Source of the DNA: Crambe crambe
Taxonomy: Eukaryota; Porifera; Demospongiae; Poecilosclerida; Crambeidae
Reading direction: 5' to 3'
Length of the DNA: 64,000 nt
Assembly: GCA_963924555.1 (NCBI GenBank)
Contig: OZ004585.1
Coordinates: 2,183,488-2,247,487 of the forward strand
A model generated the notes under the pieces. It was not told the origin of the DNA. It worked only from the letters and a program-made list of their open reading frames with translations, and did not search any database. This document shows positions 1 to 64,000 of this stretch, piece after piece. The first letter of the stretch is position 1. Each line of letters opens with the position of its first letter. Both the position numbers and the translations under genes were made by a program.

Positions 1-1744
1 CACAGAAGATAAATACTGTGACTACAGTCAGAGTTGTTCTGATAAATCAGAATTGAATATTCAACAGAATGCTTATGGCGATGGTTTCTTTCCCAAAGAC
101 TCTGGAATGGAGTGTCCTCCATGGAGGACTCTTTTGGGACAACAGAACATGTAAGTGTGCTCACTGTCATTATCCTTATGATATCATCAAATGTGATGAA
201 GAAAAGGGCAGTTCTGCTCTTTTGAATTACTACTTTGCCACATTCGATGACAGCAAGAATGTAACTCGAGTTGGTGCATGCATAATTATTACTGTAATAA
301 TACGAGTGGTGATGATAATGTGTACAACTCCCTTACATGGAATAACTCGATAATTAATATGCTTGTCATTCAACAGAGCTGGAGCACTATGTGGAAGATG
401 TCTGCCTGAACACTATCCCTTGGCATTCTCTTTTAACTTGACTTGTATCAAATGTTCTCACGTTGGTTGGAACTGGGGTAGGTACATCATGGCAGCTTAT
501 CTCCCACTAACGCTGTTCCGTTTCTTCTTTGAAATCAATGCTGTTACTAGTCACTTGCATCCAATCATCTGGTGCAATCAGGCTATTTCGATGTCAGCTA
601 TGTCACGAATGCTGTTCTTACATACCAGTTTGCAAAAACACCCTATACATATGATAATTATAAAGATAACACTTGCACTTTATGGAGTATGGAACTTTGA
701 TTTCTTTAGGACATTTTACTCCTATATCTGTCTTGGAATTGGTATTCTCTCCACCCTAGCTTTGGACTATGTCATTGCTGTGTATCCTCTACTCCTCATG
801 GCTATACTTACCTGTATGACAAGAACTACAGATTCATTATTGCTGTTTGGAAGCCGTTTCGATCATTTTTTTTTTCAAAATTTTTTTTGATGTCCAAACG
901 TCCACGCTTGACTCGTGTGTTACTTTCTTTTATTTATCAAGTGTCAAAATTCTCAGTGTGATATTTGACTTACTTTTCCCAACACCAGTATACGAACTCC
1001 ACCAGGATGGCTACAACTACAGTTCTGGACTATACTTTTCAGGGGGACATTGAATACTTTGGAAAAGAACATTTCCCCTATGCTATCCTGGCCATAATTG
1101 TGTCAATAATCTTTATTGTCTTACCACTCACTGTTCTTGCTCTCTATCCTTTTGCTTTCTTCCAGAAATTCCTGAATTGCATTCCTGTTCGCTGGCATAT
1201 CTCACACACCTTTATGGATGCCTTTCAAGGTGTCTATAAAGATGGGACAGAACCAGGCACTAGAGATTGTCGATGGTTTGCAGCTGTCTTCTTCCTACTA
1301 TGACTCATGGGTTTAGTGGTTTATGCTTTTGCTCATAATATCATCTTCTTGTATATTGCTGCTGTCGTTCTCTTGTTCCTAGTTTTACTGATAGTTAACG
1401 TGCAACCTTTCAAAGCTCCAGTTGCTCATTACTCAAAGATCAATGTCACTTTTTTCTCACTCCTTATCTTTATATATATTGTTGTATGTGGTTGGGATGT
1501 AGCAGGTATCAAAGTACACCAATTTCCTACGTATGTACTTTCATTTTTTGCTGCTATACTGTTCCTCTTTTCTACACTTTTCTATTGGATCTACTCACAT
1601 AGTGGATTAGGATTGAGGCTTGCTAGTAAGATCGGATCCTGGAGAAGAGGCTACAACTTAATGAATGGAGAGGAATCATGTGACTCTATGGCTCATGTAC
1701 GTGATCATCATTCAAGTGGTATTTTGGCCACATTTTCTCAATAA
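1..1744 (+). pseudogene. Broken copy 1 of Cys-rich multi-pass membrane protein family (5' end outside window)
   Basis: Translated pieces in three frames match the intact paralogue at 7154-8923 along almost its whole length: the ectodomain motif SFNRAGALCGRCLPEHYP, the HVGWNWGRYIMAAYLP segment opening the first membrane helix, the DGTEPGTRDCRWF motif and the last helices. The reading frame is broken several times (near 290-360, 800-900 and 1040), and there is an in-frame TGA at about 1301-1303 where the intact copy reads CGA (Arg). The signal peptide and start codon would lie upstream of the window. Since at least four independent lesions are present, it is almost certainly a pseudogene. The last reading frame closes at 1744. 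Function of the family is not known to me. Confidence 0.85.
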
Positions 1745-3114
1745 AGAACTCTATATCAGTGAATATAATTATCTGTGTGCATGTTGTATTTTATACAAAA
1801 CTTTCTTCACTAGATAATAGCCAGTTAGCTGAGAGCTAGTTCAATGGTCCTTAATGTTATAGTTGATTATATGTAGCTATAATTATTATGTATTCTTCCT
1901 ATATGATGTTCATGGATGAAGAACTACGTACATGAATAATACATTTACAAAGTGGACAATAATAAGGATGGTAATGGTGGTGACTGCACATCTGACATTC
2001 ACTCCCCTAAAATCTCCGGGGCTTATGAAGAGGTATTTGGACAGACAGTCCACAGACGAGTGGATGTCCCCGGTCTAGCGGACGAATAGAGTGTAAAGGG
2101 CCCGTCAGTTGGCCTGGGATGGCCACCCACATGAGGGGAGTGGCCCTTGCAATTTTCCAACCTTTTCTCCATCTCGACATGAGTTACGGAGACTAGTTAG
2201 TTAGTGCAAAGCCCGCACAATGTTACAAATAATAATGGTGGTAATGGTGGTAATGGTGGTGACTGCATTGTATAATATGTAACTATGTAGAGTATTTGTG
2301 GGGGGAAGTTTGCTTGAAAGCTTAATCTCTCCGGTAAAGTGCAGGGTGTCCAAAATGTAGTGCACAACTTATTTTCCCATATCTCAGCTACAACAATCAA
2401 TTGTCTCTGAAGGGCGGAGGCACCAAAGGGTGGATTCATTCTAAGGGGGGCACGTGCCCCTGGTGCCCCCCTGGTTCTGGATCCTCTGCCTATGTTAAGT
2501 GCATTTTTAAGTTATTCTGTGGTACTGTAGTGTGTTTGAGTTTTAAGGGCTAGCTATAATAGTACAGTACAATTTAATAACTCTACTTACTAGTGATGTG
2601 GGGCAAACGAGCATCATTCTTCCTAGTGGTGAAATGATAAAAACCACCTGCTAACCATTATCGACTCAATAAACACTACTTCGATATTGATTGTTGGGCT
2701 AATAGCTATATGCTTTTTTTTGCTTCACCAAGTGTTCTGTATGCTTCTCATGGTTGCTAGCTACTCTGAGTTTCTGGTGGGTCGTTAATAGCTAGTTGTG
2801 TGTTGTACCTAAGTGGTGTGTTGTATCTGGTGATGCCATCATCATACACTCTTACAATCCAACTTTGACAAGGAGCCCATAGCTAGCTATAGATGGTGAA
2901 TTCAGAATAATGTAAAAATGTTGCAGATTCCATTATAAGAAGATTAACCGGTCAGACTACTCCAAATGTTATCGTACAATCAATCCTGTCTATTGATGTC
3001 AGTTTTCTGGAAGAGTTTTCACTTTCTTACAATGATCTTCATAAAAATTTCACGTAAAATTCACTCTCTCTGAGTAGTTAACCAGTTTGTTTATTTCATG
3101 TTAATAGCTAGTTT
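1745..3114. other. Non-coding spacer with a small insertion flanked by direct repeats
   Basis: No convincing gene. A GC-richer segment of about 240 bp (1990-2227) sits between two near-identical GGTAATGGTGGTGACTGCA tracts (about 1959-1989 and 2228-2265), which looks like an insertion with a long target duplication or a slippage product. Around 2430-2480 is a C/G-rich stretch with a CCTCTGCC motif that resembles one end of the hAT-like elements seen at 3221 and 39483. The rest is AT-rich. Confidence 0.4.
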
Positions 3115-3760
3115 GCTTATAATACATGCTCATCATTCATCAGAACTGCACTACATGTACCTAGCTATGTAGCTGTCTGCCTGAATACTCCCCTCTGGCG
3201 TACTCTTTTAGCTTACATAACAGAGGCAGAGGAACCACTGGGGCACAGGGGGCATGTACCCCCCAAAAAATTTTCACAATAGCAATGTGCCCCCCCCCCC
3301 CAATATTTGCTACTAATAATGTATAGCTATCTTGCATGCTAGCTTATAATTGTTGTGATAAGAATGTTTTCTTCACACTTATACACATCGGACATCGGTC
3401 AATTAAGTGCCCCCCCCCCCCCCCAACCGAAATGATCTTCCTCCACCTCTGCATAAGTTATATTGATGCAGTTCAAAAAAGTTCAGCAACAAGAGAGTGA
3501 ACTTCAGTCAAGTAGCTGGCTAGCTAAACCCCCTTAGCCACCTTCACATCCTGATTAGGTACTGCACATCATGGCAGCATATTTCCCACTTTCATTCCTT
3601 GAAATCAAACCTGGGTGAGGCTGCCGTTCAATGCACTTTACCTTAGCTAAGTCACAAATGCTGCTCTTACATTGAAGGTTAGCAAAACACCCTACATAGC
3701 AACCTATACACAATAAAGGCATTCATTGGAGTATTTTACCCGAGATTATGTCCCAACATC
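3115..3760 (+). pseudogene. Decayed relic of the membrane protein family, split by a small transposon
   Basis: 3115-3220 still resembles the part encoding CSSFNRAGALCGRCLPEHYPL (for example GTCTGCCTGAATACTC, CGTACTCTTTTAGC). About 3560-3760 resembles the stretch from TACATCATGGCAGC through the first helices and TTTATGGAGT. Many indels and stops. A 231-bp element (3221-3451) interrupts it. A parallel relic sits at 6180-6560 upstream of the intact gene, so relic plus gene behave as one duplicated block. Confidence 0.6.
3221..3451. mobile_element. hAT-like non-autonomous element with 5-bp target duplication
   Basis: Starts CAGAGGCAGAGGAACC and ends TCCTCCACCTCTG, giving imperfect terminal inverted repeats (11 of the outer 13 bases). 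It is flanked by direct repeats CATAA at 3216-3220 and 3452-3456. The related relic near 6478 has the uninterrupted sequence, so the empty site is visible in the same window. The interior is C/G-homopolymer rich and non-coding. A CAGNGGCRGA-type end is usual for hAT elements, most of which make 8-bp duplications; five bases here would fit the reported 5-bp subgroup, but that assignment is an inference. Confidence 0.6.
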
Positions 3761-4281
3761 ATACCATGCAAGAAACCTGCTTAAATAGTGCCAAACTGCT
3801 GGGGCCATGAAGGTTGCTCCTGTAATATGGATTTGAGAGGTATAATTTCAAGAGCCTGTTAAAGTTACATGCGAAATAGCTATACATGTAGCTGAAACAA
3901 AGATAATTTGGAAAATGAATTGGCTTAGCCATTAGCTATGATGGATGACAATGGAATACTGCAGCCATTATGATAGATGATAATAAAATACTGCAGCCAT
4001 TATGATGGATGACAATGGAAATATACAGCCACATGTTTTGAAAACTAACGCATTCAGTTTTTGTTGTTTTTCCCAGAAGATATTTAGCTATACCATAACT
4101 AGAAGTGCTAGCTATACTAAAACAACAATAAAAATTAATTGTTATGATAACTAAATGATATTGATTTAAGTTCCTAAAAAAATTAATAGCCAACAATAAG
4201 CACTGCTATAAAACAATAAAAAATCTGTGATTAGCCATCATTGCATGCTCATCACTATCAATAATTAGCTATCATGTATAC
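3761..4281 (+). promoter_or_regulatory. Duplicated upstream region of membrane protein copy 2
   Basis: Non-coding. From about 3895 it matches the region immediately upstream of the intact gene (about 6770-7153) nearly base for base: tandem ATGGATGACAATG blocks, then GATATTTAGCTATACCAT and AGCACTGCTATAAAACAA shortly before the ATG. The TATAAAA at about 4206 (7086 in the other copy), some 70 bp upstream of the start, is a candidate TATA box. Conservation could reflect recent duplication rather than selection. Confidence 0.4.
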
Positions 4282-6149
4282 ATGCTAATATCTTTACTTG
4301 GTTATGTTGCTGCTATAGCATGCACAGAAGACAACAGTCAAAGTTGTTCTGACAGTTCAGAATCGAATATAGTTTATGGTGATGGTTTCTTGTCCGATTA
4401 TTCTGGAATGGAGTGTCCTCCAGGACTCTTTTATAACCACAACAGGGCATGTAAGTGTGCTCACTATCCTTATCGACGAAGAAAAGGGCACTTCTGCTCT
4501 CTTGGATTGCTACTGTGCCACATTTGATGATAGCAAGAATGTAACTCAAGTTGGTGTATGCATGTACAACTGTAATAATAATAAGAATGGTGTTGATGAT
4601 GTGTATGACTCCCTTACATGGAATAATTTGATGATAACATGCTCGTCATTCAACAGAGCTGGAGCACTATGTGGAAGATGTCTTCCTGAACACTATCCCC
4701 TGGCATACTCTTTTAACTTGACTTGTATCAAATATCCACATGTTGGCTGGAACTGGGGTAGTACATCATGGCAGCTTATCTCCCACTAACGCTGTTCTGT
4801 TTCTTCCCGTGTAGAACTTACCGCGAAATAGCGCACAATCTAACGATAATCGCGCGTTATTACGCGTATCAACTCCTTTCAACTCCTTTTATCGCGCTAC
4901 AAAATACGCGCAATCAACGAAAAAACCTGCGAAATCGCGGAAATCTGTACGCGTACGCGCAGTGGCTTTACATTTTTTTGGTGGATTTTATTTTTGTTGA
5001 TATGGCCTTGGCTAATCTCTCTACCATGAGCGACAAAAATATTTCTTTCACCAAATTATTGGACTAAACATCGCGAAAATGCGCTATCGAGAGCGTAGCG
5101 TGCACTGCGCGTTAATGTGCGCTAAACGGCGCTCTTACGCGAATTTACGTGGCCATAATAACGCGTAATCCGCGAGTTTTTACGTGAGATGACGTTACTA
5201 CGCGTCGATTTTGACAGCGAATTAACGCATTATTACGCGCTATATCGCGCGAAGTTCGATACGGGTTTGTTTTATTCTTTGAAATTAATGTTGTTACTAG
5301 TCACTTGCATCCAGTTATCTGGTGCAGTCAGTCTCTCTCTCTCTCAACATCAGCTCTGTCACAAATGATGTTCTTACATACAGGCTTGCAAAAGCACCCT
5401 AGCTATATATATATGATAATCATAATAGACAACATTGTCACTTTATGGAGTATGGAACTTCGATTTCTTTAGGCCTTTTTACTCCGATATTTGTCTTGGA
5501 ATAGGTTTTCTCCCCACTCTAGCTTTGGACTATGTCATTGCTGTGTATCCTCTCCTCCTCATGGCTATCACCTATCTACTTGTAAACCTGTATGATAAGA
5601 ACTATATAGATTTATTGTTGCCATGTGGAAGCCATTTCGAGCATGATTTTCCTTTTTCAAGAAAAATTTTGATGTCCGAACATCCATAATTGACTCGTGT
5701 GTTACTTTCTTTTATTTATCAAGTGTCAAATTTCTCAGTGTGACATTTAACTTACTTGTCCCAACACCAGTATACGAACTCCACCAGGATGGCTACAACT
5801 ACACTTTTGGACTGTATACTATTCAGGGGACATTGAATACTTCGGCAAAGAACATCTCCTTTATGCTATCCTGGCCATAATTATTTCAATAGTCTTTGTT
5901 GTCTTACCACTCACTGTTCTTGCTCTCTATCCATTTTCTTTCTTCCAGAAGTTCTTGAATTGCACTCCTGTTCACAGGCATATCTTGCACACGTTTATGG
6001 GCTCTTTTCAAGGAGTTCATAAAGATGGCACAGAACCAGGTACTAGAGATTGTCGATGGTTTGCAGCTGTCTTCTTCTTGGTACGAGTGATCAGTTTTGT
6101 TGCTTACGCATTTGCTCATAATATCATCTTCTTCTACTGGTATATATAA
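4282..6149 (+). pseudogene. Broken copy 2 of Cys-rich multi-pass membrane protein, interrupted by a CpG-rich element
   Basis: The start (MLISLLGYVAAIAC signal peptide, then ECPPGLF) is very close to the intact paralogue. The frame is lost at about 4465 (short deletion in the Cys-rich part), the gene is split at 4806-5265 by an inserted element, and it has further frameshifts (about 5330, 5410, 5600 and 5820). The 3' part stops at about 6135 (HNIIFFYW), some 390 bp before the intact copy ends, where unrelated or decayed sequence begins. A CT microsatellite expansion is visible at 5333-5344. The gene cannot give a full product. Confidence 0.85.
4806..5265. mobile_element. CpG-rich MITE inserted in copy 2
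   Basis: This 460-bp block is absent from the three other family copies. Its ends read CCCGTGTAGAACTTACCGCG and, on the other strand, CCCGTATCGAACTTCGCGCG (16 of 20 identical). Comparison with the intact copy (CTGTTTCTTTGTTTTATT) leaves only TT duplicated, so the target duplication appears to be 2 bp. Its base composition is unlike everything around it: dozens of CG dinucleotides in words such as CGCG, TACGCG and ACGCGT in an otherwise CpG-poor, AT-rich region. There is no coding capacity. Superfamily not assigned; ISL2EU-type elements also make 2-bp duplications, but nothing else here supports that. Confidence 0.7.
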
Positions 6150-6179
6150 CAGCATGGATCCATGCTAACAGTAACAAGC

Positions 6180-6560
6180 CAGAATTGAATATTCAAAAGA
6201 ATGGTGATTGTCCAAGGATTTTGGTAGCAATGTAGTGTCTTCCAGTGTATTTTTTGTAATAACAGGGCATGTAAGGGTCCTCACTGGCTATCCAAGAACT
6301 TGCAACTTGTGCTATCTTGGATTGCTGCTGTACCAGATTCTAGGTATAACTGTAACAATTGTAACTTTCATCTAGTTTGCTTATAAATTACATGCTCATC
6401 ATTCGTCAGAACTGCACTACATGTAGCTTTGTAGCTGTCTGCCTGAATACTCTCCTCTGGCATAGCTACTCTTTTAATTTATATACATTATATTGATGGC
6501 TGTGTGCAGTTCAAAAAAGTTCAGCAACAAGAGAGTGAACTTTACCCCCTTACATCTAGC
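6180..6560 (+). pseudogene. Decayed 5' relic of the membrane protein family
   Basis: Sequence from CAGAATTGAATATTCAAAAGAATG (compare 10275-10295) through AACAGGGCATGTAAGGGTCCTCAC matches the ectodomain-coding region of copy 4 with many deletions. 6380-6480 matches the CSSFNRAG to LPEHYP part as the relic at 3115 does. It ends in a fragment of a hairpin-type repeat (AGCAACAAGAGAGTGAACTT, about 6522-6541), also present at 3485-3505. Confidence 0.55.
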
Positions 6561-7153
6561 TTGATTAGCTAGTTCATTACCAAACCTTTTCTCCTTCTCC
6601 TTAAGTTGGTGTTCAGTAGCGTGATCATAGCAAGGTTAAATGGCAATAAATAGTGGGGCCAGGAAGGTTGAAACAACTCCTGTAACATGGATTTGAAAAA
6701 TAAGGTATAACTTCAAGATCCTGTTAAAGTTTACATGCAAAATATACATGAAGCCTAATAGCTAGCTATTTTGAAACAAAAGATAATTTGGAAATCAAAT
6801 CGGCTCGGGATGGATGACAATGAAATAGCTACTGAAGCCGTTATGATCAGATGGATGACAATGAAATACTGCAGCCATTATGATGGATGACAATGGAAAT
6901 ATACAGCCACATGTTTAGATAACTAATGCATTCATTCTTTTGTTGTTTTACCCAAAAGATATTTAGCTATACCATAACTAGAAGTGCTAGCTATACTAAA
7001 ACAACAATAAAACTTAATTGTTATGACAACGAAATGATAGTGATTTAAGTTCCTTAAAAAATTTAATAGCCAACAATAAGCACTGCTATAAAACAAAGAA
7101 AAATCTGTGATTAGCCATCATTGCATGCTTATCACTATCAATAATTAGCTATC
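6561..7153 (+). promoter_or_regulatory. Upstream region of the intact membrane protein gene
   Basis: No gene. Carries the duplicated block shared with 3895-4281, including two to three ATGGATGACAATG repeats and a TATAAAA at about 7086-7092, some 65 bp before the ATG. It is the best candidate for promoter sequence, but the sequence alone does not prove activity. Confidence 0.4.
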
Positions 7154-8923
7154 ATGTACATGCTAATATCTCTGCTTGGTTATGTTACCGCTATAGCATG
7201 CACAGAAGACAACAGTCAAAGTTGTTCTGATAATTCAGAATCGAATATAGTTTATGGTGATGGTTTATTGTCCGATAATTCTGGAATGGAGTGTCCTCCA
7301 GGACTCTTTTGTAACAGCAACAGGACATGTAAATGTGCTCACTATCCTTATCCTGATGACATAATCAAGTGTGATGAAGAAAAGGGCACTTCTGTTATCT
7401 TGGATTGCTACTGTGCCACATTTGATGACAGCAAGAATGTAACGCAAGTTGGTGCATGCATGTACAACTGTAATAAGAATAAGAGTGATAATGATAATGT
7501 GTATGACTCCCTTACACGGAATAATTTGATGATAACATGCTCGTCATTCAACAGAGCTGGAGCACTATGTGGAAGATGTCTTCCTGAACACTATCCCCTG
7601 GCATACTCTTTTAACTTGACTTGTATCAAATGTCCACATGTTGGCTGGAACTGGGGTAGGTACATCATGGCAGCTTATCTCCCACTAACGCTATTCTGTT
7701 TCTTTGTTTTATTCTTTGAAATCAATGTTGTTACTAGTCACTTGCATCCAGTTATCTGGTGCAGTCAGTCTCTCTCAACATCAGCTCTGTCACGAATGAT
7801 GTTCTTACATACAGGCTTGCAAAAACTCCCTATATATATGATAATCATAAAGACAACATTGTCACTTTATGGAGTATGGAACTTCGATTTCTTTAGGCCT
7901 TTTTACTCCGATATTTGTCTTGGAATAGGTTTTCTCCCCACTCTAGCTTTGGACTATGTCATTGCTGTGTACCCTCTCCTCCTCATGGCTATCACCTACC
8001 TACTTGTAAACCTGTATGATAAGAACTATAGATTTATCGTTGCCATGTGGAAGCCATTTCGAGCATCATTTTCCTTTTTCAAGAAAAACTTTGATGTCCG
8101 AACATCCATAATTGACTCGTGTGTTACTTTCTTTTATTTATCAAGTGTCAAATTTCTCAGTGTGACATTTGACTTACTTGTCCCAACACCAGTATACGAA
8201 CTCCACCAGGATGGCTACGACTACACTTTTGGACTGTACTATTCAGGGGACATTGAATACTTTGGCAAAGAACATCTCCCCTATGCTACCCTGGCCATAA
8301 TTATTTCAATAGTCTTTGTTGTCTTACCACTCACTGTTCTTGCTCTCTATCCATTTTCTTTCTTCCAGAAGTTCTTGAATTGCACTCCTGTTCGCAGGCA
8401 TGTCTTGCACACCTTTATGGACTCTTTTCAAGGAGTTTATAAAGATGGCACAGAACCAGGTACTAGAGATTGTCGATGGTTTGCAGCTGTCTTCTTCTTG
8501 GTACGAGTGATCAGTTTTGTGGCTTACGCATTTGCTCATAATATCATCTTCTTCTATCTTAGTGCTATCTTGTTCATACTTATAGTTTTACTGATAGTTA
8601 ATGTGCAACCTTTCAAAGCTCCAGTTGCTCATTACTCAAAGATCAATGCCACTTTTTTCTCATTCCTTATCTTTATTGACATTGTTGTATGTGGCTGGGA
8701 TGCAGCAGGTATCAAAGTACACCAATTCCTTCAGGTTTTCGATGTACTTTTTATTTTTGCTGCACTTGTTCCTTTCCTCTACACATCTCTAATGATTCTT
8801 CACTGGATCTACTCACATAGTGAATTAAGGTCGTGGCTTGCTAGATTCAGGAGAAGAGGCTATGACTTGATAAATGGAAACGGAAAAGAATTATGTGACA
8901 CTATGGCTCATGTACGTATGTGA
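7154..8923 (+). CDS. Cys-rich multi-pass membrane protein (intact member of tandem family)
   Basis: Single uninterrupted frame of 589 codons starting at the first ATG after the duplicated upstream block. Residues 1-15 form a signal peptide (MYMLISLLGYVTAIA). An extracellular Cys-rich region follows (about 20-170), with motifs ECPPGLFC, CKCAHYPYP, CYCATF, LCGRCLPEHYPL and CIKCPHVGW and several N-glycosylation sites. From about residue 175 there are roughly eight to nine hydrophobic segments, for example IMAAYLPLTLFCFFVLFF, LAIIISIVFVVLPLTVLAL and LSAILFILIVLLIVNV. The polar stretch HTFMDSFQGVYKDGTEPGTRDCRW between helices is shared by all copies. I take it for a surface receptor-like or channel-like protein of a lineage-expanded sponge family; no ligand or activity can be assigned. 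It is the only one of four clustered copies with no lesion. Confidence 0.85.
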   Translation: MYMLISLLGYVTAIACTEDNSQSCSDNSESNIVYGDGLLSDNSGMECPPGLFCNSNRTCKCAHYPYPDDIIKCDEEKGTSVILDCYCATFDDSKNVTQVGACMYNCNKNKSDNDNVYDSLTRNNLMITCSSFNRAGALCGRCLPEHYPLAYSFNLTCIKCPHVGWNWGRYIMAAYLPLTLFCFFVLFFEINVVTSHLHPVIWCSQSLSTSALSRMMFLHTGLQKLPIYMIIIKTTLSLYGVWNFDFFRPFYSDICLGIGFLPTLALDYVIAVYPLLLMAITYLLVNLYDKNYRFIVAMWKPFRASFSFFKKNFDVRTSIIDSCVTFFYLSSVKFLSVTFDLLVPTPVYELHQDGYDYTFGLYYSGDIEYFGKEHLPYATLAIIISIVFVVLPLTVLALYPFSFFQKFLNCTPVRRHVLHTFMDSFQGVYKDGTEPGTRDCRWFAAVFFLVRVISFVAYAFAHNIIFFYLSAILFILIVLLIVNVQPFKAPVAHYSKINATFFSFLIFIDIVVCGWDAAGIKVHQFLQVFDVLFIFAALVPFLYTSLMILHWIYSHSELRSWLARFRRRGYDLINGNGKELCDTMAHVRM

Positions 8924-9190
8924 GCTTCATTCAAGTGGTAATTTGGCCCACAAAAAATTGATTAAAGTGTATAAGACATTCTTCAGTATAGTTAATAGCT
9001 ACAAAGCTAGCTCTCGTTACCATAAATTTATTACGTAGCTTTATTAATGAACACTTTTATAAGTATATCCTTCCTCTATCATATGAATGGGTAAGGAACT
9101 AAATTGCACATTCAAAGAGCAGTATGAGAACTGACTCAGGTGATTACTGCATAGTATTCTGGGGAGGGGGGGGGGGAGTCCCATGCAGGG
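8924..9190. other. 3' flank of the intact membrane protein gene
   Basis: AT-rich, non-coding. It resembles the 3' flank of copy 4 (11950-12130), including a G homopolymer just before the minisatellite (9163-9177), which fits block duplication. Confidence 0.35.
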
Positions 9191-9640
9191 TTGTACTTGA
9201 CTTCTACCCGGCACTCTCACAGTCTTGTACTTGACTTCTACCCGGCACTCTCACAGTCTTGTACTTGACTTCTACCCGGCACTCTCACAGTCTTGTACTT
9301 GACTTCTACCCGGCACTCTCGCAGTCTTGTACTTGACTTCTACCTGGCACTTTCGCAGTCTTGTACTTGACTTCTACGTACCTGGCACTTTTGCAGTCTT
9401 GTACTTGACTTCTACCTGGCACTCTCGCAGTCTTGTACTCGACTTCTATGTACCTGGCACTTTCGCAGTCTTGTACTCGACTTCTATGTACCTGGCACTT
9501 TCGCAGTCTTGTACTCGACTTCTATGTACCTGGCACTTTCGCAGTCTTGTACTCGACTTCTATGTACCTGGCACTTTCGCAGTCTTGTACTCGACTTCTA
9601 CCTGGCACTTTCGCAGTTGACTTCTATGTACCTGGTACTT
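9191..9640. repeat. Minisatellite, 34/38-bp unit, about 12 copies
   Basis: Head-to-tail repeats of a unit reading CTTGTACTTGACTTCTAC followed by CCGGCACTCTCACAGT. The first five units are 34 bp; later ones carry a GTAC insertion (CTATGTACCTGGCAC) giving 38 bp, and the T-to-C change TACTCGAC spreads over the last five. The unit variants are ordered along the array, which suggests growth from one side. Open frames across it (for example 9327-9620) only reflect the absence of stops in the unit. A single degenerate unit near 12243-12262 lies after copy 4. Confidence 0.9.
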
Positions 9641-10178
9641 TCACCGTGCTATTATGTAATGCATCATAATTATTATTAGTTCCCTTGTTGAAGAAGCATG
9701 CACCCTAATGATTCCTGTTACTCCTGGGTCATCTTGTTGTCCATCAATGTTTGTGTCCAATAAGTATAATGATCGGGTCACCCTATAATAATGAGAACAC
9801 TTCCCTATCTTAATTAGCATAAGGCATGCAGGTGTAGTCTCATTTGGGAGGTTGTATTAGCTGGAATACATGTACATAGATGCTATTTGGATACCTTTTG
9901 GTATGAATTGTGCTATCATAACACAAAGAGAAGTCTAATAACCATTTGATATACAGTAACTTTATCAAGAGGATCGAAATTGTCAACATCGTTAATTGAG
10001 ACAATTTCATGAATACTGTGTTATCATAACATGAAGAGAAGTCTATAAAGCTCACTTTCTAGAAATAGTCAACATTGCTATAATAGTCAAGAAGTAATAC
10101 TGAATAAAACTGTTATAGAAGTTTGAAAGAAGAATTAGATATTACTACATACGTATCACAATTAGCTAGCTATCTGTC
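9641..10178. other. Intergenic region upstream of copy 4
   Basis: AT-rich, non-coding. A pair of imperfect repeats around TATCATAACA.AAGAGAAGTCTA (9913-9938 and 10021-10045) is the only visible structure. Nothing else recognisable. Confidence 0.3.
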
Positions 10179-11950
10179 ATGTACGTGGTACTATTGTTAC
10201 TTGGTTATATGGTTACAACTGCATTCCCAAAAGATACATACAGTGACTACAGTCAGAGTTGTTCTGATAAATCAGAATTCAATATTCGACAGAATGCTTA
10301 TGGTAATGGCTTCTTGCCCAATGACTCTGGAATGGAGTGTCCTCCAGGACTCTTTTTTGTAACAACAGGACATGTAAGTGTGCTCACTATCATTATCCTT
10401 ATGACATCATCAAGTGTGATGAAGAAAAGGGCACTTCTGTCATCTTGGATTGCTACTGTGCCACATTCGATGACAACAAGCTGAAATTGGTGCATGCATA
10501 ATTATACAACTGTAATAATAATAAGAGTGGTGTTGATAATGTGTATAACTTCCTTACACGGAATGACTCTATAATGACATGCTCATCATTCAACAGAGCT
10601 GGAGCACTATGTGGACAATGTCTGCCTGAACACTATCCCTTGGCATACTCTATTAACTTGACTTGTATCAAATGTCCACATGTTGGCTGGAACTGGGGTA
10701 GGTACATCATGGCAGCTTATCTCCCACTGACACTATTCTGCTTCTTTGTTTTATTCTTCCAAATCAATGCTATTACAAGTCACTTGCATCCAGTCATCTG
10801 GTTAAGTCAGTCTCTCTCAACGCCAGCTTTGCTTCGAACGCTGTTCTTATATAATGCTTTGCATAAACATATTATGATGATTGCAAAGATGACATTTTCA
10901 CTTTATGGAATATGGAACTTTGATTTCTTTATTCAGATATCTGTCTTGGAATAGGTTTTCTCCCCACCCTAGCTTTGGATTATGTCATTGCTGTGTACCC
11001 TCTCCTATCACCTACCTACTTGTAAACCTGTATGACAAGAACTATAGATTCATTATTGCTGTATGGAAGCCATTTCTAGCATTATTTTCCCTTTTCAAGG
11101 AAAACTTTGATATTCGAACATCCATGATTGACTTATGTGTTACTTTCTTTTATCTATCAAGTGTCGAAATTCTCAGCGTGACATTTGACTTGCTTGTCCC
11201 AACACCAGTATACAAACTCCACCAGGATGGCTACAACTACACTTTTGGACTGTACTATTCAGGGGACATTGAATACTTTGGCAAAGAACATCTTTCCTAT
11301 GCCATCCTGGCCATAATCACATTGACAGTCTTCGTTATCATACCAGTCACTGTTCTTGCTCTCTATCCTTTTGCTTTCTTCCAAAAGTTCCTGAATTGTA
11401 TTCCTGTTCACTGGCACATCTTGCACACTTTTATGGACTCTTTTCAAGGAGTTTATAAAGATGGGACAGAACCAGGCACTAGAGATTGTCGATGGTTTGC
11501 AGTGGTCTTCTTCTTGGTAAAAGTGATCGGTTTTGTGGTTTATGCTTTTGCTCACAATATCATCTTCTTCTATCTTGCTGCTATCATTTTCTTGCTTCTA
11601 GTTTTGCTGATAGTTAATGTGCAACCTTTCAAAGCTTTAGTTGCTCATTACTCAAAGATCAATGCCACTTTTTTCTCACTCCTTATCTTTATGTACATAG
11701 TTATATGTGGTTGGGATGTAGCAGGTATCAAAGTAGAATACCTTCTTCATTTTTTGTATGTACTCATGATTTTTCTGCTGTCATTCCTCTTGTCTACACA
11801 TTGCTAATGTTTCTCCACTGGATCTACTCACACAGCAGATTAAAATTGAGGCTTGCTACTGTGATCAGATTCAGGAGAAGAGGCTACAACTTGATAAATA
11901 GAAGTGGAGAGGAATTGTGTGACTCTACAGCACATGTATGTACTAGCTAA
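10179..11950 (+). pseudogene. Broken copy 4 of Cys-rich multi-pass membrane protein
   Basis: Starts MYVVLLLLGYMVTTAF with a different signal peptide from copies 2 and 3, but is collinear with the intact paralogue to its end. Lesions: a frame change at about 10351-10357 (run of T in the GLFC codons), a deletion before a premature stop near 10498, an 11-bp deletion at about 10933 and a 10-bp deletion at about 11008 which together restore the frame, and another frame loss at about 11750. The 300-codon middle piece (10905-11807) is long enough to look like a gene but lacks signal peptide, ectodomain and last helix. Closer to copy 1 than to copy 3 in the first 60 codons. Confidence 0.85.
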
Positions 11951-13062
11951 ATTGGCCACATTTACATAATATAGTGTGTACAAGGCTTTCTTCAGTAGAT
12001 AATAATTATGTTGCTAGCCAATTTTTTTTAAAATTCTGCCTATTGTGTGCATTGGTGGAACTGAATATTAATAATTATGGTGATGTGTACTGCATAATAT
12101 TCTGTTTTATGTAGGTCAAGGGGGGGGGGGCTGAGGGGGGATATTCTCTCTGAGTTCTGTGGACTAGAATAATACTAACATTTTTATTACTGTAAATGTG
12201 CTTTGATGAAGCTATTTATATCCCCCAAGATAAACATAACTACATACCTGGGACTTTCACAGTCATAATTAATACTACTATGTAACACATCGTACTTCTT
12301 CCCTTATGATTCCTGGCTGTTAGGCAGCTGGAAAGAGCTCACCAGATCCAGTCTAGCTGCCGCTAGAAGAAGCCTGTGTGGCGCAAGAAGCCTGTGTGGC
12401 GACAAGACAAACTCCTGTGTGGAGAAGTACAGGACAAGCCTGTGTGGCGCAAGAAGCCTGTGTGACAACAAGACAAACTCCTGTGTGGAGAAGTACATAA
12501 TGACAAAATGGTGTGCAGTAAACACTTTCATTTTTAAAGTGTATAGCTACTTTAACTTGGATAGGAGGATTACAGCATCCAGTTGCCTATAATAAAATAA
12601 TACTTAAGTATATACGTATCTCTGAGACTAATTATTCTAGATATATGGACCATATTTGAATTACATCAAAAAAGGTGATGAATAAGTAAAGGAAAAATAT
12701 TTATTCTAAATAAAAATAGGTGGCTGTGTGTAAAGCTCATGAAGACACTCACTGAAAAATTGACTTGGGACTGATCTAAGAAATGTATATTAGATCATCA
12801 AAGAGAAACTGCATTAATTTGAAACTGTATGCTGTGTTAACTGGCATAGCGAGCCACTAGGGGGTCAAATGAGGGACGCTACTATATATCGTATGTATGT
12901 TGTTCTGGTTCCATATGATGATGTCATCAGATAGCTAAAGCTTCGCTCGCCACAATGTTTGCATTTTAATCTTTTTATTGATTCAATGTCCCAACTACAC
13001 TATAATACTATTTGGTATACATTAGTTAGCTACACGAATGAAGGAATGAAGGTGATGATAGT
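11951..13062. other. Intergenic region with small repeats
   Basis: No gene. Contains a G homopolymer (12121-12130), a two-copy tandem repeat of about 65-70 bp around AGAAGCCTGTGTGGCG (12362-12500), and at 12668-12760 a repeat starting AATAAGTAAAGGAAAAATAT that recurs at 62735-62830 and resembles the ends of the hairpin elements described elsewhere. The receptor gene's 3' end lies just to the right on the other strand. Confidence 0.45.
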
Positions 13063-15189
13063 TCAGTCATTGCTGCACTTTGCAAACCATTTCTCTTTCA
13101 TCAAAGGATATATCTTGGGCACGAACAAGAAACCCATCAACTCGTAAACTCCCAAAATGTGTCCAATATGAAGTACTACGTGATCCAATACTGTATCCTT
13201 CAGTTTCATAGCACGTAATACTAACCAATAGGATAGTGTGATAGAAATAGTCGAGATAAGCACGAAGATCAGAGCATTAATTTTTTTGGTATCTTTAAAA
13301 TTCTTGTATCGTATTTTCCTTGTTTTCACAGCAATGATCATTAAAAATATCATTAATGTTGCCCCATAAAGTAGACACAGAATTGTCCACAGTGCTAAGT
13401 GGTCACTGTCACATATTTCAAGTATGATAGTCTCTCTGGAATCTGTGATACGAGAGTAACGTCTGAACCTATAAGCATCTGTTGCTGACCATATCGTCAA
13501 TATGACCAAATTAGGCATCAGTATTAAAAATATCTGTAGAAATAAGATGGAATTTGACTGGCATTTTTTATTGGTGGAAACTTTAAAGATCCGATACACT
13601 CGTATCATTTTAACTATCATCACAGCTATTGCTAGGTGTGCTGAAATGGCCAAACCGTTTAACCATTGTTGAGTGAAGCATACAAATTTCTTGAAATTGT
13701 CTGGTAGGTATCTATACTGTGGCAAGGAGATGGTACTCAAAAGTGACAAATAGAAGAAGGTGAGATAGCAGCTGAAGAAGATGGTCATGCTCAGTAGTGT
13801 GCTAGTTGCTTTGATGGCTTCTTTATCTCTGAAGTACAAATATGAAATGAGAACCAGTGTGGTGAAAATAGTGCAAAGTGCCACACTGCAGTACGAAATG
13901 GTCACGTAAAGTATCGATGTGCTATGAATGAAACCTATCTTGATCTCCTTGAAATCATTAATACGTTTAGTAATAGTGAGATTATCATTGATGAAGTAGC
14001 CAAGGCTTGTGATGATTGTATCTCTTATCTGGAGAATTTTGACACCCAATCCTTCTCTTTCATTATTCATAAACTTTACAGGACCACTTGCTCCACTGAA
14101 GTCTATATCATTCAGTGTGGCACTTATGTCAGTGTCGTTACTTTCATTCAAAGCCAGTGCTACAGTCCATATTGCATCATGTAGTACATAAGCATAAGGG
14201 TTGACCTTTGGTATGAGTGAACGATGTTGTAGCAGTCGTGATAAATTGTTGTACGTCAGTCCAGATATCAACTTCAAGTCATGGTCCTGTACTGTAAGAT
14301 GTTGTTGAATGAATATGATTCCTTCTGTTAGTATATCAACAGTGGAACTTGATCTTATATTCATGGTTGCAGCATGTGATTTAAAATCGTCTACACTGTG
14401 GCCTAGGATGATCCAGGCATATTTTGGCCATATGAGGTTTTTAGAATGAGCAGTGCATATCAAATTGACTGCATTTCGTATGTTCATGGAGAGTATTATT
14501 AAGTTAGACTTTAGTTGATTGAAAATGGTATCATCAGAGTCTCTTCCAAAAAAATGGATCAAGTTTTCTATTGTTATGTCTGAGTATTGCTTGGAAGTGG
14601 CATGAATCTCTTCAGCGATTTGCATAAAGAGTGGATCAGAGCCAGAAGTGATGATAGATGGTCCAGTCCAGTTATAGAAGTTCATTAGACTGAATAAAGC
14701 TCTTACTAGGACTGATGTAGACTGCACCATGTGAAATTGCTGTGGAAATCTTTCTCTATTGAATACTTTAGGGGACATTGATGTTGATAGTCGCAAACTG
14801 ATGTTGAATTTATCAGCCAGAGGTGAAAAAATCTCAATTTCTTTATCGAAGAACATTCCAATTATTGCAATGATATAATTACTCTCTTTGTTGGTAGAAA
14901 CTCTCATGAAATCCACTAAACTATCGAATGAATGATCTGCATTGCTATTGATGGTGATCAATTTCAAGAAGGTGTTTTGGAGGATAGTGGAGTCATTGTT
15001 TATCATATTAACAGCTAGGTTTGCACCAGGGATCATTTCCCATCCTCTTCTCCAATTCTCAACTGGCAGAGTTGTCTCATTTCCTTGAACCATCGGCACT
15101 AGTGCCAATATGTGTAGAGTCGACTTCTCTCTAGCATGAATAGAAACTGCTAGAAAGACAATAAAAAAAATCTGAACAAAAGTATTCAT
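13063..15189 (-). CDS. Metabotropic GABA-B-like receptor (class C GPCR), single exon
   Basis: The frame can be extended to 15231 only with a non-ATG start; the first ATG is at 15189 and gives MNTFVQIFFIVFLAVSIHA, a clear signal peptide, so I start there (708 codons). An extracellular Venus-flytrap domain fills about residues 22-390 (ILALVPM, GWEMIPGANLAV and LHDAIWTVALALN are typical positions). Seven membrane helices follow (about 405-690), with the conserved class C Cys pair visible as VCFTQQW before helix 3 and EICDSDHLALW before helix 5. AVKTRKIRYKNFKDTKKI after helix 5 and FLFVPKIYPLM at the end of helix 7 are GABA-B-type signatures. There is no Cys-rich linker as in glutamate receptors and no long cytoplasmic tail. 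Expected at the cell surface, coupling to G proteins; ligand unproven. Intronless, so it may derive from a retrocopy or belong to an intronless sponge expansion. Confidence 0.85.
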   Translation of the reverse strand: MNTFVQIFFIVFLAVSIHAREKSTLHILALVPMVQGNETTLPVENWRRGWEMIPGANLAVNMINNDSTILQNTFLKLITINSNADHSFDSLVDFMRVSTNKESNYIIAIIGMFFDKEIEIFSPLADKFNISLRLSTSMSPKVFNRERFPQQFHMVQSTSVLVRALFSLMNFYNWTGPSIITSGSDPLFMQIAEEIHATSKQYSDITIENLIHFFGRDSDDTIFNQLKSNLIILSMNIRNAVNLICTAHSKNLIWPKYAWIILGHSVDDFKSHAATMNIRSSSTVDILTEGIIFIQQHLTVQDHDLKLISGLTYNNLSRLLQHRSLIPKVNPYAYVLHDAIWTVALALNESNDTDISATLNDIDFSGASGPVKFMNNEREGLGVKILQIRDTIITSLGYFINDNLTITKRINDFKEIKIGFIHSTSILYVTISYCSVALCTIFTTLVLISYLYFRDKEAIKATSTLLSMTIFFSCYLTFFYLSLLSTISLPQYRYLPDNFKKFVCFTQQWLNGLAISAHLAIAVMIVKMIRVYRIFKVSTNKKCQSNSILFLQIFLILMPNLVILTIWSATDAYRFRRYSRITDSRETIILEICDSDHLALWTILCLLYGATLMIFLMIIAVKTRKIRYKNFKDTKKINALIFVLISTISITLSYWLVLRAMKLKDTVLDHVVLHIGHILGVYELMGFLFVPKIYPLMKEKWFAKCSND

Positions 15190-15231
15190 GATGTACTGTA
15201 GTATTACAGCTAACTCTCTTATCTTGCCCAA

Positions 15232-16212
15232 TTACTGCTATCTGTGTCTGGTACCTATTCCATGGATGATGCAAGTTTTATAGTAGCTCAATAATTTCCT
15301 CCCAAATCTCCACTTCACGTAGTACCAAAGATAAATTGTTATGTAACATGATGCTCATACTAGTTACCTATGAGTAATTACCCCGCGCGCGCACCTAAAC
15401 TGTGTAAATCATCACTCTATTGCGATGGCAGAAGACTTACCTCTCAAGTATAGCTCCACAACAGTAGTCTAACTTGGCAAGCCGCCTTCATTGCACAAAC
15501 AGAAATCACAAGTTCTAACAAGTTCTAATTAAATGTATGCTCTGTACCTACTACAAAATTTATACGGCATACAAAATTCGCAGGGTTATGAAATCTACAA
15601 TTGCTCATACTTATCATGTCACTATAATATATATCACTATGAAAAATAGGAGATATCCTAGCCTGAAACCTAAAGGAAACATGATAAGGAAATTCATAGG
15701 ATACACAAGGGCACGGCATGTTTCCTTGTTTACTATTCAAAATATCATGCTGTGCCCTTGTGTATCTTACACTATTTCCTACAAAAAATACACTGTTTCC
15801 TTCAAGTTTCTCTTGGAAACACAAGGGAAACTCTTATTTTTCATAGTGTATAGCTAGTACATGTATGTATCGAGAGAACTGTAATAACAAGTCCCAGGTG
15901 AACAACAAAGCTACACTCTATTCAGGTTAATAACGTTTAATGATTATGCAAATATTAATTTTAATTTGGGGAAATATAATTATGTTTGACAGCATAAACT
16001 TAGCCTATGCATTAAAAATGTTTGTTCATCATGACTGTCCATTGACTATTATGTTTATTGCAGCCAGTTTTGGTAAGGATAATCATTTCAACAGATGATG
16101 TATGATGTAGCTAACATTATCATTGTTGCTTGCTCTATGTACTGTCCATTCAGTGAAAAGTTGCATCATTAATTAAGATACATGAAGAAGTAACTCTTAC
16201 GTACATCTTGCC
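15232..16212. other. Intergenic region with an imperfect hairpin
   Basis: The first 120 bp upstream of the receptor are matched by the flank of a decayed paralogue near 59702-59825 and so probably include its 5' UTR or promoter. At about 15699-15766 an inverted repeat (GATACACAAGGGCACGGCAT against ATGCTGTGCCCTTGTGTATC) lies within a larger degenerate palindrome, about 15640-15860, made of GGAAAC and TTTCC words. No gene. Confidence 0.4.
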
Positions 16213-16610
16213 TTATACTTTGCTACAACTATTTCTGTACAACAATGATTCGGACCATTTTACTCGTACATTCCTAAAAATGTGTCCAATATGAAGTACT
16301 GCGTGTTCCAGTATGAGAATAGCTAGTGCATTATGATGAACCAGTAGGAAGTTGTGAGAACATAAACAGGAAGACAAGAGCATTAACTTTTTTGGTGTCT
16401 TTAAAATTCGTATTTTCCTTGTTTTTATTGCAACTGCCACCAGAAAACCATCAGTATAATAAATGATCACTGTCACACAGCTCTATAGCAATTAATAGTT
16501 TCACCTGTTACAGAGTCTTGAAACTCTTAATGCTGTAAGTATCAATGGTTGACCATAATGTCAGGATGACCAAATTTGGTATCATAAATCTCAAGATCGA
16601 ATTCGACTGA
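16213..16610 (-). pseudogene. Relic of a GABA-B-like receptor, 7TM part
   Basis: Minus-strand fragments match the intact receptor: AIKTRKIR against AVKTRKIR, then ILEHAVLHIGHI against VLDHVVLHIGHI near the last helix, and about 16545-16600 matches the helix 4 region (the plus strand reads GACCAAATTTGGTATCAT against GACCAAATTAGGCATCAG at 13503). Frames are broken and the N-terminal half is missing, probably lost to the insertion of the element that begins at 16659. Confidence 0.65.
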
Positions 16611-16658
16611 TATTAATTTTAATTTTAATGCTGGCCACACTGATTCTATGTACCTTAA

Positions 16659-17223
16659 GGTAACTTTTATTAATGGGTACTCATTTTAGCGAATTTTAGC
16701 AAATTTATAATTTTCGCTAATAATAATACCAGCTAAAAATACGCAATGATTTTTAATCACGCCCACACGTTATCTCGCTAGCTAGCTAACTAGAGATTTC
16801 TTCATCGCTGGAGGAGCCGAGTTCTTCCAAAATATTTGGAGTGATATCTTCAAACTTTCCATCTAGCTACTGGCTCCTGGTATAAGTGGGCTTATTGATG
16901 GATCTACTGTACTCCCCATGCTAACCCCTTTGAAGAAATCTAACTAATTTTTACTTCTGACCTCTGAACTCATAATATTCACATCATCATTATAATCATA
17001 CCAATTACATGCCTGTGCCCCTCATTTCCTGGTCATCTCCATTTCTGTATCCACCATGACCAGAATCATGGCCAAATCCGATTGTACATTGTGATGCTAA
17101 ACAACGCCAGACTTGATTTGCATTTTTCTTGAGCTGCTCCTCAAAATCGCCAAAAAATTAGTACCCTAAATTTTAACTGAAAGCAAAAGTCACTAAAATT
17201 AGTCTATGCTAATAATAGTTGCC
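16659..17223. mobile_element. Non-autonomous element with TTAA target duplication
   Basis: Ends read GGTAACTTTTATTA and, on the other strand, GGCAACTATTATTA (12 of 14 identical). Both flanks carry TTAA (16655-16658 and 17224-17227) within CCTTAAGG. TTAA duplications are made by piggyBac and Kolobok elements. The interior is non-coding apart from chance short frames, so the family cannot be settled. Subterminal TTTTAGCGAATTTTAGC and AAAATTAGTC words recall each other in inverse order. Confidence 0.55.
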
Positions 17224-17227
17224 TTAA

Positions 17228-18217
17228 GGTATGCAATGCTGTAAAATTAATACGTACACAGCTGCAGTCACATTTGGCAATGCATCACTGTACTAGTCGA
17301 TTCCATGTACAGTAGCTAGCTATGTAGTACCACCATGTGCCACTGCGTGTATGAGTATTGATTTTTGTGATCAATGATCAAAATATGGTAATGGTCATCA
17401 TGCACACATACTATGATTGGTTATAGGTTATTATGTACACAAGCTATGGTAAAGGTTGCCATACACATAAAGGTTTTGCCACAAATTATAATAAACTCCT
17501 TCTGTTTTAATATGTGAAGCAGTAACTAAATTAACTGCACACAATTAGTCTGGCAGCACTGACCCTTTACCTCCTTTTTCTTGTAAAGGGTTGGCGCTGC
17601 CAGACTAGCACACAATGCTGTGAACATAGGCACCGTGTCACTTTCCAGCTTAATTTTGTAAGATAGTGTCAACTGCTGTGTGCATGTTCTAATCAAGCAT
17701 CTGCTAACTAGTCATGTGACTACAGATCAGGATAATTATGGTAATTCTACAAAATATTTAGCTCCAGCAATTTGGCCTTGAAAAGTACATTCAATACAAT
17801 AATAATGAAAAGAAGCTGGTAGTGTAGGAAGAAAGCAGGCATGCAGTGATGATGAAAAGTAATAATCTAGTTTGCATGGATTGGGACACTAGCTGTATAA
17901 TCATAATAATTATTGCAACACAGAAGTAAGAAAATTACTCCTCGTATATAGCTATTAATTTTGTTTATACCTTGTTTACATTGCTCCAAATGTCATTAAA
18001 TTCCCTATCTTCAATTTGTTAATCATGGTATGCCATGAAGCCTAGCAAATCTATATCATTATTGATTGATGTTAAATTCTTATTAATTATTCAGTGTGCT
18101 GTTAGGATCACTGTTAATAGTATTGTCAGTCTTTATAATCTTGACATGCTTTGCTAGCTAGCCTATAGCCAATACATAGCTAAACTAGTGTAGCTATACA
18201 GATAGAAACTTTGAAAG
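17228..18217. other. Non-coding region upstream of the glycosyltransferase-like pseudogene
   Basis: Contains a short strong hairpin at 17546-17607 (TAGTCTGGCAGC and CCCTTTAC pairing with GTAAAGGG and GCTGCCAGACTA). About 17815-18150 is repeated, imperfectly, at 18935-19215 (AGCAGGCA, AATCTAGT.TGCATGG, GGGACACTA, GTGTGCTGTTAGGATCACT), so the pseudogene lies between two copies of one upstream block. Confidence 0.45.
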
Positions 18218-18735
18218 ATGAAGACAATGAAGATACAGATTCTGGCAGTATTGGTGTTACTCTGTATGATACTAGCTTTTTATATTATTCTGAGAAAATC
18301 ACCCTCACTTTGCTGCATTCCTTTTCAATCATTGGTCAAAGCTAAGTCTCCTCAATCTTGTTGTTCTGTGGCAGCTGAAAAGAAATTAGAAGACCTATAT
18401 GTCCCTCTAAGGGAGGAAAGAAGTTGCAACAACATCCGAACTGTAGCTGTGCTGACTATATACTCTGCAAGATGGTAGTAGTGATTCCACTCTCAAGCAA
18501 TCATTTTGAAGAAAGCAAAGACTTTTTTGGCTCAATACATGCTCTTTTGCCACGAAATAAGATCATTGTTTATGACTTGGGACTGTACCTGACAGAGCAA
18601 AAAAATGTATCATCTTATTGTAACACAGAAATAAAAGTTTGACTTCAGTAAATATCCTCCTCATACTAAAAATTTATTAAATTGGTTTATGCCTGGAAGC
18701 CATTGATCATTAAAGAATTGAGTGAAAGAAAATTT
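18218..18735 (+). pseudogene. Broken type II membrane glycosyltransferase-like gene
   Basis: A start MKTMKIQILAVLVLLCMILAFYI gives a short cytoplasmic end and one membrane anchor, as in Golgi enzymes. After a frame change at about 18425-18475, a second frame reads VVVIPLSSNHFEESKDFFGS then RNKIIVYDLGLYL, NVSSYCNTEIKV and, after another break, FSKYPPHTKNLLN and KELSE. The pattern (SSNHF, KIIVYDLGL, YCN.E, KYPPH) is that of a DUF1647-like glycosyltransferase family, which I recognise only by motif. The rest of the catalytic domain is gone. Pseudogene. Confidence 0.55.
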
Positions 18736-19220
18736 TTTGGTGCAATGCAAGCTGTCGTATAACTCCCCATTTCCTGCAATATGTTTCCAATGTCATAAAA
18801 TTTCCAATCCTGCCACTCCACAGGGAAAACTCTGTTAACATGATAAAATGTTTGAGTACACCTTCACATGAATAGTATGACCAGAGAACAGATGACAAAA
18901 GCTGCACGTATGCTCATGTGAAAAAGTAGCTGGTAACATAAGAAAGGAGCAGGCAGTGACAAGAAACTGATAATCTAGTCTGCATGGCCTAACTTGGGAC
19001 ACTATAATCATAATGATTTGTAACAGAGAAGTAAGAAATTTCAGTCAATTTACTTGAAGCCTAGCAAATCAAAGCTTCCTATGTCCTATTAGCTATACAT
19101 GTATGTTAGGTAGCTAGCTACTATCTTATTTTGTGTGCTGTTAGGATCACTTGATAGTTCTCTCTGCTAGCAGTAGCTAGACTTTATTCAAGAAAGTTGC
19201 TATCTTGACCAGCTTTGCTG
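18736..19220. other. Second copy of the upstream block of the pseudogene
   Basis: 18935-19215 repeats 17815-18150 imperfectly, in the same order. No second gene follows because a palindromic element (19221-19507) sits where it would begin. Confidence 0.4.
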
Positions 19221-19507
19221 GTAAATAAAAAGGAGAAGTAGGGATGGCAACAGCAACAACCTTTCAGCAACAAGGGAGTGAACTTCAGTCAAGTAACCCC
19301 TTGCCCATCACCAATATTACCGAACTACAAACTAACTATTCCTACTCGTATACTTCACTCCCTTTGTCATCTTGGCCTGTCATGGGAGTGAAGTATGGAT
19401 AGTTAGCTCGTAGTTTGGTAATATTGGTGGTGGTAAGGGGTACTTGACTGAAGTTCACTCTCTTGTTCCTGTTGCTGTTACCATCCCTACTTCTCCCTTT
19501 TATTTAC
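19221..19507. mobile_element. Palindromic element F (hairpin of about 285 bp)
   Basis: The left arm GTAAATAAAAAGGAGAAGTAG pairs with the right arm CTACTTCTCCCTTTTATTTAC, and pairing continues through AGTGAACTTCAGTCAAGTA and CACTCCC to the centre near 19370-19385. Each arm carries the TAGGGATGG motif shared with the other hairpin families, and the core (GTGAACTTCAGT, ATTCCTACTTCACTCCC) is related to element D at 30582. A second copy lies at about 61034. A transcript would fold into one long double-stranded stem. Confidence 0.8.
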
Positions 19508-20246
19508 AATATTATAATGAAACACTATAATTGTTTAAGCTATGAATGTTATCAGTTATATGTTTTACAAGTAAGGGAAAAAACATTTCGTGAAATGAAA
19601 AAAGATGCAGGGATGAGCACTGCTTAGTCTTTTAAAAGACTGGATGCCTCGGCACATAGTAAACTTATTATCATTTGATTTATTTTTGCAGGTATAGAGT
19701 TATACTGAAGACTACTTTTTGCATGTACTGTCATTATTATGTCTTTTTTTGTTTTTTTGTTTTTTTTGTTAATGCTATTCATAGTTATTATTTTTTTTAA
19801 GTGAGTGAGCTTTTATGGTGGTCATAGCTTTTCAGCTTTCTCAGCCTACTTGTGACTCTGTAGCTTCTGTTCTTGCTATTAAGGCTTTCTTGCAGGCTCT
19901 GCTAGATGATACTGAGCTTTGTACCCTCTGGTCTCGCTATTTATGGCTTTCATGTTGGTTTTCTTGCTTACTTTCTGTTATTATAACATGCCTGGTCTTC
20001 AGCTTTCTGCTTTCTCACAACTCGGAGTCTTAACTCGACTTTGTAGCTTCTGTTATTCGCTATTTAAGGCTCACTCTTGCTGTTCAGACGTTCATAAAAT
20101 CTTGAGGTTGTACACTCTGCTCTCGCTGTTTGCTCTCAGACAGTCGTTAACTTGTAGCTTGAGTGGTTTGAGAGATATGGTTGTCTAAGAATAATTGCAG
20201 CGAGCGAGCTGACTCTCAGGTCATGACTCATTGAAATTGTAAAATA
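19508..20246. other. Non-coding region with a hairpin-element end and pyrimidine-rich repeats
   Basis: At 19568-19612 is a lone arm (ACAAGTAAGGGAAAAAACAT, then GCAGGGATGAGC) like the end of element E, followed by GTCTTTTAAAAGAC. 19830-20160 is a T/C-rich stretch with imperfect repeats of TTTCAGCTTTCT and CTCTGGTCTCGCTATTTA types; open frames there (19815-20033, 19919-20188) have no recognisable product. 20157-20186 (GTAGCTTGAGTGGTTTGAGAG) recurs at 58226. Confidence 0.4.
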
Positions 20247-21177
20247 TCAGAGAGTGCGGTAGCACTCTCTAAGTAGGGATGGCAGGTCAAAGTCCATAGG
20301 ACAGTATAAACTAAAAACTCTTCTTTCTCTTCTACCCTTACTCTACAGGTTCTCAGAAGGCTACAGTGAATTATTATATCTACAAAGAAGAGAGGAGAAT
20401 GTTCAAAAGCCAAAAATTCATTCGCCAACATAAGAAAAAAACGAGTTCTAAAATTGACTTTTCGTTCTTTTTCTTTATAATAATCAGAGAGTGCGGTAGC
20501 ACTCTCTAAGTAGGGATGGCAGGTCAAAGTCCATAGGACAGTATAAACTAAAAACTCTTCTTTCTCTTCTACCCTTACTCTACAGGTTCTCAGAAGGCTA
20601 CAGTGAATTATTATATCTACAAAGAAGAGAGGAGAATGTTCAAAAGCCAAAAATTCATTCGCCAACATAAGAAAAAAACGAGTTCTAAAATTGACTTTTC
20701 GTTCTTTTTCTTTATCAGAGAGTGCGCTAGCACTCTCTAAGTAGGGATGGCGGGTCAAAGGTCATAAGACTGTATAAACTAAAAACTCTTCTTTCTCTTC
20801 TACCATTGCTCTACAGGTTCTCAGAAGGCTACAGTGAGATACTACTTCTACAAAGAAGAGAGGAGAGTGTTCAAAAACCAAAAATTCATTCGCTAACATA
20901 AGAAAAAAACGAGTTCTAAAATTGACTTTTGTTCATTTTCTTTATCAGAGAGTGCGCTAGCACTCTCTAAGTAGGGATGGCGGGTCAAAGGTCATAAGAC
21001 TGTATAAACTAAAAACTCTTCTTTCTCTTCTACCCTTACTCTACAGGTTCTCAGAAGGCTACAGTGAATTATTACATCTACAAAGAAGAGAGGAGAATGT
21101 TCAAAAACCAAAAATTCATTCGCTAACATGAGAAAAAAACGATGTCTAAAATTGACTTTTGTTCAATTTCTTTATAA
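20247..21177 (+). repeat. Tandem array of four A elements, about 232 bp each
   Basis: Four head-to-tail copies start at about 20247, 20484, 20714 and 20944. Each starts with a small palindrome (TCAGAGAGTGC..TAGCACTCTCT), then AAGTAGGGATGG, GGTCAAAG, a middle with CTACAGGTTCTCAGAAGGCTAC, and ends near ATTGACTTTTGTTC..TTTCTTTAT with AAT repeats. The first two copies share GCGGTAGC and TCCATAGGAC, the last two GCGCTAGC and TCATAAGAC, so pairs were probably copied together. Further single copies lie at 22729, 28618, 56909 and 58533. Open frames through the array on the minus strand are by-products. A terminal hairpin and tandem growth fit a Helentron-like non-autonomous element, but the ends do not settle it. 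Confidence 0.75.
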
Positions 21178-21204
21178 TAATAATAATAATAATAAGGATA
21201 ATAA

Positions 21205-22691
21205 GATCGACGTACCGACTTACTGGCTATAGTCATCAAAATTCTGCTTTGGCCATCTGTTAGAGCGGCACCTAGAGGCTGATCTTTTGCTATTAGTTTT
21301 GACTAAGGCTCTACTTCACTATTCGAGCACTCGGAACACTAGCTAATCTTTCGACGCCATTTTGAAGCGTATGTCGTTAGGGGGCGGGGTTATGGGCGGA
21401 GCCACGTAAGCTTCTTAAGTTTAGCTAGCTAAGCTTAGCTAGGTCTTCAGTTTAATCGTTTAGCTAGCTATTTATTCTTATCTGATGATGTTCCAGTCAC
21501 TCCTTGCTGAATTACAGTGCTCGCCCTCAATTCTTTTATTACACAAACTGATATTCAACTTCAAGAACTAAGAAAAAAGGATAGAAACAAGTGAGTGCAA
21601 AAAATTTCTTCTAAATAAAAAGGTTAAGTAGGGATAGCCTAAAATCTAGCTGGGCTATATAATGTACTGCAGCCTCGTATGAAAACAATCCCTACTTTTA
21701 CAACTGCTATAGCTAGCTATAGGTAGTGGATGTAAATGTAGGGATTGTATTCATACGAGGCTGCAGTACATTATATAGCCCAGCTAGATTTTAGGCTATC
21801 CCTACTTAACCTTTTTATTTAGAAGAAATTTTTTGCACTCACTTGTAATAATAACAAGTAAGCGCAAAAAATTTCTTCTAAATAAAAAGGTTAAGTAGGG
21901 ATAGCTTAAAATCTAGCTGGGCTATAATATAATGTACTGCAGTCGTATGAAAACAATCCCTACTTTTACAACTGCCATAGCTAGCTATAGGTATATTAGA
22001 TGTAAATGTAGGGATTATTTTCATACGAGGCTGCAGTACATTATATTATAGCCCAGCTAGATTTTAAGCTATCCCTACTTAACCTTTTTATTTAGAAGAA
22101 ATTTTTTGCGCTTACTTGTTTCTATCCTTTTTTCATAGTGCTTGAAGTTGAATGTAAGTTTGTGTACGTAAAGAATTGAGTGGCAGTATTGACTGTCACT
22201 TCAACTGAGAGTATGCAGTGACTATTAATTTGACATGAGTATCTCTTTCTTTTGTAGGTACATGCACAGTCTCTGGTTGAAGAATTTGTTTAGCTATTAA
22301 GTTTTGTCTATTATTTATTTTACAGCAACAGCAATGTAAATGACATGTGCATGGCATGGTGAAGTGAGCTGACTACACTACAGCCAAGTACTGGCTATAA
22401 CACTACTATAAGATGAGCATCTGTACTGTAATTCAGCAACATCAGATAAGAATAAATAGCGATTAAACTGAAGACCTAGCCAAGCTTACGTGGCTCCGCC
22501 CATAAGCCCCGCCCCCTAACGACGTGCGCTTCAAAATGGCGTAGAAAGATTAGCTAGTGCCGAGTGCTATCGAATAGTGAAGTAGAGCCTTAGTCAAAAC
22601 TAAGAGCAAAAGATCAGCCTCTAGGTGCCGCTCTAACAGATGGCCAAAGCAGAATTTTGATGACTATAGCCAGTAAGTCGGGGCGTCGATC
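21205..22691. mobile_element. Two BC elements head to head (inverted dimer)
   Basis: A BC element has an arm starting GATCGACGTACCGACTTAC (B arm, about 380 bp, with GGGGGCGGGG.TATGGGCGG and TATCTGATGATGTTCCAG) joined to a near-perfect 260-bp hairpin (C) with ends ACAAGT and ACTTGT. Here BC1 (21205-21846) and BC2 (21854-22691, reversed) meet at their C ends with only AATAATA between. The hairpins are 21587-21846 and 21854-22119. Each hairpin arm reads ACAAGT, A-rich spacer, AAGTAGGGATAGC, and has a second TAGGGATT near its centre. The outer ends lie against AAT repeats. Non-coding. Confidence 0.75.
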
Positions 22692-22728
22692 TTATATTTA
22701 TTATCCTTATTATTATTATTATTATTAT

Positions 22729-22931
22729 AAAGAAAATGAACAAAAGTCAATTTTAGAACTCGTTTTTTTCTTATGTTAGCGAATGAATTTTTGGTTTTTG
22801 AACACTCTCCTCTCTTCTTTGTAGAAGTAGTATCTCACTGTAGCCTTCTGAGAACCTGTAGAGTAAGGGTAGAAGAGAAAGAAGAGTTTTTAGTTTATAC
22901 AGTCCTATGACCTTTGACCCGCTATCCCTAC
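22729..22931 (-). repeat. A element, larger part, split by the P-like transposon
   Basis: Minus-strand copy of the A unit, running from the TTTCTTTAT end to CCGCTATCCCTAC. The rest (TTAGAGAGTGCTAGCGCACTCTCTGA) lies at 27678-27703, on the far side of the P-like transposon; TCCCTAC is present on both sides as the target duplication. Confidence 0.85.
22925..22931. repeat. Target-site duplication of the P-like transposon, left copy
   Basis: TCCCTAC, repeated at 27671-27677. It lies inside the TAGGGATGG motif of the A element. An eighth base does not match (A on the left against T on the right). Confidence 0.85.
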
Positions 22932-23638
22932 CATAGATACTATAGACTACGTACACGGGATAGGAAACTAGATCACGTGCGCCATAGCCACAATAGGAAA
23001 TGACAATCCCACTCCGTGTCCACCGTTTCGAGCAGGAAGAGGAGGCTCCTATTCGCCGTATGCGGGATGTGCGTTACCTTATAGTCGCATTAATAAGATG
23101 AAAATAGTAAGTATCCTAGCTGAAAGGCTACTAATGCAAAAATTAAAACTGTAGGAGAGATATAAATGAAATTTAGGCCTATAATAGCTAGAAATACCAT
23201 GGAAACCACTTTTGTGGAACCATAAGTAATCACAGTCTAGCCATACGTAGCTGTTAAAGCAATAAGCCACTCATATTAACTTAGTTCTATGCGTTAGTAT
23301 CATTTCTAGGATAAAAATACGTTAGTTAATGATGATACAGTCACTGTATCTCCCTGAACACTCCAAAGTTTGTGGGACACCATGAAGGATATATTCAGAA
23401 ATGAAGTTATCTCCTGGTTATCATGACTTCCTTAAGAGCATAATAAATGAGGTTATACTGGTTTTATGTGCATGTTACTTCTATTTTGGTAGAAATGAGG
23501 CGTATAGCTATTGCATGTCTTTCTTTGTTGCATGGTAATAAGTCTTTGAAATGTATCTTATACTTATACTGGCATATAGAGTAGGGAGAATACTCAAATT
23601 AGCTACATAGTATGATGTTCTACTTATTCTTTAAAGGC

Positions 23639-26373
23639 ATGAGTCGGCGAAAGCTTCGATTTTATACCCCAAAAAACTGGGAGAGAAAATTGCAGCAGCA
23701 AAGACTTCTCATAAAAATTCCTCGAAAAGTAGCAGACAGAGCATTACTCTTTAGTCAGATGAAGAGTGTTGAACTTGAAGGATGGACCAAATTATATGTC
23801 TCCTCCACAGGGTCAATTGCAAGGATATGCAAATATGACCATTCCACAATTCCTTCAAAAGTATTAATCATGGTGGATGTTGAGGACAATGCATGCAAAG
23901 TGTATGCAGGATCCAAAGCTGTTCCTCTTTATGATAAAGCAGTGTCTAGTATATCAGAGTTACTTTTTATTCTAGAGCAGTTGAACACATATAGTATTTG
24001 TCCAGCAATTGATGATCCGAAGTTTAAACCTTTAATCGAGAAGCACGGTGGATTGTTCTATGACTGTCATGGTAAGAAAGTAGCTATAGAGATTATATAG
24101 TCATAGATCATTGTATACAATCAGTTACTTAATCTATCTTCTAATAAGGTAATATGATTGCTCAAGTAGACGACAAGACCATACGACATGTGAATTGTTC
24201 CATGTTGGTAAAGCCAGATGGAATCTGTGAACAGTGCAAGCTTTACAAGAAGAACTCTCTGTTACGTCAACTTAATCGTTTATTGAAAGATAACAAGGAA
24301 AATGATTTATGCTCTGCAAGTAGCCATGTTAATTATCGATTTCTTACCGGCATTCAAAAGAATGAGCGCCTTAAGGCACTGCACTCTGAGCTTCGTGCAA
24401 AATGTAGGCAGTTGCATTCACTTGAAAAAAAGATACAGCAGTTACATGAGAAGGAAGCAGTGACTTTGGATGATGATAGTGATTGTGACATGCGTGCCTT
24501 GGTGGAGAAATACTCATCTATCGTGATGAGCTCACAACCTGAAAACTCTAATAGGTCATTTCAATACTTGTTTTGGAAGCAGCAACTAGATGCTATCATT
24601 AAATCAGATGCACGATCTATTCGATGGCATCCTCTGATAATTAAGTGGTGCCTTTACCTACACCACAGATCAAGTGGTGCTTATAAAACATTACGGGAAT
24701 CAGGACTTCTTTCTTTACCATCTGGCAGAACACTTCGTGACTATCGCCATTTTGCTCCAGCTAAATCTGGATTCAGCACTGCATATGACCAGCAACTTCT
24801 CGATCTTGCTACAAAGACCAATTTTGAAATGGCAAAGAACATAGCGATCTTGATTGATGAAATGTACGTGAAGGAGGGATTGGTGTACAATAAAACTTCA
24901 GGGGCTCTTACAGGATTTGTTGAATTGGGTGACATTGATTCTCACCTTAATGAATATGAGCGTTCCATATATGAGCCAAAGAAACAAAAATCTTTAGCTA
25001 AAACCATAGTTGTCTTCATGGTTCGAGGAGTGGTGACCAGCTTGATCTTCCCATATACTATTTTCCCTGTGAGCTCGTTAAAGGGCTATAACTTATTTCC
25101 TCTGGTTTGGGAAGTTATTGGACGACTTACTCGTCACGACTTCAGGGTTTGGGCAATTATTTGTGATGGAGCCTCTATATAGTAATCGAAAAATGTTCCG
25201 CATGCATAGTTCAACAGGAGATGAAAATATTTTCAAAATCACTAATGTTTACAGTGAAGATCAGTATCCTATATATTTTATATGTGATCCTCCACATTTA
25301 TTGAAGACCATTCGAAATTGTTTTGCAAGTTCAACCCGAAATTTATGGGTAAGTTCATTCTGTGTGTCAATTTATGACCACCTTTTATATTCTTTTTATT
25401 TTAAAGTGTAAAGGCAGGGACATTAAATGGAGCCATATTATCAGACTCTACTATCAGAATGCTGGTGCAGCCACTGGTTTGTGCTTGATACCGAAATTGA
25501 AATATGAACATGTATATTTAACATCACGGTCTAAAATGCGTGTGGATCTTGCTGCACAGGTTAGACTGAGTTGATGATCATGCATATTAGCTATAGGCAT
25601 AAGAAACTTTTTTCAGGTCTTGAGTGAAAGTGTATCACTAGCACTTCATCTAACTGGAGGAGAACAAGCTCATGAAACTGCTAACTTCATTAACATTAAC
25701 AAAATAGACAAATTTTTTGATTCTCTCAATGTTACATCATTTGATGAGGGAAGGCTGAAGAGAAAGCCTTTTTTACAGCCTTACAGAAGTTCAACTGATT
25801 TTCGATTGAAGGTATGATGTAACGAGCTGCTATGTATGCATGCTGTTATTTATATACATTATAGTTTCTTAAAGATGAATTTTTGGGATATCTGGATGCA
25901 TGGGAAGTGAGTGTCAAGAATAGGGAAGGCTTCACTGATGTTGAACGAAGAAACATGATGTTAAGCAGGGAAACTTTGACTGGGATCAAAATTACAAGTA
26001 TGCTCTATAGTATTTTTTTCTACCACAATCTATATTAAACATGATAACTGTAGTTTCTTCATTCCTGGAGTTTGTGCCATCAATTTTGAAAGTGCCAGGG
26101 GTGACTGTCTTTTTGAGTGTAAAACTTAATCAAGATCCACTTGAGAAGTTTTTTGGCTGCATTAGACAACATGGTCGAGTTAATGATAACCCTACAGTGC
26201 TTCAGGCAATGACAGCCACACAAACTTTGCGAGTAGCTAACTCCCTAAGATTTGCAACAATCACTGGCAATTGCAGAGGAGCTAGCAAGAAGGAAAGAGT
26301 TGATGACAATGATGATACATGTAAGCTCCCAAAGCGAAAACAATCACGGAAAAAGAAACCCAAGAAACATTGA
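23639..26373 (+). CDS. P-element/THAP9-type transposase, six exons, one frameshift
   Basis: Exons read as 23639-24071, 24149-25348, 25407-25559, 25617-25811, 25865-25997 and 26054-26373, each bounded by GT..AG in matching phase (an in-frame ATG also exists at 23612). Joined length is 2434 nt, one base too many: at about 25177-25180 the frame shifts between ICDGAS and SNRKMFRMHS, the only lesion seen. A coiled-coil-like stretch lies at about residues 215-240 (LEKKIQQLHEK). RNase H-like catalytic residues can be placed: D in ILIDEMYV, D in YFICDPPHLLKTIRN and E in LNQDPLEKFFGCIRQHG, the last a hallmark of THAP9 and P transposases. IRWHPLIIKWCLYLHHRSS is also typical. I see no C2CH THAP finger in the first 145 residues; a small Cys set (CSMLV..CEQCKLYKK) follows. 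The product would cut and paste the element in the nucleus. Confidence 0.85.
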
Positions 26374-26463
26374 GAATTATAATTCCCCATGCATATCTGC
26401 TATTGTATTCATTGAACATAAAATGTAATTGACTGATTAAGGAGTGAGGTATATATAAACTAT

Positions 26464-27493
26464 TCAGATACTTTTCCTTAGAGGCTTTGATTTTGATGTG
26501 TTCTTCTTGCTGACTTGTTTATAAGTTTCCATAACTGATTTAGTGAAAGAAAATCCACGAATTGTTACATACTTAGCTACTATCAAACTTAAAATCACTC
26601 CTTTCTTATCTTCATCTATCATTCCTGCTGCAGAGCACCAGTTAAATAAAACATCTGAATCACCTAGAATGCTGTCATGTATTTCTTTCTTATCAAACTC
26701 ATTTGTAGTTGAATGGCAGCGAATACAATACTCGATGGCACTAAGAGTTTGGCAAAAGCCATCAGTAATATGAATAAGCCCACCTCTATCAACACAGCAC
26801 ACCCATTCATTTGAAGATGACATAGGAGAAGCTTCATCTTTGATCAGATATTTTGTGCTAGCTGACACGCTCTGATCCTTGGATATTGATTGAATGATAT
26901 AGCCACCTATGTAGCGGATAGCATTGATCTCTTCATATGAAAGATCGCTAGGAATGGTACCAACATCCTTTATTATTGGTAGAATAGAATCTATCAATAA
27001 CTTCAAATAAATAGATGATAAATACTGATACAAAGCTGGATCAGCGTTTAATTTTTGACTAGTTAAAAACTCTTCCCATTTCTCTTTGAAATCTTGTGCA
27101 CTTCGTATCTGGTGAAATGACACCCAGAGTTTCTCCCTCTTAATTTTTTTGGTACATTCTGATTGTGCACCATCAATTATTCTCTTTAGTGATGAATACA
27201 GCCAGTTAGAAAAATTTACAGTGCCTTTCTCAACTGCACAAAGCTGACTTAGAAGTCTCTCCAAAATTTCCTTTAAAGTTTTTGATTTCTTTGGACAAGC
27301 ACAAAACTCTTCATCTTTTAGGATACTGTCACAAGCTTCTTTGAAAAATTGAATGGAAATCATATCTAAAAAAAATTATTGTTACAGCACTGTTTTCTTT
27401 ATCATAGCTAGTTTCATATCTTAAGCTGTAATAATGCATAATGCAGTAGCTAGCTAGTAATGATAATATACCATTTTGAAGAGGAGACTCCAT
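26464..27493 (-). CDS. Second, convergent gene of the P-like transposon, function unknown
   Basis: A 299-codon frame (26464-27363) begins right after a pyrimidine-rich TTTTTTTTAG, and a matching donor exists at 27471: ATG at 27493 reads MESPLQN, then a GTATAT intron (27366-27471), then D-MISIQFFKEACDSIL in phase. The joined product is about 307 residues. It has no signal peptide or helix, is rich in charged residues, and shows SYEEINAIRYIGGYIIQSI and, further on, WVCCVDRGGLIHITDGF and AIEYCIRCHS. The YIGGYI motif resembles the C-terminal part of many P/THAP9-type transposases (Y-[IV]-[AG]-G-[YF]-[IV]), so it may be a split-off C-terminal module or a partner protein; this is inference. The gene ends 90 bp from the transposase stop on the other strand. 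The frame is undamaged, which suggests it matters to the element. Confidence 0.7.
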
Positions 27494-27670
27494 CCCTAGC
27501 CTTAGCCGCCGATTCGAGCTAGCTTTAGTTTGCTACTATTAAACTTTCTGTCGTCAAGAGAGACTCTCGTACGGCGAGGGTTAATTATGATATTACAGGG
27601 CCTAGGACACGGAGTGCAGGGGTTAATGGGCTAGTTTCCTATCCCGTGTACGTAGTCTATAGTATCTATG

Positions 27671-27703
27671 TCCCTACTTAGAGAGTGCTAGCGCACTCTC
27701 TGA
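27671..27703 (-). repeat. A element, smaller part, beyond the P-like transposon
   Basis: Starts with the second copy of TCCCTAC and continues TTAGAGAGTGCTAGCGCACT, the terminal palindrome of the A element, completing the part at 22729-22931. Confidence 0.85.
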
Positions 27704-27724
27704 TAATAAGGATAATAAATATAA

Positions 27725-28603
27725 GATCGACGCCCCGACTTACTGGCTATAGTCATCAAAATTCTGCTTTGGCCATCTGTTAGAGCGGCACCTAGAGGCT
27801 GATCTTTTGCTCTTAGTTTTGACTAAGGCTCTACTTCACTATTCGATAGCACTCGGCACTAGCTAATCTTTCTACGCCATTTTGAAGCGCACGTCGTTAG
27901 GGGGCGGGGCTTATGGGCGGAGCCACGTAAGCTTCTTAAGCTAGCTAAGCTCGCTATAGGTCTTCAGTTTAATCGCTATTTATTCTTATCTGATGATGTT
28001 ACAGTCACTCCTTGCTGAATTACAGTACAGATGCTCATCTTATAGTAGTGTTTATAGCCAGTACTTGGCTGTAGTGTAGTCAGCTCACTTCACCATGCCA
28101 TGCACATGTCATTTACATTGCTGTTGCTGTAAAGTAAATAATACGACAAAACTTAAATAGCTAAATAAATTCTTCAACCATGCAGAGACTGTGTATGTAC
28201 CTACAAAAGAAAGAGATACTCATGTCACATTAATAATCACTGCATACTCTCAGTTGAAGTGACAGTCAATACTGCCACTCAATTCTTTACATACACAACT
28301 TACATTCAACTTCAAGCACTATGAAAAAAGGATAGAAACAAGTAAGCGCAAAAAATTTCTTCTAAATAAAAAGGTTAAGTAGGGATAGCTTAAAATCTAG
28401 CTGGGCTATAATATAATGTACTGCAGCCTTGTATGAAAATAATCCCTACTTTTACAACTGCCATAGCTAGCTATAGGTAGTGGATATAAATGTAGGGATT
28501 ATTTTCATACAAGGCTGCAGTACATTATATTATAGCCCAGCTAGATTTTAAGCTATCCCTACTTAACCTTTTTATTTAGAAGAAATTTTTTGCGCTTACT
28601 TGT
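27725..28603 (+). mobile_element. BC element 3
   Basis: B arm from GATCGACGCCCCGACTTAC, with a longer middle (GATGCTCATCTTATAGTAG, CATGCCATGCACATGTC) than BC1, then the C hairpin 28338-28603 with ends ACAAGTAAGCGC and GCGCTTACTTGT. It is the longest undamaged BC copy here. Non-coding. The right end lies in AAT repeats, directly followed by an A element. Confidence 0.75.
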
Positions 28604-28617
28604 AATAATAATAATAA

Positions 28618-28851
28618 TCAGAGAGTGCGCTAGCACTCTCTAAGTAGGGATGGCGGGTCAAAGGTCATAAGACTGTATAAACTAAAAACTCTTCTTTCTC
28701 TTCTACCCTTACTCTACAGGTTCTCAGAAGGCTACAGTGAATTATTACATCTACAAAGAAGAGAGGAGAATGTTCAAAGACCAAAAATTCATTCGCTAAC
28801 ATGAGAAAAAAATGATGTCTAAAATTGACTTTTGTTCTTTTTCTTTATAAT
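28618..28851 (+). repeat. A element, single copy
   Basis: TCAGAGAGTGCGCTAGCACT palindrome, then AAGTAGGGATGGCGGG, with the usual middle and a TTTCTTTATAATAATAAGG end. It lies between two BC elements. Confidence 0.75.
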
Positions 28852-28883
28852 AATAAGGATAATAATAATAATAATAATAATAA

Positions 28884-29531
28884 GATCGACGTACCGGCTT
28901 ACTGGCTATAGTCATCAAAATTCTGCTTTGGCCATCTGTTAGAGCGGCACCTAGAGGCTGATCTTTTGGTATTAGTTTTGACTAAGGCTCTACTTCACTA
29001 TTCGAGCACTCGGAACACTAGCTAAATCTTTCGACGCCATTTTGAAGCGCATGTTGGTAGGGGGCGGGGTTATGGGCGGAGCCACGTAAGCTTCTTAAGT
29101 TTAGCTAGCTAAGCGCTTAGCTAGGTCTTCAGTTTAATCGTTTAGCTAGCTATTTATTCTTATCTGATGATGTTCCAGTCACTCCTTGCTGAATTACAGT
29201 GCTCACCCTCAATTCTTTTATACATACACAAACTAATATTCAACTTCAAGAACTAAGAAAAAAGGATAGAAACAAGTGAGTGCAAAAAATTTCTTCTAAA
29301 TAAAAAGGTTAAGTAGGGATAGCCTAAAATCTAGCTGGGCTATATAATGTACTGCAGCCTCGTATGAATACAATCCCTACTTTTACAACTGCTATAGCTA
29401 GCTATAGGTAGTGAATGTAAATGTAGGGATTGTATTCATACGAGGCTGCAGTACATTATATAGCCCAGCTAGATTTTAGGCTATCCCTACTTAACCTTTT
29501 TATTTAGAAGAAATTTTTTGCACTCACTTGT
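28884..29531 (+). mobile_element. BC element 4
   Basis: B arm from GATCGACGTACCGGCTTAC, C hairpin 29272-29531 with ends ACAAGTGAGTGC and GCACTCACTTGT. Closest to BC1 (same short middle). AAT repeats on both sides. Confidence 0.75.
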
Positions 29532-29563
29532 AATAATAATAATAAGGATAATAATAATAATAA

Positions 29564-30193
29564 GATCGACGTACCGACTTACTGGCTATAGTCATCAAAA
29601 TTCTGCTTTGGCCATCTGTTAGAGCGGCACCTAGAGGCTGATCTTTTGCTATTAGTTTTGACTAAGGCTCTACTTCACTATTCGATAGCACTCGGAACAC
29701 AGCTGCTAATCTTTCTACGCCATTTTGAAGGGGGCGGGGCTTATGGGCGGAGCCACGTAAGCTTAAGTTTAGCTATAGCCAAGGTCTTCATTCATTATCT
29801 GATGATGTTCCAGTCACTCCTTGCTGAATTACAGTACAGATGCTCATCCTATAGTAGCATTATAGCCAGTACTTGGCTGTAGTGTAGTCAGCTCACTTCA
29901 CCATGCCGTGTACATGTCATTTACATTGCTGTTGCTGTAAAGTTTTATATCAACAAAACTTAAATAGCTAAACAAATTCTTCAACCAGAGACACTGTATG
30001 TACCTACAAAAGAGGTTTATGTAGAGCTGGCTTCGTATAGTACTGTACTGTAGCCTCCCTCATTCAACTTCAAGCACTAAGAAAAAGGATAGAAACAAGT
30101 GAGCGTAAAAAATTTCTTCAAATAAAAAGGTTAAGTAGGGATAGCCTAAAATCTAGCTGGGCTATCTATAATGTGCTGCAGCCTCGTATGAAA
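29564..30193 (+). mobile_element. BC element 5, truncated in the hairpin
   Basis: B arm complete, but the C hairpin stops after its first arm (ACAAGTGAGCGTAAAAAAT to CTCGTATGAAAAAAATC), where unrelated sequence begins at about 30194. The B arm also has small deletions (for example at 29728). Confidence 0.65.
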
Positions 30194-30581
30194 AAAATCT
30201 TCGCGATATTACCTCATAAAAGGGGTGGGGCAATTAATAGCAGTTCTCCTCATATAACACCTGCACAGGATGTGGCCATTTGATGGCATCCACTATTATG
30301 ATCACTACACCAAATGCATAAACTCCCCATACTCCTCCCTCAAGCAAGACATACGTACCATCTCAATAATTATTTCAGTGATCACATATGTAACAATTAG
30401 CTAATGCTGTTCACTTTTTAAAATGTTCACTCCTTTCAGTACTCCATTACACTGCAGATGATCATCCTTCAAACTCTCCTCCCTGAACAGAATGAAATAC
30501 TGATCATTAAATAAATTTAGTTCAATCAAGGAAGCCTTTAGTGTCTATCAATTTTCATAATCACAAAGAAAAAGAATGCAA
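30194..30581. other. Non-coding region between hairpin elements
   Basis: No solid gene. A short minus-strand frame ending near 30218 reads EGGVWGVYAFGVVIIIVDA then KWPHPVQVLYEENCY, which looks like a membrane helix and tail and could be the last exon of a lost gene. Too short to call. Confidence 0.25.
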
Positions 30582-31030
30582 ACAAGTGAATGCAAAAAAT
30601 TTCTTCGAAATAAAAATGTGAAGTAGGGATGCTATTATAACTGCAGCTTCATTATGAAAACCAAGTACTGCAGCATCGAAGCAGTATGGCCCAAAAATCT
30701 AGCTGGAATATGTATTATAACTGCATGCAAGAGAGTGAATTTAGTGAAGTGACCCTTACCCACCATCAAGTACAAGATACTATTCCTACTTCACTCCCAT
30801 GATCAAGGGCCAAGGGAGTGAAGTAGGAATAGTATCTCGTACTTGATGATGGGTAAGGGTCACTTCACTAAATTCACTCTCTTGCATGCAGTTATAATAC
30901 ATATTCAAGCTAGATTTTTGGGCCATACTGCTTCGATGCTGCAGTACTTGGTTTTCATAATGAAGCTGCAGTTATAATAGCATCCCTACTTCACATTTTT
31001 ATTTCGAAGAAATTTTTTGCATTCACTTGT
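30582..31030. mobile_element. Palindromic element D (449-bp hairpin)
   Basis: Ends ACAAGTGAATGCAAAAAATT and its complement at 31011-31030. The arms pair almost without mismatch through GTGAAGTAGGGATGCTATTA, CAGCATCGAAGCAGTATGG and CACTAAATTCACTCTC to a centre near 30800-30815. The outer 50 bases follow the same plan as the C hairpins (ACAAGT, A-rich spacer, AAGTAGGGAT), but the inner 350 are different. A half copy is at 57160-57351. Confidence 0.85.
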
Positions 31031-31040
31031 AGCTATATAT

Positions 31041-31571
31041 ACAAGTAGCTAAAGGAAAAAAACATTTGAAAAAAATGAAAGTTGATGTAGGGATGACAAA
31101 AATAGTGTACAAAAAAAAAAAGAAACAAGGAAAGAAATTACGAAAAGAAAATGTTTGATTTATTATCATCCCTACATCAAGCCAAGGAATTATTAGCTAT
31201 ACTTTGACTATTCAGCTAAGTAGCTATCATAAGATGTTCGATGATTACCATATGAAACAATAAAAAATATATAATGGTACAACTATAGTATAGTATTATG
31301 TACTATAGCTGAAACCACCTGCTAAAATGTGCTAAGAGTGACTGCTAATAGATTTTCATCTTTGAAAGAGGACAGCCTCTCTATTAGAAGGTTTCTATTA
31401 TGGTAGATAGCTAGTCCATTGCTATACCATTGATAGGCTTGATGTAGGGATGATAATAAGTCAAACATTTTCTTATCGCAATTTCTTTCCTTGTTTCTTT
31501 TTTTTAGTACACTATTTTTGTCATCCCTACATCAACTTTCATTTTTTTCAAATGTTTTTTCCGTTACTTGT
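31041..31571. mobile_element. Palindromic element E
   Basis: Starts ACAAGTAGCTAAAGGAAAAA and ends GGAAAAAACATTTG (reverse strand) with TTACTTGT at 31571. The arms (about 31041-31190 and 31438-31571) pair through GATGTAGGGATGACAAAAAT and CAAGGAAAGAAATT. The middle, about 250 bp, is not palindromic. It is separated from element D by only ten bases. It shares the ACAAGT end and TAGGGATG motif with C and D, but not their interior. Confidence 0.75.
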
Positions 31572-32664
31572 TTTCTTTCTGCCTACGCATATGCCCTTGG
31601 TATGAAATCAAAAGGTGGGATAGATACATATTAATTTTTTTATAGAGAACTATACTTGCTCGTCCCCAGGTTTGTGGAGGCGGTCAATAGAGCACTCTTT
31701 GCACATGCGCCAAAAATCCGATTAGGTGGATTTGTAATCTACTCTCAGTCTTCTGTGACACATGATGCAATGTGCTGAATCTGCACTGTGGTAGACAGCT
31801 ATGTACTTCTTCTCGGACAGCTATGTGTCTTTTACATCCTATCTCAGCTGGGACAACCCCATCTAGTACTGAACAAGGATAGCCTGAGGCTGCATGTGAT
31901 TATAATCTCCTCTGGCTTAAATTATTATATTTTTTATATTATAATTTATACATACTAGCTATCTGTGGTTTTTTTGTATAATTATAGCTATGTATATTAT
32001 GTTCTTTGTTCCATCTCACAAATGTGGGTACGTCACACTAGTGATTGCACCCGGATTTGACTTCATCCTTGCATTATCTCATCCATTCAGCTCTTGTTCC
32101 AAGACCAGTTAACTAGTCATCCCTACATCACCTTCATTTATTAGAATAAATACTTGTTTCTTTCTTCTTTAAAAAAAAAAATCTTTTTGCAGGAGGATAT
32201 TGGAGCTGTAGCTATCTACTCATTATAGCTGATTTTGTGATATCTTTTTGTAGGAAGTAGTTAGCACTTTTTTTTCCCCTTAAGTTATTATAACTGTTTT
32301 TAATATTAATTCTATGTTATGCTGAATAAAGTTCATAGAGTGGTAGGGGAAGGAGGCAAGGTGGTCTGTAGCTGTTCTTGTTTCATGGAATTTAATTTCA
32401 TACCTCTTGTGGTAAGGGATTAAAATCTTCTAACTAGCTGAGTTCATAGATAAAAGAAGGTGAAGGGATAGAGAGCTACGATCAGCCTGTCTTTCGTTCT
32501 AAATAATGCACAACTCACTGGGCTCGAGAAAGCTTACCATTCAAAATTTACATGCTGTTGTTACAGCTCAGCTAATAGCTAGCTAGGATAACTTACCTTA
32601 GAGCTGACTATTATTCTGTTCTATCTATGCTCGAAATGGCTTTTTGCTTCGATGAGATCGAGAG
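31572..32664. other. Non-coding region
   Basis: No gene. At 32115-32153 is a lone arm of the hairpin type (TAGTCATCCCTACATCACC then AGAATAAATACTTGT). The rest is AT-rich with T homopolymers. Nothing else recognised. Confidence 0.35.
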
Positions 32665-32676
32665 TCATGGCAACTA

Positions 32677-32939
32677 TTTTTTTTTTCAATTATAGTGAAT
32701 ATCATTAAACTGAACTGATGAAACAATGAAATTAAGGTGAGTTACAAGTCAAGCAGTATCTTGCGAACAGGCCAATCTGCTGTCATTGATTGCCCGATCT
32801 ATGGTGCCCCCATCGAGTTCCAGATTGTGGTGAGCGGGCTGACCAGCACGAGATCTTGATCCACGCAGGCACATGATAGCAGACCTTAGGAGGGAAAAAC
32901 TTAGCCAATCCATCGTTTGACTATAAGGTCTGTTTTGTT
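32677..32939 (-). mobile_element. 5'-truncated copy of the non-LTR retrotransposon
   Basis: On the minus strand the last 60 or so codons (RPYSQTMDWLSFSLLRSAI then CLRGSRSRAGQPA) match the end of the protein encoded at 35245-38463 (QTYSSTMAWLRCSLSFALLR, CIRGARSAAGRAA). A short 3' UTR and a poly(A) tract follow (T run at 32677-32686). A 13-bp direct repeat TCATGGCAACTAT flanks it at 32665-32677 and 32940-32952. This is a typical product of incomplete target-primed reverse transcription. Confidence 0.8.
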
Positions 32940-32952
32940 TCATGGCAACTAT

Positions 32953-34140
32953 CGTTTATTACACATGCGCGTAATGTTCAATTTCTTTGTTGTATACGGC
33001 TTTGACTAGACTGTTGTCTCTGCTGTTACTTTCTGGCATGTAGTTGATGTTCTCTTATGCTCTTGGCTTTCCTGTTAAGTGTTGCCTGGCGTGGCCTGTA
33101 GGATGCACATACATGTATCGCCTAGACAGTCTAATCGCCAGCGTTGGCGAGGCCCATAGGGCTAATACAACTTTAATTGCACAGACACGCGCTTTTATCA
33201 CTCACCAGTTTACGGAAGTATCCGGAGAGAGTGTTTGTGGTCAAATTCACTTCTTTTAGTTGTAGTGCCGAGATTTTCCCTTTACAGAAGGCATAAAGCT
33301 GCCTGTAGCTGCACCTTGCACGGTACTAACTCCACTATAATTTTAATAGCAAATGCAGCTGCACGCGCGAAGCAGCTGCTACATTTTTGTGGTCTTTGAT
33401 GTTGTGATAATCAATCGTGTTGTGGGCTGTGACATTTGTATTTCACACTTCCTGCCACTACTTCGAAGGTATGTAGAGCTCCTCCTATTATAAGTGGCAT
33501 GTTATGTGTAATAAAATTAACTGTCCATTAGTGCATGTCTGTAATACAGCCTTTGCTTTATAGAGCCTTTGAATGCTACTCATAGCTTGAAGCTATACTG
33601 TTCATTGAATATACAACAATTAGTAATGGCCTACTAAATAAGAATGGTGTGTTGGTATTAGCTATTAGCTAGCAGTAGTCCATCCAAATCTTTTACTATA
33701 GCTATACACACACTATAGCAATGACAACCCTTGCCCATGGACCATGTCACTCTGTAAGCAGTGATCATTCAGATACACACTTAAAAATATCGATTGACTA
33801 TTAATCATCATGGGACACTTTCAGACACGGATACCTCTGCCAGGCTTCCATGAAACAAATCGGAAGGAAAACCCTTAGCTAACATTAAAAATTTCCATCC
33901 TTGATGGCTGCCCAACCAAGCAGGTAGCTACGAACAGAAACAATTTGTTGTACTCAGAACTGTAAAAACTGACATACAGCACCACCAATCTTTTAATACC
34001 CCAGGCCAACCCCAGATAAAGTTGATATTCTCTCTTGATAGGTACAGATGTGTATCACATACGTTTGATACTATTATGTTTCCTGGGATTAAGATTTTTA
34101 TCCAATTGAGCAAGAGTTACACTAAAGATGCTATAGGTTC
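32953..34140. other. Non-coding region
   Basis: Small open frames (33044-33259 plus, 33928-34113 minus) have no recognisable product and no splice context. One patch is CpG-richer (33355-33380). Nothing else is supported. Confidence 0.3.
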
Positions 34141-34299
34141 CTGAATCAGAATGCCCTTATCTCTCTTTGAACTCTATCCCAGAAGAGCTACTACCACACT
34201 TTATGTTTGTACTCCTTTTTCATGGGATCGGGAATACCAGTTTTCTCTCTACATTCTATCATTTTTCTCCTTCATCAATAATGAAACACTGTGTGGTTC

Positions 34300-34925
34300 A
34301 CTAGGACATTAGAGATGTGGCATCATGCAACTTCCAACGACATTGGTAAGTTAGCTGTTTGAGAAATGTAATTAAGATTCGATTTCTAGCTCATTGACAC
34401 ACATACATTTACCTGTATAGCTGGAAATGGTTGGATGGAAAAGTCCAAAGTGTCTTAGACGTTCCTGAAAACATGGCAAGAGTTCAGGAGAGGTTGGATT
34501 TTATTTTCAATGGGTGTGGCTAAAAATTGAAGCATACAAATGTGGACCAGGATGCAAATGTGTCAACTGTTTAAATAGCTACCATGACAACAGTCTCAAT
34601 CATCCTGAAGCAGTGATGGAGCTGTAAACATTGATGGACTTCAGAAACAGAATGAAGAATTGATAGGAGATAATATAGAGAGTGATGAAGAACATGAACT
34701 AAATGAAAGACAGGATGAATGGGTGTGATATTTGTATTTTACAATACTTACATCCACAAAATTGCTACTGTATATTATACAAGCATTACAGCACAGGATC
34801 CAGCTAGAATCTGAAGTGTCCACTGCTAGGAACGAAAATTCTAGCAAGAAACACTATGACGTGATGAACCTAGCCAAGCAACAGAGGCAACATATAGCTG
34901 AATTTTCTGCCTGTTTATAGCTTGC
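34300..34925 (+). pseudogene. Possible decayed gene fragment with a Cys-rich motif
   Basis: At about 34535-34580 a plus-strand frame reads EAYKCGPGCKCVNCLNSYHD, the signature of Cys-rich (CRC/tesmin-like) segments often seen in sponge and cnidarian element proteins. Acidic codons follow (DEEHELNERQDEW, about 34685-34725). Stops and frame changes break it on both sides. It could be an element relic; no full domain remains. Confidence 0.3.
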
Positions 34926-35116
34926 AACAATGTTTACTGTGCAGTAATACTTACCTAGGTTTCATCTTTAGCCGAAAGTGCTCTCCATATTGCTTCTTCG
35001 GCTTCTAAGAGGCAGTTACAGTCCATACAAAACACCCGCACAGTTTCTGTTTTTCGACTACAATTTATGACGTCATCGCTAATACGTGGTAATTAATTAC
35101 GTGCATGCACTGGCGA

Positions 35117-38100
35117 TTTTTTTTTTTTTTTTTTTTCAGTGTAGGAGATAAAATAGTGTAGAAGATGGATAAAACAGTGTAGAGGATAAAACAGTGTAGA
35201 GGATTAAAAAACAAAAGTGAAAAAAGGGTCAACAATTCATGTGTTCAGTCTGTATATCCTGCTTCCGAGGATGCAAGGTCAACAGGAGGGAGGGGATCTC
35301 TGGCTGCCCGTCCAGCAGCTGAGCGGGCCCCTCTGATACACTGGATGGACGATCGTAGAAGGGCAAAGCTCAGCGAGCATCTCAGCCAGGCCATGGTGGA
35401 GCTGTACGTCTGATCTCTTTTCTGGGCAAGCATAGAAGCCAGCCTCTTATAGCACACTGTTGCTGCAGCTCCCATGCCTCCAGTCAGGGATAGTACTAAA
35501 GGTGTAAATGTGCCATGTTCTATCTCCCTCACCCGCTGGTCATAGGCCCGTTTTTTGAGATTTTCATGCTTTCGATAGCAAGAAGCAATGGGCTGGCTGT
35601 TTGACTGTGCGTGGGGGTTGAACACACGGATGTCGAAAAATGCCTTCTCATGTCTACCTCCCCAGAATCCATTGGCGGCCACGTCCAACCTGGCACCATC
35701 GGTGGCAATTGCAGATGCTCCATCAAGGGTCTCCCCAGACAGCGGTTGCAAATGTGGTTCAGTGCATACATCATGACAGACCTCCGACAGTAGTGTGGCC
35801 GTGAAGTCTCTCACTTCATTATGGCGCAGGGTGGGGAAGCCACCCTTGGGGCATGAAAGGGCATGTTGGATGGAGAACGACACACCACAAGCACAGTGAG
35901 TTGGAGTGTGAAGAGGAGACCAACCATATCTCAGAGCAAGGGCATCACGAAACGCACCCTTATGGAGGGAGAAACCAAGCTCCCTGATTGGGAGGGACGT
36001 TAGCCAGCTCGAGGCACCCCTTTCTTGGGCCAAGTCCATGGCCCGCTGCAGGGAACCTGGTAACAAGTTCTGGACAGCCGACACAGCCCTTGTCTCCTGG
36101 GTCCTTTTGCTGGTCTTCAGTTCAGATTTTGCGGAAATTTGAGCAGCAATGCACTCATAGGAGTACTCATCACACTGGGTTGAGATTTGGGTGGCTAATG
36201 GACCTGCAATGGCTGTTGAAGCAGCGTACTCGTGCAGAGAGGCCTTGGTGGGATTTACAATGGCCAGCCCCCCCAACCTTGTAGGGAGAGCAAGAAGGTC
36301 ACGTACGGTATCATCTGGAGGGGCCCTGCCAGTCAGTGCCGGAATAAAGGTGGTACGTAGAAAATCCTCCAGAGGCTCCAATTGGGGGGCTATGTCAGGA
36401 GTAGATCTGCAGAGATACGAGAACTTATGCAGGAAGCCGTGGGTGAAGGCTGCATAGGCTGCGTGAGGCTGAGACTTGGTAATGTCCACTAGAACCTGCA
36501 ATTCACTGACCCAGCTGTTAACCTTCTCTCGGACAAAATCTTTTGTGTAGTCATCAGTACCCAGTGGAGCTCCCAGGTATGGCCTCCCATGACAGGTGAT
36601 ATTGACATTGGTATCATGGAACACCTCCTTCGCCCTATCAAGGTGCTCTTCCTTGGTCACCAGCCAGGTCTTGGAGGCGTTTGCGAAGTAGCCAAAAGCT
36701 GGACCGATCCTGGATAGCTTGTCCCACCAGGAATGGACAGAAGCAAGGCCTCCAGATGCCGACGCATCATCAGCATACCAAACCTGCTTCACCTCCCCTT
36801 CACTATCTAGGTGTCGGATTAGTGGGATGGTGGCCAATGCATAGAAAGGCATCGCAAACGGATCTCCTTGGGTGGTACCTTCCTCAGATGATAGAGTGAC
36901 ACCGTCAACAAACAGTTCAGTTGGTACTCGGTAGGTGTTGATGAGGGCAGTAGCTAGTGAAGGACAGATGTATTGGACATTGTGGAGGGCAGTCTCCCTG
37001 TTGAGTGAATTGAAGGCATTACTCGCATCAACTAAGAGAACAGCTTCCACGGCGTCTGTACCCAACTCTTTCCTCACAGAGTGTATTGCTGCCTCAATGC
37101 CAGCAATCTGCCCCCCACAAAGTTGTCGAGTCCCAGCAGCCTCCTGAACATCCTGTTTGGTGACATACAGAATGGCCTTAGCGATAATCCTCCGGACAGT
37201 TTCGCAGACCCCGATGGGGCGCACACCCGGGCACTTGTCGAGGGCAATCAGCCGACAGGCCAGGAAACTTGAGAGACCCTTGGGATCCACCAGGGAGGTG
37301 CAAAGGCGTCTTGCAAAGAGGGCGAGAGAGTGGCACAGCTCCTGTGAGGGGGCATGAAAGGATGTACATAGCCTTCTCCAGCAATGAGCATCAAGACCAG
37401 AAGGGCCTGCAGCACCCTTGGTCGATAAGGCTGCCGAGCGGATGGAGCTCGCATCAATGTTGTCAAAGATGACAGGATGTATGGTTGGTGGATCGGGACA
37501 GTTTGCAAGAAGAGCATCAGTAGAGGCAGGCTTGGCAGAAGGGTGCTTGGACTTTAATACATCCAGGACGGTGGATGACAATGGGTCATCCTTGTTGACG
37601 TGGTCCGATACTCGAAGCACACCTCCTGCCCCCCTACTTGTGAGGAGGTCCAAAGCAGCACCAGTCTTGCCCCTGAACATCAAGTTGGAAAAAATCCTTG
37701 CCACATTCTGGTCCTGCTTCTGGCGCGGGGCTCCCCTGGGGCCCTTGGGTAATCGCTGCTGAAGACACCTGCCTTCTTCCAGGAGAGTACAGATATCACC
37801 CTTTGTCCAGAGACCCATGCGGCGCTCTAGACAAGCAATTAGCTCCTTGGTCCTCGCTTTCCGTGAGGGTTTTTGGAGGGTGAGAACTGAGAGTACCGTA
37901 ACAGCTCTCATGGCGACAGGTTCCAGGGCAGACTCCTCTGCATGGGCCCTGAATAGTCTAGCCAGCTCCATCACAAACTTCTTACCCGCCTTCCCCTGGG
38001 GCACTTGAAAGAGGTTTCTCCTCCAGTGCACAACCTCCTGATAGGCTGTAGCTAGGGTGGCTGAAAATGATGATGAGTCGAGGTCACCCCACCTGAAGGT

Positions 38101-38513
38101 CGAGTTAGCCATTAACTTAGGAGGGGGTAGCAGGTGGGCATTAGATGGAGTGGGGCCAGACAGGGCATCTTCTGTGGCAGACGTGGAAATAGTAGCTGGT
38201 GATGGAGGGGGTGAGGGGGTTGGTAGTGACAATTGTAAGGTCGGCTGGGGCATGCACGAAGCTGAGCGAGGAGTGGCAGCTGGCTGTTGTGTACTGGCCG
38301 TCGAAGTTAGAACTGGCGCTGAGCGTGGGGCTGATGGCTGCATCATGTTCGAGCATTTGCCCCTTCTAGCAGGCAGGCAGGTGGTGCAAATCCTCCCTGC
38401 CTTCACACACGCACAGTTTCTACACTTGCCATCGGTACCATTACACCGGCAACAGACAGTCATCTTGCTTCAGACGCCTGTCAAGGGTCGATCTGTCCCA
38501 AGTTTAAAGGTCG
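35117..38513 (-). mobile_element. Near-complete non-LTR retrotransposon with restriction-like endonuclease
   Basis: On the minus strand: a 50-bp 5' leader, one long frame (38463-35245), a short 3' UTR with three TCCTACACTG/TCCTCTACACTG-type repeats, and a 20-base poly(A) (T run at 35117-35136). The direct repeat ACTGGCGA at 35109-35116 and 38514-38521 is the target duplication, so 5' and 3' ends are both defined. The element is GC-rich (over 55%) in a GC-poor region. A truncated relative lies at 32677. It inserted about 570 bp upstream of the first exon of the PARP-like gene. Confidence 0.85.
35245..38463 (-). CDS. Retrotransposon polyprotein: Cys cluster, reverse transcriptase, restriction-like endonuclease
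   Basis: 1072 codons without interruption. Residues 4-38 hold a tesmin/CRC-like Cys cluster (CCRCNGTDGKCRNCACVKAG then CTTCLPARRGKC), a probable nucleic-acid binding end. A Ser/Pro-rich linker follows to about 120. The reverse transcriptase lies at about 330-640, with LLVDASNAFNSLNR (motif A Asp), TTQGDPFAMPFYALA and the catalytic VWYADDAS at about 563. The C-terminal part has a C-x-C-x7-H-x3-C knuckle (CACGVSFSIQHALSC, about 856) and then RLDVAANGF..EKAFFDIRVF, which fits a PD-(D/E)XK restriction-like endonuclease. This order matches the R2/NeSL/CRE-like branch of LINEs, whose usual N-terminus is C2H2 and Myb rather than tesmin-like. It nicks the target and reverse-transcribes its RNA there. 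No lesion seen, so possibly active. Confidence 0.85.
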   Translation of the reverse strand: MTVCCRCNGTDGKCRNCACVKAGRICTTCLPARRGKCSNMMQPSAPRSAPVLTSTASTQQPAATPRSASCMPQPTLQLSLPTPSPPPSPATISTSATEDALSGPTPSNAHLLPPPKLMANSTFRWGDLDSSSFSATLATAYQEVVHWRRNLFQVPQGKAGKKFVMELARLFRAHAEESALEPVAMRAVTVLSVLTLQKPSRKARTKELIACLERRMGLWTKGDICTLLEEGRCLQQRLPKGPRGAPRQKQDQNVARIFSNLMFRGKTGAALDLLTSRGAGGVLRVSDHVNKDDPLSSTVLDVLKSKHPSAKPASTDALLANCPDPPTIHPVIFDNIDASSIRSAALSTKGAAGPSGLDAHCWRRLCTSFHAPSQELCHSLALFARRLCTSLVDPKGLSSFLACRLIALDKCPGVRPIGVCETVRRIIAKAILYVTKQDVQEAAGTRQLCGGQIAGIEAAIHSVRKELGTDAVEAVLLVDASNAFNSLNRETALHNVQYICPSLATALINTYRVPTELFVDGVTLSSEEGTTQGDPFAMPFYALATIPLIRHLDSEGEVKQVWYADDASASGGLASVHSWWDKLSRIGPAFGYFANASKTWLVTKEEHLDRAKEVFHDTNVNITCHGRPYLGAPLGTDDYTKDFVREKVNSWVSELQVLVDITKSQPHAAYAAFTHGFLHKFSYLCRSTPDIAPQLEPLEDFLRTTFIPALTGRAPPDDTVRDLLALPTRLGGLAIVNPTKASLHEYAASTAIAGPLATQISTQCDEYSYECIAAQISAKSELKTSKRTQETRAVSAVQNLLPGSLQRAMDLAQERGASSWLTSLPIRELGFSLHKGAFRDALALRYGWSPLHTPTHCACGVSFSIQHALSCPKGGFPTLRHNEVRDFTATLLSEVCHDVCTEPHLQPLSGETLDGASAIATDGARLDVAANGFWGGRHEKAFFDIRVFNPHAQSNSQPIASCYRKHENLKKRAYDQRVREIEHGTFTPLVLSLTGGMGAAATVCYKRLASMLAQKRDQTYSSTMAWLRCSLSFALLRSSIQCIRGARSAAGRAARDPLPPVDLASSEAGYTD

Positions 38514-38521
38514 ACTGGCGA

Positions 38522-39088
38522 TTAGACTGTATAAGACTTATTACACGAGTCAGCGCAGCTGACGAGTGTAATAAGTGATTTATTCTTACAGTACACAACA
38601 TATGTCACAACTAACAAGTCTAAGGAGTGTTTATAGCCATCATATAAACATACGTCTGTAGGAAGCTGTTATGAGAACCTGTAATACTCACCACGAAGCA
38701 CTTTAGATAAGCCTAGCAGCCTACCGGGCCCTACAAACAACTAATGCACTTCGACAAATCGCTGTAAGATTCAATTAAGCTTCCCTATCATCTTCAGAAA
38801 TGTCGGCCAAAAAGGTTACTAGGCCAGTCTGCGCATGCGTAGTATACCGTTGAATATAGCCGTTGAATATGGGGATTTATTCAACGGCTCGTCTATGGGG
38901 AAAATATACTAGTGGGCGTGGTCTGCAACAATGCGCATGTGATCGTGATCGTGACAGACGCCCGCGCGTGACAATTTCCCCGCATATTGAATCCTCCCGC
39001 CCGCGGCCCGCAGCACTTATGTGATGTCTTCTTGGACAGGAAACTAGGATTTTATATTAGTGGCCACTGCGCGATCTGTGTAATACGT
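38522..39088 (+). promoter_or_regulatory. Probable promoter region of the PARP-like gene
   Basis: 38535-38575 has an inverted repeat (ACTTATTACACGAGTCAGC against GCTGACGAGTGTAATAAGT). 38935-39010 is unusually CpG-rich (GACGCCCGCGCGTGAC, CCGCCCGCGGCCCGCAGC) and lies 80-150 bp before the ATG at 39089, as expected for a promoter or transcription start. The call is an inference from composition and position. Confidence 0.4.
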
Positions 39089-41680
39089 ATGGCTACCGAA
39101 AAAAGTGGCGGTTTGGAACCAAGCCAGCTGGAACCAGTAAGTTCTATAATTATAGTGCCACCGTTATAGCTGTAGGATATGCCAACCTTTAGAGAACGCA
39201 TTATCACAGTGTGATCCAAAACTTATGTAGGTATGAACCCTTATAATAGGAAAGCAAGGGTTCAGGAACCTGCTTTCACAGTTTCTAACAGTAGTTGTGC
39301 CAGTCATAGCAATGCTGCACAATCATGACATAGAATGAACTGTGGTATACAAAAGTTTACTATACGAATGTGACCAGACCCTTTTCTTTCATGCTGCCCC
39401 AATAAAAAGGAGGTTAAGGGTCAGACTGTAACACCATAAACTTTCTGTTTCTACATTAAAACATAATACTAATATGGTATTGCAGTGGCGGATTTAGGGT
39501 GGTTCCTAGGGTTCCATGGAACCCCCCTTTCATACAATAAGGCTGGCAGAATCTTGGCAGAGACTCTAAGCAACTTATAAGAGTCTCCTAACCTACGTAC
39601 TACTAATTCGATCTTCTTATTCTACGATCGATCGCGGGCTCCGCCTTTTCCGGAACTGTTTAGCTAGAAAGGGAATTTCCCACTGCTACGTGTTGTTTAT
39701 AAGCACCAACAGCTAGCGGTGGATTGCATGTCGCTTGACACTAGTACTTCAGCCAGCAAGGTCACATGGACCAATCAGATTCATGCTGACATCATATCAT
39801 TGCCTACAAATCTGATTGGTCCATGTGACCTCGGTGGCTGAAGTACTAGTGTCAAGCAACCTGTATACAGCCTATAGTGGGTAAAGTTTAACCAAAAGGG
39901 TGTGGTTAGGTAAAGTGGGCGTGGCTAAGCTAAAAAATTTTCTGCGCTTGCGCGCGGATACAATTGGAACCCTCCTTTCCATTTTTCTAGATCCGCCACT
40001 GTATTGTTCAGGCCTGTAACAATCAAACCCTTTTATCAAGTTTTTAAAGTGTGCATGGTGTGCATGGACATATAAAAAAATCATTTGGGCTGGACCCAGT
40101 GTAGCTATATATACCAAAAAGATATGGTTAGCTATGTAGGGATGGTATACTCTGGCTTTATAGTCTGTAGCCTCTTGTCAAACAACCCTTGCTGCATAAC
40201 ATTGCCAGAATTTAGAATTATAATGCCCACCTGAAATTAACTAGTTCATAATTATTACAACCAGCGAATGAGCACATAAAATAGCTGATAGGCCCCAACT
40301 CATTTATGCTTAGGCTTAGCTAAGATATCGATACTAATATCAGAGACTCTCTAATTGGGGATGGCATGGGATTGCCCCATTGGACTAGCTAGTACTTAGC
40401 TTTTTGTTTCATAGCTAACTCCAGAATGCCTTCAATGTGCTAGGACTCAAGTATAAAGAGCAGAAGACCAAGCAGTATCATTTTACAGCAACTTCTAAAA
40501 TCACCGCCTTCCGGTAGCACGTCATTTTCCGACCTGCTAGCTTTCAACCTATGACAAGGCAGACATTTTTGTTTCTTGCACCAATGCACGTGTGCTAGAA
40601 ATATGCCCCGTGTCAGGAACTCCCTCCCTTCATCTCACGAGTTGTTAGAACCACACTCCCTTATGTACGTACAGACATCCCTTGTGCACTGTTGATGTGA
40701 TAAAGGAGACATAGCTAATAAGATATGAATAATGAAATGTGCTCTCATGGGACTCCAGCATAATTGGAATCATAGGCACTGATTGCATTCCTATTTAATG
40801 AATGTATTTTAAGCCACCTGTGGTAGTGTGAATGTTTAAACCACCCTAACCCCCCAGAACCTTTCTTATAGAACATTACATAATCATTATTACTAGCCTG
40901 CACCCACAGAATATCTGTGGCAATCTTATTTTTCATTTGAAATTGCATGCTATTGGGGCTGGTTTATTCTAGCTAAGCCTATGCTGTGCTCTTCTTCCTC
41001 CAGTGAGGGCTTTCCTGTGCAGTTTTCTTGCTTGCTATCTAGGCTTGCTACAGTCCTGCATTCTTTGCTGGCCTAGGGCTGGGCTTGCAGTAGCCATTGA
41101 CCTTTGAACCGTATTTCTCTTTTTCTTTCTTTCTCCCCTCACTTCTTTGTGACGTTGGACTCTTAGAGCGTCAAGATTCATTGTTGAGTCAAGTCCATAG
41201 CTAGAAACTTGAGTGCTTGGGCGTATTGGGAGCAGTTTGATCTGCCCTTCCTTCCTTGCTTTGAGTTTGCATGTTGCCACGAGTGACACGCATGCGCGTT
41301 ATTAATTGACCTTTGAACTGTGACAGACATACGTACAAGCGTATTAATATATAGATCAGCTATTATATCATCTCATGTGAGTCCCAGGAAAAGGCGTGGC
41401 AGGCTTCATTCGATTTTTGTCAATCAACCCAGTTGATTTTTGTGATCTTCTACTATAATTTCTGACACCCCGCCCCCTTGATTCTTGGAATTTAACCTCG
41501 TGTCTGACTAGCGAATCTCTAGACATATTTACTGTCACCCAGGGTGCTGTAACGATTGATTGATCAAAAAGAGCTATTTATAAATGGTGTGTGTGTGTGG
41601 GAGTGAAATCCTAGAAACCATTTATTTTTTGAATATCAATCATTCCCACTGAACCCAACGTGTGTCAGAGCTTGCTAGGT

Positions 41681-41751
<71 letters not shown>

Positions 41752-44700
41752 ATAAAAGGTTAGTGCTAAGTGTGGCAGCCTGAAAGCATCTCTTCAATAA
41801 TTATGCTGTTGCTACAGCAACAAGTGAGCTAGCTATGTAGGGCTAGGCTAGAGCTAGGGTTCTGTATAAGGACCAACTGGAATTGGATTAGACCCAAGTC
41901 ATGTGATCAGCACTAAATTGTTTAGATCACCCTGATCTAGCTCCATGTGTTTTAATTAATGCATGGTGCACTCGAATGATGCTATAATGCTCTCAGTGAT
42001 GTAATGCACTCGCCTTCAGCTTGTGCATTACATTCACCTCAAGCATTGTAACATCATTCTCGTGCAGGCGCATTAAAACTCTTAGAGCTAGATAAGAGTG
42101 AACTAAATATTACTTAGTATTTTTGGGTGTATAATAGCCCCGCTGCAGCATGCGCAGAGCAATTGGTTAGAATTCACGATCGATAGATACAAATCAGAGA
42201 GTATGATAGTAGCTACTCTCTAAGTAGGGATGGCACAGATGTCCACTGTCAACAATTTCTAACCTCTGCTTATTTTTCTCAGCTAACATGATAAAAATTC
42301 AATAGAATTAGTTCTCATAAAATTAGCTTATGAAATAAACCACCAACGTTTCGACCAGAATACTCTAGCCTTCATCAGGGTGATACTAAAAATGCACACA
42401 GAAACGACCTTATATATTTACGCTTGTTATCTTGACAACGCACATGCATACGCCTATGGATATTATGTTATAGCGTGCCATTACCCAGAGTTATAAAACA
42501 CTATTTCCTTAAGGCTTTAAGCGTAGAAACCCAGCAACCTTGAAGTTCTAGACCTACATCCCTATTAAAACGCTGTTCTTCTGAAGTTAAACTAATGTGA
42601 AGCGCTTCTTTTAGAAGCAGCTCCTTCCTAGTCCTAGCTTGATCTACAACTGAAGCTTCCTTCCATAATATAGGATGATGACTACTCCAGGCATGATCAC
42701 CAACTGCAGACTTTTCTTGTTCTCCTTGTAGGCAAGCTTCCCTATGCTCCTTCAATCTAGTTTCCAGCCTTCTCACCGTTCCACCAATGTAAAATTTTCC
42801 ACAACTACAAGGTACCCTGTAAACAACATTTCTAACCTGAAGACAGAACACCTTCAACATGCTAGAACTCAAATATGAAGAACAGAAGACGAATTAAGCA
42901 GTATCATTTACAGTGATTTCTAAAATTGCCATTTTCATCTGGTCATCATCATCATCATCATCAAAATAGTTCATTCAAAAGCTATACCGAAATGACTGCG
43001 CTACAATCCTTACCTTTAACTCGACATGTTCAACAACAGTGCATCACTCCAACCCTACAGTGCAGTGCCATGTGCAGCTGGCAGGTAAAGGGTCACTTAT
43101 GCAGTGCAATGTATAAAAACAGGCCCTGACCCTTCATTCTTTGAACCAGACTGAATAGTTAGTGATCTTGAGTTTCTTCTCCATCAAATCAAAGTTACTG
43201 TCACAAACGGTTTTCTATCTCGTGGTTAGCTTTCAACTCACATGACTCTCTGCTGTCATAAATAATTGAAGCTAACGAAATTAACCATGGATAATAATTA
43301 TTTCATCCATGTATATGAAACAACTTCAAGAGTCTGCTACAATTGCATGGATCATTTCAGTACTATGAAACCTCAAAAAAAATTAAAATTCAGTTGACTA
43401 TGTGTGTTGATTCTGATCCAGCTAAAAACATGGGCTCTGCCATACTTTCATCTCTACCTGCATCATAACAAAAAAGTAGATTAATAAGTAAAGGAAAAAT
43501 AATAAAGAAGAGAAGCAGGGCACCATTAATACCCATAAGGGTTAGTATCAGTTCAACAGATTGCCATTTGGAGTCAACTCTGCTCCTGCCATCTTGGTCC
43601 ATTGAGATACTCCTATGTGGTCTCCAGGCCTCCATCCTTCTGAAGAGAAGATCAAAGCAATCAAAGCTCCTCCTTCTCCCAAGAATATCACAGAACTCCA
43701 CTCATTTTTTGGGTATTATAAATTACTATAGCAAGTTCTTGCCCACACTCTCAGCTCAGCTTGCTCCTCTCTACTCTTTACCAAATGGTCATGGGGCAAG
43801 GAACAGGAAGTAGCTTTTACATCTGCAAAGCAAGCACTTCAAGCTGACCCACACAAAGAATAATGTCCATTTCCTGATTGCAAGGCATTGCAAATGATTG
43901 AAAGAGAAAAGGGTAAGGAATAGTATACATACCTGGATTTCTTGGTTTTCTTCTGTGGCATCTTCCACCCTAACCAAAGTAGCACTCTGTATCACTATGA
44001 CAGGCATGGATTTGCCTAGGAAATAATCCCTCACAGTATGGAATCGGTGCCGTCCCATCTCATCTAATGGATGACGGTTGAGAATGTCCCATAGCTTTTG
44101 CCTCAAGGACACTCAATCCTGCCAAGAAAAAGTACTCTCAGCTTGAAAAAGAGGCACTGGCAATCATTTTTGCAGTGAAAAAGTTCCATAATTATATCTA
44201 TGGCAAACACTTCACAACACAATCAGACCATCAACCACTATCCTTTCTATTCAGCGAACTGAAAGGCATTCCGGCAATGGCATCATTTCACATCCAGAGA
44301 TGGGCCTTAACTCTCTCGCTGTGCTCAATCAAGTACAAAGCTGGAAAGTCACAGATGCACTGAGTTTACTCCCTCAAGCTGACACTTCCTGACAATGGTC
44401 TACCTGGAGATGTAATTCAATTGATCAATCATCTTTCTACTACTGGTATCAGTTGTTCTCACATTCGCAAATGGACCAACAGAGATCCAGTTCTCTCTCA
44501 AAACTCAAACAGTAGCTATGTCTTGCAAGGATTTCCGGCAACCAAATTGGATGATGAACTCAATCAAAAGCACAAGAACTGGGCGTGATAGACAATTCTT
44601 TGGGGAGTAAGGGTAGTTGTTTCACCCCAAGGCAGAAAAGCAGTCCTCAACGAACTTCATGATAGTCATCCAGGATGTAGTCACTGGCATGGAGCTATGT

Positions 44701-46509
44701 CTGGTGGCCCAAGATGGACTCCGAGATTGAACAAACAATACAGAAATGTCAAGAATCTAGACCATTGCCACCAATAGCACCTCTCCATCCCTGGGAATGG
44801 CCTAGGCTTGGATTTTGCCGGACCTTTCCTTGGTCACAACTACCTAGTCCTGGTAGATGCTCACACCAAATGGATGGATGTACAAGTTATGTCCCGCCAA
44901 TATTCATGAAATTTTCTCCACACATGGTCTCCCTCTCAAAATTGTAACAGACAATGGATCCGCATTTACAAGTCAAGAATTCTGTAAATTCATGGAACAG
45001 CCGACATATCACATTGGCACCATATCACCCCTCTACTAACTGTCTTGCCAAAAGGACCGTCCAAACATTCAAACGAGCGATTGAAAGATTGTCAGATCTT
45101 CTGATCCAACAAAATTTCTTTTCACGTACCGGTTAACCCCTCGTATAACGACCAGCCAAATTTCTCATGGGACACAGGCCTCATGCAGCACTAGATAATT
45201 TACGCCCTGATGTATCCCAAAAAGTGGAGCACAAGCAACCAAAACAAAAACTGTCACATGATTCGAGTGCACCACTTTGAACCTTCCAAATTGGAGATGC
45301 TGTCTTTGCAGAAAACTTCACAGGGAAGTCACCAAAATGGATTTCTGGACCTCTCTCCTATACTTCAAATTCTCTGACGGAACAACTGTCCACATACGTG
45401 TCGATTCCATCAGAAAACGCACTTGTCCTGATAGTTCAGTTAAGTCGAGTACTGTTGATCCACTTGCATTGTGTTCCAAGTCCAACACCGGGAAGCACCT
45501 CCACCTGAACATTCACACAATCCACCACCCAACCCCACTCCATGTCGTTCAACAAGAGTCAGACATCCACCCGAACATTTGATCTGTGTTGTGCCCAGGC
45601 TCAGGCTGTTCCTAGACACAGAACAGTGCTCTATGTGCTTCAGAGAACTAAGTAGCAAAAGATTAATTGTTACGAAGAAATCTTACAACAACACAGAGCA
45701 TGGAGTCATGCATGAGAATGAATCATATAGCTAGACTGAATTAGAGAGCATGTGCATTTGGTTTATATAGTTCTAGGCAGTGGGTGTGGTTTCCTGCTTC
45801 ACATCCTCTGCCTTGCATCCTGTCTCTGCCTCCTGTGCCGTACTCGGTTCCGGCTGTTGTAGTGGGTGTGGCTAGTTGGGTCAGCTGTAGTGGGTGGTGC
45901 TGGCCAACAGTAATCTTAAAAGGGGGGAAGTGTGGTAAAGTGTGATACTCTTTACAAACTCATATGCATTACTTTAATATTACTCTCTAATTACTTGTGT
46001 ATAATAATAATAGTGATTTTATGTTCATCCTGAACTAGTTCTTTCAATTCATGTAATAGTCTGTTGTCCAAGTATTATGTGTCTCCAGACCCATGCGTCT
46101 TTGCGCTTGGGGTGTAGCCAGCCCCAAGCACGAAGGCGCGTGGGTCTGGTGACACGTAATACTTGGACTTGTTTGGGGGGCAGGAAGTGCCGTCCAATAA
46201 TTCATGTGTCACGATGACACACCGCAGGAACGTCTCTCCTAGATAGAAAAGCATCCAACTGCTCACGCTTCAACCCCAATGGGTACCCCAATCTAACAGC
46301 AGTTCTGTCGGCAGCATCTTTCAGTGTTGTTGCAGAGCATGTGGATTGTGAGTGTTTTAAATGATGTCATCCAGTGGCACGTGACGTCATTTCATGTCAC
46401 TCAATGCCAGCTAGAATACGTCACATAATGATATTCATTTATTTAGCAGATTTCTTGTTAAATGAATAAGTCCAAGTATTATGTGTCACCAGATTAGGCC
46501 AGGGGGGGC

Positions 46510-46540
<31 letters not shown>

Positions 46541-49500
46541 AACTACCCCAATATTTTAGAAGTGGGTTGCCCATCTACGTATTAAGGAAGAACATTTTGG
46601 ACATTAGCTACTGGGTAGTTGTTTTGTCATGGGCGTAGCCAGGGGTGGTTCAGGTGGTTCGCCTTTTCAAAATGAATAAAAATATTTTAAACGTGAGTGT
46701 GCGCTATGCACGTATGTGCATTCGTGAACGATTGATCTATCGATCTTGAGCTCGAATATGACCTTGTTCCCAGGCCACAAGGCTAGAGCTCGAAGCGAGA
46801 GAGAAACGAGTTAGGCAAAGCCTCTTATTATTTTCGTCCAGAAGGTCAGTTTTACTTATAACTCAGCCCTACTGAGCAATTAGCAGCTTAGTGCCTGAGA
46901 CTATGACTATAAAGTATAAATCTTGCTGTAAAAAACTGTAGATAGCTAGCAGATTGTAGAAGTGGTATACCATCTTCATCATCTACTCATCTTCATACTT
47001 TCCCTGCCTTCATATGCTGCATTGCAGCTGCTAGCGTTTTGTTTATGATTTAAAACATCGTAATATCGGTTATCAAAAGAGGGCGTGGTTATAGGAGAGT
47101 GGGCATGGTCAGGCCAAAAATTTTCCACGCTAACGCACGGGTAATTTTAGAACCCCCTATCAAAAAACTCTTGTTTTGTGATATGTGATTATAAAATTTG
47201 CTAAGTTATTTGCATGCCAGCCCCAAATTTTCCTACTCCATTGTCAAGTAACCTACTATAATATTTATTTTATAGACTCCTAATAGTCAGTCAGGACAGT
47301 CTGTATCCCATGTATCTATACCAACATTTGGTCAGTCAGCAGAACATTTACGGACAAGTCTACAGAGCAGTATGCATTCGAAACCACCCAAAGCATTGAT
47401 GACAGAGTTAGCATCAGAGGCAGTCACTTTTTGTCAAAGTCGAACAAGATCACAGAGCTTTGTGCATTCAAAACCACCCATTTACTCCACGGAGTCATCA
47501 TCAGCAGAAGTCACTTCTATTCAAAGTCGAACAATATCACAGAACTTTGTGGATTCAAAACCATCCAAACCATTGATAATGGAGTCATCTTCAGTGGAAG
47601 TCACTTCTAATCAAAGTCGAACAAGATCACAGAGCTTTGTAGATTCCAAACCATCCATTCCTTCCAAACCATTGATTACAGAGTCATCATCAGTGGAAGT
47701 CACTTCCATTCAAAGTCGAACAAGATCACAGAGCTTTGTGGATTCCAAACCATCCATTCCTTCCAAACCATTGATTACGGAGTCATCATCAGTGGAAGTC
47801 ACTTCCATTCAAAGTCGAACAAGATCACAGAGCTTTGTGGATTCCAAACCATCCATTCCTTCCAAACCATTGATTACGGAGTCATCATCAGTGGAAGTCA
47901 CTTCCATTCAAAGTCGAACAAGATCACAGAGCTTTGTAGATTCCAAACCATCCATTCCTTCCAAACCATTGATTACGGAGTCATCATCAGTGGAAGTCAC
48001 TTCTAATCAAAGTCGAACAAAATCACAGAGCTTTGTAGATTCCAAACCATCCATTCCTTCCAAGCCATTGATAATGGAGTCATCTTCAGTGGAAATCACT
48101 TCTAATCAAAGTCAAACAAGATCACAGAGCTTTGTGGATTCAAAACCATCCATTCCTTTGGATTCAAAACCATCCATTCCTTTCAAACCATTGATAACAG
48201 AGTCATCATCAATGGAAGTCCTTTCTAATCAAAGTCAAACAAGATCACATAGCTTTGTGGATTCAAAACCATCCATTCCTTCCAAACCATTGATAATGGA
48301 GTCATCTTCAGTGGAAGTCACTTCTAATCAAAGTCAAACAAGATCACAGAGCTTTGTGGATTCCAAACCATCCATTCCTTTCAAACCATTGATAACAGAG
48401 TCATCATCAGTGGAAGTCACTTCTAATCAAAGTCGAACAAGATCACAGAGCTTTGTAGATTCCAAACCATCCATTCCTTCCAAACCATTGATAATGGAGT
48501 CATCTTCAGTGGAAATTACTTCTAATCAAAGTCAAACAAGATCACAGAGCTTTGTGGATTCAAAACCATCCATTCCTTTGGATTCAAAACCATCCATTCC
48601 TTTCAAACCATTGATAACAGAGTCATCATCAATGGAAGTCCTTTCTAATCAAAGTCAAACAAGATCACAGAGCTTTGTAGATTCAAAACCATCCATTCCA
48701 TTGATTACGGAGTCATCATCAGTGGAAGTCACTTCTAATCAAAGTCGAACAAGATCACAGAGCTTTGTAGATTCCAAACCATCCATTCCTTCCAAACCAT
48801 TGATAATGGAGTCATCTTCAGTGGAAGTCACTTCTAATCAAAGTCAAACAAGATCACAGAGCTTTGTGGATTCAAAACCATCCATTCCTTCCAAACCATT
48901 GATAATGGAGTCATCTTCAGTGGAAGTCACTTCTAATCAAAGTCAAACAAGATCACAGAGCTTTGTGGATTCCAAACCATCCATTCCTTTCAAACCATTG
49001 ATAACAGAGTCATCATCAGTGGAAGTCCTTTCTAATCAAAGTCAAACAAGATCACAGAGCTTTGTGGATTCAAAACCATCCATTCCTTCCAAACCATTGA
49101 TAACGGAGTCATCATCAGTGGAAGTCACTTCTAATCAAAGTCGAACAAGATCACAGCATTCAAAACCACCGATTTACTCCAAACCAGTCATCATGGAGTC
49201 ATCATCAACTTCCATTCAAAGTCAAATGATATCACAGAATTTTGTGCATTCAAAACCACCCATTCCTTCCAAACCAGTGATCACAAAGTCATCATTAGTG
49301 GAGGTTAGTTCTATTCAAAGTCGAAATATGCCACAGAGCATTGTGCATTCCAAACCATTGATCACAGAGCCATTAACAGTGGAAGTCACTCATCTCCCTT
49401 CTACCATAACAAATGTACAAGAGAAATTATATCATCATTTCAAAATGGTAGGGGAAATCAAAGGCCAGCCTGCTGTTCACATCACTGATGAAGCACAGTA

Positions 49501-52500
49501 TGCTTGCATTAATTTTCAAAATACACAATCAGCTCAAAAAGCTGTTTCTATGCTGAATAATAGCATAATGGATGGTATGACAATCGAAGTCAAGATGATA
49601 CATGTCAGTCCAAATGCCTTATCCTCTGAGCAGAATTGCAAAAAGGTTATGAAATTGGATCCCTGTCAATGGAACACTTGGATGCTTGTAAATCCAATCA
49701 GTGGAACAACTATGTTTCGAGATACAATGTCACCTTTTGACAGCAACCCAAATGTGGTTGTTGAACCAGCTTATGTTGAACAGAGTATAATATTTTCAGG
49801 CAAGTCTGATGCTGTCAAACATGCTTATTCAACTCTTGAGCAACATTTGAATAAATACTTCCATATGGACAGGTAGGTTTTCAGTCTGACAGCTGCTAGC
49901 TATTTGTGTAGGCAATCCTTTACCAATTATATTTATTGTGCATTCATATTATACACTATAGCCTAATGAAGGAAGCTCTGGTGAAATTGAAGCCATCCTT
50001 GCCAACTGATATCAATCAGAAATTTGGTGTGTATATTGTTAACTATCAGAAAAGTGAGTCGAGTATTCAACTTGAGGGTCCCATATCTCTCATTGAGAAA
50101 GCTCATAGTGACATTAAGGATCTTGTGGGAAGATTGCTTTCTAAAGAAGTATTTTTTGAAACAGAGTATCAAGTTCATCATCTCAAAAAGGCAATGAAAC
50201 AAATCAAAGCTACAATTCACATTGGTTGCCCAGAGTCATCACAGAGAAAGCAGGTAGTATTGTTTTCGTTTGATTCCATCAGCCTTCAGAATTCAGCTCA
50301 CCAAATAACTCAACTTCTTTCCATTATTTCTTCACCTCTTGGATGCAAGCCTGAAGAAATCAAGTATTTGAAGTTATATAAAAAAGATTTTGTATCCAAG
50401 CTTCCTGCCAAAGTCACTTTCTGTGAAGATAGTGTGATATTCACTGGGATATATAGTGAAATTCAGGAATCAAAGAAAGAAATTCAAACTCAAGTCTTTT
50501 GTGGATTATACAGTGAAAAATTTTGTTATCGTGGGAAACCTTTTAGTGAATTAATTGAAGAAACCGTTCTTAAGCCTTTCAAATCAAGAGAATTGACATT
50601 CCAATATGATATCTCTGTACCACCTATTCAAGATAAAAGCAGTAAGCAAGTAATAACCATACATGTTTTCTGCAGAAATCGTGATATTTGGGAGCAAATA
50701 TGTCAGTCACTTGAAGACTTAAATCCTAGCTCTCAGTTCTATCATTTACCACACATGGATGCTGAAAAATTAATTAATAATGTGAAAGAGCAACTTGAAA
50801 ACAAGTATCAAGTCAGAATCGTGAAAAACCAAGCTTCTTCTGTTACTATTAGTGGTTTGACCAAAAAAACAACGCAACAATGTTATGATGAAATAGAGCA
50901 GTTAATTGAGTCAAAATTGATCATTGAAAAATACATACCTGTAGACCCCCAAGCATATAAGCTTTTGGAGTTATATCAAATAGAGCTTGCAGAGTTGAGG
51001 AGAGAGTGCTTAGAATTAACTGTCATTCCTCCAGACAAGGATGCTAAGAGTAGCATAAGAATCAAGGGATCGATCAGCCAAATCAGGCATGCCATAGAGG
51101 AACTCAGTAATTCCTTTATACTTCTTGATAAAAACCTATCTGTCATTGAATTTGACCTCTCCTGCCCATCTATACTGTTTGAAATGTGGAGCCGAAGATG
51201 GAATCAAATGAAACAGCAAGTTAAAAGATCTAAAATCTATTTTACTTTCAGCAAGTTGACTCAGGCTGGCAGTGATGATCACAGGATCAATATCAAGTTT
51301 GAAATTCTTGGAAATGAATTAGAAGAATTTTCTACTGCTATCCAGTCTGAAAATATTCAGACTGAAGAAAGGGTTATCACTTTATCACCTAATGGCATAA
51401 AATGCTTGCTTAAAGAAAAAGCTGAAAATGATACAAATTTTCTGTATACTGTTATCAATTTTAGTATTGGAAAAATTGATGAAGACTCTAATAAAGTCAC
51501 TATATACGTCCCCAAGAAAGACAGTAAGAATCTTAATGAAGCTGAGAAGCTGATTCGTAATCTTGTACATGGCCATGTTGATACTAATGATTATATAGAT
51601 TTTGATAATAATCCAATCATTGGATTCATATTGCTCTCACCAGTTGAATCAAAGCCTTGCATTGAATCTGCCAATGCTATTGCTAAACTCCATCAGGTCT
51701 CTGTGCAAGTGGTGGAAGAGCCACATGTACGGCTTCGCATCAGTGGTTCAGAGTCTGCTATAGCTCATGTGAAACCACTGATAAAGTCTGCTGTAATTGA
51801 AGTGATAGAGAAGAGTATTGGACAGATACAGTTTGCTATTGATCCACTTTATACACCTTTGCTTTCAGCATCCGGCTTTTCAAGATACCAGTCTAAACTT
51901 GTAAGGGATTACTGTGTGGTTTGCTCTTACCCTAAACCTGAGTCTCTTCCCAAGCAAATAAGCATACCTGAAACTCCTCAAGGATCTATTTCTTCAGACT
52001 TTCAATGGCGGTATGAAGATGATAGTCATGAATTAGTACCTTACTCTCCTGAAGATTCAAGAACCATTGAGAGTATGTATCAAGCAAAATCCCCCCGTTG
52101 TTTGGTTATCAATAAAAAGCAGTATACATTCAATTTCACTAATATGTATCAAATTAATACATCCACTCAATTTAAACGTAGAATTGATCGAATTCGAGTT
52201 ACTACTTCTGAATATCCTCTGGGTACTCAAGGATATGTACCTTCAGTTCATTGGCAATACGAAAATGATAGTCAAGTATTCGTAGCATACACTCCTGAAG
52301 ATTCCAGAGATATTGAAAGGATGTATCAAGCAAAATCCCCCTGTTCAAAGATCATAAACAGAAATGCGTACAGCATTGATTTCACTCAAATGCATCAGAT
52401 CAATACATTGACTGGGTTTAAACGTAAAATTAATCGACTTGAAACCGTTCCGCTACCTAAAATGAAGCAAAAAGAAAAAGATGAAAAAAATGAAAGGGAA

Positions 52501-53454
52501 AAGCAGTCGAATGATAGTATGCCTTTTACTCTACTAGGTCTTGAAAAAAACCTTTCCATTGCAAAAGAGAAGTTATGTGCTGCACTGGAGAAAAGAATAG
52601 AGTCTAAAGTGTTCCAACCCCTTCCAAAAAATATGACCCCAGCCCTAAGAAAAAAACTCCAGGAGATTGCAAGTCAGAACTTTGTAGTATCTTCATTTGA
52701 GAAGAGATCAGATGGAAATGAAGTATTGAAACTAAAAGGGGTTAAATTCAAAATTTCAGCTGTAATCCACGAAATCCATGAGGAAATGATCACATCATCA
52801 GGATTTGAAGATGTCCTGGACTTTGCATTTCCGCCAGAATGGGAGCAACAAGTTAATAACTGTGAAATCTTCCCAGTAGGTAAAGAAACTCCAGAATGGA
52901 AAGATATTGAGAAAATATTTTATATACCATTTCACAAAATTTGTTCTATCACTCGTATACAGAATAAATGGCTATGGGAGAAGTATGCTATTCAAAAGAA
53001 ACGATTAGATCGAAAGAATGGAGGACGTGTGAATGAGAAAGAGCTTTTTCATGGTACAGGAAAAAATGATCCAAAGTTGATATACAATGGTGAAGATGGC
53101 TTTGATATGCGATATGGAGCACAGGGAATGTGGGGTGTGGCTAACTACTTTGCAGTTAAAGCTGAATACTCTCATGATTATGCTTACACAGCCTTTCCTA
53201 GTGGAGCCAAAGAAATGTTTCTAGTCAAAGTGCTGACAGGTGATAGCTACGAGTCAAAATCTGACCGTACTCTGCGCATGCCTCCAGCCAAGCCAACAAC
53301 TAAAGCTCAGGGAGGTGACGTCCAGTTTGCTCAGATGAAATACGACACTGTAAAAGGTCAAACTCGTGGCTCTCATGTGTACATGACATATGATAATGAC
53401 AAAGCCTACCCTGCATACCTCATCAGATATTATGATAGTTCATTTGCTATATAG
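39089..53454 (+). CDS. PARP10/14-like mono-ADP-ribosyltransferase with long N-terminal repeat
   Basis: Exons proposed: 39089-39136 (MATEKSGGLEPSQLEP, donor GTAAGT), 47276-49872 (acceptor TTTTATAG, starts TPNSQSGQS) and 49962-53454. Phases agree and the total is exactly 2046 codons. Exons 2 and 3 are secure; linking exon 1 across 8.1 kb rests on phase and consensus only. Domains: about 20 copies of a 33-residue repeat (about 49-720; SKPSIPSKPLITESSS..SRTRSQSFVD); an RRM-like domain (about 722-800; VEVTHLPSTI, YACINFQNTQSA); KH-like repeats (about 885-1530); two WWE domains (FQWRYEDDSHE about 1564, VHWQYENDSQ about 1645); a PARP catalytic domain (about 1850-2045) with H in ELFHGTG, Y in NYFAVKAEYS, and Val where PARP1 has its catalytic Glu (SHVYMTYD). 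Loss of Glu predicts mono-ADP-ribosylation or no activity. I see no macrodomain, unlike vertebrate PARP14. A role in RNA-linked or antiviral stress responses is known for relatives, not shown here. Confidence 0.8.
39483..40001. mobile_element. hAT-like non-autonomous element, 5-bp target duplication, with inner hairpin
   Basis: Ends CAGTGGCGGATTTAG and, reversed, CAGTGGCGGATCTAG (14 of 15). Flanks TATTG at 39478-39482 and 40002-40006. Inside, 39733-39857 is a strong hairpin (GCTTGACACTAGTACTTCAG pairing with its complement), perhaps a nested insertion. GTGGGCGTGGC.AAGCTAAAAAA near the right end recurs at 47085-47120, so a related relic lies there. No coding capacity. Confidence 0.65.
40007..42184. 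other. Intronic non-coding sequence with repeats
   Basis: 40430-40600 carries a repeat (TGTGCTAGGACTCAAGTAT, GCAGTATCATTTTACAGC, TTTCAACCTA) also present at 42840-42920 and 60420-60700. 41684-41749 is an uninterrupted AG microsatellite of about 33 units. Short open frames (39872-40117, 40745-40948, 41035-41289, all minus) have no recognisable product. Confidence 0.4.
41684..41749. repeat. (AG)n microsatellite
   Basis: About 33 uninterrupted dinucleotide units, so likely to be length-polymorphic. Confidence 0.95.
42337..42872 (-). mobile_element. 3' relic of a Penelope-like element (GIY-YIG endonuclease)
   Basis: The minus-strand frame 42872-42501 encodes NVVYRVPCSCGKFYIGGT followed by VRRLETRLKEHREAC, a GIY-YIG nuclease with the CxC insertion typical of Penelope-like elements, then DHAWSSHHPI and a C-terminal tail. 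The reverse transcriptase is missing: the frame starts within 30 codons of unrelated repeat sequence. Downstream on the same strand lies CCTGATGAAGGCTAGAG..GGTCGAAACGTTGG (42341-42380), the kind of CTGATGA..GAAAC segment found in Penelope terminal regions. Upstream at 42185 is a diverged A-element start (TCAGAGAGTATGATAGTAGC then AAGTAGGGATGG). The relic cannot move by itself. Confidence 0.7.
42341..42380 (-). ncRNA. Candidate hammerhead-ribozyme-like core in the Penelope relic
   Basis: The minus strand has CTGATGA, then GGCTAGA-GTAT-TCTGGTC which can form a 7-bp stem (two G-U pairs), then GAAA. One extra A between CTGATGA and the stem weakens the fit to the canonical core. Hammerheads are known in Penelope-like elements; whether this one cuts is open. 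Confidence 0.3.
43210..43538. other. Intronic sequence left of the gypsy relic
   Basis: No gene recognised. An open minus-strand frame (43390-43701) overlaps the gypsy relic in antisense and ends in a hydrophobic stretch; I regard it as chance. Confidence 0.3.
43539..45928 (+). mobile_element. Broken Ty3/gypsy LTR retrotransposon (RT end, RNase H, integrase)
   Basis: Plus-strand fragments in order: RT (RLPFGVNSAPAI with a deletion after it, then GLHPSEEKIKAIKAPPSPKN and NYYSKFLPTLSAQLAPLY), RNase H (NPAKKKYSQLEKEALAIIFA then SDHQPLSFLFSE and IQRWALTLS) and integrase (LGFCRTFPWSQL area, VDAHTKWMDVQV, HGLPLKIVTDNGSAFTSQEF, TRVRHPPEHL tail). The frame is broken many times. About 43861-44105 is a foreign insert with no pol similarity; pol resumes at ACACTCAATCCTGCCAAGAA. 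A purine tract AAAAGGGGGGAAG (45917-45928) followed by TGTGGTAAAGTG marks the 3' polypurine tract and the start of a probable 3' LTR. No 5' LTR found. Dead copy. Confidence 0.75.
45929..46060 (+). repeat. Probable 3' LTR start of the gypsy element
   Basis: TGTGGTAAAGTGTGATACTC follows the polypurine tract directly, as an LTR should. The end of the LTR is not defined because no second copy is in the window. Confidence 0.35.
46061..47275. other. Intron 3' part with hairpin and element debris
   Basis: 46066-46168 is a near-perfect hairpin (GTCCAAGTATTATGTGTC pairing with GACACGTAATACTTGGAC, then CCAGACCCA and GCTTGGGG). The motif AGTCCAAGTATTATGTGTCA recurs at 46471. A run of 26 C lies at 46515-46540. 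46630-47165 resembles the hAT-like element at 39483 (GGGCGTAGCCAGGGGTGGTT, then TGGGCATGGTCAGGCCAAAAA). The acceptor of exon 2 closes the region. Confidence 0.45.
47375..49390 (+). repeat. Coding minisatellite (99-bp unit, about 20 copies) in the PARP-like gene
   Basis: In-frame tandem repeats, mostly 99 bp, encode SKPSIPSKPLITESSS plus VEVTSNQSRTRSQSFVD. Units 4-6 are almost identical at DNA level. A higher-order pattern is visible: units with VEITS then a longer LDSKPSIPF unit with MEVLS occur twice (about 48075-48260 and 48495-48680). One unit is shortened by deletion (about 48690). All indels keep the frame. The repeat is rich in Ser, Lys and Pro, so probably disordered and phosphorylatable. 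Confidence 0.9.
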
Positions 53455-53852
53455 CTATTAAGCTACAAAAAAAACAACAAAAAAACAACAAAAAAACAAC
53501 AAAAAACAAAGAAACAAAAAAATTAACAAAAGAAACAAAATTTTGTGTGGTGTAATTTACATGCAACTGCTGTTTTACATATTAATGTTGTTGTAATTTC
53601 CATTATTAGCTAGTAATTTATTATTATTTTTTGTACAATATTTGCTTTATATTATTAGCTACTATACGTAGCTAGTAGATTTATTATCTTGCAACTACTG
53701 CTAGTTAAGTGTTCACTTTCTTTGCAAAAGGTGGATAGCTATAATTATGTACAGTAATAATTTCAAATAGCTGAAGGATAGCTACTCTGAAAATGATAAG
53801 CATATGCTGAGAGCATGGCAGCCACTGGGCACTGATGGTGTTCCTATTATGT
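53455..53852 (+). other. 3' flank of the PARP-like gene
   Basis: Starts with an A-rich tract of AAAAAAC repeats (53466-53515) right after the stop. Probable 3' UTR; AATAAA is not clear. Nothing else recognised. Confidence 0.4.
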
Positions 53853-54765
53853 ACAAGTGAATGCAAAAAATTTCTTCTAAATGAAAAGGTTAAGTAGGGA
53901 TAGCTTAAAATCTAGCTGGGCTATATAATGTACTGCAGCCTTGTATGAAAACAATCCCTACATTTACATCCACTACCTATAGCTAGCTATGGCAGTTGTA
54001 AAAGTAGGGATTGTTTTCATACAAGGCTGCAGTACATTATATAGCCCAGCTAGATTTTAGGCTATCCCTACTTAACCTTTTTATTTAGAAGAAATTTTTT
54101 GCATTCACTTGTTTCTATCCTTTTTTCTTAGTACTTGAAGTTGAATGTAAGTTGTGTATGTAAAGAATTGAGTGGCAAGTATTGACTGTCACTTCAACTG
54201 AGAGTATGCATGCAGTGATTATTAATTTGACACGAGTCTACAGTACAGTACTATACAGAGCCAGCTCTACATAAAACTTATCTTTTTTTTTGTAGGTACA
54301 TACACAGTCTCTGGTTGAAGAATTTGTTTAGCTATTTAAGTTTTGTCTATTATTTAATATAAAACTTTACAGCAACAGCAATGTAGCTTAATGACATGTG
54401 CATGGCATGGTGAAGTGAGCTGACTACACTACAGCCAAGTACTGGCTATAATACTACTATAAGATGAGCATCTGTACTGCAATTCAGCAAGGAGTGACTG
54501 GAACATCATCAGATAAGAATAATAGCTAGCTAATTAGCTAAACGAAGACCTAGCTAAGCTTACGTGGCTCCGCCCATAAGCCCCGCCCCCTACCAACGTG
54601 TGCTTCAAAATGGCGTCGAAAGATTAGCTAGTGTTCCGAGTGCTCGAATAGTGAAGTAGAGCCTTAGTCAAAACTAATAGCAAAAGATCAGCCTCTAGGT
54701 GCCGCTCTAACAGATGGCCAAAGCAGAATTTTGATGACTATAGCCAGTAAGCCGGTACGTCGATC
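53853..54765 (-). mobile_element. BC element 6
   Basis: C hairpin 53853-54112 (ends ACAAGTGAATGC and GCATTCACTTGT), then the B arm in reverse to GGTACGTCGATC at 54765. The hairpin centre reads TAGCTAGCTATGGCAGTTG. It is followed by TTA repeats that lead straight into BC element 7. Confidence 0.75.
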
Positions 54766-54767
54766 TG

Positions 54768-54799
<32 letters not shown>

Positions 54800-55253
54800 G
54801 AGCGCAAAAAATTTCTTCTAAATAAAAAGGTTAAGTAGGGATAGCTTAAAATCTAGCTGGGCTATAATAATGTACTGCAGCCTCGTATGAAAACAATCCC
54901 TACATTTACATCCACTACCTATAGCTAGCTATGGCAGTTGTAAAAGTAGGGATTGTTTTCATACGAGGCTGCAGTACATTATTATAGCCCAGCTAGATTT
55001 TAAGCTATCCCTTTTTATTTAGAAGAAATTTTTTGCGCTCACTTGTTTCCATCCTTTTTTCTTATTGCTTGAAGTTGAATGTAAGTTTGTGTATGTAGCT
55101 AAAGAATTGAATGGCAGTAGTGACCGTCACTTCAACTGAGACACTACAGCCAAGTACTGGCTATAATACTACTATAAGATGAGCATCTGTACTGTAATTC
55201 AGCAAGGAGTGACTGGAACATCATCAGATAAGAATAAAAAATTAGCTACCTAA

Positions 55254-56658
55254 GGCCACTTAAAATTAATTATTAGTTTCTCATCCTTACCACATCCTGT
55301 TTTTAATGCGGTGTGCGGGTACTTATTATTTATTATGTAACCTGTTTATTTTAGGACATAGAACTTCAAGAAGCAAGGTCAACAGTACAAATTACAGCTA
55401 GCCACACAAAATTATTACACTGAATATTAAATAAATGTTATATGAATGAATAAAAAATAGCAGTTACTTCTTTCTCTTCTTGGCACCACTGGATTGAGAA
55501 GGGACTTACCTTTTACGCTTTAATACAGCAGGCTTCTTGTGAAGACAATTGTTACAAATTGGATACTTGTCTTGCAAATCATCATCCTCAGCCACATCAG
55601 AGCAACCACAATAGAAGCAGAGAGGCTCATGGTAAGTTCCATAATATGGAATTTCCATAGGTGACGAACATAGCAGGTTTGTTCTAGTGAACACTCGACA
55701 CAGAATCGATGACTCATCATCGATATCCTGTAAACTGCTACCACAGGAATATTGGACTTCTTCTAGGATCTTTTCTAGCTTTGTTTTCTCCCAGCGAGTA
55801 ACTACATTCTTTGCATATAGCAGCCTCCACTTCTCACATTCATGACACTGAATCACAACATCAACATTTCTTGCATACTGTGCTGTGGGAGTAAAAGGCA
55901 TTCCATTTCCTTTCTTTTCTGCAAGCTTTTTCGAGGGGCAATGTTCTTCAGTAGTATCATCTTTACCATACAAATACTCAATAAACTGTCCTAAACTCGA
56001 TACAGCTTCCCCAACCTTCACTTTGGTACTAACACGAACCATTTCTTGCTTACTTTTACCAATCAAACAGTTAATTATAGCAGAAACCAATTCGTCAGGG
56101 ATAGATGAAGTTCCATCAAGCTGTCCAGAGGCATAGAGTGTGAACAGTTCCAACAGGGTTACTAATTATTAATGAACAAAATTAATGAACACAAGAAGGC
56201 TAATTAAAACCACAATAATCAGCACAGCATCTCAGCTATAGGCTATACTAATAGCAAGCTAACAAATGATGGCACCCCCCCCCCCCCCCCCTCCCCCCCC
56301 AAAACTGTTGAGGAGAGTTAATAGCTAGCTAAATTTCTGCCCCCATACTGTACTGATTGTGGTTAGCCTTCTAGTCTCTTCCTCTCCCATCCCTACTAGG
56401 CCTAGTAGCTACTAGCAATCCAGAGCGGATGGCTTAGCCAGATATACTTTACCTTGCTCAGAGACAGAACAGCCATACCAGTTCTTTAACACCCTGCTAG
56501 ACCTGATTTGCACAACAACAAACACCATCTTGCCGCCTTTTCACACTCAGCTGACAACCGTTCAAAAAAGACCGGGTGAGCCATCACATTTTTCTGATGC
56601 GGTAGGTAAAAATTGATGCGGGCGGGGATGAGAAACTAATAATTAATTTTAAGTGGCC
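55254..56658. mobile_element. 1.4-kb DNA element with perfect 33-bp ends and TAA target duplication
   Basis: Inverted repeats of 33 bp without a mismatch (55254-55286 and 56626-56658), starting GGCCACTTAAAATTAATTAT. Flanks TAA at 55251-55253 and 56659-56661. TAA/TTA duplications and GG-starting ends are usual for PIF/Harbinger elements. It carries one gene (minus strand, 55506-56153), which is not a DDE transposase, so it is probably non-autonomous or an internally deleted copy. The second half holds a C homopolymer (56275-56300). Confidence 0.75.
55506..56153 (-). CDS. Cys-rich protein of the TAA-type element, probably partial
   Basis: An open frame of about 215 codons without ATG at its left limit; AATAATTAG|TA just upstream could be a splice acceptor, so either an upstream exon exists or the gene is 5'-truncated. 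The protein has an acidic/basic first half, then VVIQCHECEKWRLLYA, YSCGSSL and, near the end, CFYCGCSDVAEDDD followed by YPICNNCLHKK. These Cys pairs suggest one or two zinc-binding knuckles like those in the tail of element-encoded proteins in sponges and corals. No catalytic motif seen. Function unknown; DNA or protein binding is a guess from the Cys pattern. Confidence 0.55.
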   Translation of the reverse strand: MELFTLYASGQLDGTSSIPDELVSAIINCLIGKSKQEMVRVSTKVKVGEAVSSLGQFIEYLYGKDDTTEEHCPSKKLAEKKGNGMPFTPTAQYARNVDVVIQCHECEKWRLLYAKNVVTRWEKTKLEKILEEVQYSCGSSLQDIDDESSILCRVFTRTNLLCSSPMEIPYYGTYHEPLCFYCGCSDVAEDDDLQDKYPICNNCLHKKPAVLKRKR

Positions 56659-56908
56659 TAAACGATTAAACTGAGAAGCTTACGTGGCTCCGCCCATAAG
56701 CCCCGCCCCCTACCGACGTGCGCTTCAAAATGGCGTCGAAAGATTGGCTAGTGTTCCGAGTGCTCGAATAGTGAAGTAAAGCCTTAGTCAAAACTAATAG
56801 CAAAAGATCAGCCTCTAGGTGCCGCTCTAACAGATGGCCAAAGCAGAATTTTGATGACTATAGCCAGTAAGCCGGTACGTCGATCTTATATTTATTATCC
56901 TTATTATT

Positions 56909-57139
56909 ATAAAGAAAAAGAACAAAAGTCAATTTTAGACATCGTTTTTTTCTTATGTTAGCGAATGAATTTTTGGTTTTGGAACATTCTCCTCTCTTCT
57001 TTGTAGATGTAATAATTCATTGTAGCCTTCTGAGAACCTGTAGAGCAAGGGTAGAAGAGAAAGAAGAGTTTTTAGTTCATACAGTCTTATGACCTTTGAC
57101 CCGCCATCCCTTCTTAGAGAGTGCTAGCGCACTCTCTGA
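56909..57139 (-). repeat. A element, single copy (reverse)
   Basis: Minus-strand A unit ending CCATCCCTTCTTAGAGAGTG and the GCTAGC palindrome; the TAGGGATGG motif is changed to AAGGGATGG here. It lies between BC 7 and a half copy of element D, all joined by AAT/TTA repeats. Confidence 0.75.
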
Positions 57140-57159
57140 TTATTATTATTATTATTATT

Positions 57160-57351
57160 ACAAGTGAATGCAAAAAATTTCTTCGAAATAAAAATGTGAA
57201 GTAGGGATGCTATTATAACTGCAGCTTCATTATGAAAACCAAGTACTGCAGCATCGAAGCAGTATGGCCCAAAAATCTAGCTGGAATATGTATTATAACT
57301 GCATGCAAGAGAGTGAACTTAGTGAAGTGACCCTTACCCATCATCAAGTAC
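57160..57351 (+). mobile_element. Half copy of palindromic element D
   Basis: Starts ACAAGTGAATGCAAAAAATT and follows element D (30582) to CCCATCATCAAGTA, i.e. one arm only; at 57352 unrelated sequence begins. The second arm is missing. Confidence 0.75.
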
Positions 57352-57450
57352 GCGTGGTGAGCTCATGAATTAAATCAGCTGACTATTATCATATGACGTA
57401 GCTACACCAGCTAGCACTACAAGTACTATAGTATAGCCCTACAGATCGAG

Positions 57451-58020
57451 ATGGAGTCACCAGAACTCCGCAAGGAATGTGTTGAAGAAGTAGAAGGACT
57501 GTAGAACCTATTCGTACTTCAATCTGTTCGTCAGAAGTTGCTGACTAAGTTTGCTTCTCCAGCTGTAGCCTCAACGGCGGAAGTAGGCTCGTTAAGCTCA
57601 ATCTTTCAGTTATCAATTCCTGATCTAATTCGAAATTTGCCTCAGCCATGCATGCTTTCAAAGGACTGTGGCTTTGGAGTTGAAAGCCGGCCGCGCCGGC
57701 CGGCTAGCTGTTTGCGCGCGCGTGTGCGGTATACTATACTATACTATGTACTAGTGATGAAATGTGACGCCAAACCGCAATCTATTTTTAGTAACCTCCA
57801 GCATTTCGGTGGCTATACAGCCTGTATAGGAGTTGCATGCCCTCTCCCCGCCTTCGGCGGGTCGATACGCCCTTGTTATCGAGTCAAGGTGGAGGTAGAA
57901 GATGCTGAAATAGAGTCTACCTTGTTGAATCTAAATCCCCGAGTCGATACAGTAGTCTATCATCATCATCATTATTCTAGCTACATATACCTATACCTAG
58001 GACCTAGCTAGCTAGCTAGA
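57451..58020 (+). pseudogene. Possible broken gene start
   Basis: ATG at 57451 reads MESPELRKECVEEVEGL, then TAG, and the same frame goes on with NLFVLQSVRQKLLTKF, ASTAEVGSLSSIFQLS and IPDLIRNLPQPCMLSKD. One nonsense codon in an otherwise coding-looking stretch of about 90 codons suggests a damaged gene. From about 57685 the sequence becomes GC-rich and palindromic (GCCGGCCGCGCCGGCCGGC). The product is not recognised. Confidence 0.3.
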
Positions 58021-58312
58021 GGCAGCTGAGTAATATTATAATTTCGAATAATTGGATATCAAATACATGCGCATGCGTATTATAGAAAAGATGGCTTCCT
58101 AATTGAATTAGTCGAGTGCTGTGCTCCTTAGTGTCTCCTTTTTCATCGACTCTTTCGAGGATCAACGAGTAGAAAAGATCGTAGTTCGTAGAATTTGGAG
58201 TGGATTTGTCCAGAAATCATAGCTGTAGCTTGAGTGGTTCGAGAGATATGGTTGTCTAAGAAGAATAATAATAAGAAGAAGAATAATAATAATAGAGAAG
58301 AAGAAGAATATA
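58021..58312. other. Non-coding region with AAG/AAT repeats
   Basis: 58226-58256 repeats the GCTTGAGTGG.T.GAGAGATA block seen at 20157. A run of AATAATAAGAAGAAG-type repeats follows (58260-58310). No gene. Confidence 0.4.
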
Positions 58313-58502
58313 GCGATTTACCTGCTTGCCGTATTTCTGAAACGGTAAGCTCCCTGGTCCTGAAACTTGGTCTGCACATTGTAGTAGGCTCTAGTAGGCT
58401 GGATAATCATTCACAGTAGCTTTTGTTAGGTCTAAGTGGGGGAACTGGAATTTCACTTTTGTATTAGTCTATAGGCGGCGCGCGCGGCCGTCCGAGTCAT
58501 CC
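58313..58502 (+). repeat. Left copy of a 190-bp inverted repeat pair
   Basis: Nearly identical in inverse orientation to 62887-63076. It starts GCGATTTACCTGCTTGCCGT and ends GGCCGTCCGAGTCATCC, with a GC-rich GGCGGCGCGCGCGG core. Both copies have exactly the same length, and the AAG/AAT repeat adjoins both at the same end. The two copies could be ends of one 4.8-kb element or two copies of a dispersed repeat. Confidence 0.75.
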
Positions 58503-58532
58503 CTACATAGAGAGTGCTACCGCACTCTCTGA

Positions 58533-58762
58533 TAAAGAAAAAGAACAAAAGTCAATTTTAGACATCGTTTTTTTCTCATGTTAGCGAATGAATTTTTGGT
58601 CTTTGAACATTCTCCTCTCTTCTTTGTAGATGTAATAATTCACTGTAGCCTTCTGAGAACCTGTAGAGTAAGGGTAGAAGAGAAAGAAGAGTTTTTAGTT
58701 TATACAGTCTTATGACCTTTGACCCGCCATCCCTACTTAGAGAGTGCTAGCGCACTCTCTGA
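58533..58762 (-). repeat. A element, single copy (reverse) preceded by an A-element tip
   Basis: A unit on the minus strand ending CCATCCCTACTTAGAGAG and the GCTAGC palindrome. Immediately left (58497-58532) is the tip of another unit (CATCCCTACATAGAGAGTGC, TACCGCACTCTCTGA), so at least one and a bit tandem copies. Confidence 0.75.
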
Positions 58763-59467
58763 TGCCTGCTACATGCTCCACCACAAAGTCAAAGTGGTGT
58801 ACTGCTGCATAGAATACGAGACAGCACAGGAGATACGTACATCAAATGGGAGTCCTGAGAGGTACAGCTATGAAGAACTTGCACAACAACCATGTTGTCT
58901 GTATCAGTGGAAGCGACTGCAGCTACCATGCTAGCTGGGGCCCCACAGTGAAGCCGCAATCACAATTGGCACCAACTCTTTTGCAGAAATGTAGGTCGTA
59001 TTCCAACTTGCAACCATGCTCTTGGGAGAAGGCACCACAGCCAAATGAACCTGATGCATCTGATGAAATCAGTGGAACCAATGAACCCTTGAAACCAGTG
59101 GGAACCCATAGAACCAGCAGAACTAATCGCCAGTGAAACCCATGGAACCAGTGGAACCCAAAAGCCTACAGAACTCCTGGAATCATTTGAACCCATGGTA
59201 AAAGTGTACTTCACCACGTCCTAGCTCCATTATGCAGAGCAGCTCCAATAAGGTTTAATGTGCAGATTAGAGGATCCAGGTCCATCACAAGAGGGGTACA
59301 AATTAGAGGGAGTGAACTAACTGTATGCTAAAAATGTACTTTTTCCATGGATACTTGTTAATCTGGAAACATCATAGCTACTTTGCAAGTTTTGGCAAGC
59401 AAAGACTAGTCTAAGACAGGGAGGGAAGTTTTATTTTTTGGTTTCATCATTATCTCTTCTTTACGGA
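58763..59467. other. Region with weak coding signs and a GAACC-type repeat
   Basis: 58763-59136 has open frames (for example SGSDCSYHASWGPTVKPQSQ, NEPDASDEISGTNEPL) but no ATG, splice context or family that I recognise. 59070-59200 is built of imperfect AACCCATGGAACCAGTGG-type repeats. Coding status undecided. Confidence 0.25.
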
Positions 59468-59830
59468 TCATCCCCAAAAAGTAGAACGAAATTTTTTGTA
59501 CTCACTTGTTCTTTGTTTGTAAGTACATGCACATTTTTTAATGGGTATGCGCACCTCAATTATCTTGCACATGCTTTTAATTATTGAATTGTCATGACTG
59601 TGTATGCCAGTTCCATAGGTTCTGCTTGTTTCATCATTCCATGGGTTCTGCATAGAAACTGCTAGAAAGGCAATAAAGATAATCTGAAGGAAAGTAAACA
59701 TGATTTTCTGTAGACTAAGTATGACAGCTTAACTCTTTCAATCCTATCGATGATTTATCCGTAGATAATGCAACTTTTATAGTAGCTTAATATTCGCCAT
59801 CTCATGTGATACCAAAGATAAATTCTAGCA
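59468..59830 (-). pseudogene. 5' relic of a GABA-B-like receptor
   Basis: The minus strand reads MFTFLQIIFIAFLAVSMQ, matching the signal peptide of the intact receptor (MNTFVQIFFIVFLAVSIHA). The flank up to about 59830 matches that gene's upstream region (ATGCAACTTTTATAGTAGCT, ACCAAAGATAAATT). After the signal peptide the similarity ends. The right part (59468-59505) is a hairpin-type arm (ACGAAATTTTTTGTACTCAC then TTGT). So the promoter and first 18 codons of a third receptor copy remain. Confidence 0.65.
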
Positions 59831-60252
59831 GATTATTTAATATCATTATTGAGAAAATTATCAAAACAAGTCACATATGAACTATCACATACGTACATAA
59901 ACTACTTTCTATTTCCTAATACACTTTATTTTAGAGACAGAGAGACATCTTTAAAGGAAATAACAGTTAGTATGCGAGTTATCTCTACCTTGAAAATACA
60001 ACAGTGCAATACGGATGTGTCATGTATACATAGACTATTTTCTATTCACACTTTTTGACCATAGGCAAGATGATTGTTAAGCCTGTAGTGACTACATTGG
60101 CTTCTAGATAAGTTATTTACTAATGATGTTTCTCTACTAAATACTTTTATACATAAGGCATTCCATAACATACGTATTCTTCTTAGAATAAAATATCAAG
60201 TAAAAATGGGCTTGTTGAAATTTCTGTGGTACTACAGTGCACTATGTTTAGC
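59831..60252. other. Non-coding region
   Basis: AT-rich. A GAGACATCTTTAAAGGAAATAACAG block (59942-59968) has relatives at 62380 and 62509. No gene. Confidence 0.3.
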
Positions 60253-60448
60253 AGTCCTAGCACATTGAAGGTGTTCTGTCTTTAAGTTAGGAGTTGCCGA
60301 CTGTAGGAGGGAAGTATTCTGGAGTTATAAAAGAAAATAGTCCAATGGGGCATTCTGTGCCATCCCTACTTAAACTCCAGAATACTTCCCTCCTACAGTC
60401 AGCAACTCCTAACTTGAAGACAGAACACCTTTAATGTGCTAGGACTCA
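60253..60448. mobile_element. Palindromic element G (about 195-bp hairpin)
   Basis: The left arm (AGTCCTAGCACATTGAAGGT, GGAGTTGCCGACTGTAGGAG, TATTCTGGAGT) pairs with the right arm nearly throughout; the centre at 60318-60362 is unpaired and carries CCATCCCTACTTAA, the shared motif. The right-arm outer part continues into the repeat also found at 40430 and 42840. Confidence 0.7.
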
Positions 60449-61033
60449 AGTATGAAGAGCAGAAGATAAAGCAGTATCATTTTACAGCGACTTCTAAAAT
60501 TGCCAATTGCAAATTCATCTGGCTGTTCATCATCATCATCATCATCAAACAACTTATTTCAGAAATGATTCATTCAGATGCTATAATTTTTATATCACAC
60601 TACTCAAAATTGACTGCTCTATAATCCTTTTCCTTTAACTCGACGTGTTCAAAAATAGAACGTCATTTTCCAACTTGCTAGCTTTCAACCTACAACGTGG
60701 CAGACATTTTTATGCCCCGCCCTCGTACACGTGATTCTTGGACCTTGACCTCAGCTTTATCTCTTGATGTTGGTCTCTCGATGCTCAGAACGTAAACCCT
60801 ATATAGGCACTATATAGATAAATCAAGCCTTGATGCAACAGTGTATCAGGTACATATCAGTAAAGGCCTTTAAAAAATGGCCAATGGCAATCTTATTATA
60901 AACTGTATAGATAGCATTTATAGTTCTTCAGATCAGATTATTTCGGCTCATAGCTACGATATTATGATGAAACCTCCAATGAAGTACATATAGCTACAAT
61001 ACATGAACTTTAACTTGGATAGCAGGATCAGCC
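60449..61033. other. Non-coding region with a dispersed repeat
   Basis: 60449-60720 matches 40450-40600 and, in part, 42870-42990 (GCAGTATCATTTTACAGC, a CATCATCATCATCATC tract, TTCAACCTACAACGTGG). The rest is AT-rich. No gene. Confidence 0.4.
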
Positions 61034-61216
61034 AAGTAACTTAACCCCTTTACCCACCACCAATATTACCAAACTATGAGTTAACCATTCCTACTTCACT
61101 CCCTTTATATCTCATCTTGGCCTGTCATGGGTGTGAAGTAGGAATAGTTACGTAGCTTGTAGTTTGGTGGTGGGTAAGGGGTTACTGAAGTTCACACTCT
61201 TGTTGCTGAACCATAC
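61034..61216. mobile_element. Palindromic element F, second copy, cut by a P-like element
   Basis: Matches element F (19221): AAGTAACTTAACCCC, CACCAATATTACC, ATTCCTACTTCACTCCC, then the return arm to CACTCTTGTTGCTGAACC. The outer part with CAGCCATCCCTAG lies at 62353-62366, beyond the P-like element inserted at 61217. Confidence 0.65.
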
Positions 61217-62345
61217 CATAGATATACTAGACTACGTACACAGGATTGGAAACAGGGCATGCGCGCGTAGAATTTATAGACCATCCGTGTAGGTACCTGG
61301 CGAACAGAGAAATCTTACACAAAATAAGAAAGAGGATGAAAGGCAAGGTATTTAGCGCAGCAATAATTATGATTATAAGTGAAAAGGCTCAATGACCTAT
61401 AGCTGTAGTAGTTTATCATGTCAGTTTAGTCTATTTACTGTTGCTATGGAAGAAAAACGTGGAAACAGGTGACTGAAAAGTTTTGTGGCACTCCTACTAC
61501 TAAAATAGAAGTCTAGCTGCCTTACTTTTGGTATAAAATGAAAGATACTAGTTGACCATATGTACTCAAGTAGTTTTAATTTTGTGCAGGGCTGGAGATG
61601 ACATGCCATTTGCCATTGATGGTTTAAGAAGCCATTTCACTATGTTGTTGTTCTTATATGAGGAGATGAGATACCTTCTTGTATCAGGGGCAGGAAAGGA
61701 TACACTGGGGCAGCTTTACTCTTCATCTTGATCCCTCAAAACAAGTATATCATAACAAATCTCTCGATGAATTGGATGTTCAGCAGTGCACTATCAGTAC
61801 TTGTTATTATCATTTTTTAATTATAATATGAAAGGAAATAATATGTGTAAAGTGACAGTATTAGTTGTTACATTATAGTATCCTTCTTTACTATAGCTTT
61901 TCTTGACAGCCAGCCATGGGTAATCTGAAGAAACAGTAACATCAACATGATTTTTTTACAGGCACCTTTAAAAAGTACATATGTACATATAAATGATCAC
62001 TACCTAACAGATTAGTGGGGAAAAAGAGACTATACTTTTAACATCCAAGCTCCAGAGGTCCACAAAGTCGAACTACCATTGTTACTCGCAATTATACCCT
62101 CTAACACTTGAGAAACCAGCCTTTTTAAGAACTATGCTTGTTTAGCACTATACTAGCCCACTCTTTGCATTCTTTGAACTTACCAATTGGCTATAGTTTA
62201 GCAGAAATTTGGCACACTACTTCTCCTCCCCTGTTCGTTTGGGGCAATTTAGCACGAACAGCTGCCTACACGGATTGTCAGTATTGTCGTTATGGGCGCA
62301 CGTGATCTGTTTCCAATCCTGTGTACGTAGTCTAGTATATCTATG
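61217..62345. mobile_element. Non-autonomous P-like element, 1129 bp
   Basis: Inverted ends of 38 bp without a mismatch (61217-61254 and 62308-62345), starting CATAGATATACTAGACTACG, closely related to the ends of the 4.7-kb transposon at 22932. Flanks ACCATAC at 61210-61216 and 62346-62352 are a 7-bp target duplication. Subterminal GATCACGTGCGCC (reverse strand, about 62295-62307) is shared with the left end of the larger transposon. The interior has no significant frame. It would depend on a transposase supplied in trans. Confidence 0.85.
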
Positions 62346-62352
62346 ACCATAC

Positions 62353-62886
62353 ACAGCCATCCCTAGAATATTTATTTTCTGAGAGACATCTTTGCATGAA
62401 GTGACACATGCTGTTAAATGAGATAACGTTATGTGTCAATGTGTGAGCCTAATACGGATGTATCATGTATACACAAATTTTGATACATAGACCATTTCTA
62501 TTTTCCGAGAGACATCTTTACATGAAGTGACACATGCATGGTCACAGGTGCATGTAATTGTTAAAGGAGATAACAGTTTATTATGCGAGTCATATAAATA
62601 CAATACAATACAATACGGATGTGTCATGTATTCATAGACTATTTTCTGAGCGATATCTTTGCATGAAGTGACATACAATAATGATGAAACCTCCTATGGA
62701 TACAGTGTAAACATGAAAGTTTGTTTGCAAAAAGGTGATGAATAAGTAGCTACGTATAGGGAAAAAAATATTTATTCTAAATAAAAATAGGCAAATAGGG
62801 ATGGCTGTGTGTAAAGGTCAAAAAGTTCATGAAGAGAGCCTACCCCACCTAATTTCAATAACCACACCCATATTACCCAACTACTC
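62353..62886. other. Non-coding region with direct repeats
   Basis: Two to three imperfect repeats of GAGAGACATCTTTGCATGAAGTGACA type (62381, 62507, 62648), each followed within about 70-110 bp by TACGGATGTRTCATGTAT. 62735-62830 is an ACAAGT-like arm with AATAGGGATGGCTG, shared with 12668-12760. No gene. Confidence 0.45.
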
Positions 62887-63076
62887 GGATGACTCGGACG
62901 GCCGCGCGCGCCGCCTATAGACTAATACAAAAGTGAAATTCTAGTTCCCCCACTTGGACCTAACAAAAGCTACTGTGAATGATTATCCAGCCTACTAGAG
63001 CCTACTACAATGTGCAGACCAAGTTTCAGGACAAGGGAGCTTACCGTTTCAGAAATACGGCAAGCAGGTAAATCGC
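62887..63076 (-). repeat. Right copy of the 190-bp inverted repeat pair
   Basis: Starts GGATGACTCGGACGGCCG and ends GGTAAATCGC, the reverse complement of 58313-58502 with a handful of differences. ATTCTTCTTATTATTA follows at its outer end as at the other copy. Confidence 0.75.
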
Positions 63077-64000
63077 TTCTATATTCTTCTTATTATTAGT
63101 GATACCGGGCTATTTTTAAAAATACTATGAAACTATAAATTCATTTCTTAAAAATATTAAGCTCTCTTTCCTCAGCCAGATAAACTTTATCCGATAGAAA
63201 TCCATCCAGTAGAAGCAGAGATACGTAACATTTTACAATTGAAATTGTACAGGAAAATTTTACTTTCTTTTAATTTAAAAAAACGGCACCTTTCCAAGTA
63301 GGTTAAAGGTCATAATGGCTAATAGTACTGCAATCTTTTGCTCGTATCTTAGGATCTACTGGATGGATTTTCTTCAAACAAAGTTCATATGGAAGAGTAT
63401 GAAAGTGAGTATAGAACTAAGGGTAAATTAAAAAAAAAAAGGCCATGTAGTCTGGACTACACCAGACTAGTAGAAACTGTTGTACAATCGTTGTTAATTT
63501 GTCCTAGAGTCTGTCCCTGTTCTGAATGTACACAACATTGACAAAGTTAGGAACTTGAGTAGGCCTACCCTCCCCATCTAAAACGTGTTTTGGTTGCTCA
63601 TTTCAAATTTACTGTATTACGGCTTTGCTATATGTGACCGGCTCTGGGAAAACCCTCCGTCGGGTGAAAATTAAAAAAATTTTGTTATGGTAAAATTTAT
63701 TATCTATGGCCCTTTGGCTCTTTATTGTGCAAATTTCAAAGCTATAGCTTTTATGACGCCTGAGGAACAGCTCTTAGAAAGATCGAGGTAGCGTCCATTA
63801 GCGTTATTGTTTTTTCGAGAAAAGCTGACTAAGCAACGTGAACATTATTTCCGGACATGCCCGTGGACTAGTAAATTGACGGTGGGTGGGGTTTCGAACT
63901 GTAGTTAGTAAGAAGCTAGTTTCTTGCCTTTTGGCTCGAGATAGGTCCAACCGAAGCTCCGAGAAGAGAAGCAAGGTACCGAAGGTAGCGCAGATAGCTT
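63077..64000. other. Right end of the window, no gene recognised
   Basis: AT-rich up to about 63440, then more balanced. GTCCAACCGAAGCTCCGAGA and GCCTGAGGAACAGCTC near the end look like transcribed or dispersed-repeat sequence but show no usable frame. A gene may begin to the right of the window. Confidence 0.25.

Follow-up and report, generated by a model that had tools for sequence, protein, structure and literature searches.

Fold-back elements are a kind of repeat that is already known, and several described systems resemble the locus reported here. In Drosophila virilis, Tetris and DAIBAM are fold-back and MITE families with common terminal-repeat ends. They carry ~220 bp tandem repeats within their arms, Tetris makes 8–10 bp target duplications and, in the part of the account drawn on here (PMC4079207), no autonomous partner was found. 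Pineapple has two families of microsatellite-associated MITEs with similar terminal repeats. Their target duplications are hidden by (TA)n and, in the excerpted text (PMC8449440), the link to Mutator comes from 9/10-bp duplications at other copies. In Galileo, a Drosophila element of the P superfamily, long and variable fold-back arms occur together with duplications of 7 bp and with THAP sites in subterminal position (PMC3688188, PMC4168063). Excerpts of these papers and of PMC3573991 also describe recruitment of interior sequence into the arms and chimeric copies without matching duplications. Finally, template switching at inverted repeats in yeast yields arm homogenisation and spacer inversion, according to the portion of PMC8604942 used here.

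The locus lies in a 64,000-nucleotide stretch of Crambe crambe DNA, which was analysed as a whole and is called the window. Its repeats and transposon-like elements are listed in Table 1. The window also encodes a class-3 seven-transmembrane receptor with an ANF domain, and a WWE/PARP protein, both of which are indicative of an animal. No paper on these repeats was among the matches listed by a literature search, for which most subscription journals were outside scope.

Table 1. Features of the window. Positions count from the first base of the window; the motif is TAGGGAT or its longer words.
Feature	Positions	Strand	Description	Evidence
Single arm	12682..12740	+	Akin to the arm at 62742; without TAGGGAT	
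Palindrome A	19221..19507		GTAGGGATGG near each end, without ACAAGT	Self-match
Single arm, E type	19567..19625	+	ACAAGT, 41 bases, CAGGGAT	E-end HMM
Repeat B	20246..21175	+	Four tandem units of ~230 bp, each opening ATCAGAGAG..CTCTCTAAGTAGGGATGG	
Hairpin C1	21587..21846			
Hairpin C2	21854..22119		Loop inverted relative to its own N flank	
Transposon P1	22932..27670	+	P-superfamily-like	40-bp perfect terminal repeats
Hairpin C3	28338..28603			
Hairpin C4	29272..29531			
Half C	30095..30199	+	Single arm stopping at the inner motif	
Palindrome D	30582..31030		Outer part C-like, core A/G-like	
Palindrome E	31041..31571		Each arm has TAGGGAT at both its ends	
Single arm	32109..32157	-	Exact TAGGGAT	Pattern pairs and end HMMs
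Repeat K	42193..42965	+	Opening bases match the hairpin and motif of B	
Hairpin C5	53853..54112			
Hairpin C6	54799..55046		Truncated left end; 9-base deletion in right arm	
Half D	57160..57351	+	Single arm adjoining (ATT)n	
B unit	58498..58763	-	One unit plus first 36 bases of a second, broken off inside the motif	
Single arm	59447..59509	-	TGGGGAT replaces TAGGGAT	Pattern pairs and C/D end HMM
Palindrome F	60253..60446		Part of repeat K as an inverted duplication; inner junction bears the motif	
Palindrome G	61030..62380		Core 61042–61184; right arm split by P2	
Transposon P2	61217..62345		P-like, inside the right arm of G	39-bp terminal repeats
Single arm	62742..62820	+	ATAAGT, then TAGGGATGG 54 bases on from the ATAAGT start; exact TAGGGAT	

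The word TAGGGAT occurs 50 times in the 64-kb window, against 7.97 expected, and a count of 50 was reached in none of 100 shuffles. Repeats totalling 7,068 bp hold 47 of the 50, where assignment to repeats was by our own judgement; the other three are at 27492 (in P1), 40137 and 56389. Because the copies of one repeat are counted many times, we masked later repeat copies and arms (17,439 bases). This left 13 occurrences of TAGGGAT against 6.1 expected, and repeat copies account for much of the excess. A motif at chance frequency would have told against a preliminary description of this DNA, but for the longer word GTAGGGATG this is not the case (8 after masking, 0.30 expected). For GTAGGGATGG the masked count was 5, with 0.06 expected. 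Short-period repeats aside, these are the top 9- and 10-letter words. The masked counts are not wholly independent, since diverged relatives escaped the mask.

The same description had proposed a single plan, in which ACAAGT or ATAAGT is followed by TAGGGAT. Exact TAGGGAT at 20–59 bases from the start of ACAAGT or ATAAGT was found in 18 pairs, compared with a mean of 0.23 and a maximum of 2 in 40 second-order Markov sequences. With one mismatch permitted there were 27 pairs (5.6 expected, control maximum 12). Thus, the pairing itself stands, but the 18 pairs stem from five contexts (C, D, E and the arms at 32157 and 62742) and the ends are of two types rather than one. Palindromes A, F and G do carry the motif, as had been described, and so do B and K, in all five cases without ACAAGT; in G it lies in the right arm only, beyond the transposon insertion. 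The copies compared are those inside the window; five exact pattern scans of viral and prokaryote contig collections gave no match, a null that carries little weight in such collections.

To describe the ends we built two HMMs. The first, from five C and D ends, gave matches at 59509 (15.1 bits), A-left (12.4), 62766 (10.6), 12684 (10.1), A-right (9.4) and 32151 (8.5), each spanning 23–36 of 49 positions. The best score in 100 Markov control windows was 11.0 bits. The set of six further ends is beyond chance, because hits of at least 8.4 bits never exceeded two per control window; taken singly, 59509 and A-left alone outscore every control. The arm at 19567 scored only 6.2 bits with this profile and the E ends were not listed. 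Using the second HMM, made from the two ends of E, the scores were 16.0 bits at 19567 and 12.0 bits at 32145, with a control maximum of 9.1. The D ends scored 7.4–7.8 bits, which is within noise (7.4 was reached in 9 of 100 control windows). Judged from sequence, the ends form two types. The first comprises C, D, A and several single arms, with relatedness over 25–50 bp, and the second E and the arms at 19567 and 32157. Both types are alike in ACAAGT, in GTAGGGATG and in spacing; the remainder is not demonstrably so. The five single arms reported earlier exist (at 12682, 19567, 32157, 59509 and 62742), but exact TAGGGAT is present only in those at 32157 and 62742.

Repeat C had been described as seven hairpins. 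There are six, together with a half arm at 30095–30199, and all lie within a larger repeat (21.2–22.7, 27.7–30.2 and 53.8–55.3 kb). A one-sided flank, N, is common to the six hairpins and the half arm (GGATAGAA, once GGATGGAA). On the side opposite N there is (AAT)n in several copies, as beside half D, and other sequence in the remainder. Since they lie within one larger repeat with a common flank, the six hairpins are not independent insertions. The C copies have multiplied in the window via this larger repeat, which frequently has (AAT)n at its border, and not by separate insertions. Seven palindromes (five C, D and E) retain both ends. In six of them the preceding base is T at one end and A at the other; C2 has A before both.

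The arms of the C hairpins vary together. When the six hairpins were oriented by the N flank, each arm agreed with its own partner at 142 of 162 variable cells. Only 2 of 720 possible pairings attained this value, the true one and one other, and the mean was 118. Leaving out C6, which bears the deletion, 59 of 65 cells agreed (2 of 120 pairings reach this; mean 39). Jointly changed sites include 7, 9, 10 and 93, with a length change at 73–75, and five of the six hairpins show joint change at site 53. Changes confined to one arm are at site 31 and a deletion at 90–91. Five of the six loops are oriented alike relative to the flank, and that of C2 is inverted. The co-varying arms and the inverted loop are in line with template switching between arms. 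Hence, the snap-back mechanism suggested earlier survives as copying between arms, for which template switching is a probable cause. MicroRNA-like Rfam matches over the C1–C2 junction were below threshold (best 52.9 bits, cut-off 88) and we read them as chance matches to an AT-rich palindrome.

Arms are also alike in A (115 of 124 aligned bases) and D (216 of 220). The interiors had been called quite different, and 17 of 21 pairwise comparisons, each against 300 shuffles, bear this out; the exceptions are A–D, A–G, D–G and C–D, which are related. With 5000 shuffles, the C–D score was reached 5 times and the A–D score not at all. The A–D arm comparison is mixed, with joint change fitting 6 sites and a disagreeing arm pair at 9. 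Palindrome D is a mosaic that joins a C-like stretch to an A/G core, in both arms. This one case supports the proposed uptake of new sequence into hairpins.

Taken together, the palindromes and single arms are on balance best read as remnants of fold-back (MITE-like) elements that are non-autonomous, have their ends in common and owe the likeness of their arms to template switching. The near-complete palindromes or terminal inverted repeats of fold-back elements are present in C, D, E, A, F and G, and C, D and E contain none of the window's 15 stop-to-stop frames of at least 150 aa, the size class examined. The excess of pairs, the six further profile ends, the masked count of GTAGGGATG, the concentration of TAGGGAT in repeats, the co-varying arms, the inverted loop and mosaic D all favour this reading. 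The element end would consist of ACAAGT and, 26–48 bases further in, an inward-reading GTAGGGATG(G). Related ends on partly unrelated interiors point to common machinery, as in Tetris/DAIBAM and the pineapple MITEs. The simplest cause of the common plan would be one unseen transposition machinery that reads, or read, the shared end. We infer that the elements were mobile through the ACAAGT end, and that a single factor may serve both end types. Copying between arms, most likely by template switching or repair of the folded hairpin, would keep the halves of each hairpin alike and also turn loops around. The shared trans-acting factor of the preliminary description is thus a natural reading of the related ends, but neither the factor nor an autonomous copy with such ends nor a target duplication of the palindromes was found in the window.

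Some observations weigh against the fold-back reading. A direct repeat of at least 4 bases within 3 bases of the ends was present at none of 11 palindromes; the identical test detects 7-bp target duplications at P1 and P2. Within 14 bases of the ends, the only matches at four palindromes are the ACAAGT or ACTTGT of a neighbour. At C4 there is a 7-base match, AAGGATA, at unequal offsets, but 35 of 400 random pairs also gave matches of 7 bases. Hairpins that face each other are separated by spacers of 7 and 10 bases; these were rejected as target duplications because no flank matches them. One-sided (AAT)n could hide a target duplication. In addition, the flank common to seven C copies gives no sign of independent insertion, the E type is linked to the C/D type by two short words only, the A–D arms are mixed, and in A, B, F, G and K GTAGGGATGG stands with no ACAAGT.

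Repeats B and K raise the alternative of retroposition, in which a reverse transcriptase of LINE or Penelope type would copy the elements by way of RNA. This enzyme or its RNA would recognise the shared end, and (AAT)n or (ATC)n would be the tail. In both repeats one end combines a hairpin with GTAGGGATGGC, and the opposite end has a TTCTAAAATTG word close to microsatellites. On the strand opposite K there is a weak GIY-YIG frame, whose match (E 0.0019) falls short of the family cut-off. The GIY-YIG domain is known in Penelope-like elements. The terminal hairpin of B is strong (folding z −5.6). Nonetheless, when 20 end contexts were folded on the strand opposite the motif, z was below −2 in four, namely A-left, B, B-58499 and K42; among 120 random stretches 13% fell below −1.5, and the context taken for K40 lay a few bases off centre. 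Judged by folding z, a hairpin between end and motif is therefore rejected as a general feature: it holds only for B, K and perhaps A-left, and elsewhere end folding is no better than chance. An Rfam search gave no match at gathering scores. For K the best values were E 2.4–4.3, and a hammerhead-like stretch suspected there had no Rfam support. Palindromes that bear one end twice are not expected from a one-ended tail. Furthermore, (AAT)n flanks units on either side and also separates units that lie head to head, and so behaves no less like a target than like a tail. We retain retroposition, though as an unlikely account, because in B and K the same word is found next to a strong hairpin and microsatellites lie close by.

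The missing target duplications would also fit palindromes that formed in place. Here the end would confer no mobility; GTAGGGATGG would be a hot spot of breakage or insertion, or the site of a host protein, and template switching inside ordinary repeats would have made the palindromes. Four junctions lie in or beside the motif: the P1 insertion, position 58498, the half-C end at 30199 and the inner junction of F. However, this tally is post hoc and without control, and relatedness of the C/D-type ends extends over 25–50 bp, beyond the motif. Formation in place strikes us as rather improbable.

P1 and P2 bring in a further candidate. P1 has features of the P superfamily: an RNase H-like transposase with a GTP-binding insertion, terminal repeats and a duplication of 7–8 bp. 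Its frames match the TNP-like RNase H N domain (PF21787, E 1.1e-18), the GTP-binding domain (PF21788, E 3.1e-5) and RNase H C (PF21789, E 1.4e-11). The matches are in separate frames, with PF21788 at the cut-off in one frame and below it in another. A phmmer search of PDB with the RNase H frame gave a single match (E 0.53). The P1 duplication, TCCCTAC (GTAGGGA), lies within the motif of a B unit, and that of P2, ACCATAC (GTATGGT), adjoins TAGGGATGG in palindrome G. On a Galileo-like reading, the palindromes would be fold-back derivatives that a P-superfamily transposase like the one of P1 moves, and TAGGGAT would be the subterminal site that it binds; the combination of features in Galileo, the transposase frames and the two insertions in or beside the motif speak for this. 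Conversely, the P1 and P2 ends (CATAGATA..) and their common subterminal word TCCGTGT are unlike the palindrome ends, exact TAGGGAT occurs once across the four P ends (400 bases each), the 11 palindromes tested lack a 7–8 bp duplication, and no THAP domain was hit in nine P1 frames scanned (61 frames of at least 35 aa exist). Since their ends differ from those of the palindromes, P1 and P2 look like neighbours and are not an evident driver; P1 as the driver is unsupported, and we consider the Galileo-like reading quite improbable. Very doubtful is the broadest proposal, that the module GTAGGGATGGC is read in elements of different classes (the fold-back palindromes, the tandem units that end in a hairpin, and a repeat with ties to a Penelope-like remnant) by a single host or element factor that moves or rearranges them all and lets captured sequence become long hairpins.

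Should the shared end of the fold-back reading prove to be a genuine recognition site, the window would offer a natural series from single arm through half and full hairpin to mosaic hairpin. Such a series would show fold-back elements gaining and duplicating sequence in an early-branching animal. The long, near-perfect hairpins may in addition give rise to siRNA. In Amphimedon, multi-mapping endo-siRNA clusters are described as structured and as mapping to transposons, in the portion of PMC6211395 used here.

The comparison with known systems, within the portions of those accounts used here, is as follows. Tetris/DAIBAM is alike in having fold-back and MITE families with common ends and no autonomous partner. 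It differs in the place of its tandem repeats, the 230-bp units of B lying outside the palindrome arms, and in the duplications of Tetris, none having been found at the palindromes. The pineapple MITEs are alike in their pair of families with similar ends beside microsatellites. Unlike (TA)n there, the microsatellite here is (AAT)n, one-sided for most hairpins, and the window has no copies bearing duplications like those that tie the pineapple families to Mutator. Galileo shares long variable arms, recruitment of interior sequence, subterminal binding sites and chimeric copies without matching duplications, but its end sequences are other, and the palindromes here are not tied to a P-type transposase. 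Template switching in yeast gives the same homogenisation of arms and inversion of spacers; the yeast cases have short arms within genes, whereas here arms of ~100–220 bp lie within repeats.

At position 58498, the two-copy repeat with the start GATGACTCGGACGG adjoins a unit of the tandem repeat B. The B unit is broken off within the GTAGGGATG word.

Coordinates within the window of the two-copy repeat and of four reading frames.
Feature	Position	Strand	Remarks
Repeat starting GATGACTCGGACGG, two copies	58298-58502 and 62887-63094		97% alike
Second P1 frame, 303 aa	26464-27375	minus	strand opposite to transposase frames
1074-aa frame	35245-38469		matches reverse transcriptase weakly, short of the cut-off (E 7.2e-5)
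GIY-YIG frame within K	42501-42893	minus	E 0.0019, below cut-off
Frame with long tandem repeats inside	47276-49358		repeat unit 99 bp and multiples

At the start of the window (1-12000), one membrane-protein-like gene is present in several tandem copies, which are partly broken. Self-comparison of the window showed the copies to be ~78-96% alike over long matches. The 592-aa copy (7145-8923) gave no match in a Pfam search with a threshold of 0.001. No Pfam match was obtained, even up to E 5, for the second frame of P1, the P-superfamily-like transposon.

The 1074-aa frame sits in a GC-rich island (GC 0.50 across 36001-40000) and a WWE/PARP frame is downstream of the tandem-repeat frame. The GIY-YIG frame in the repeat K is perhaps a Penelope-like remnant.
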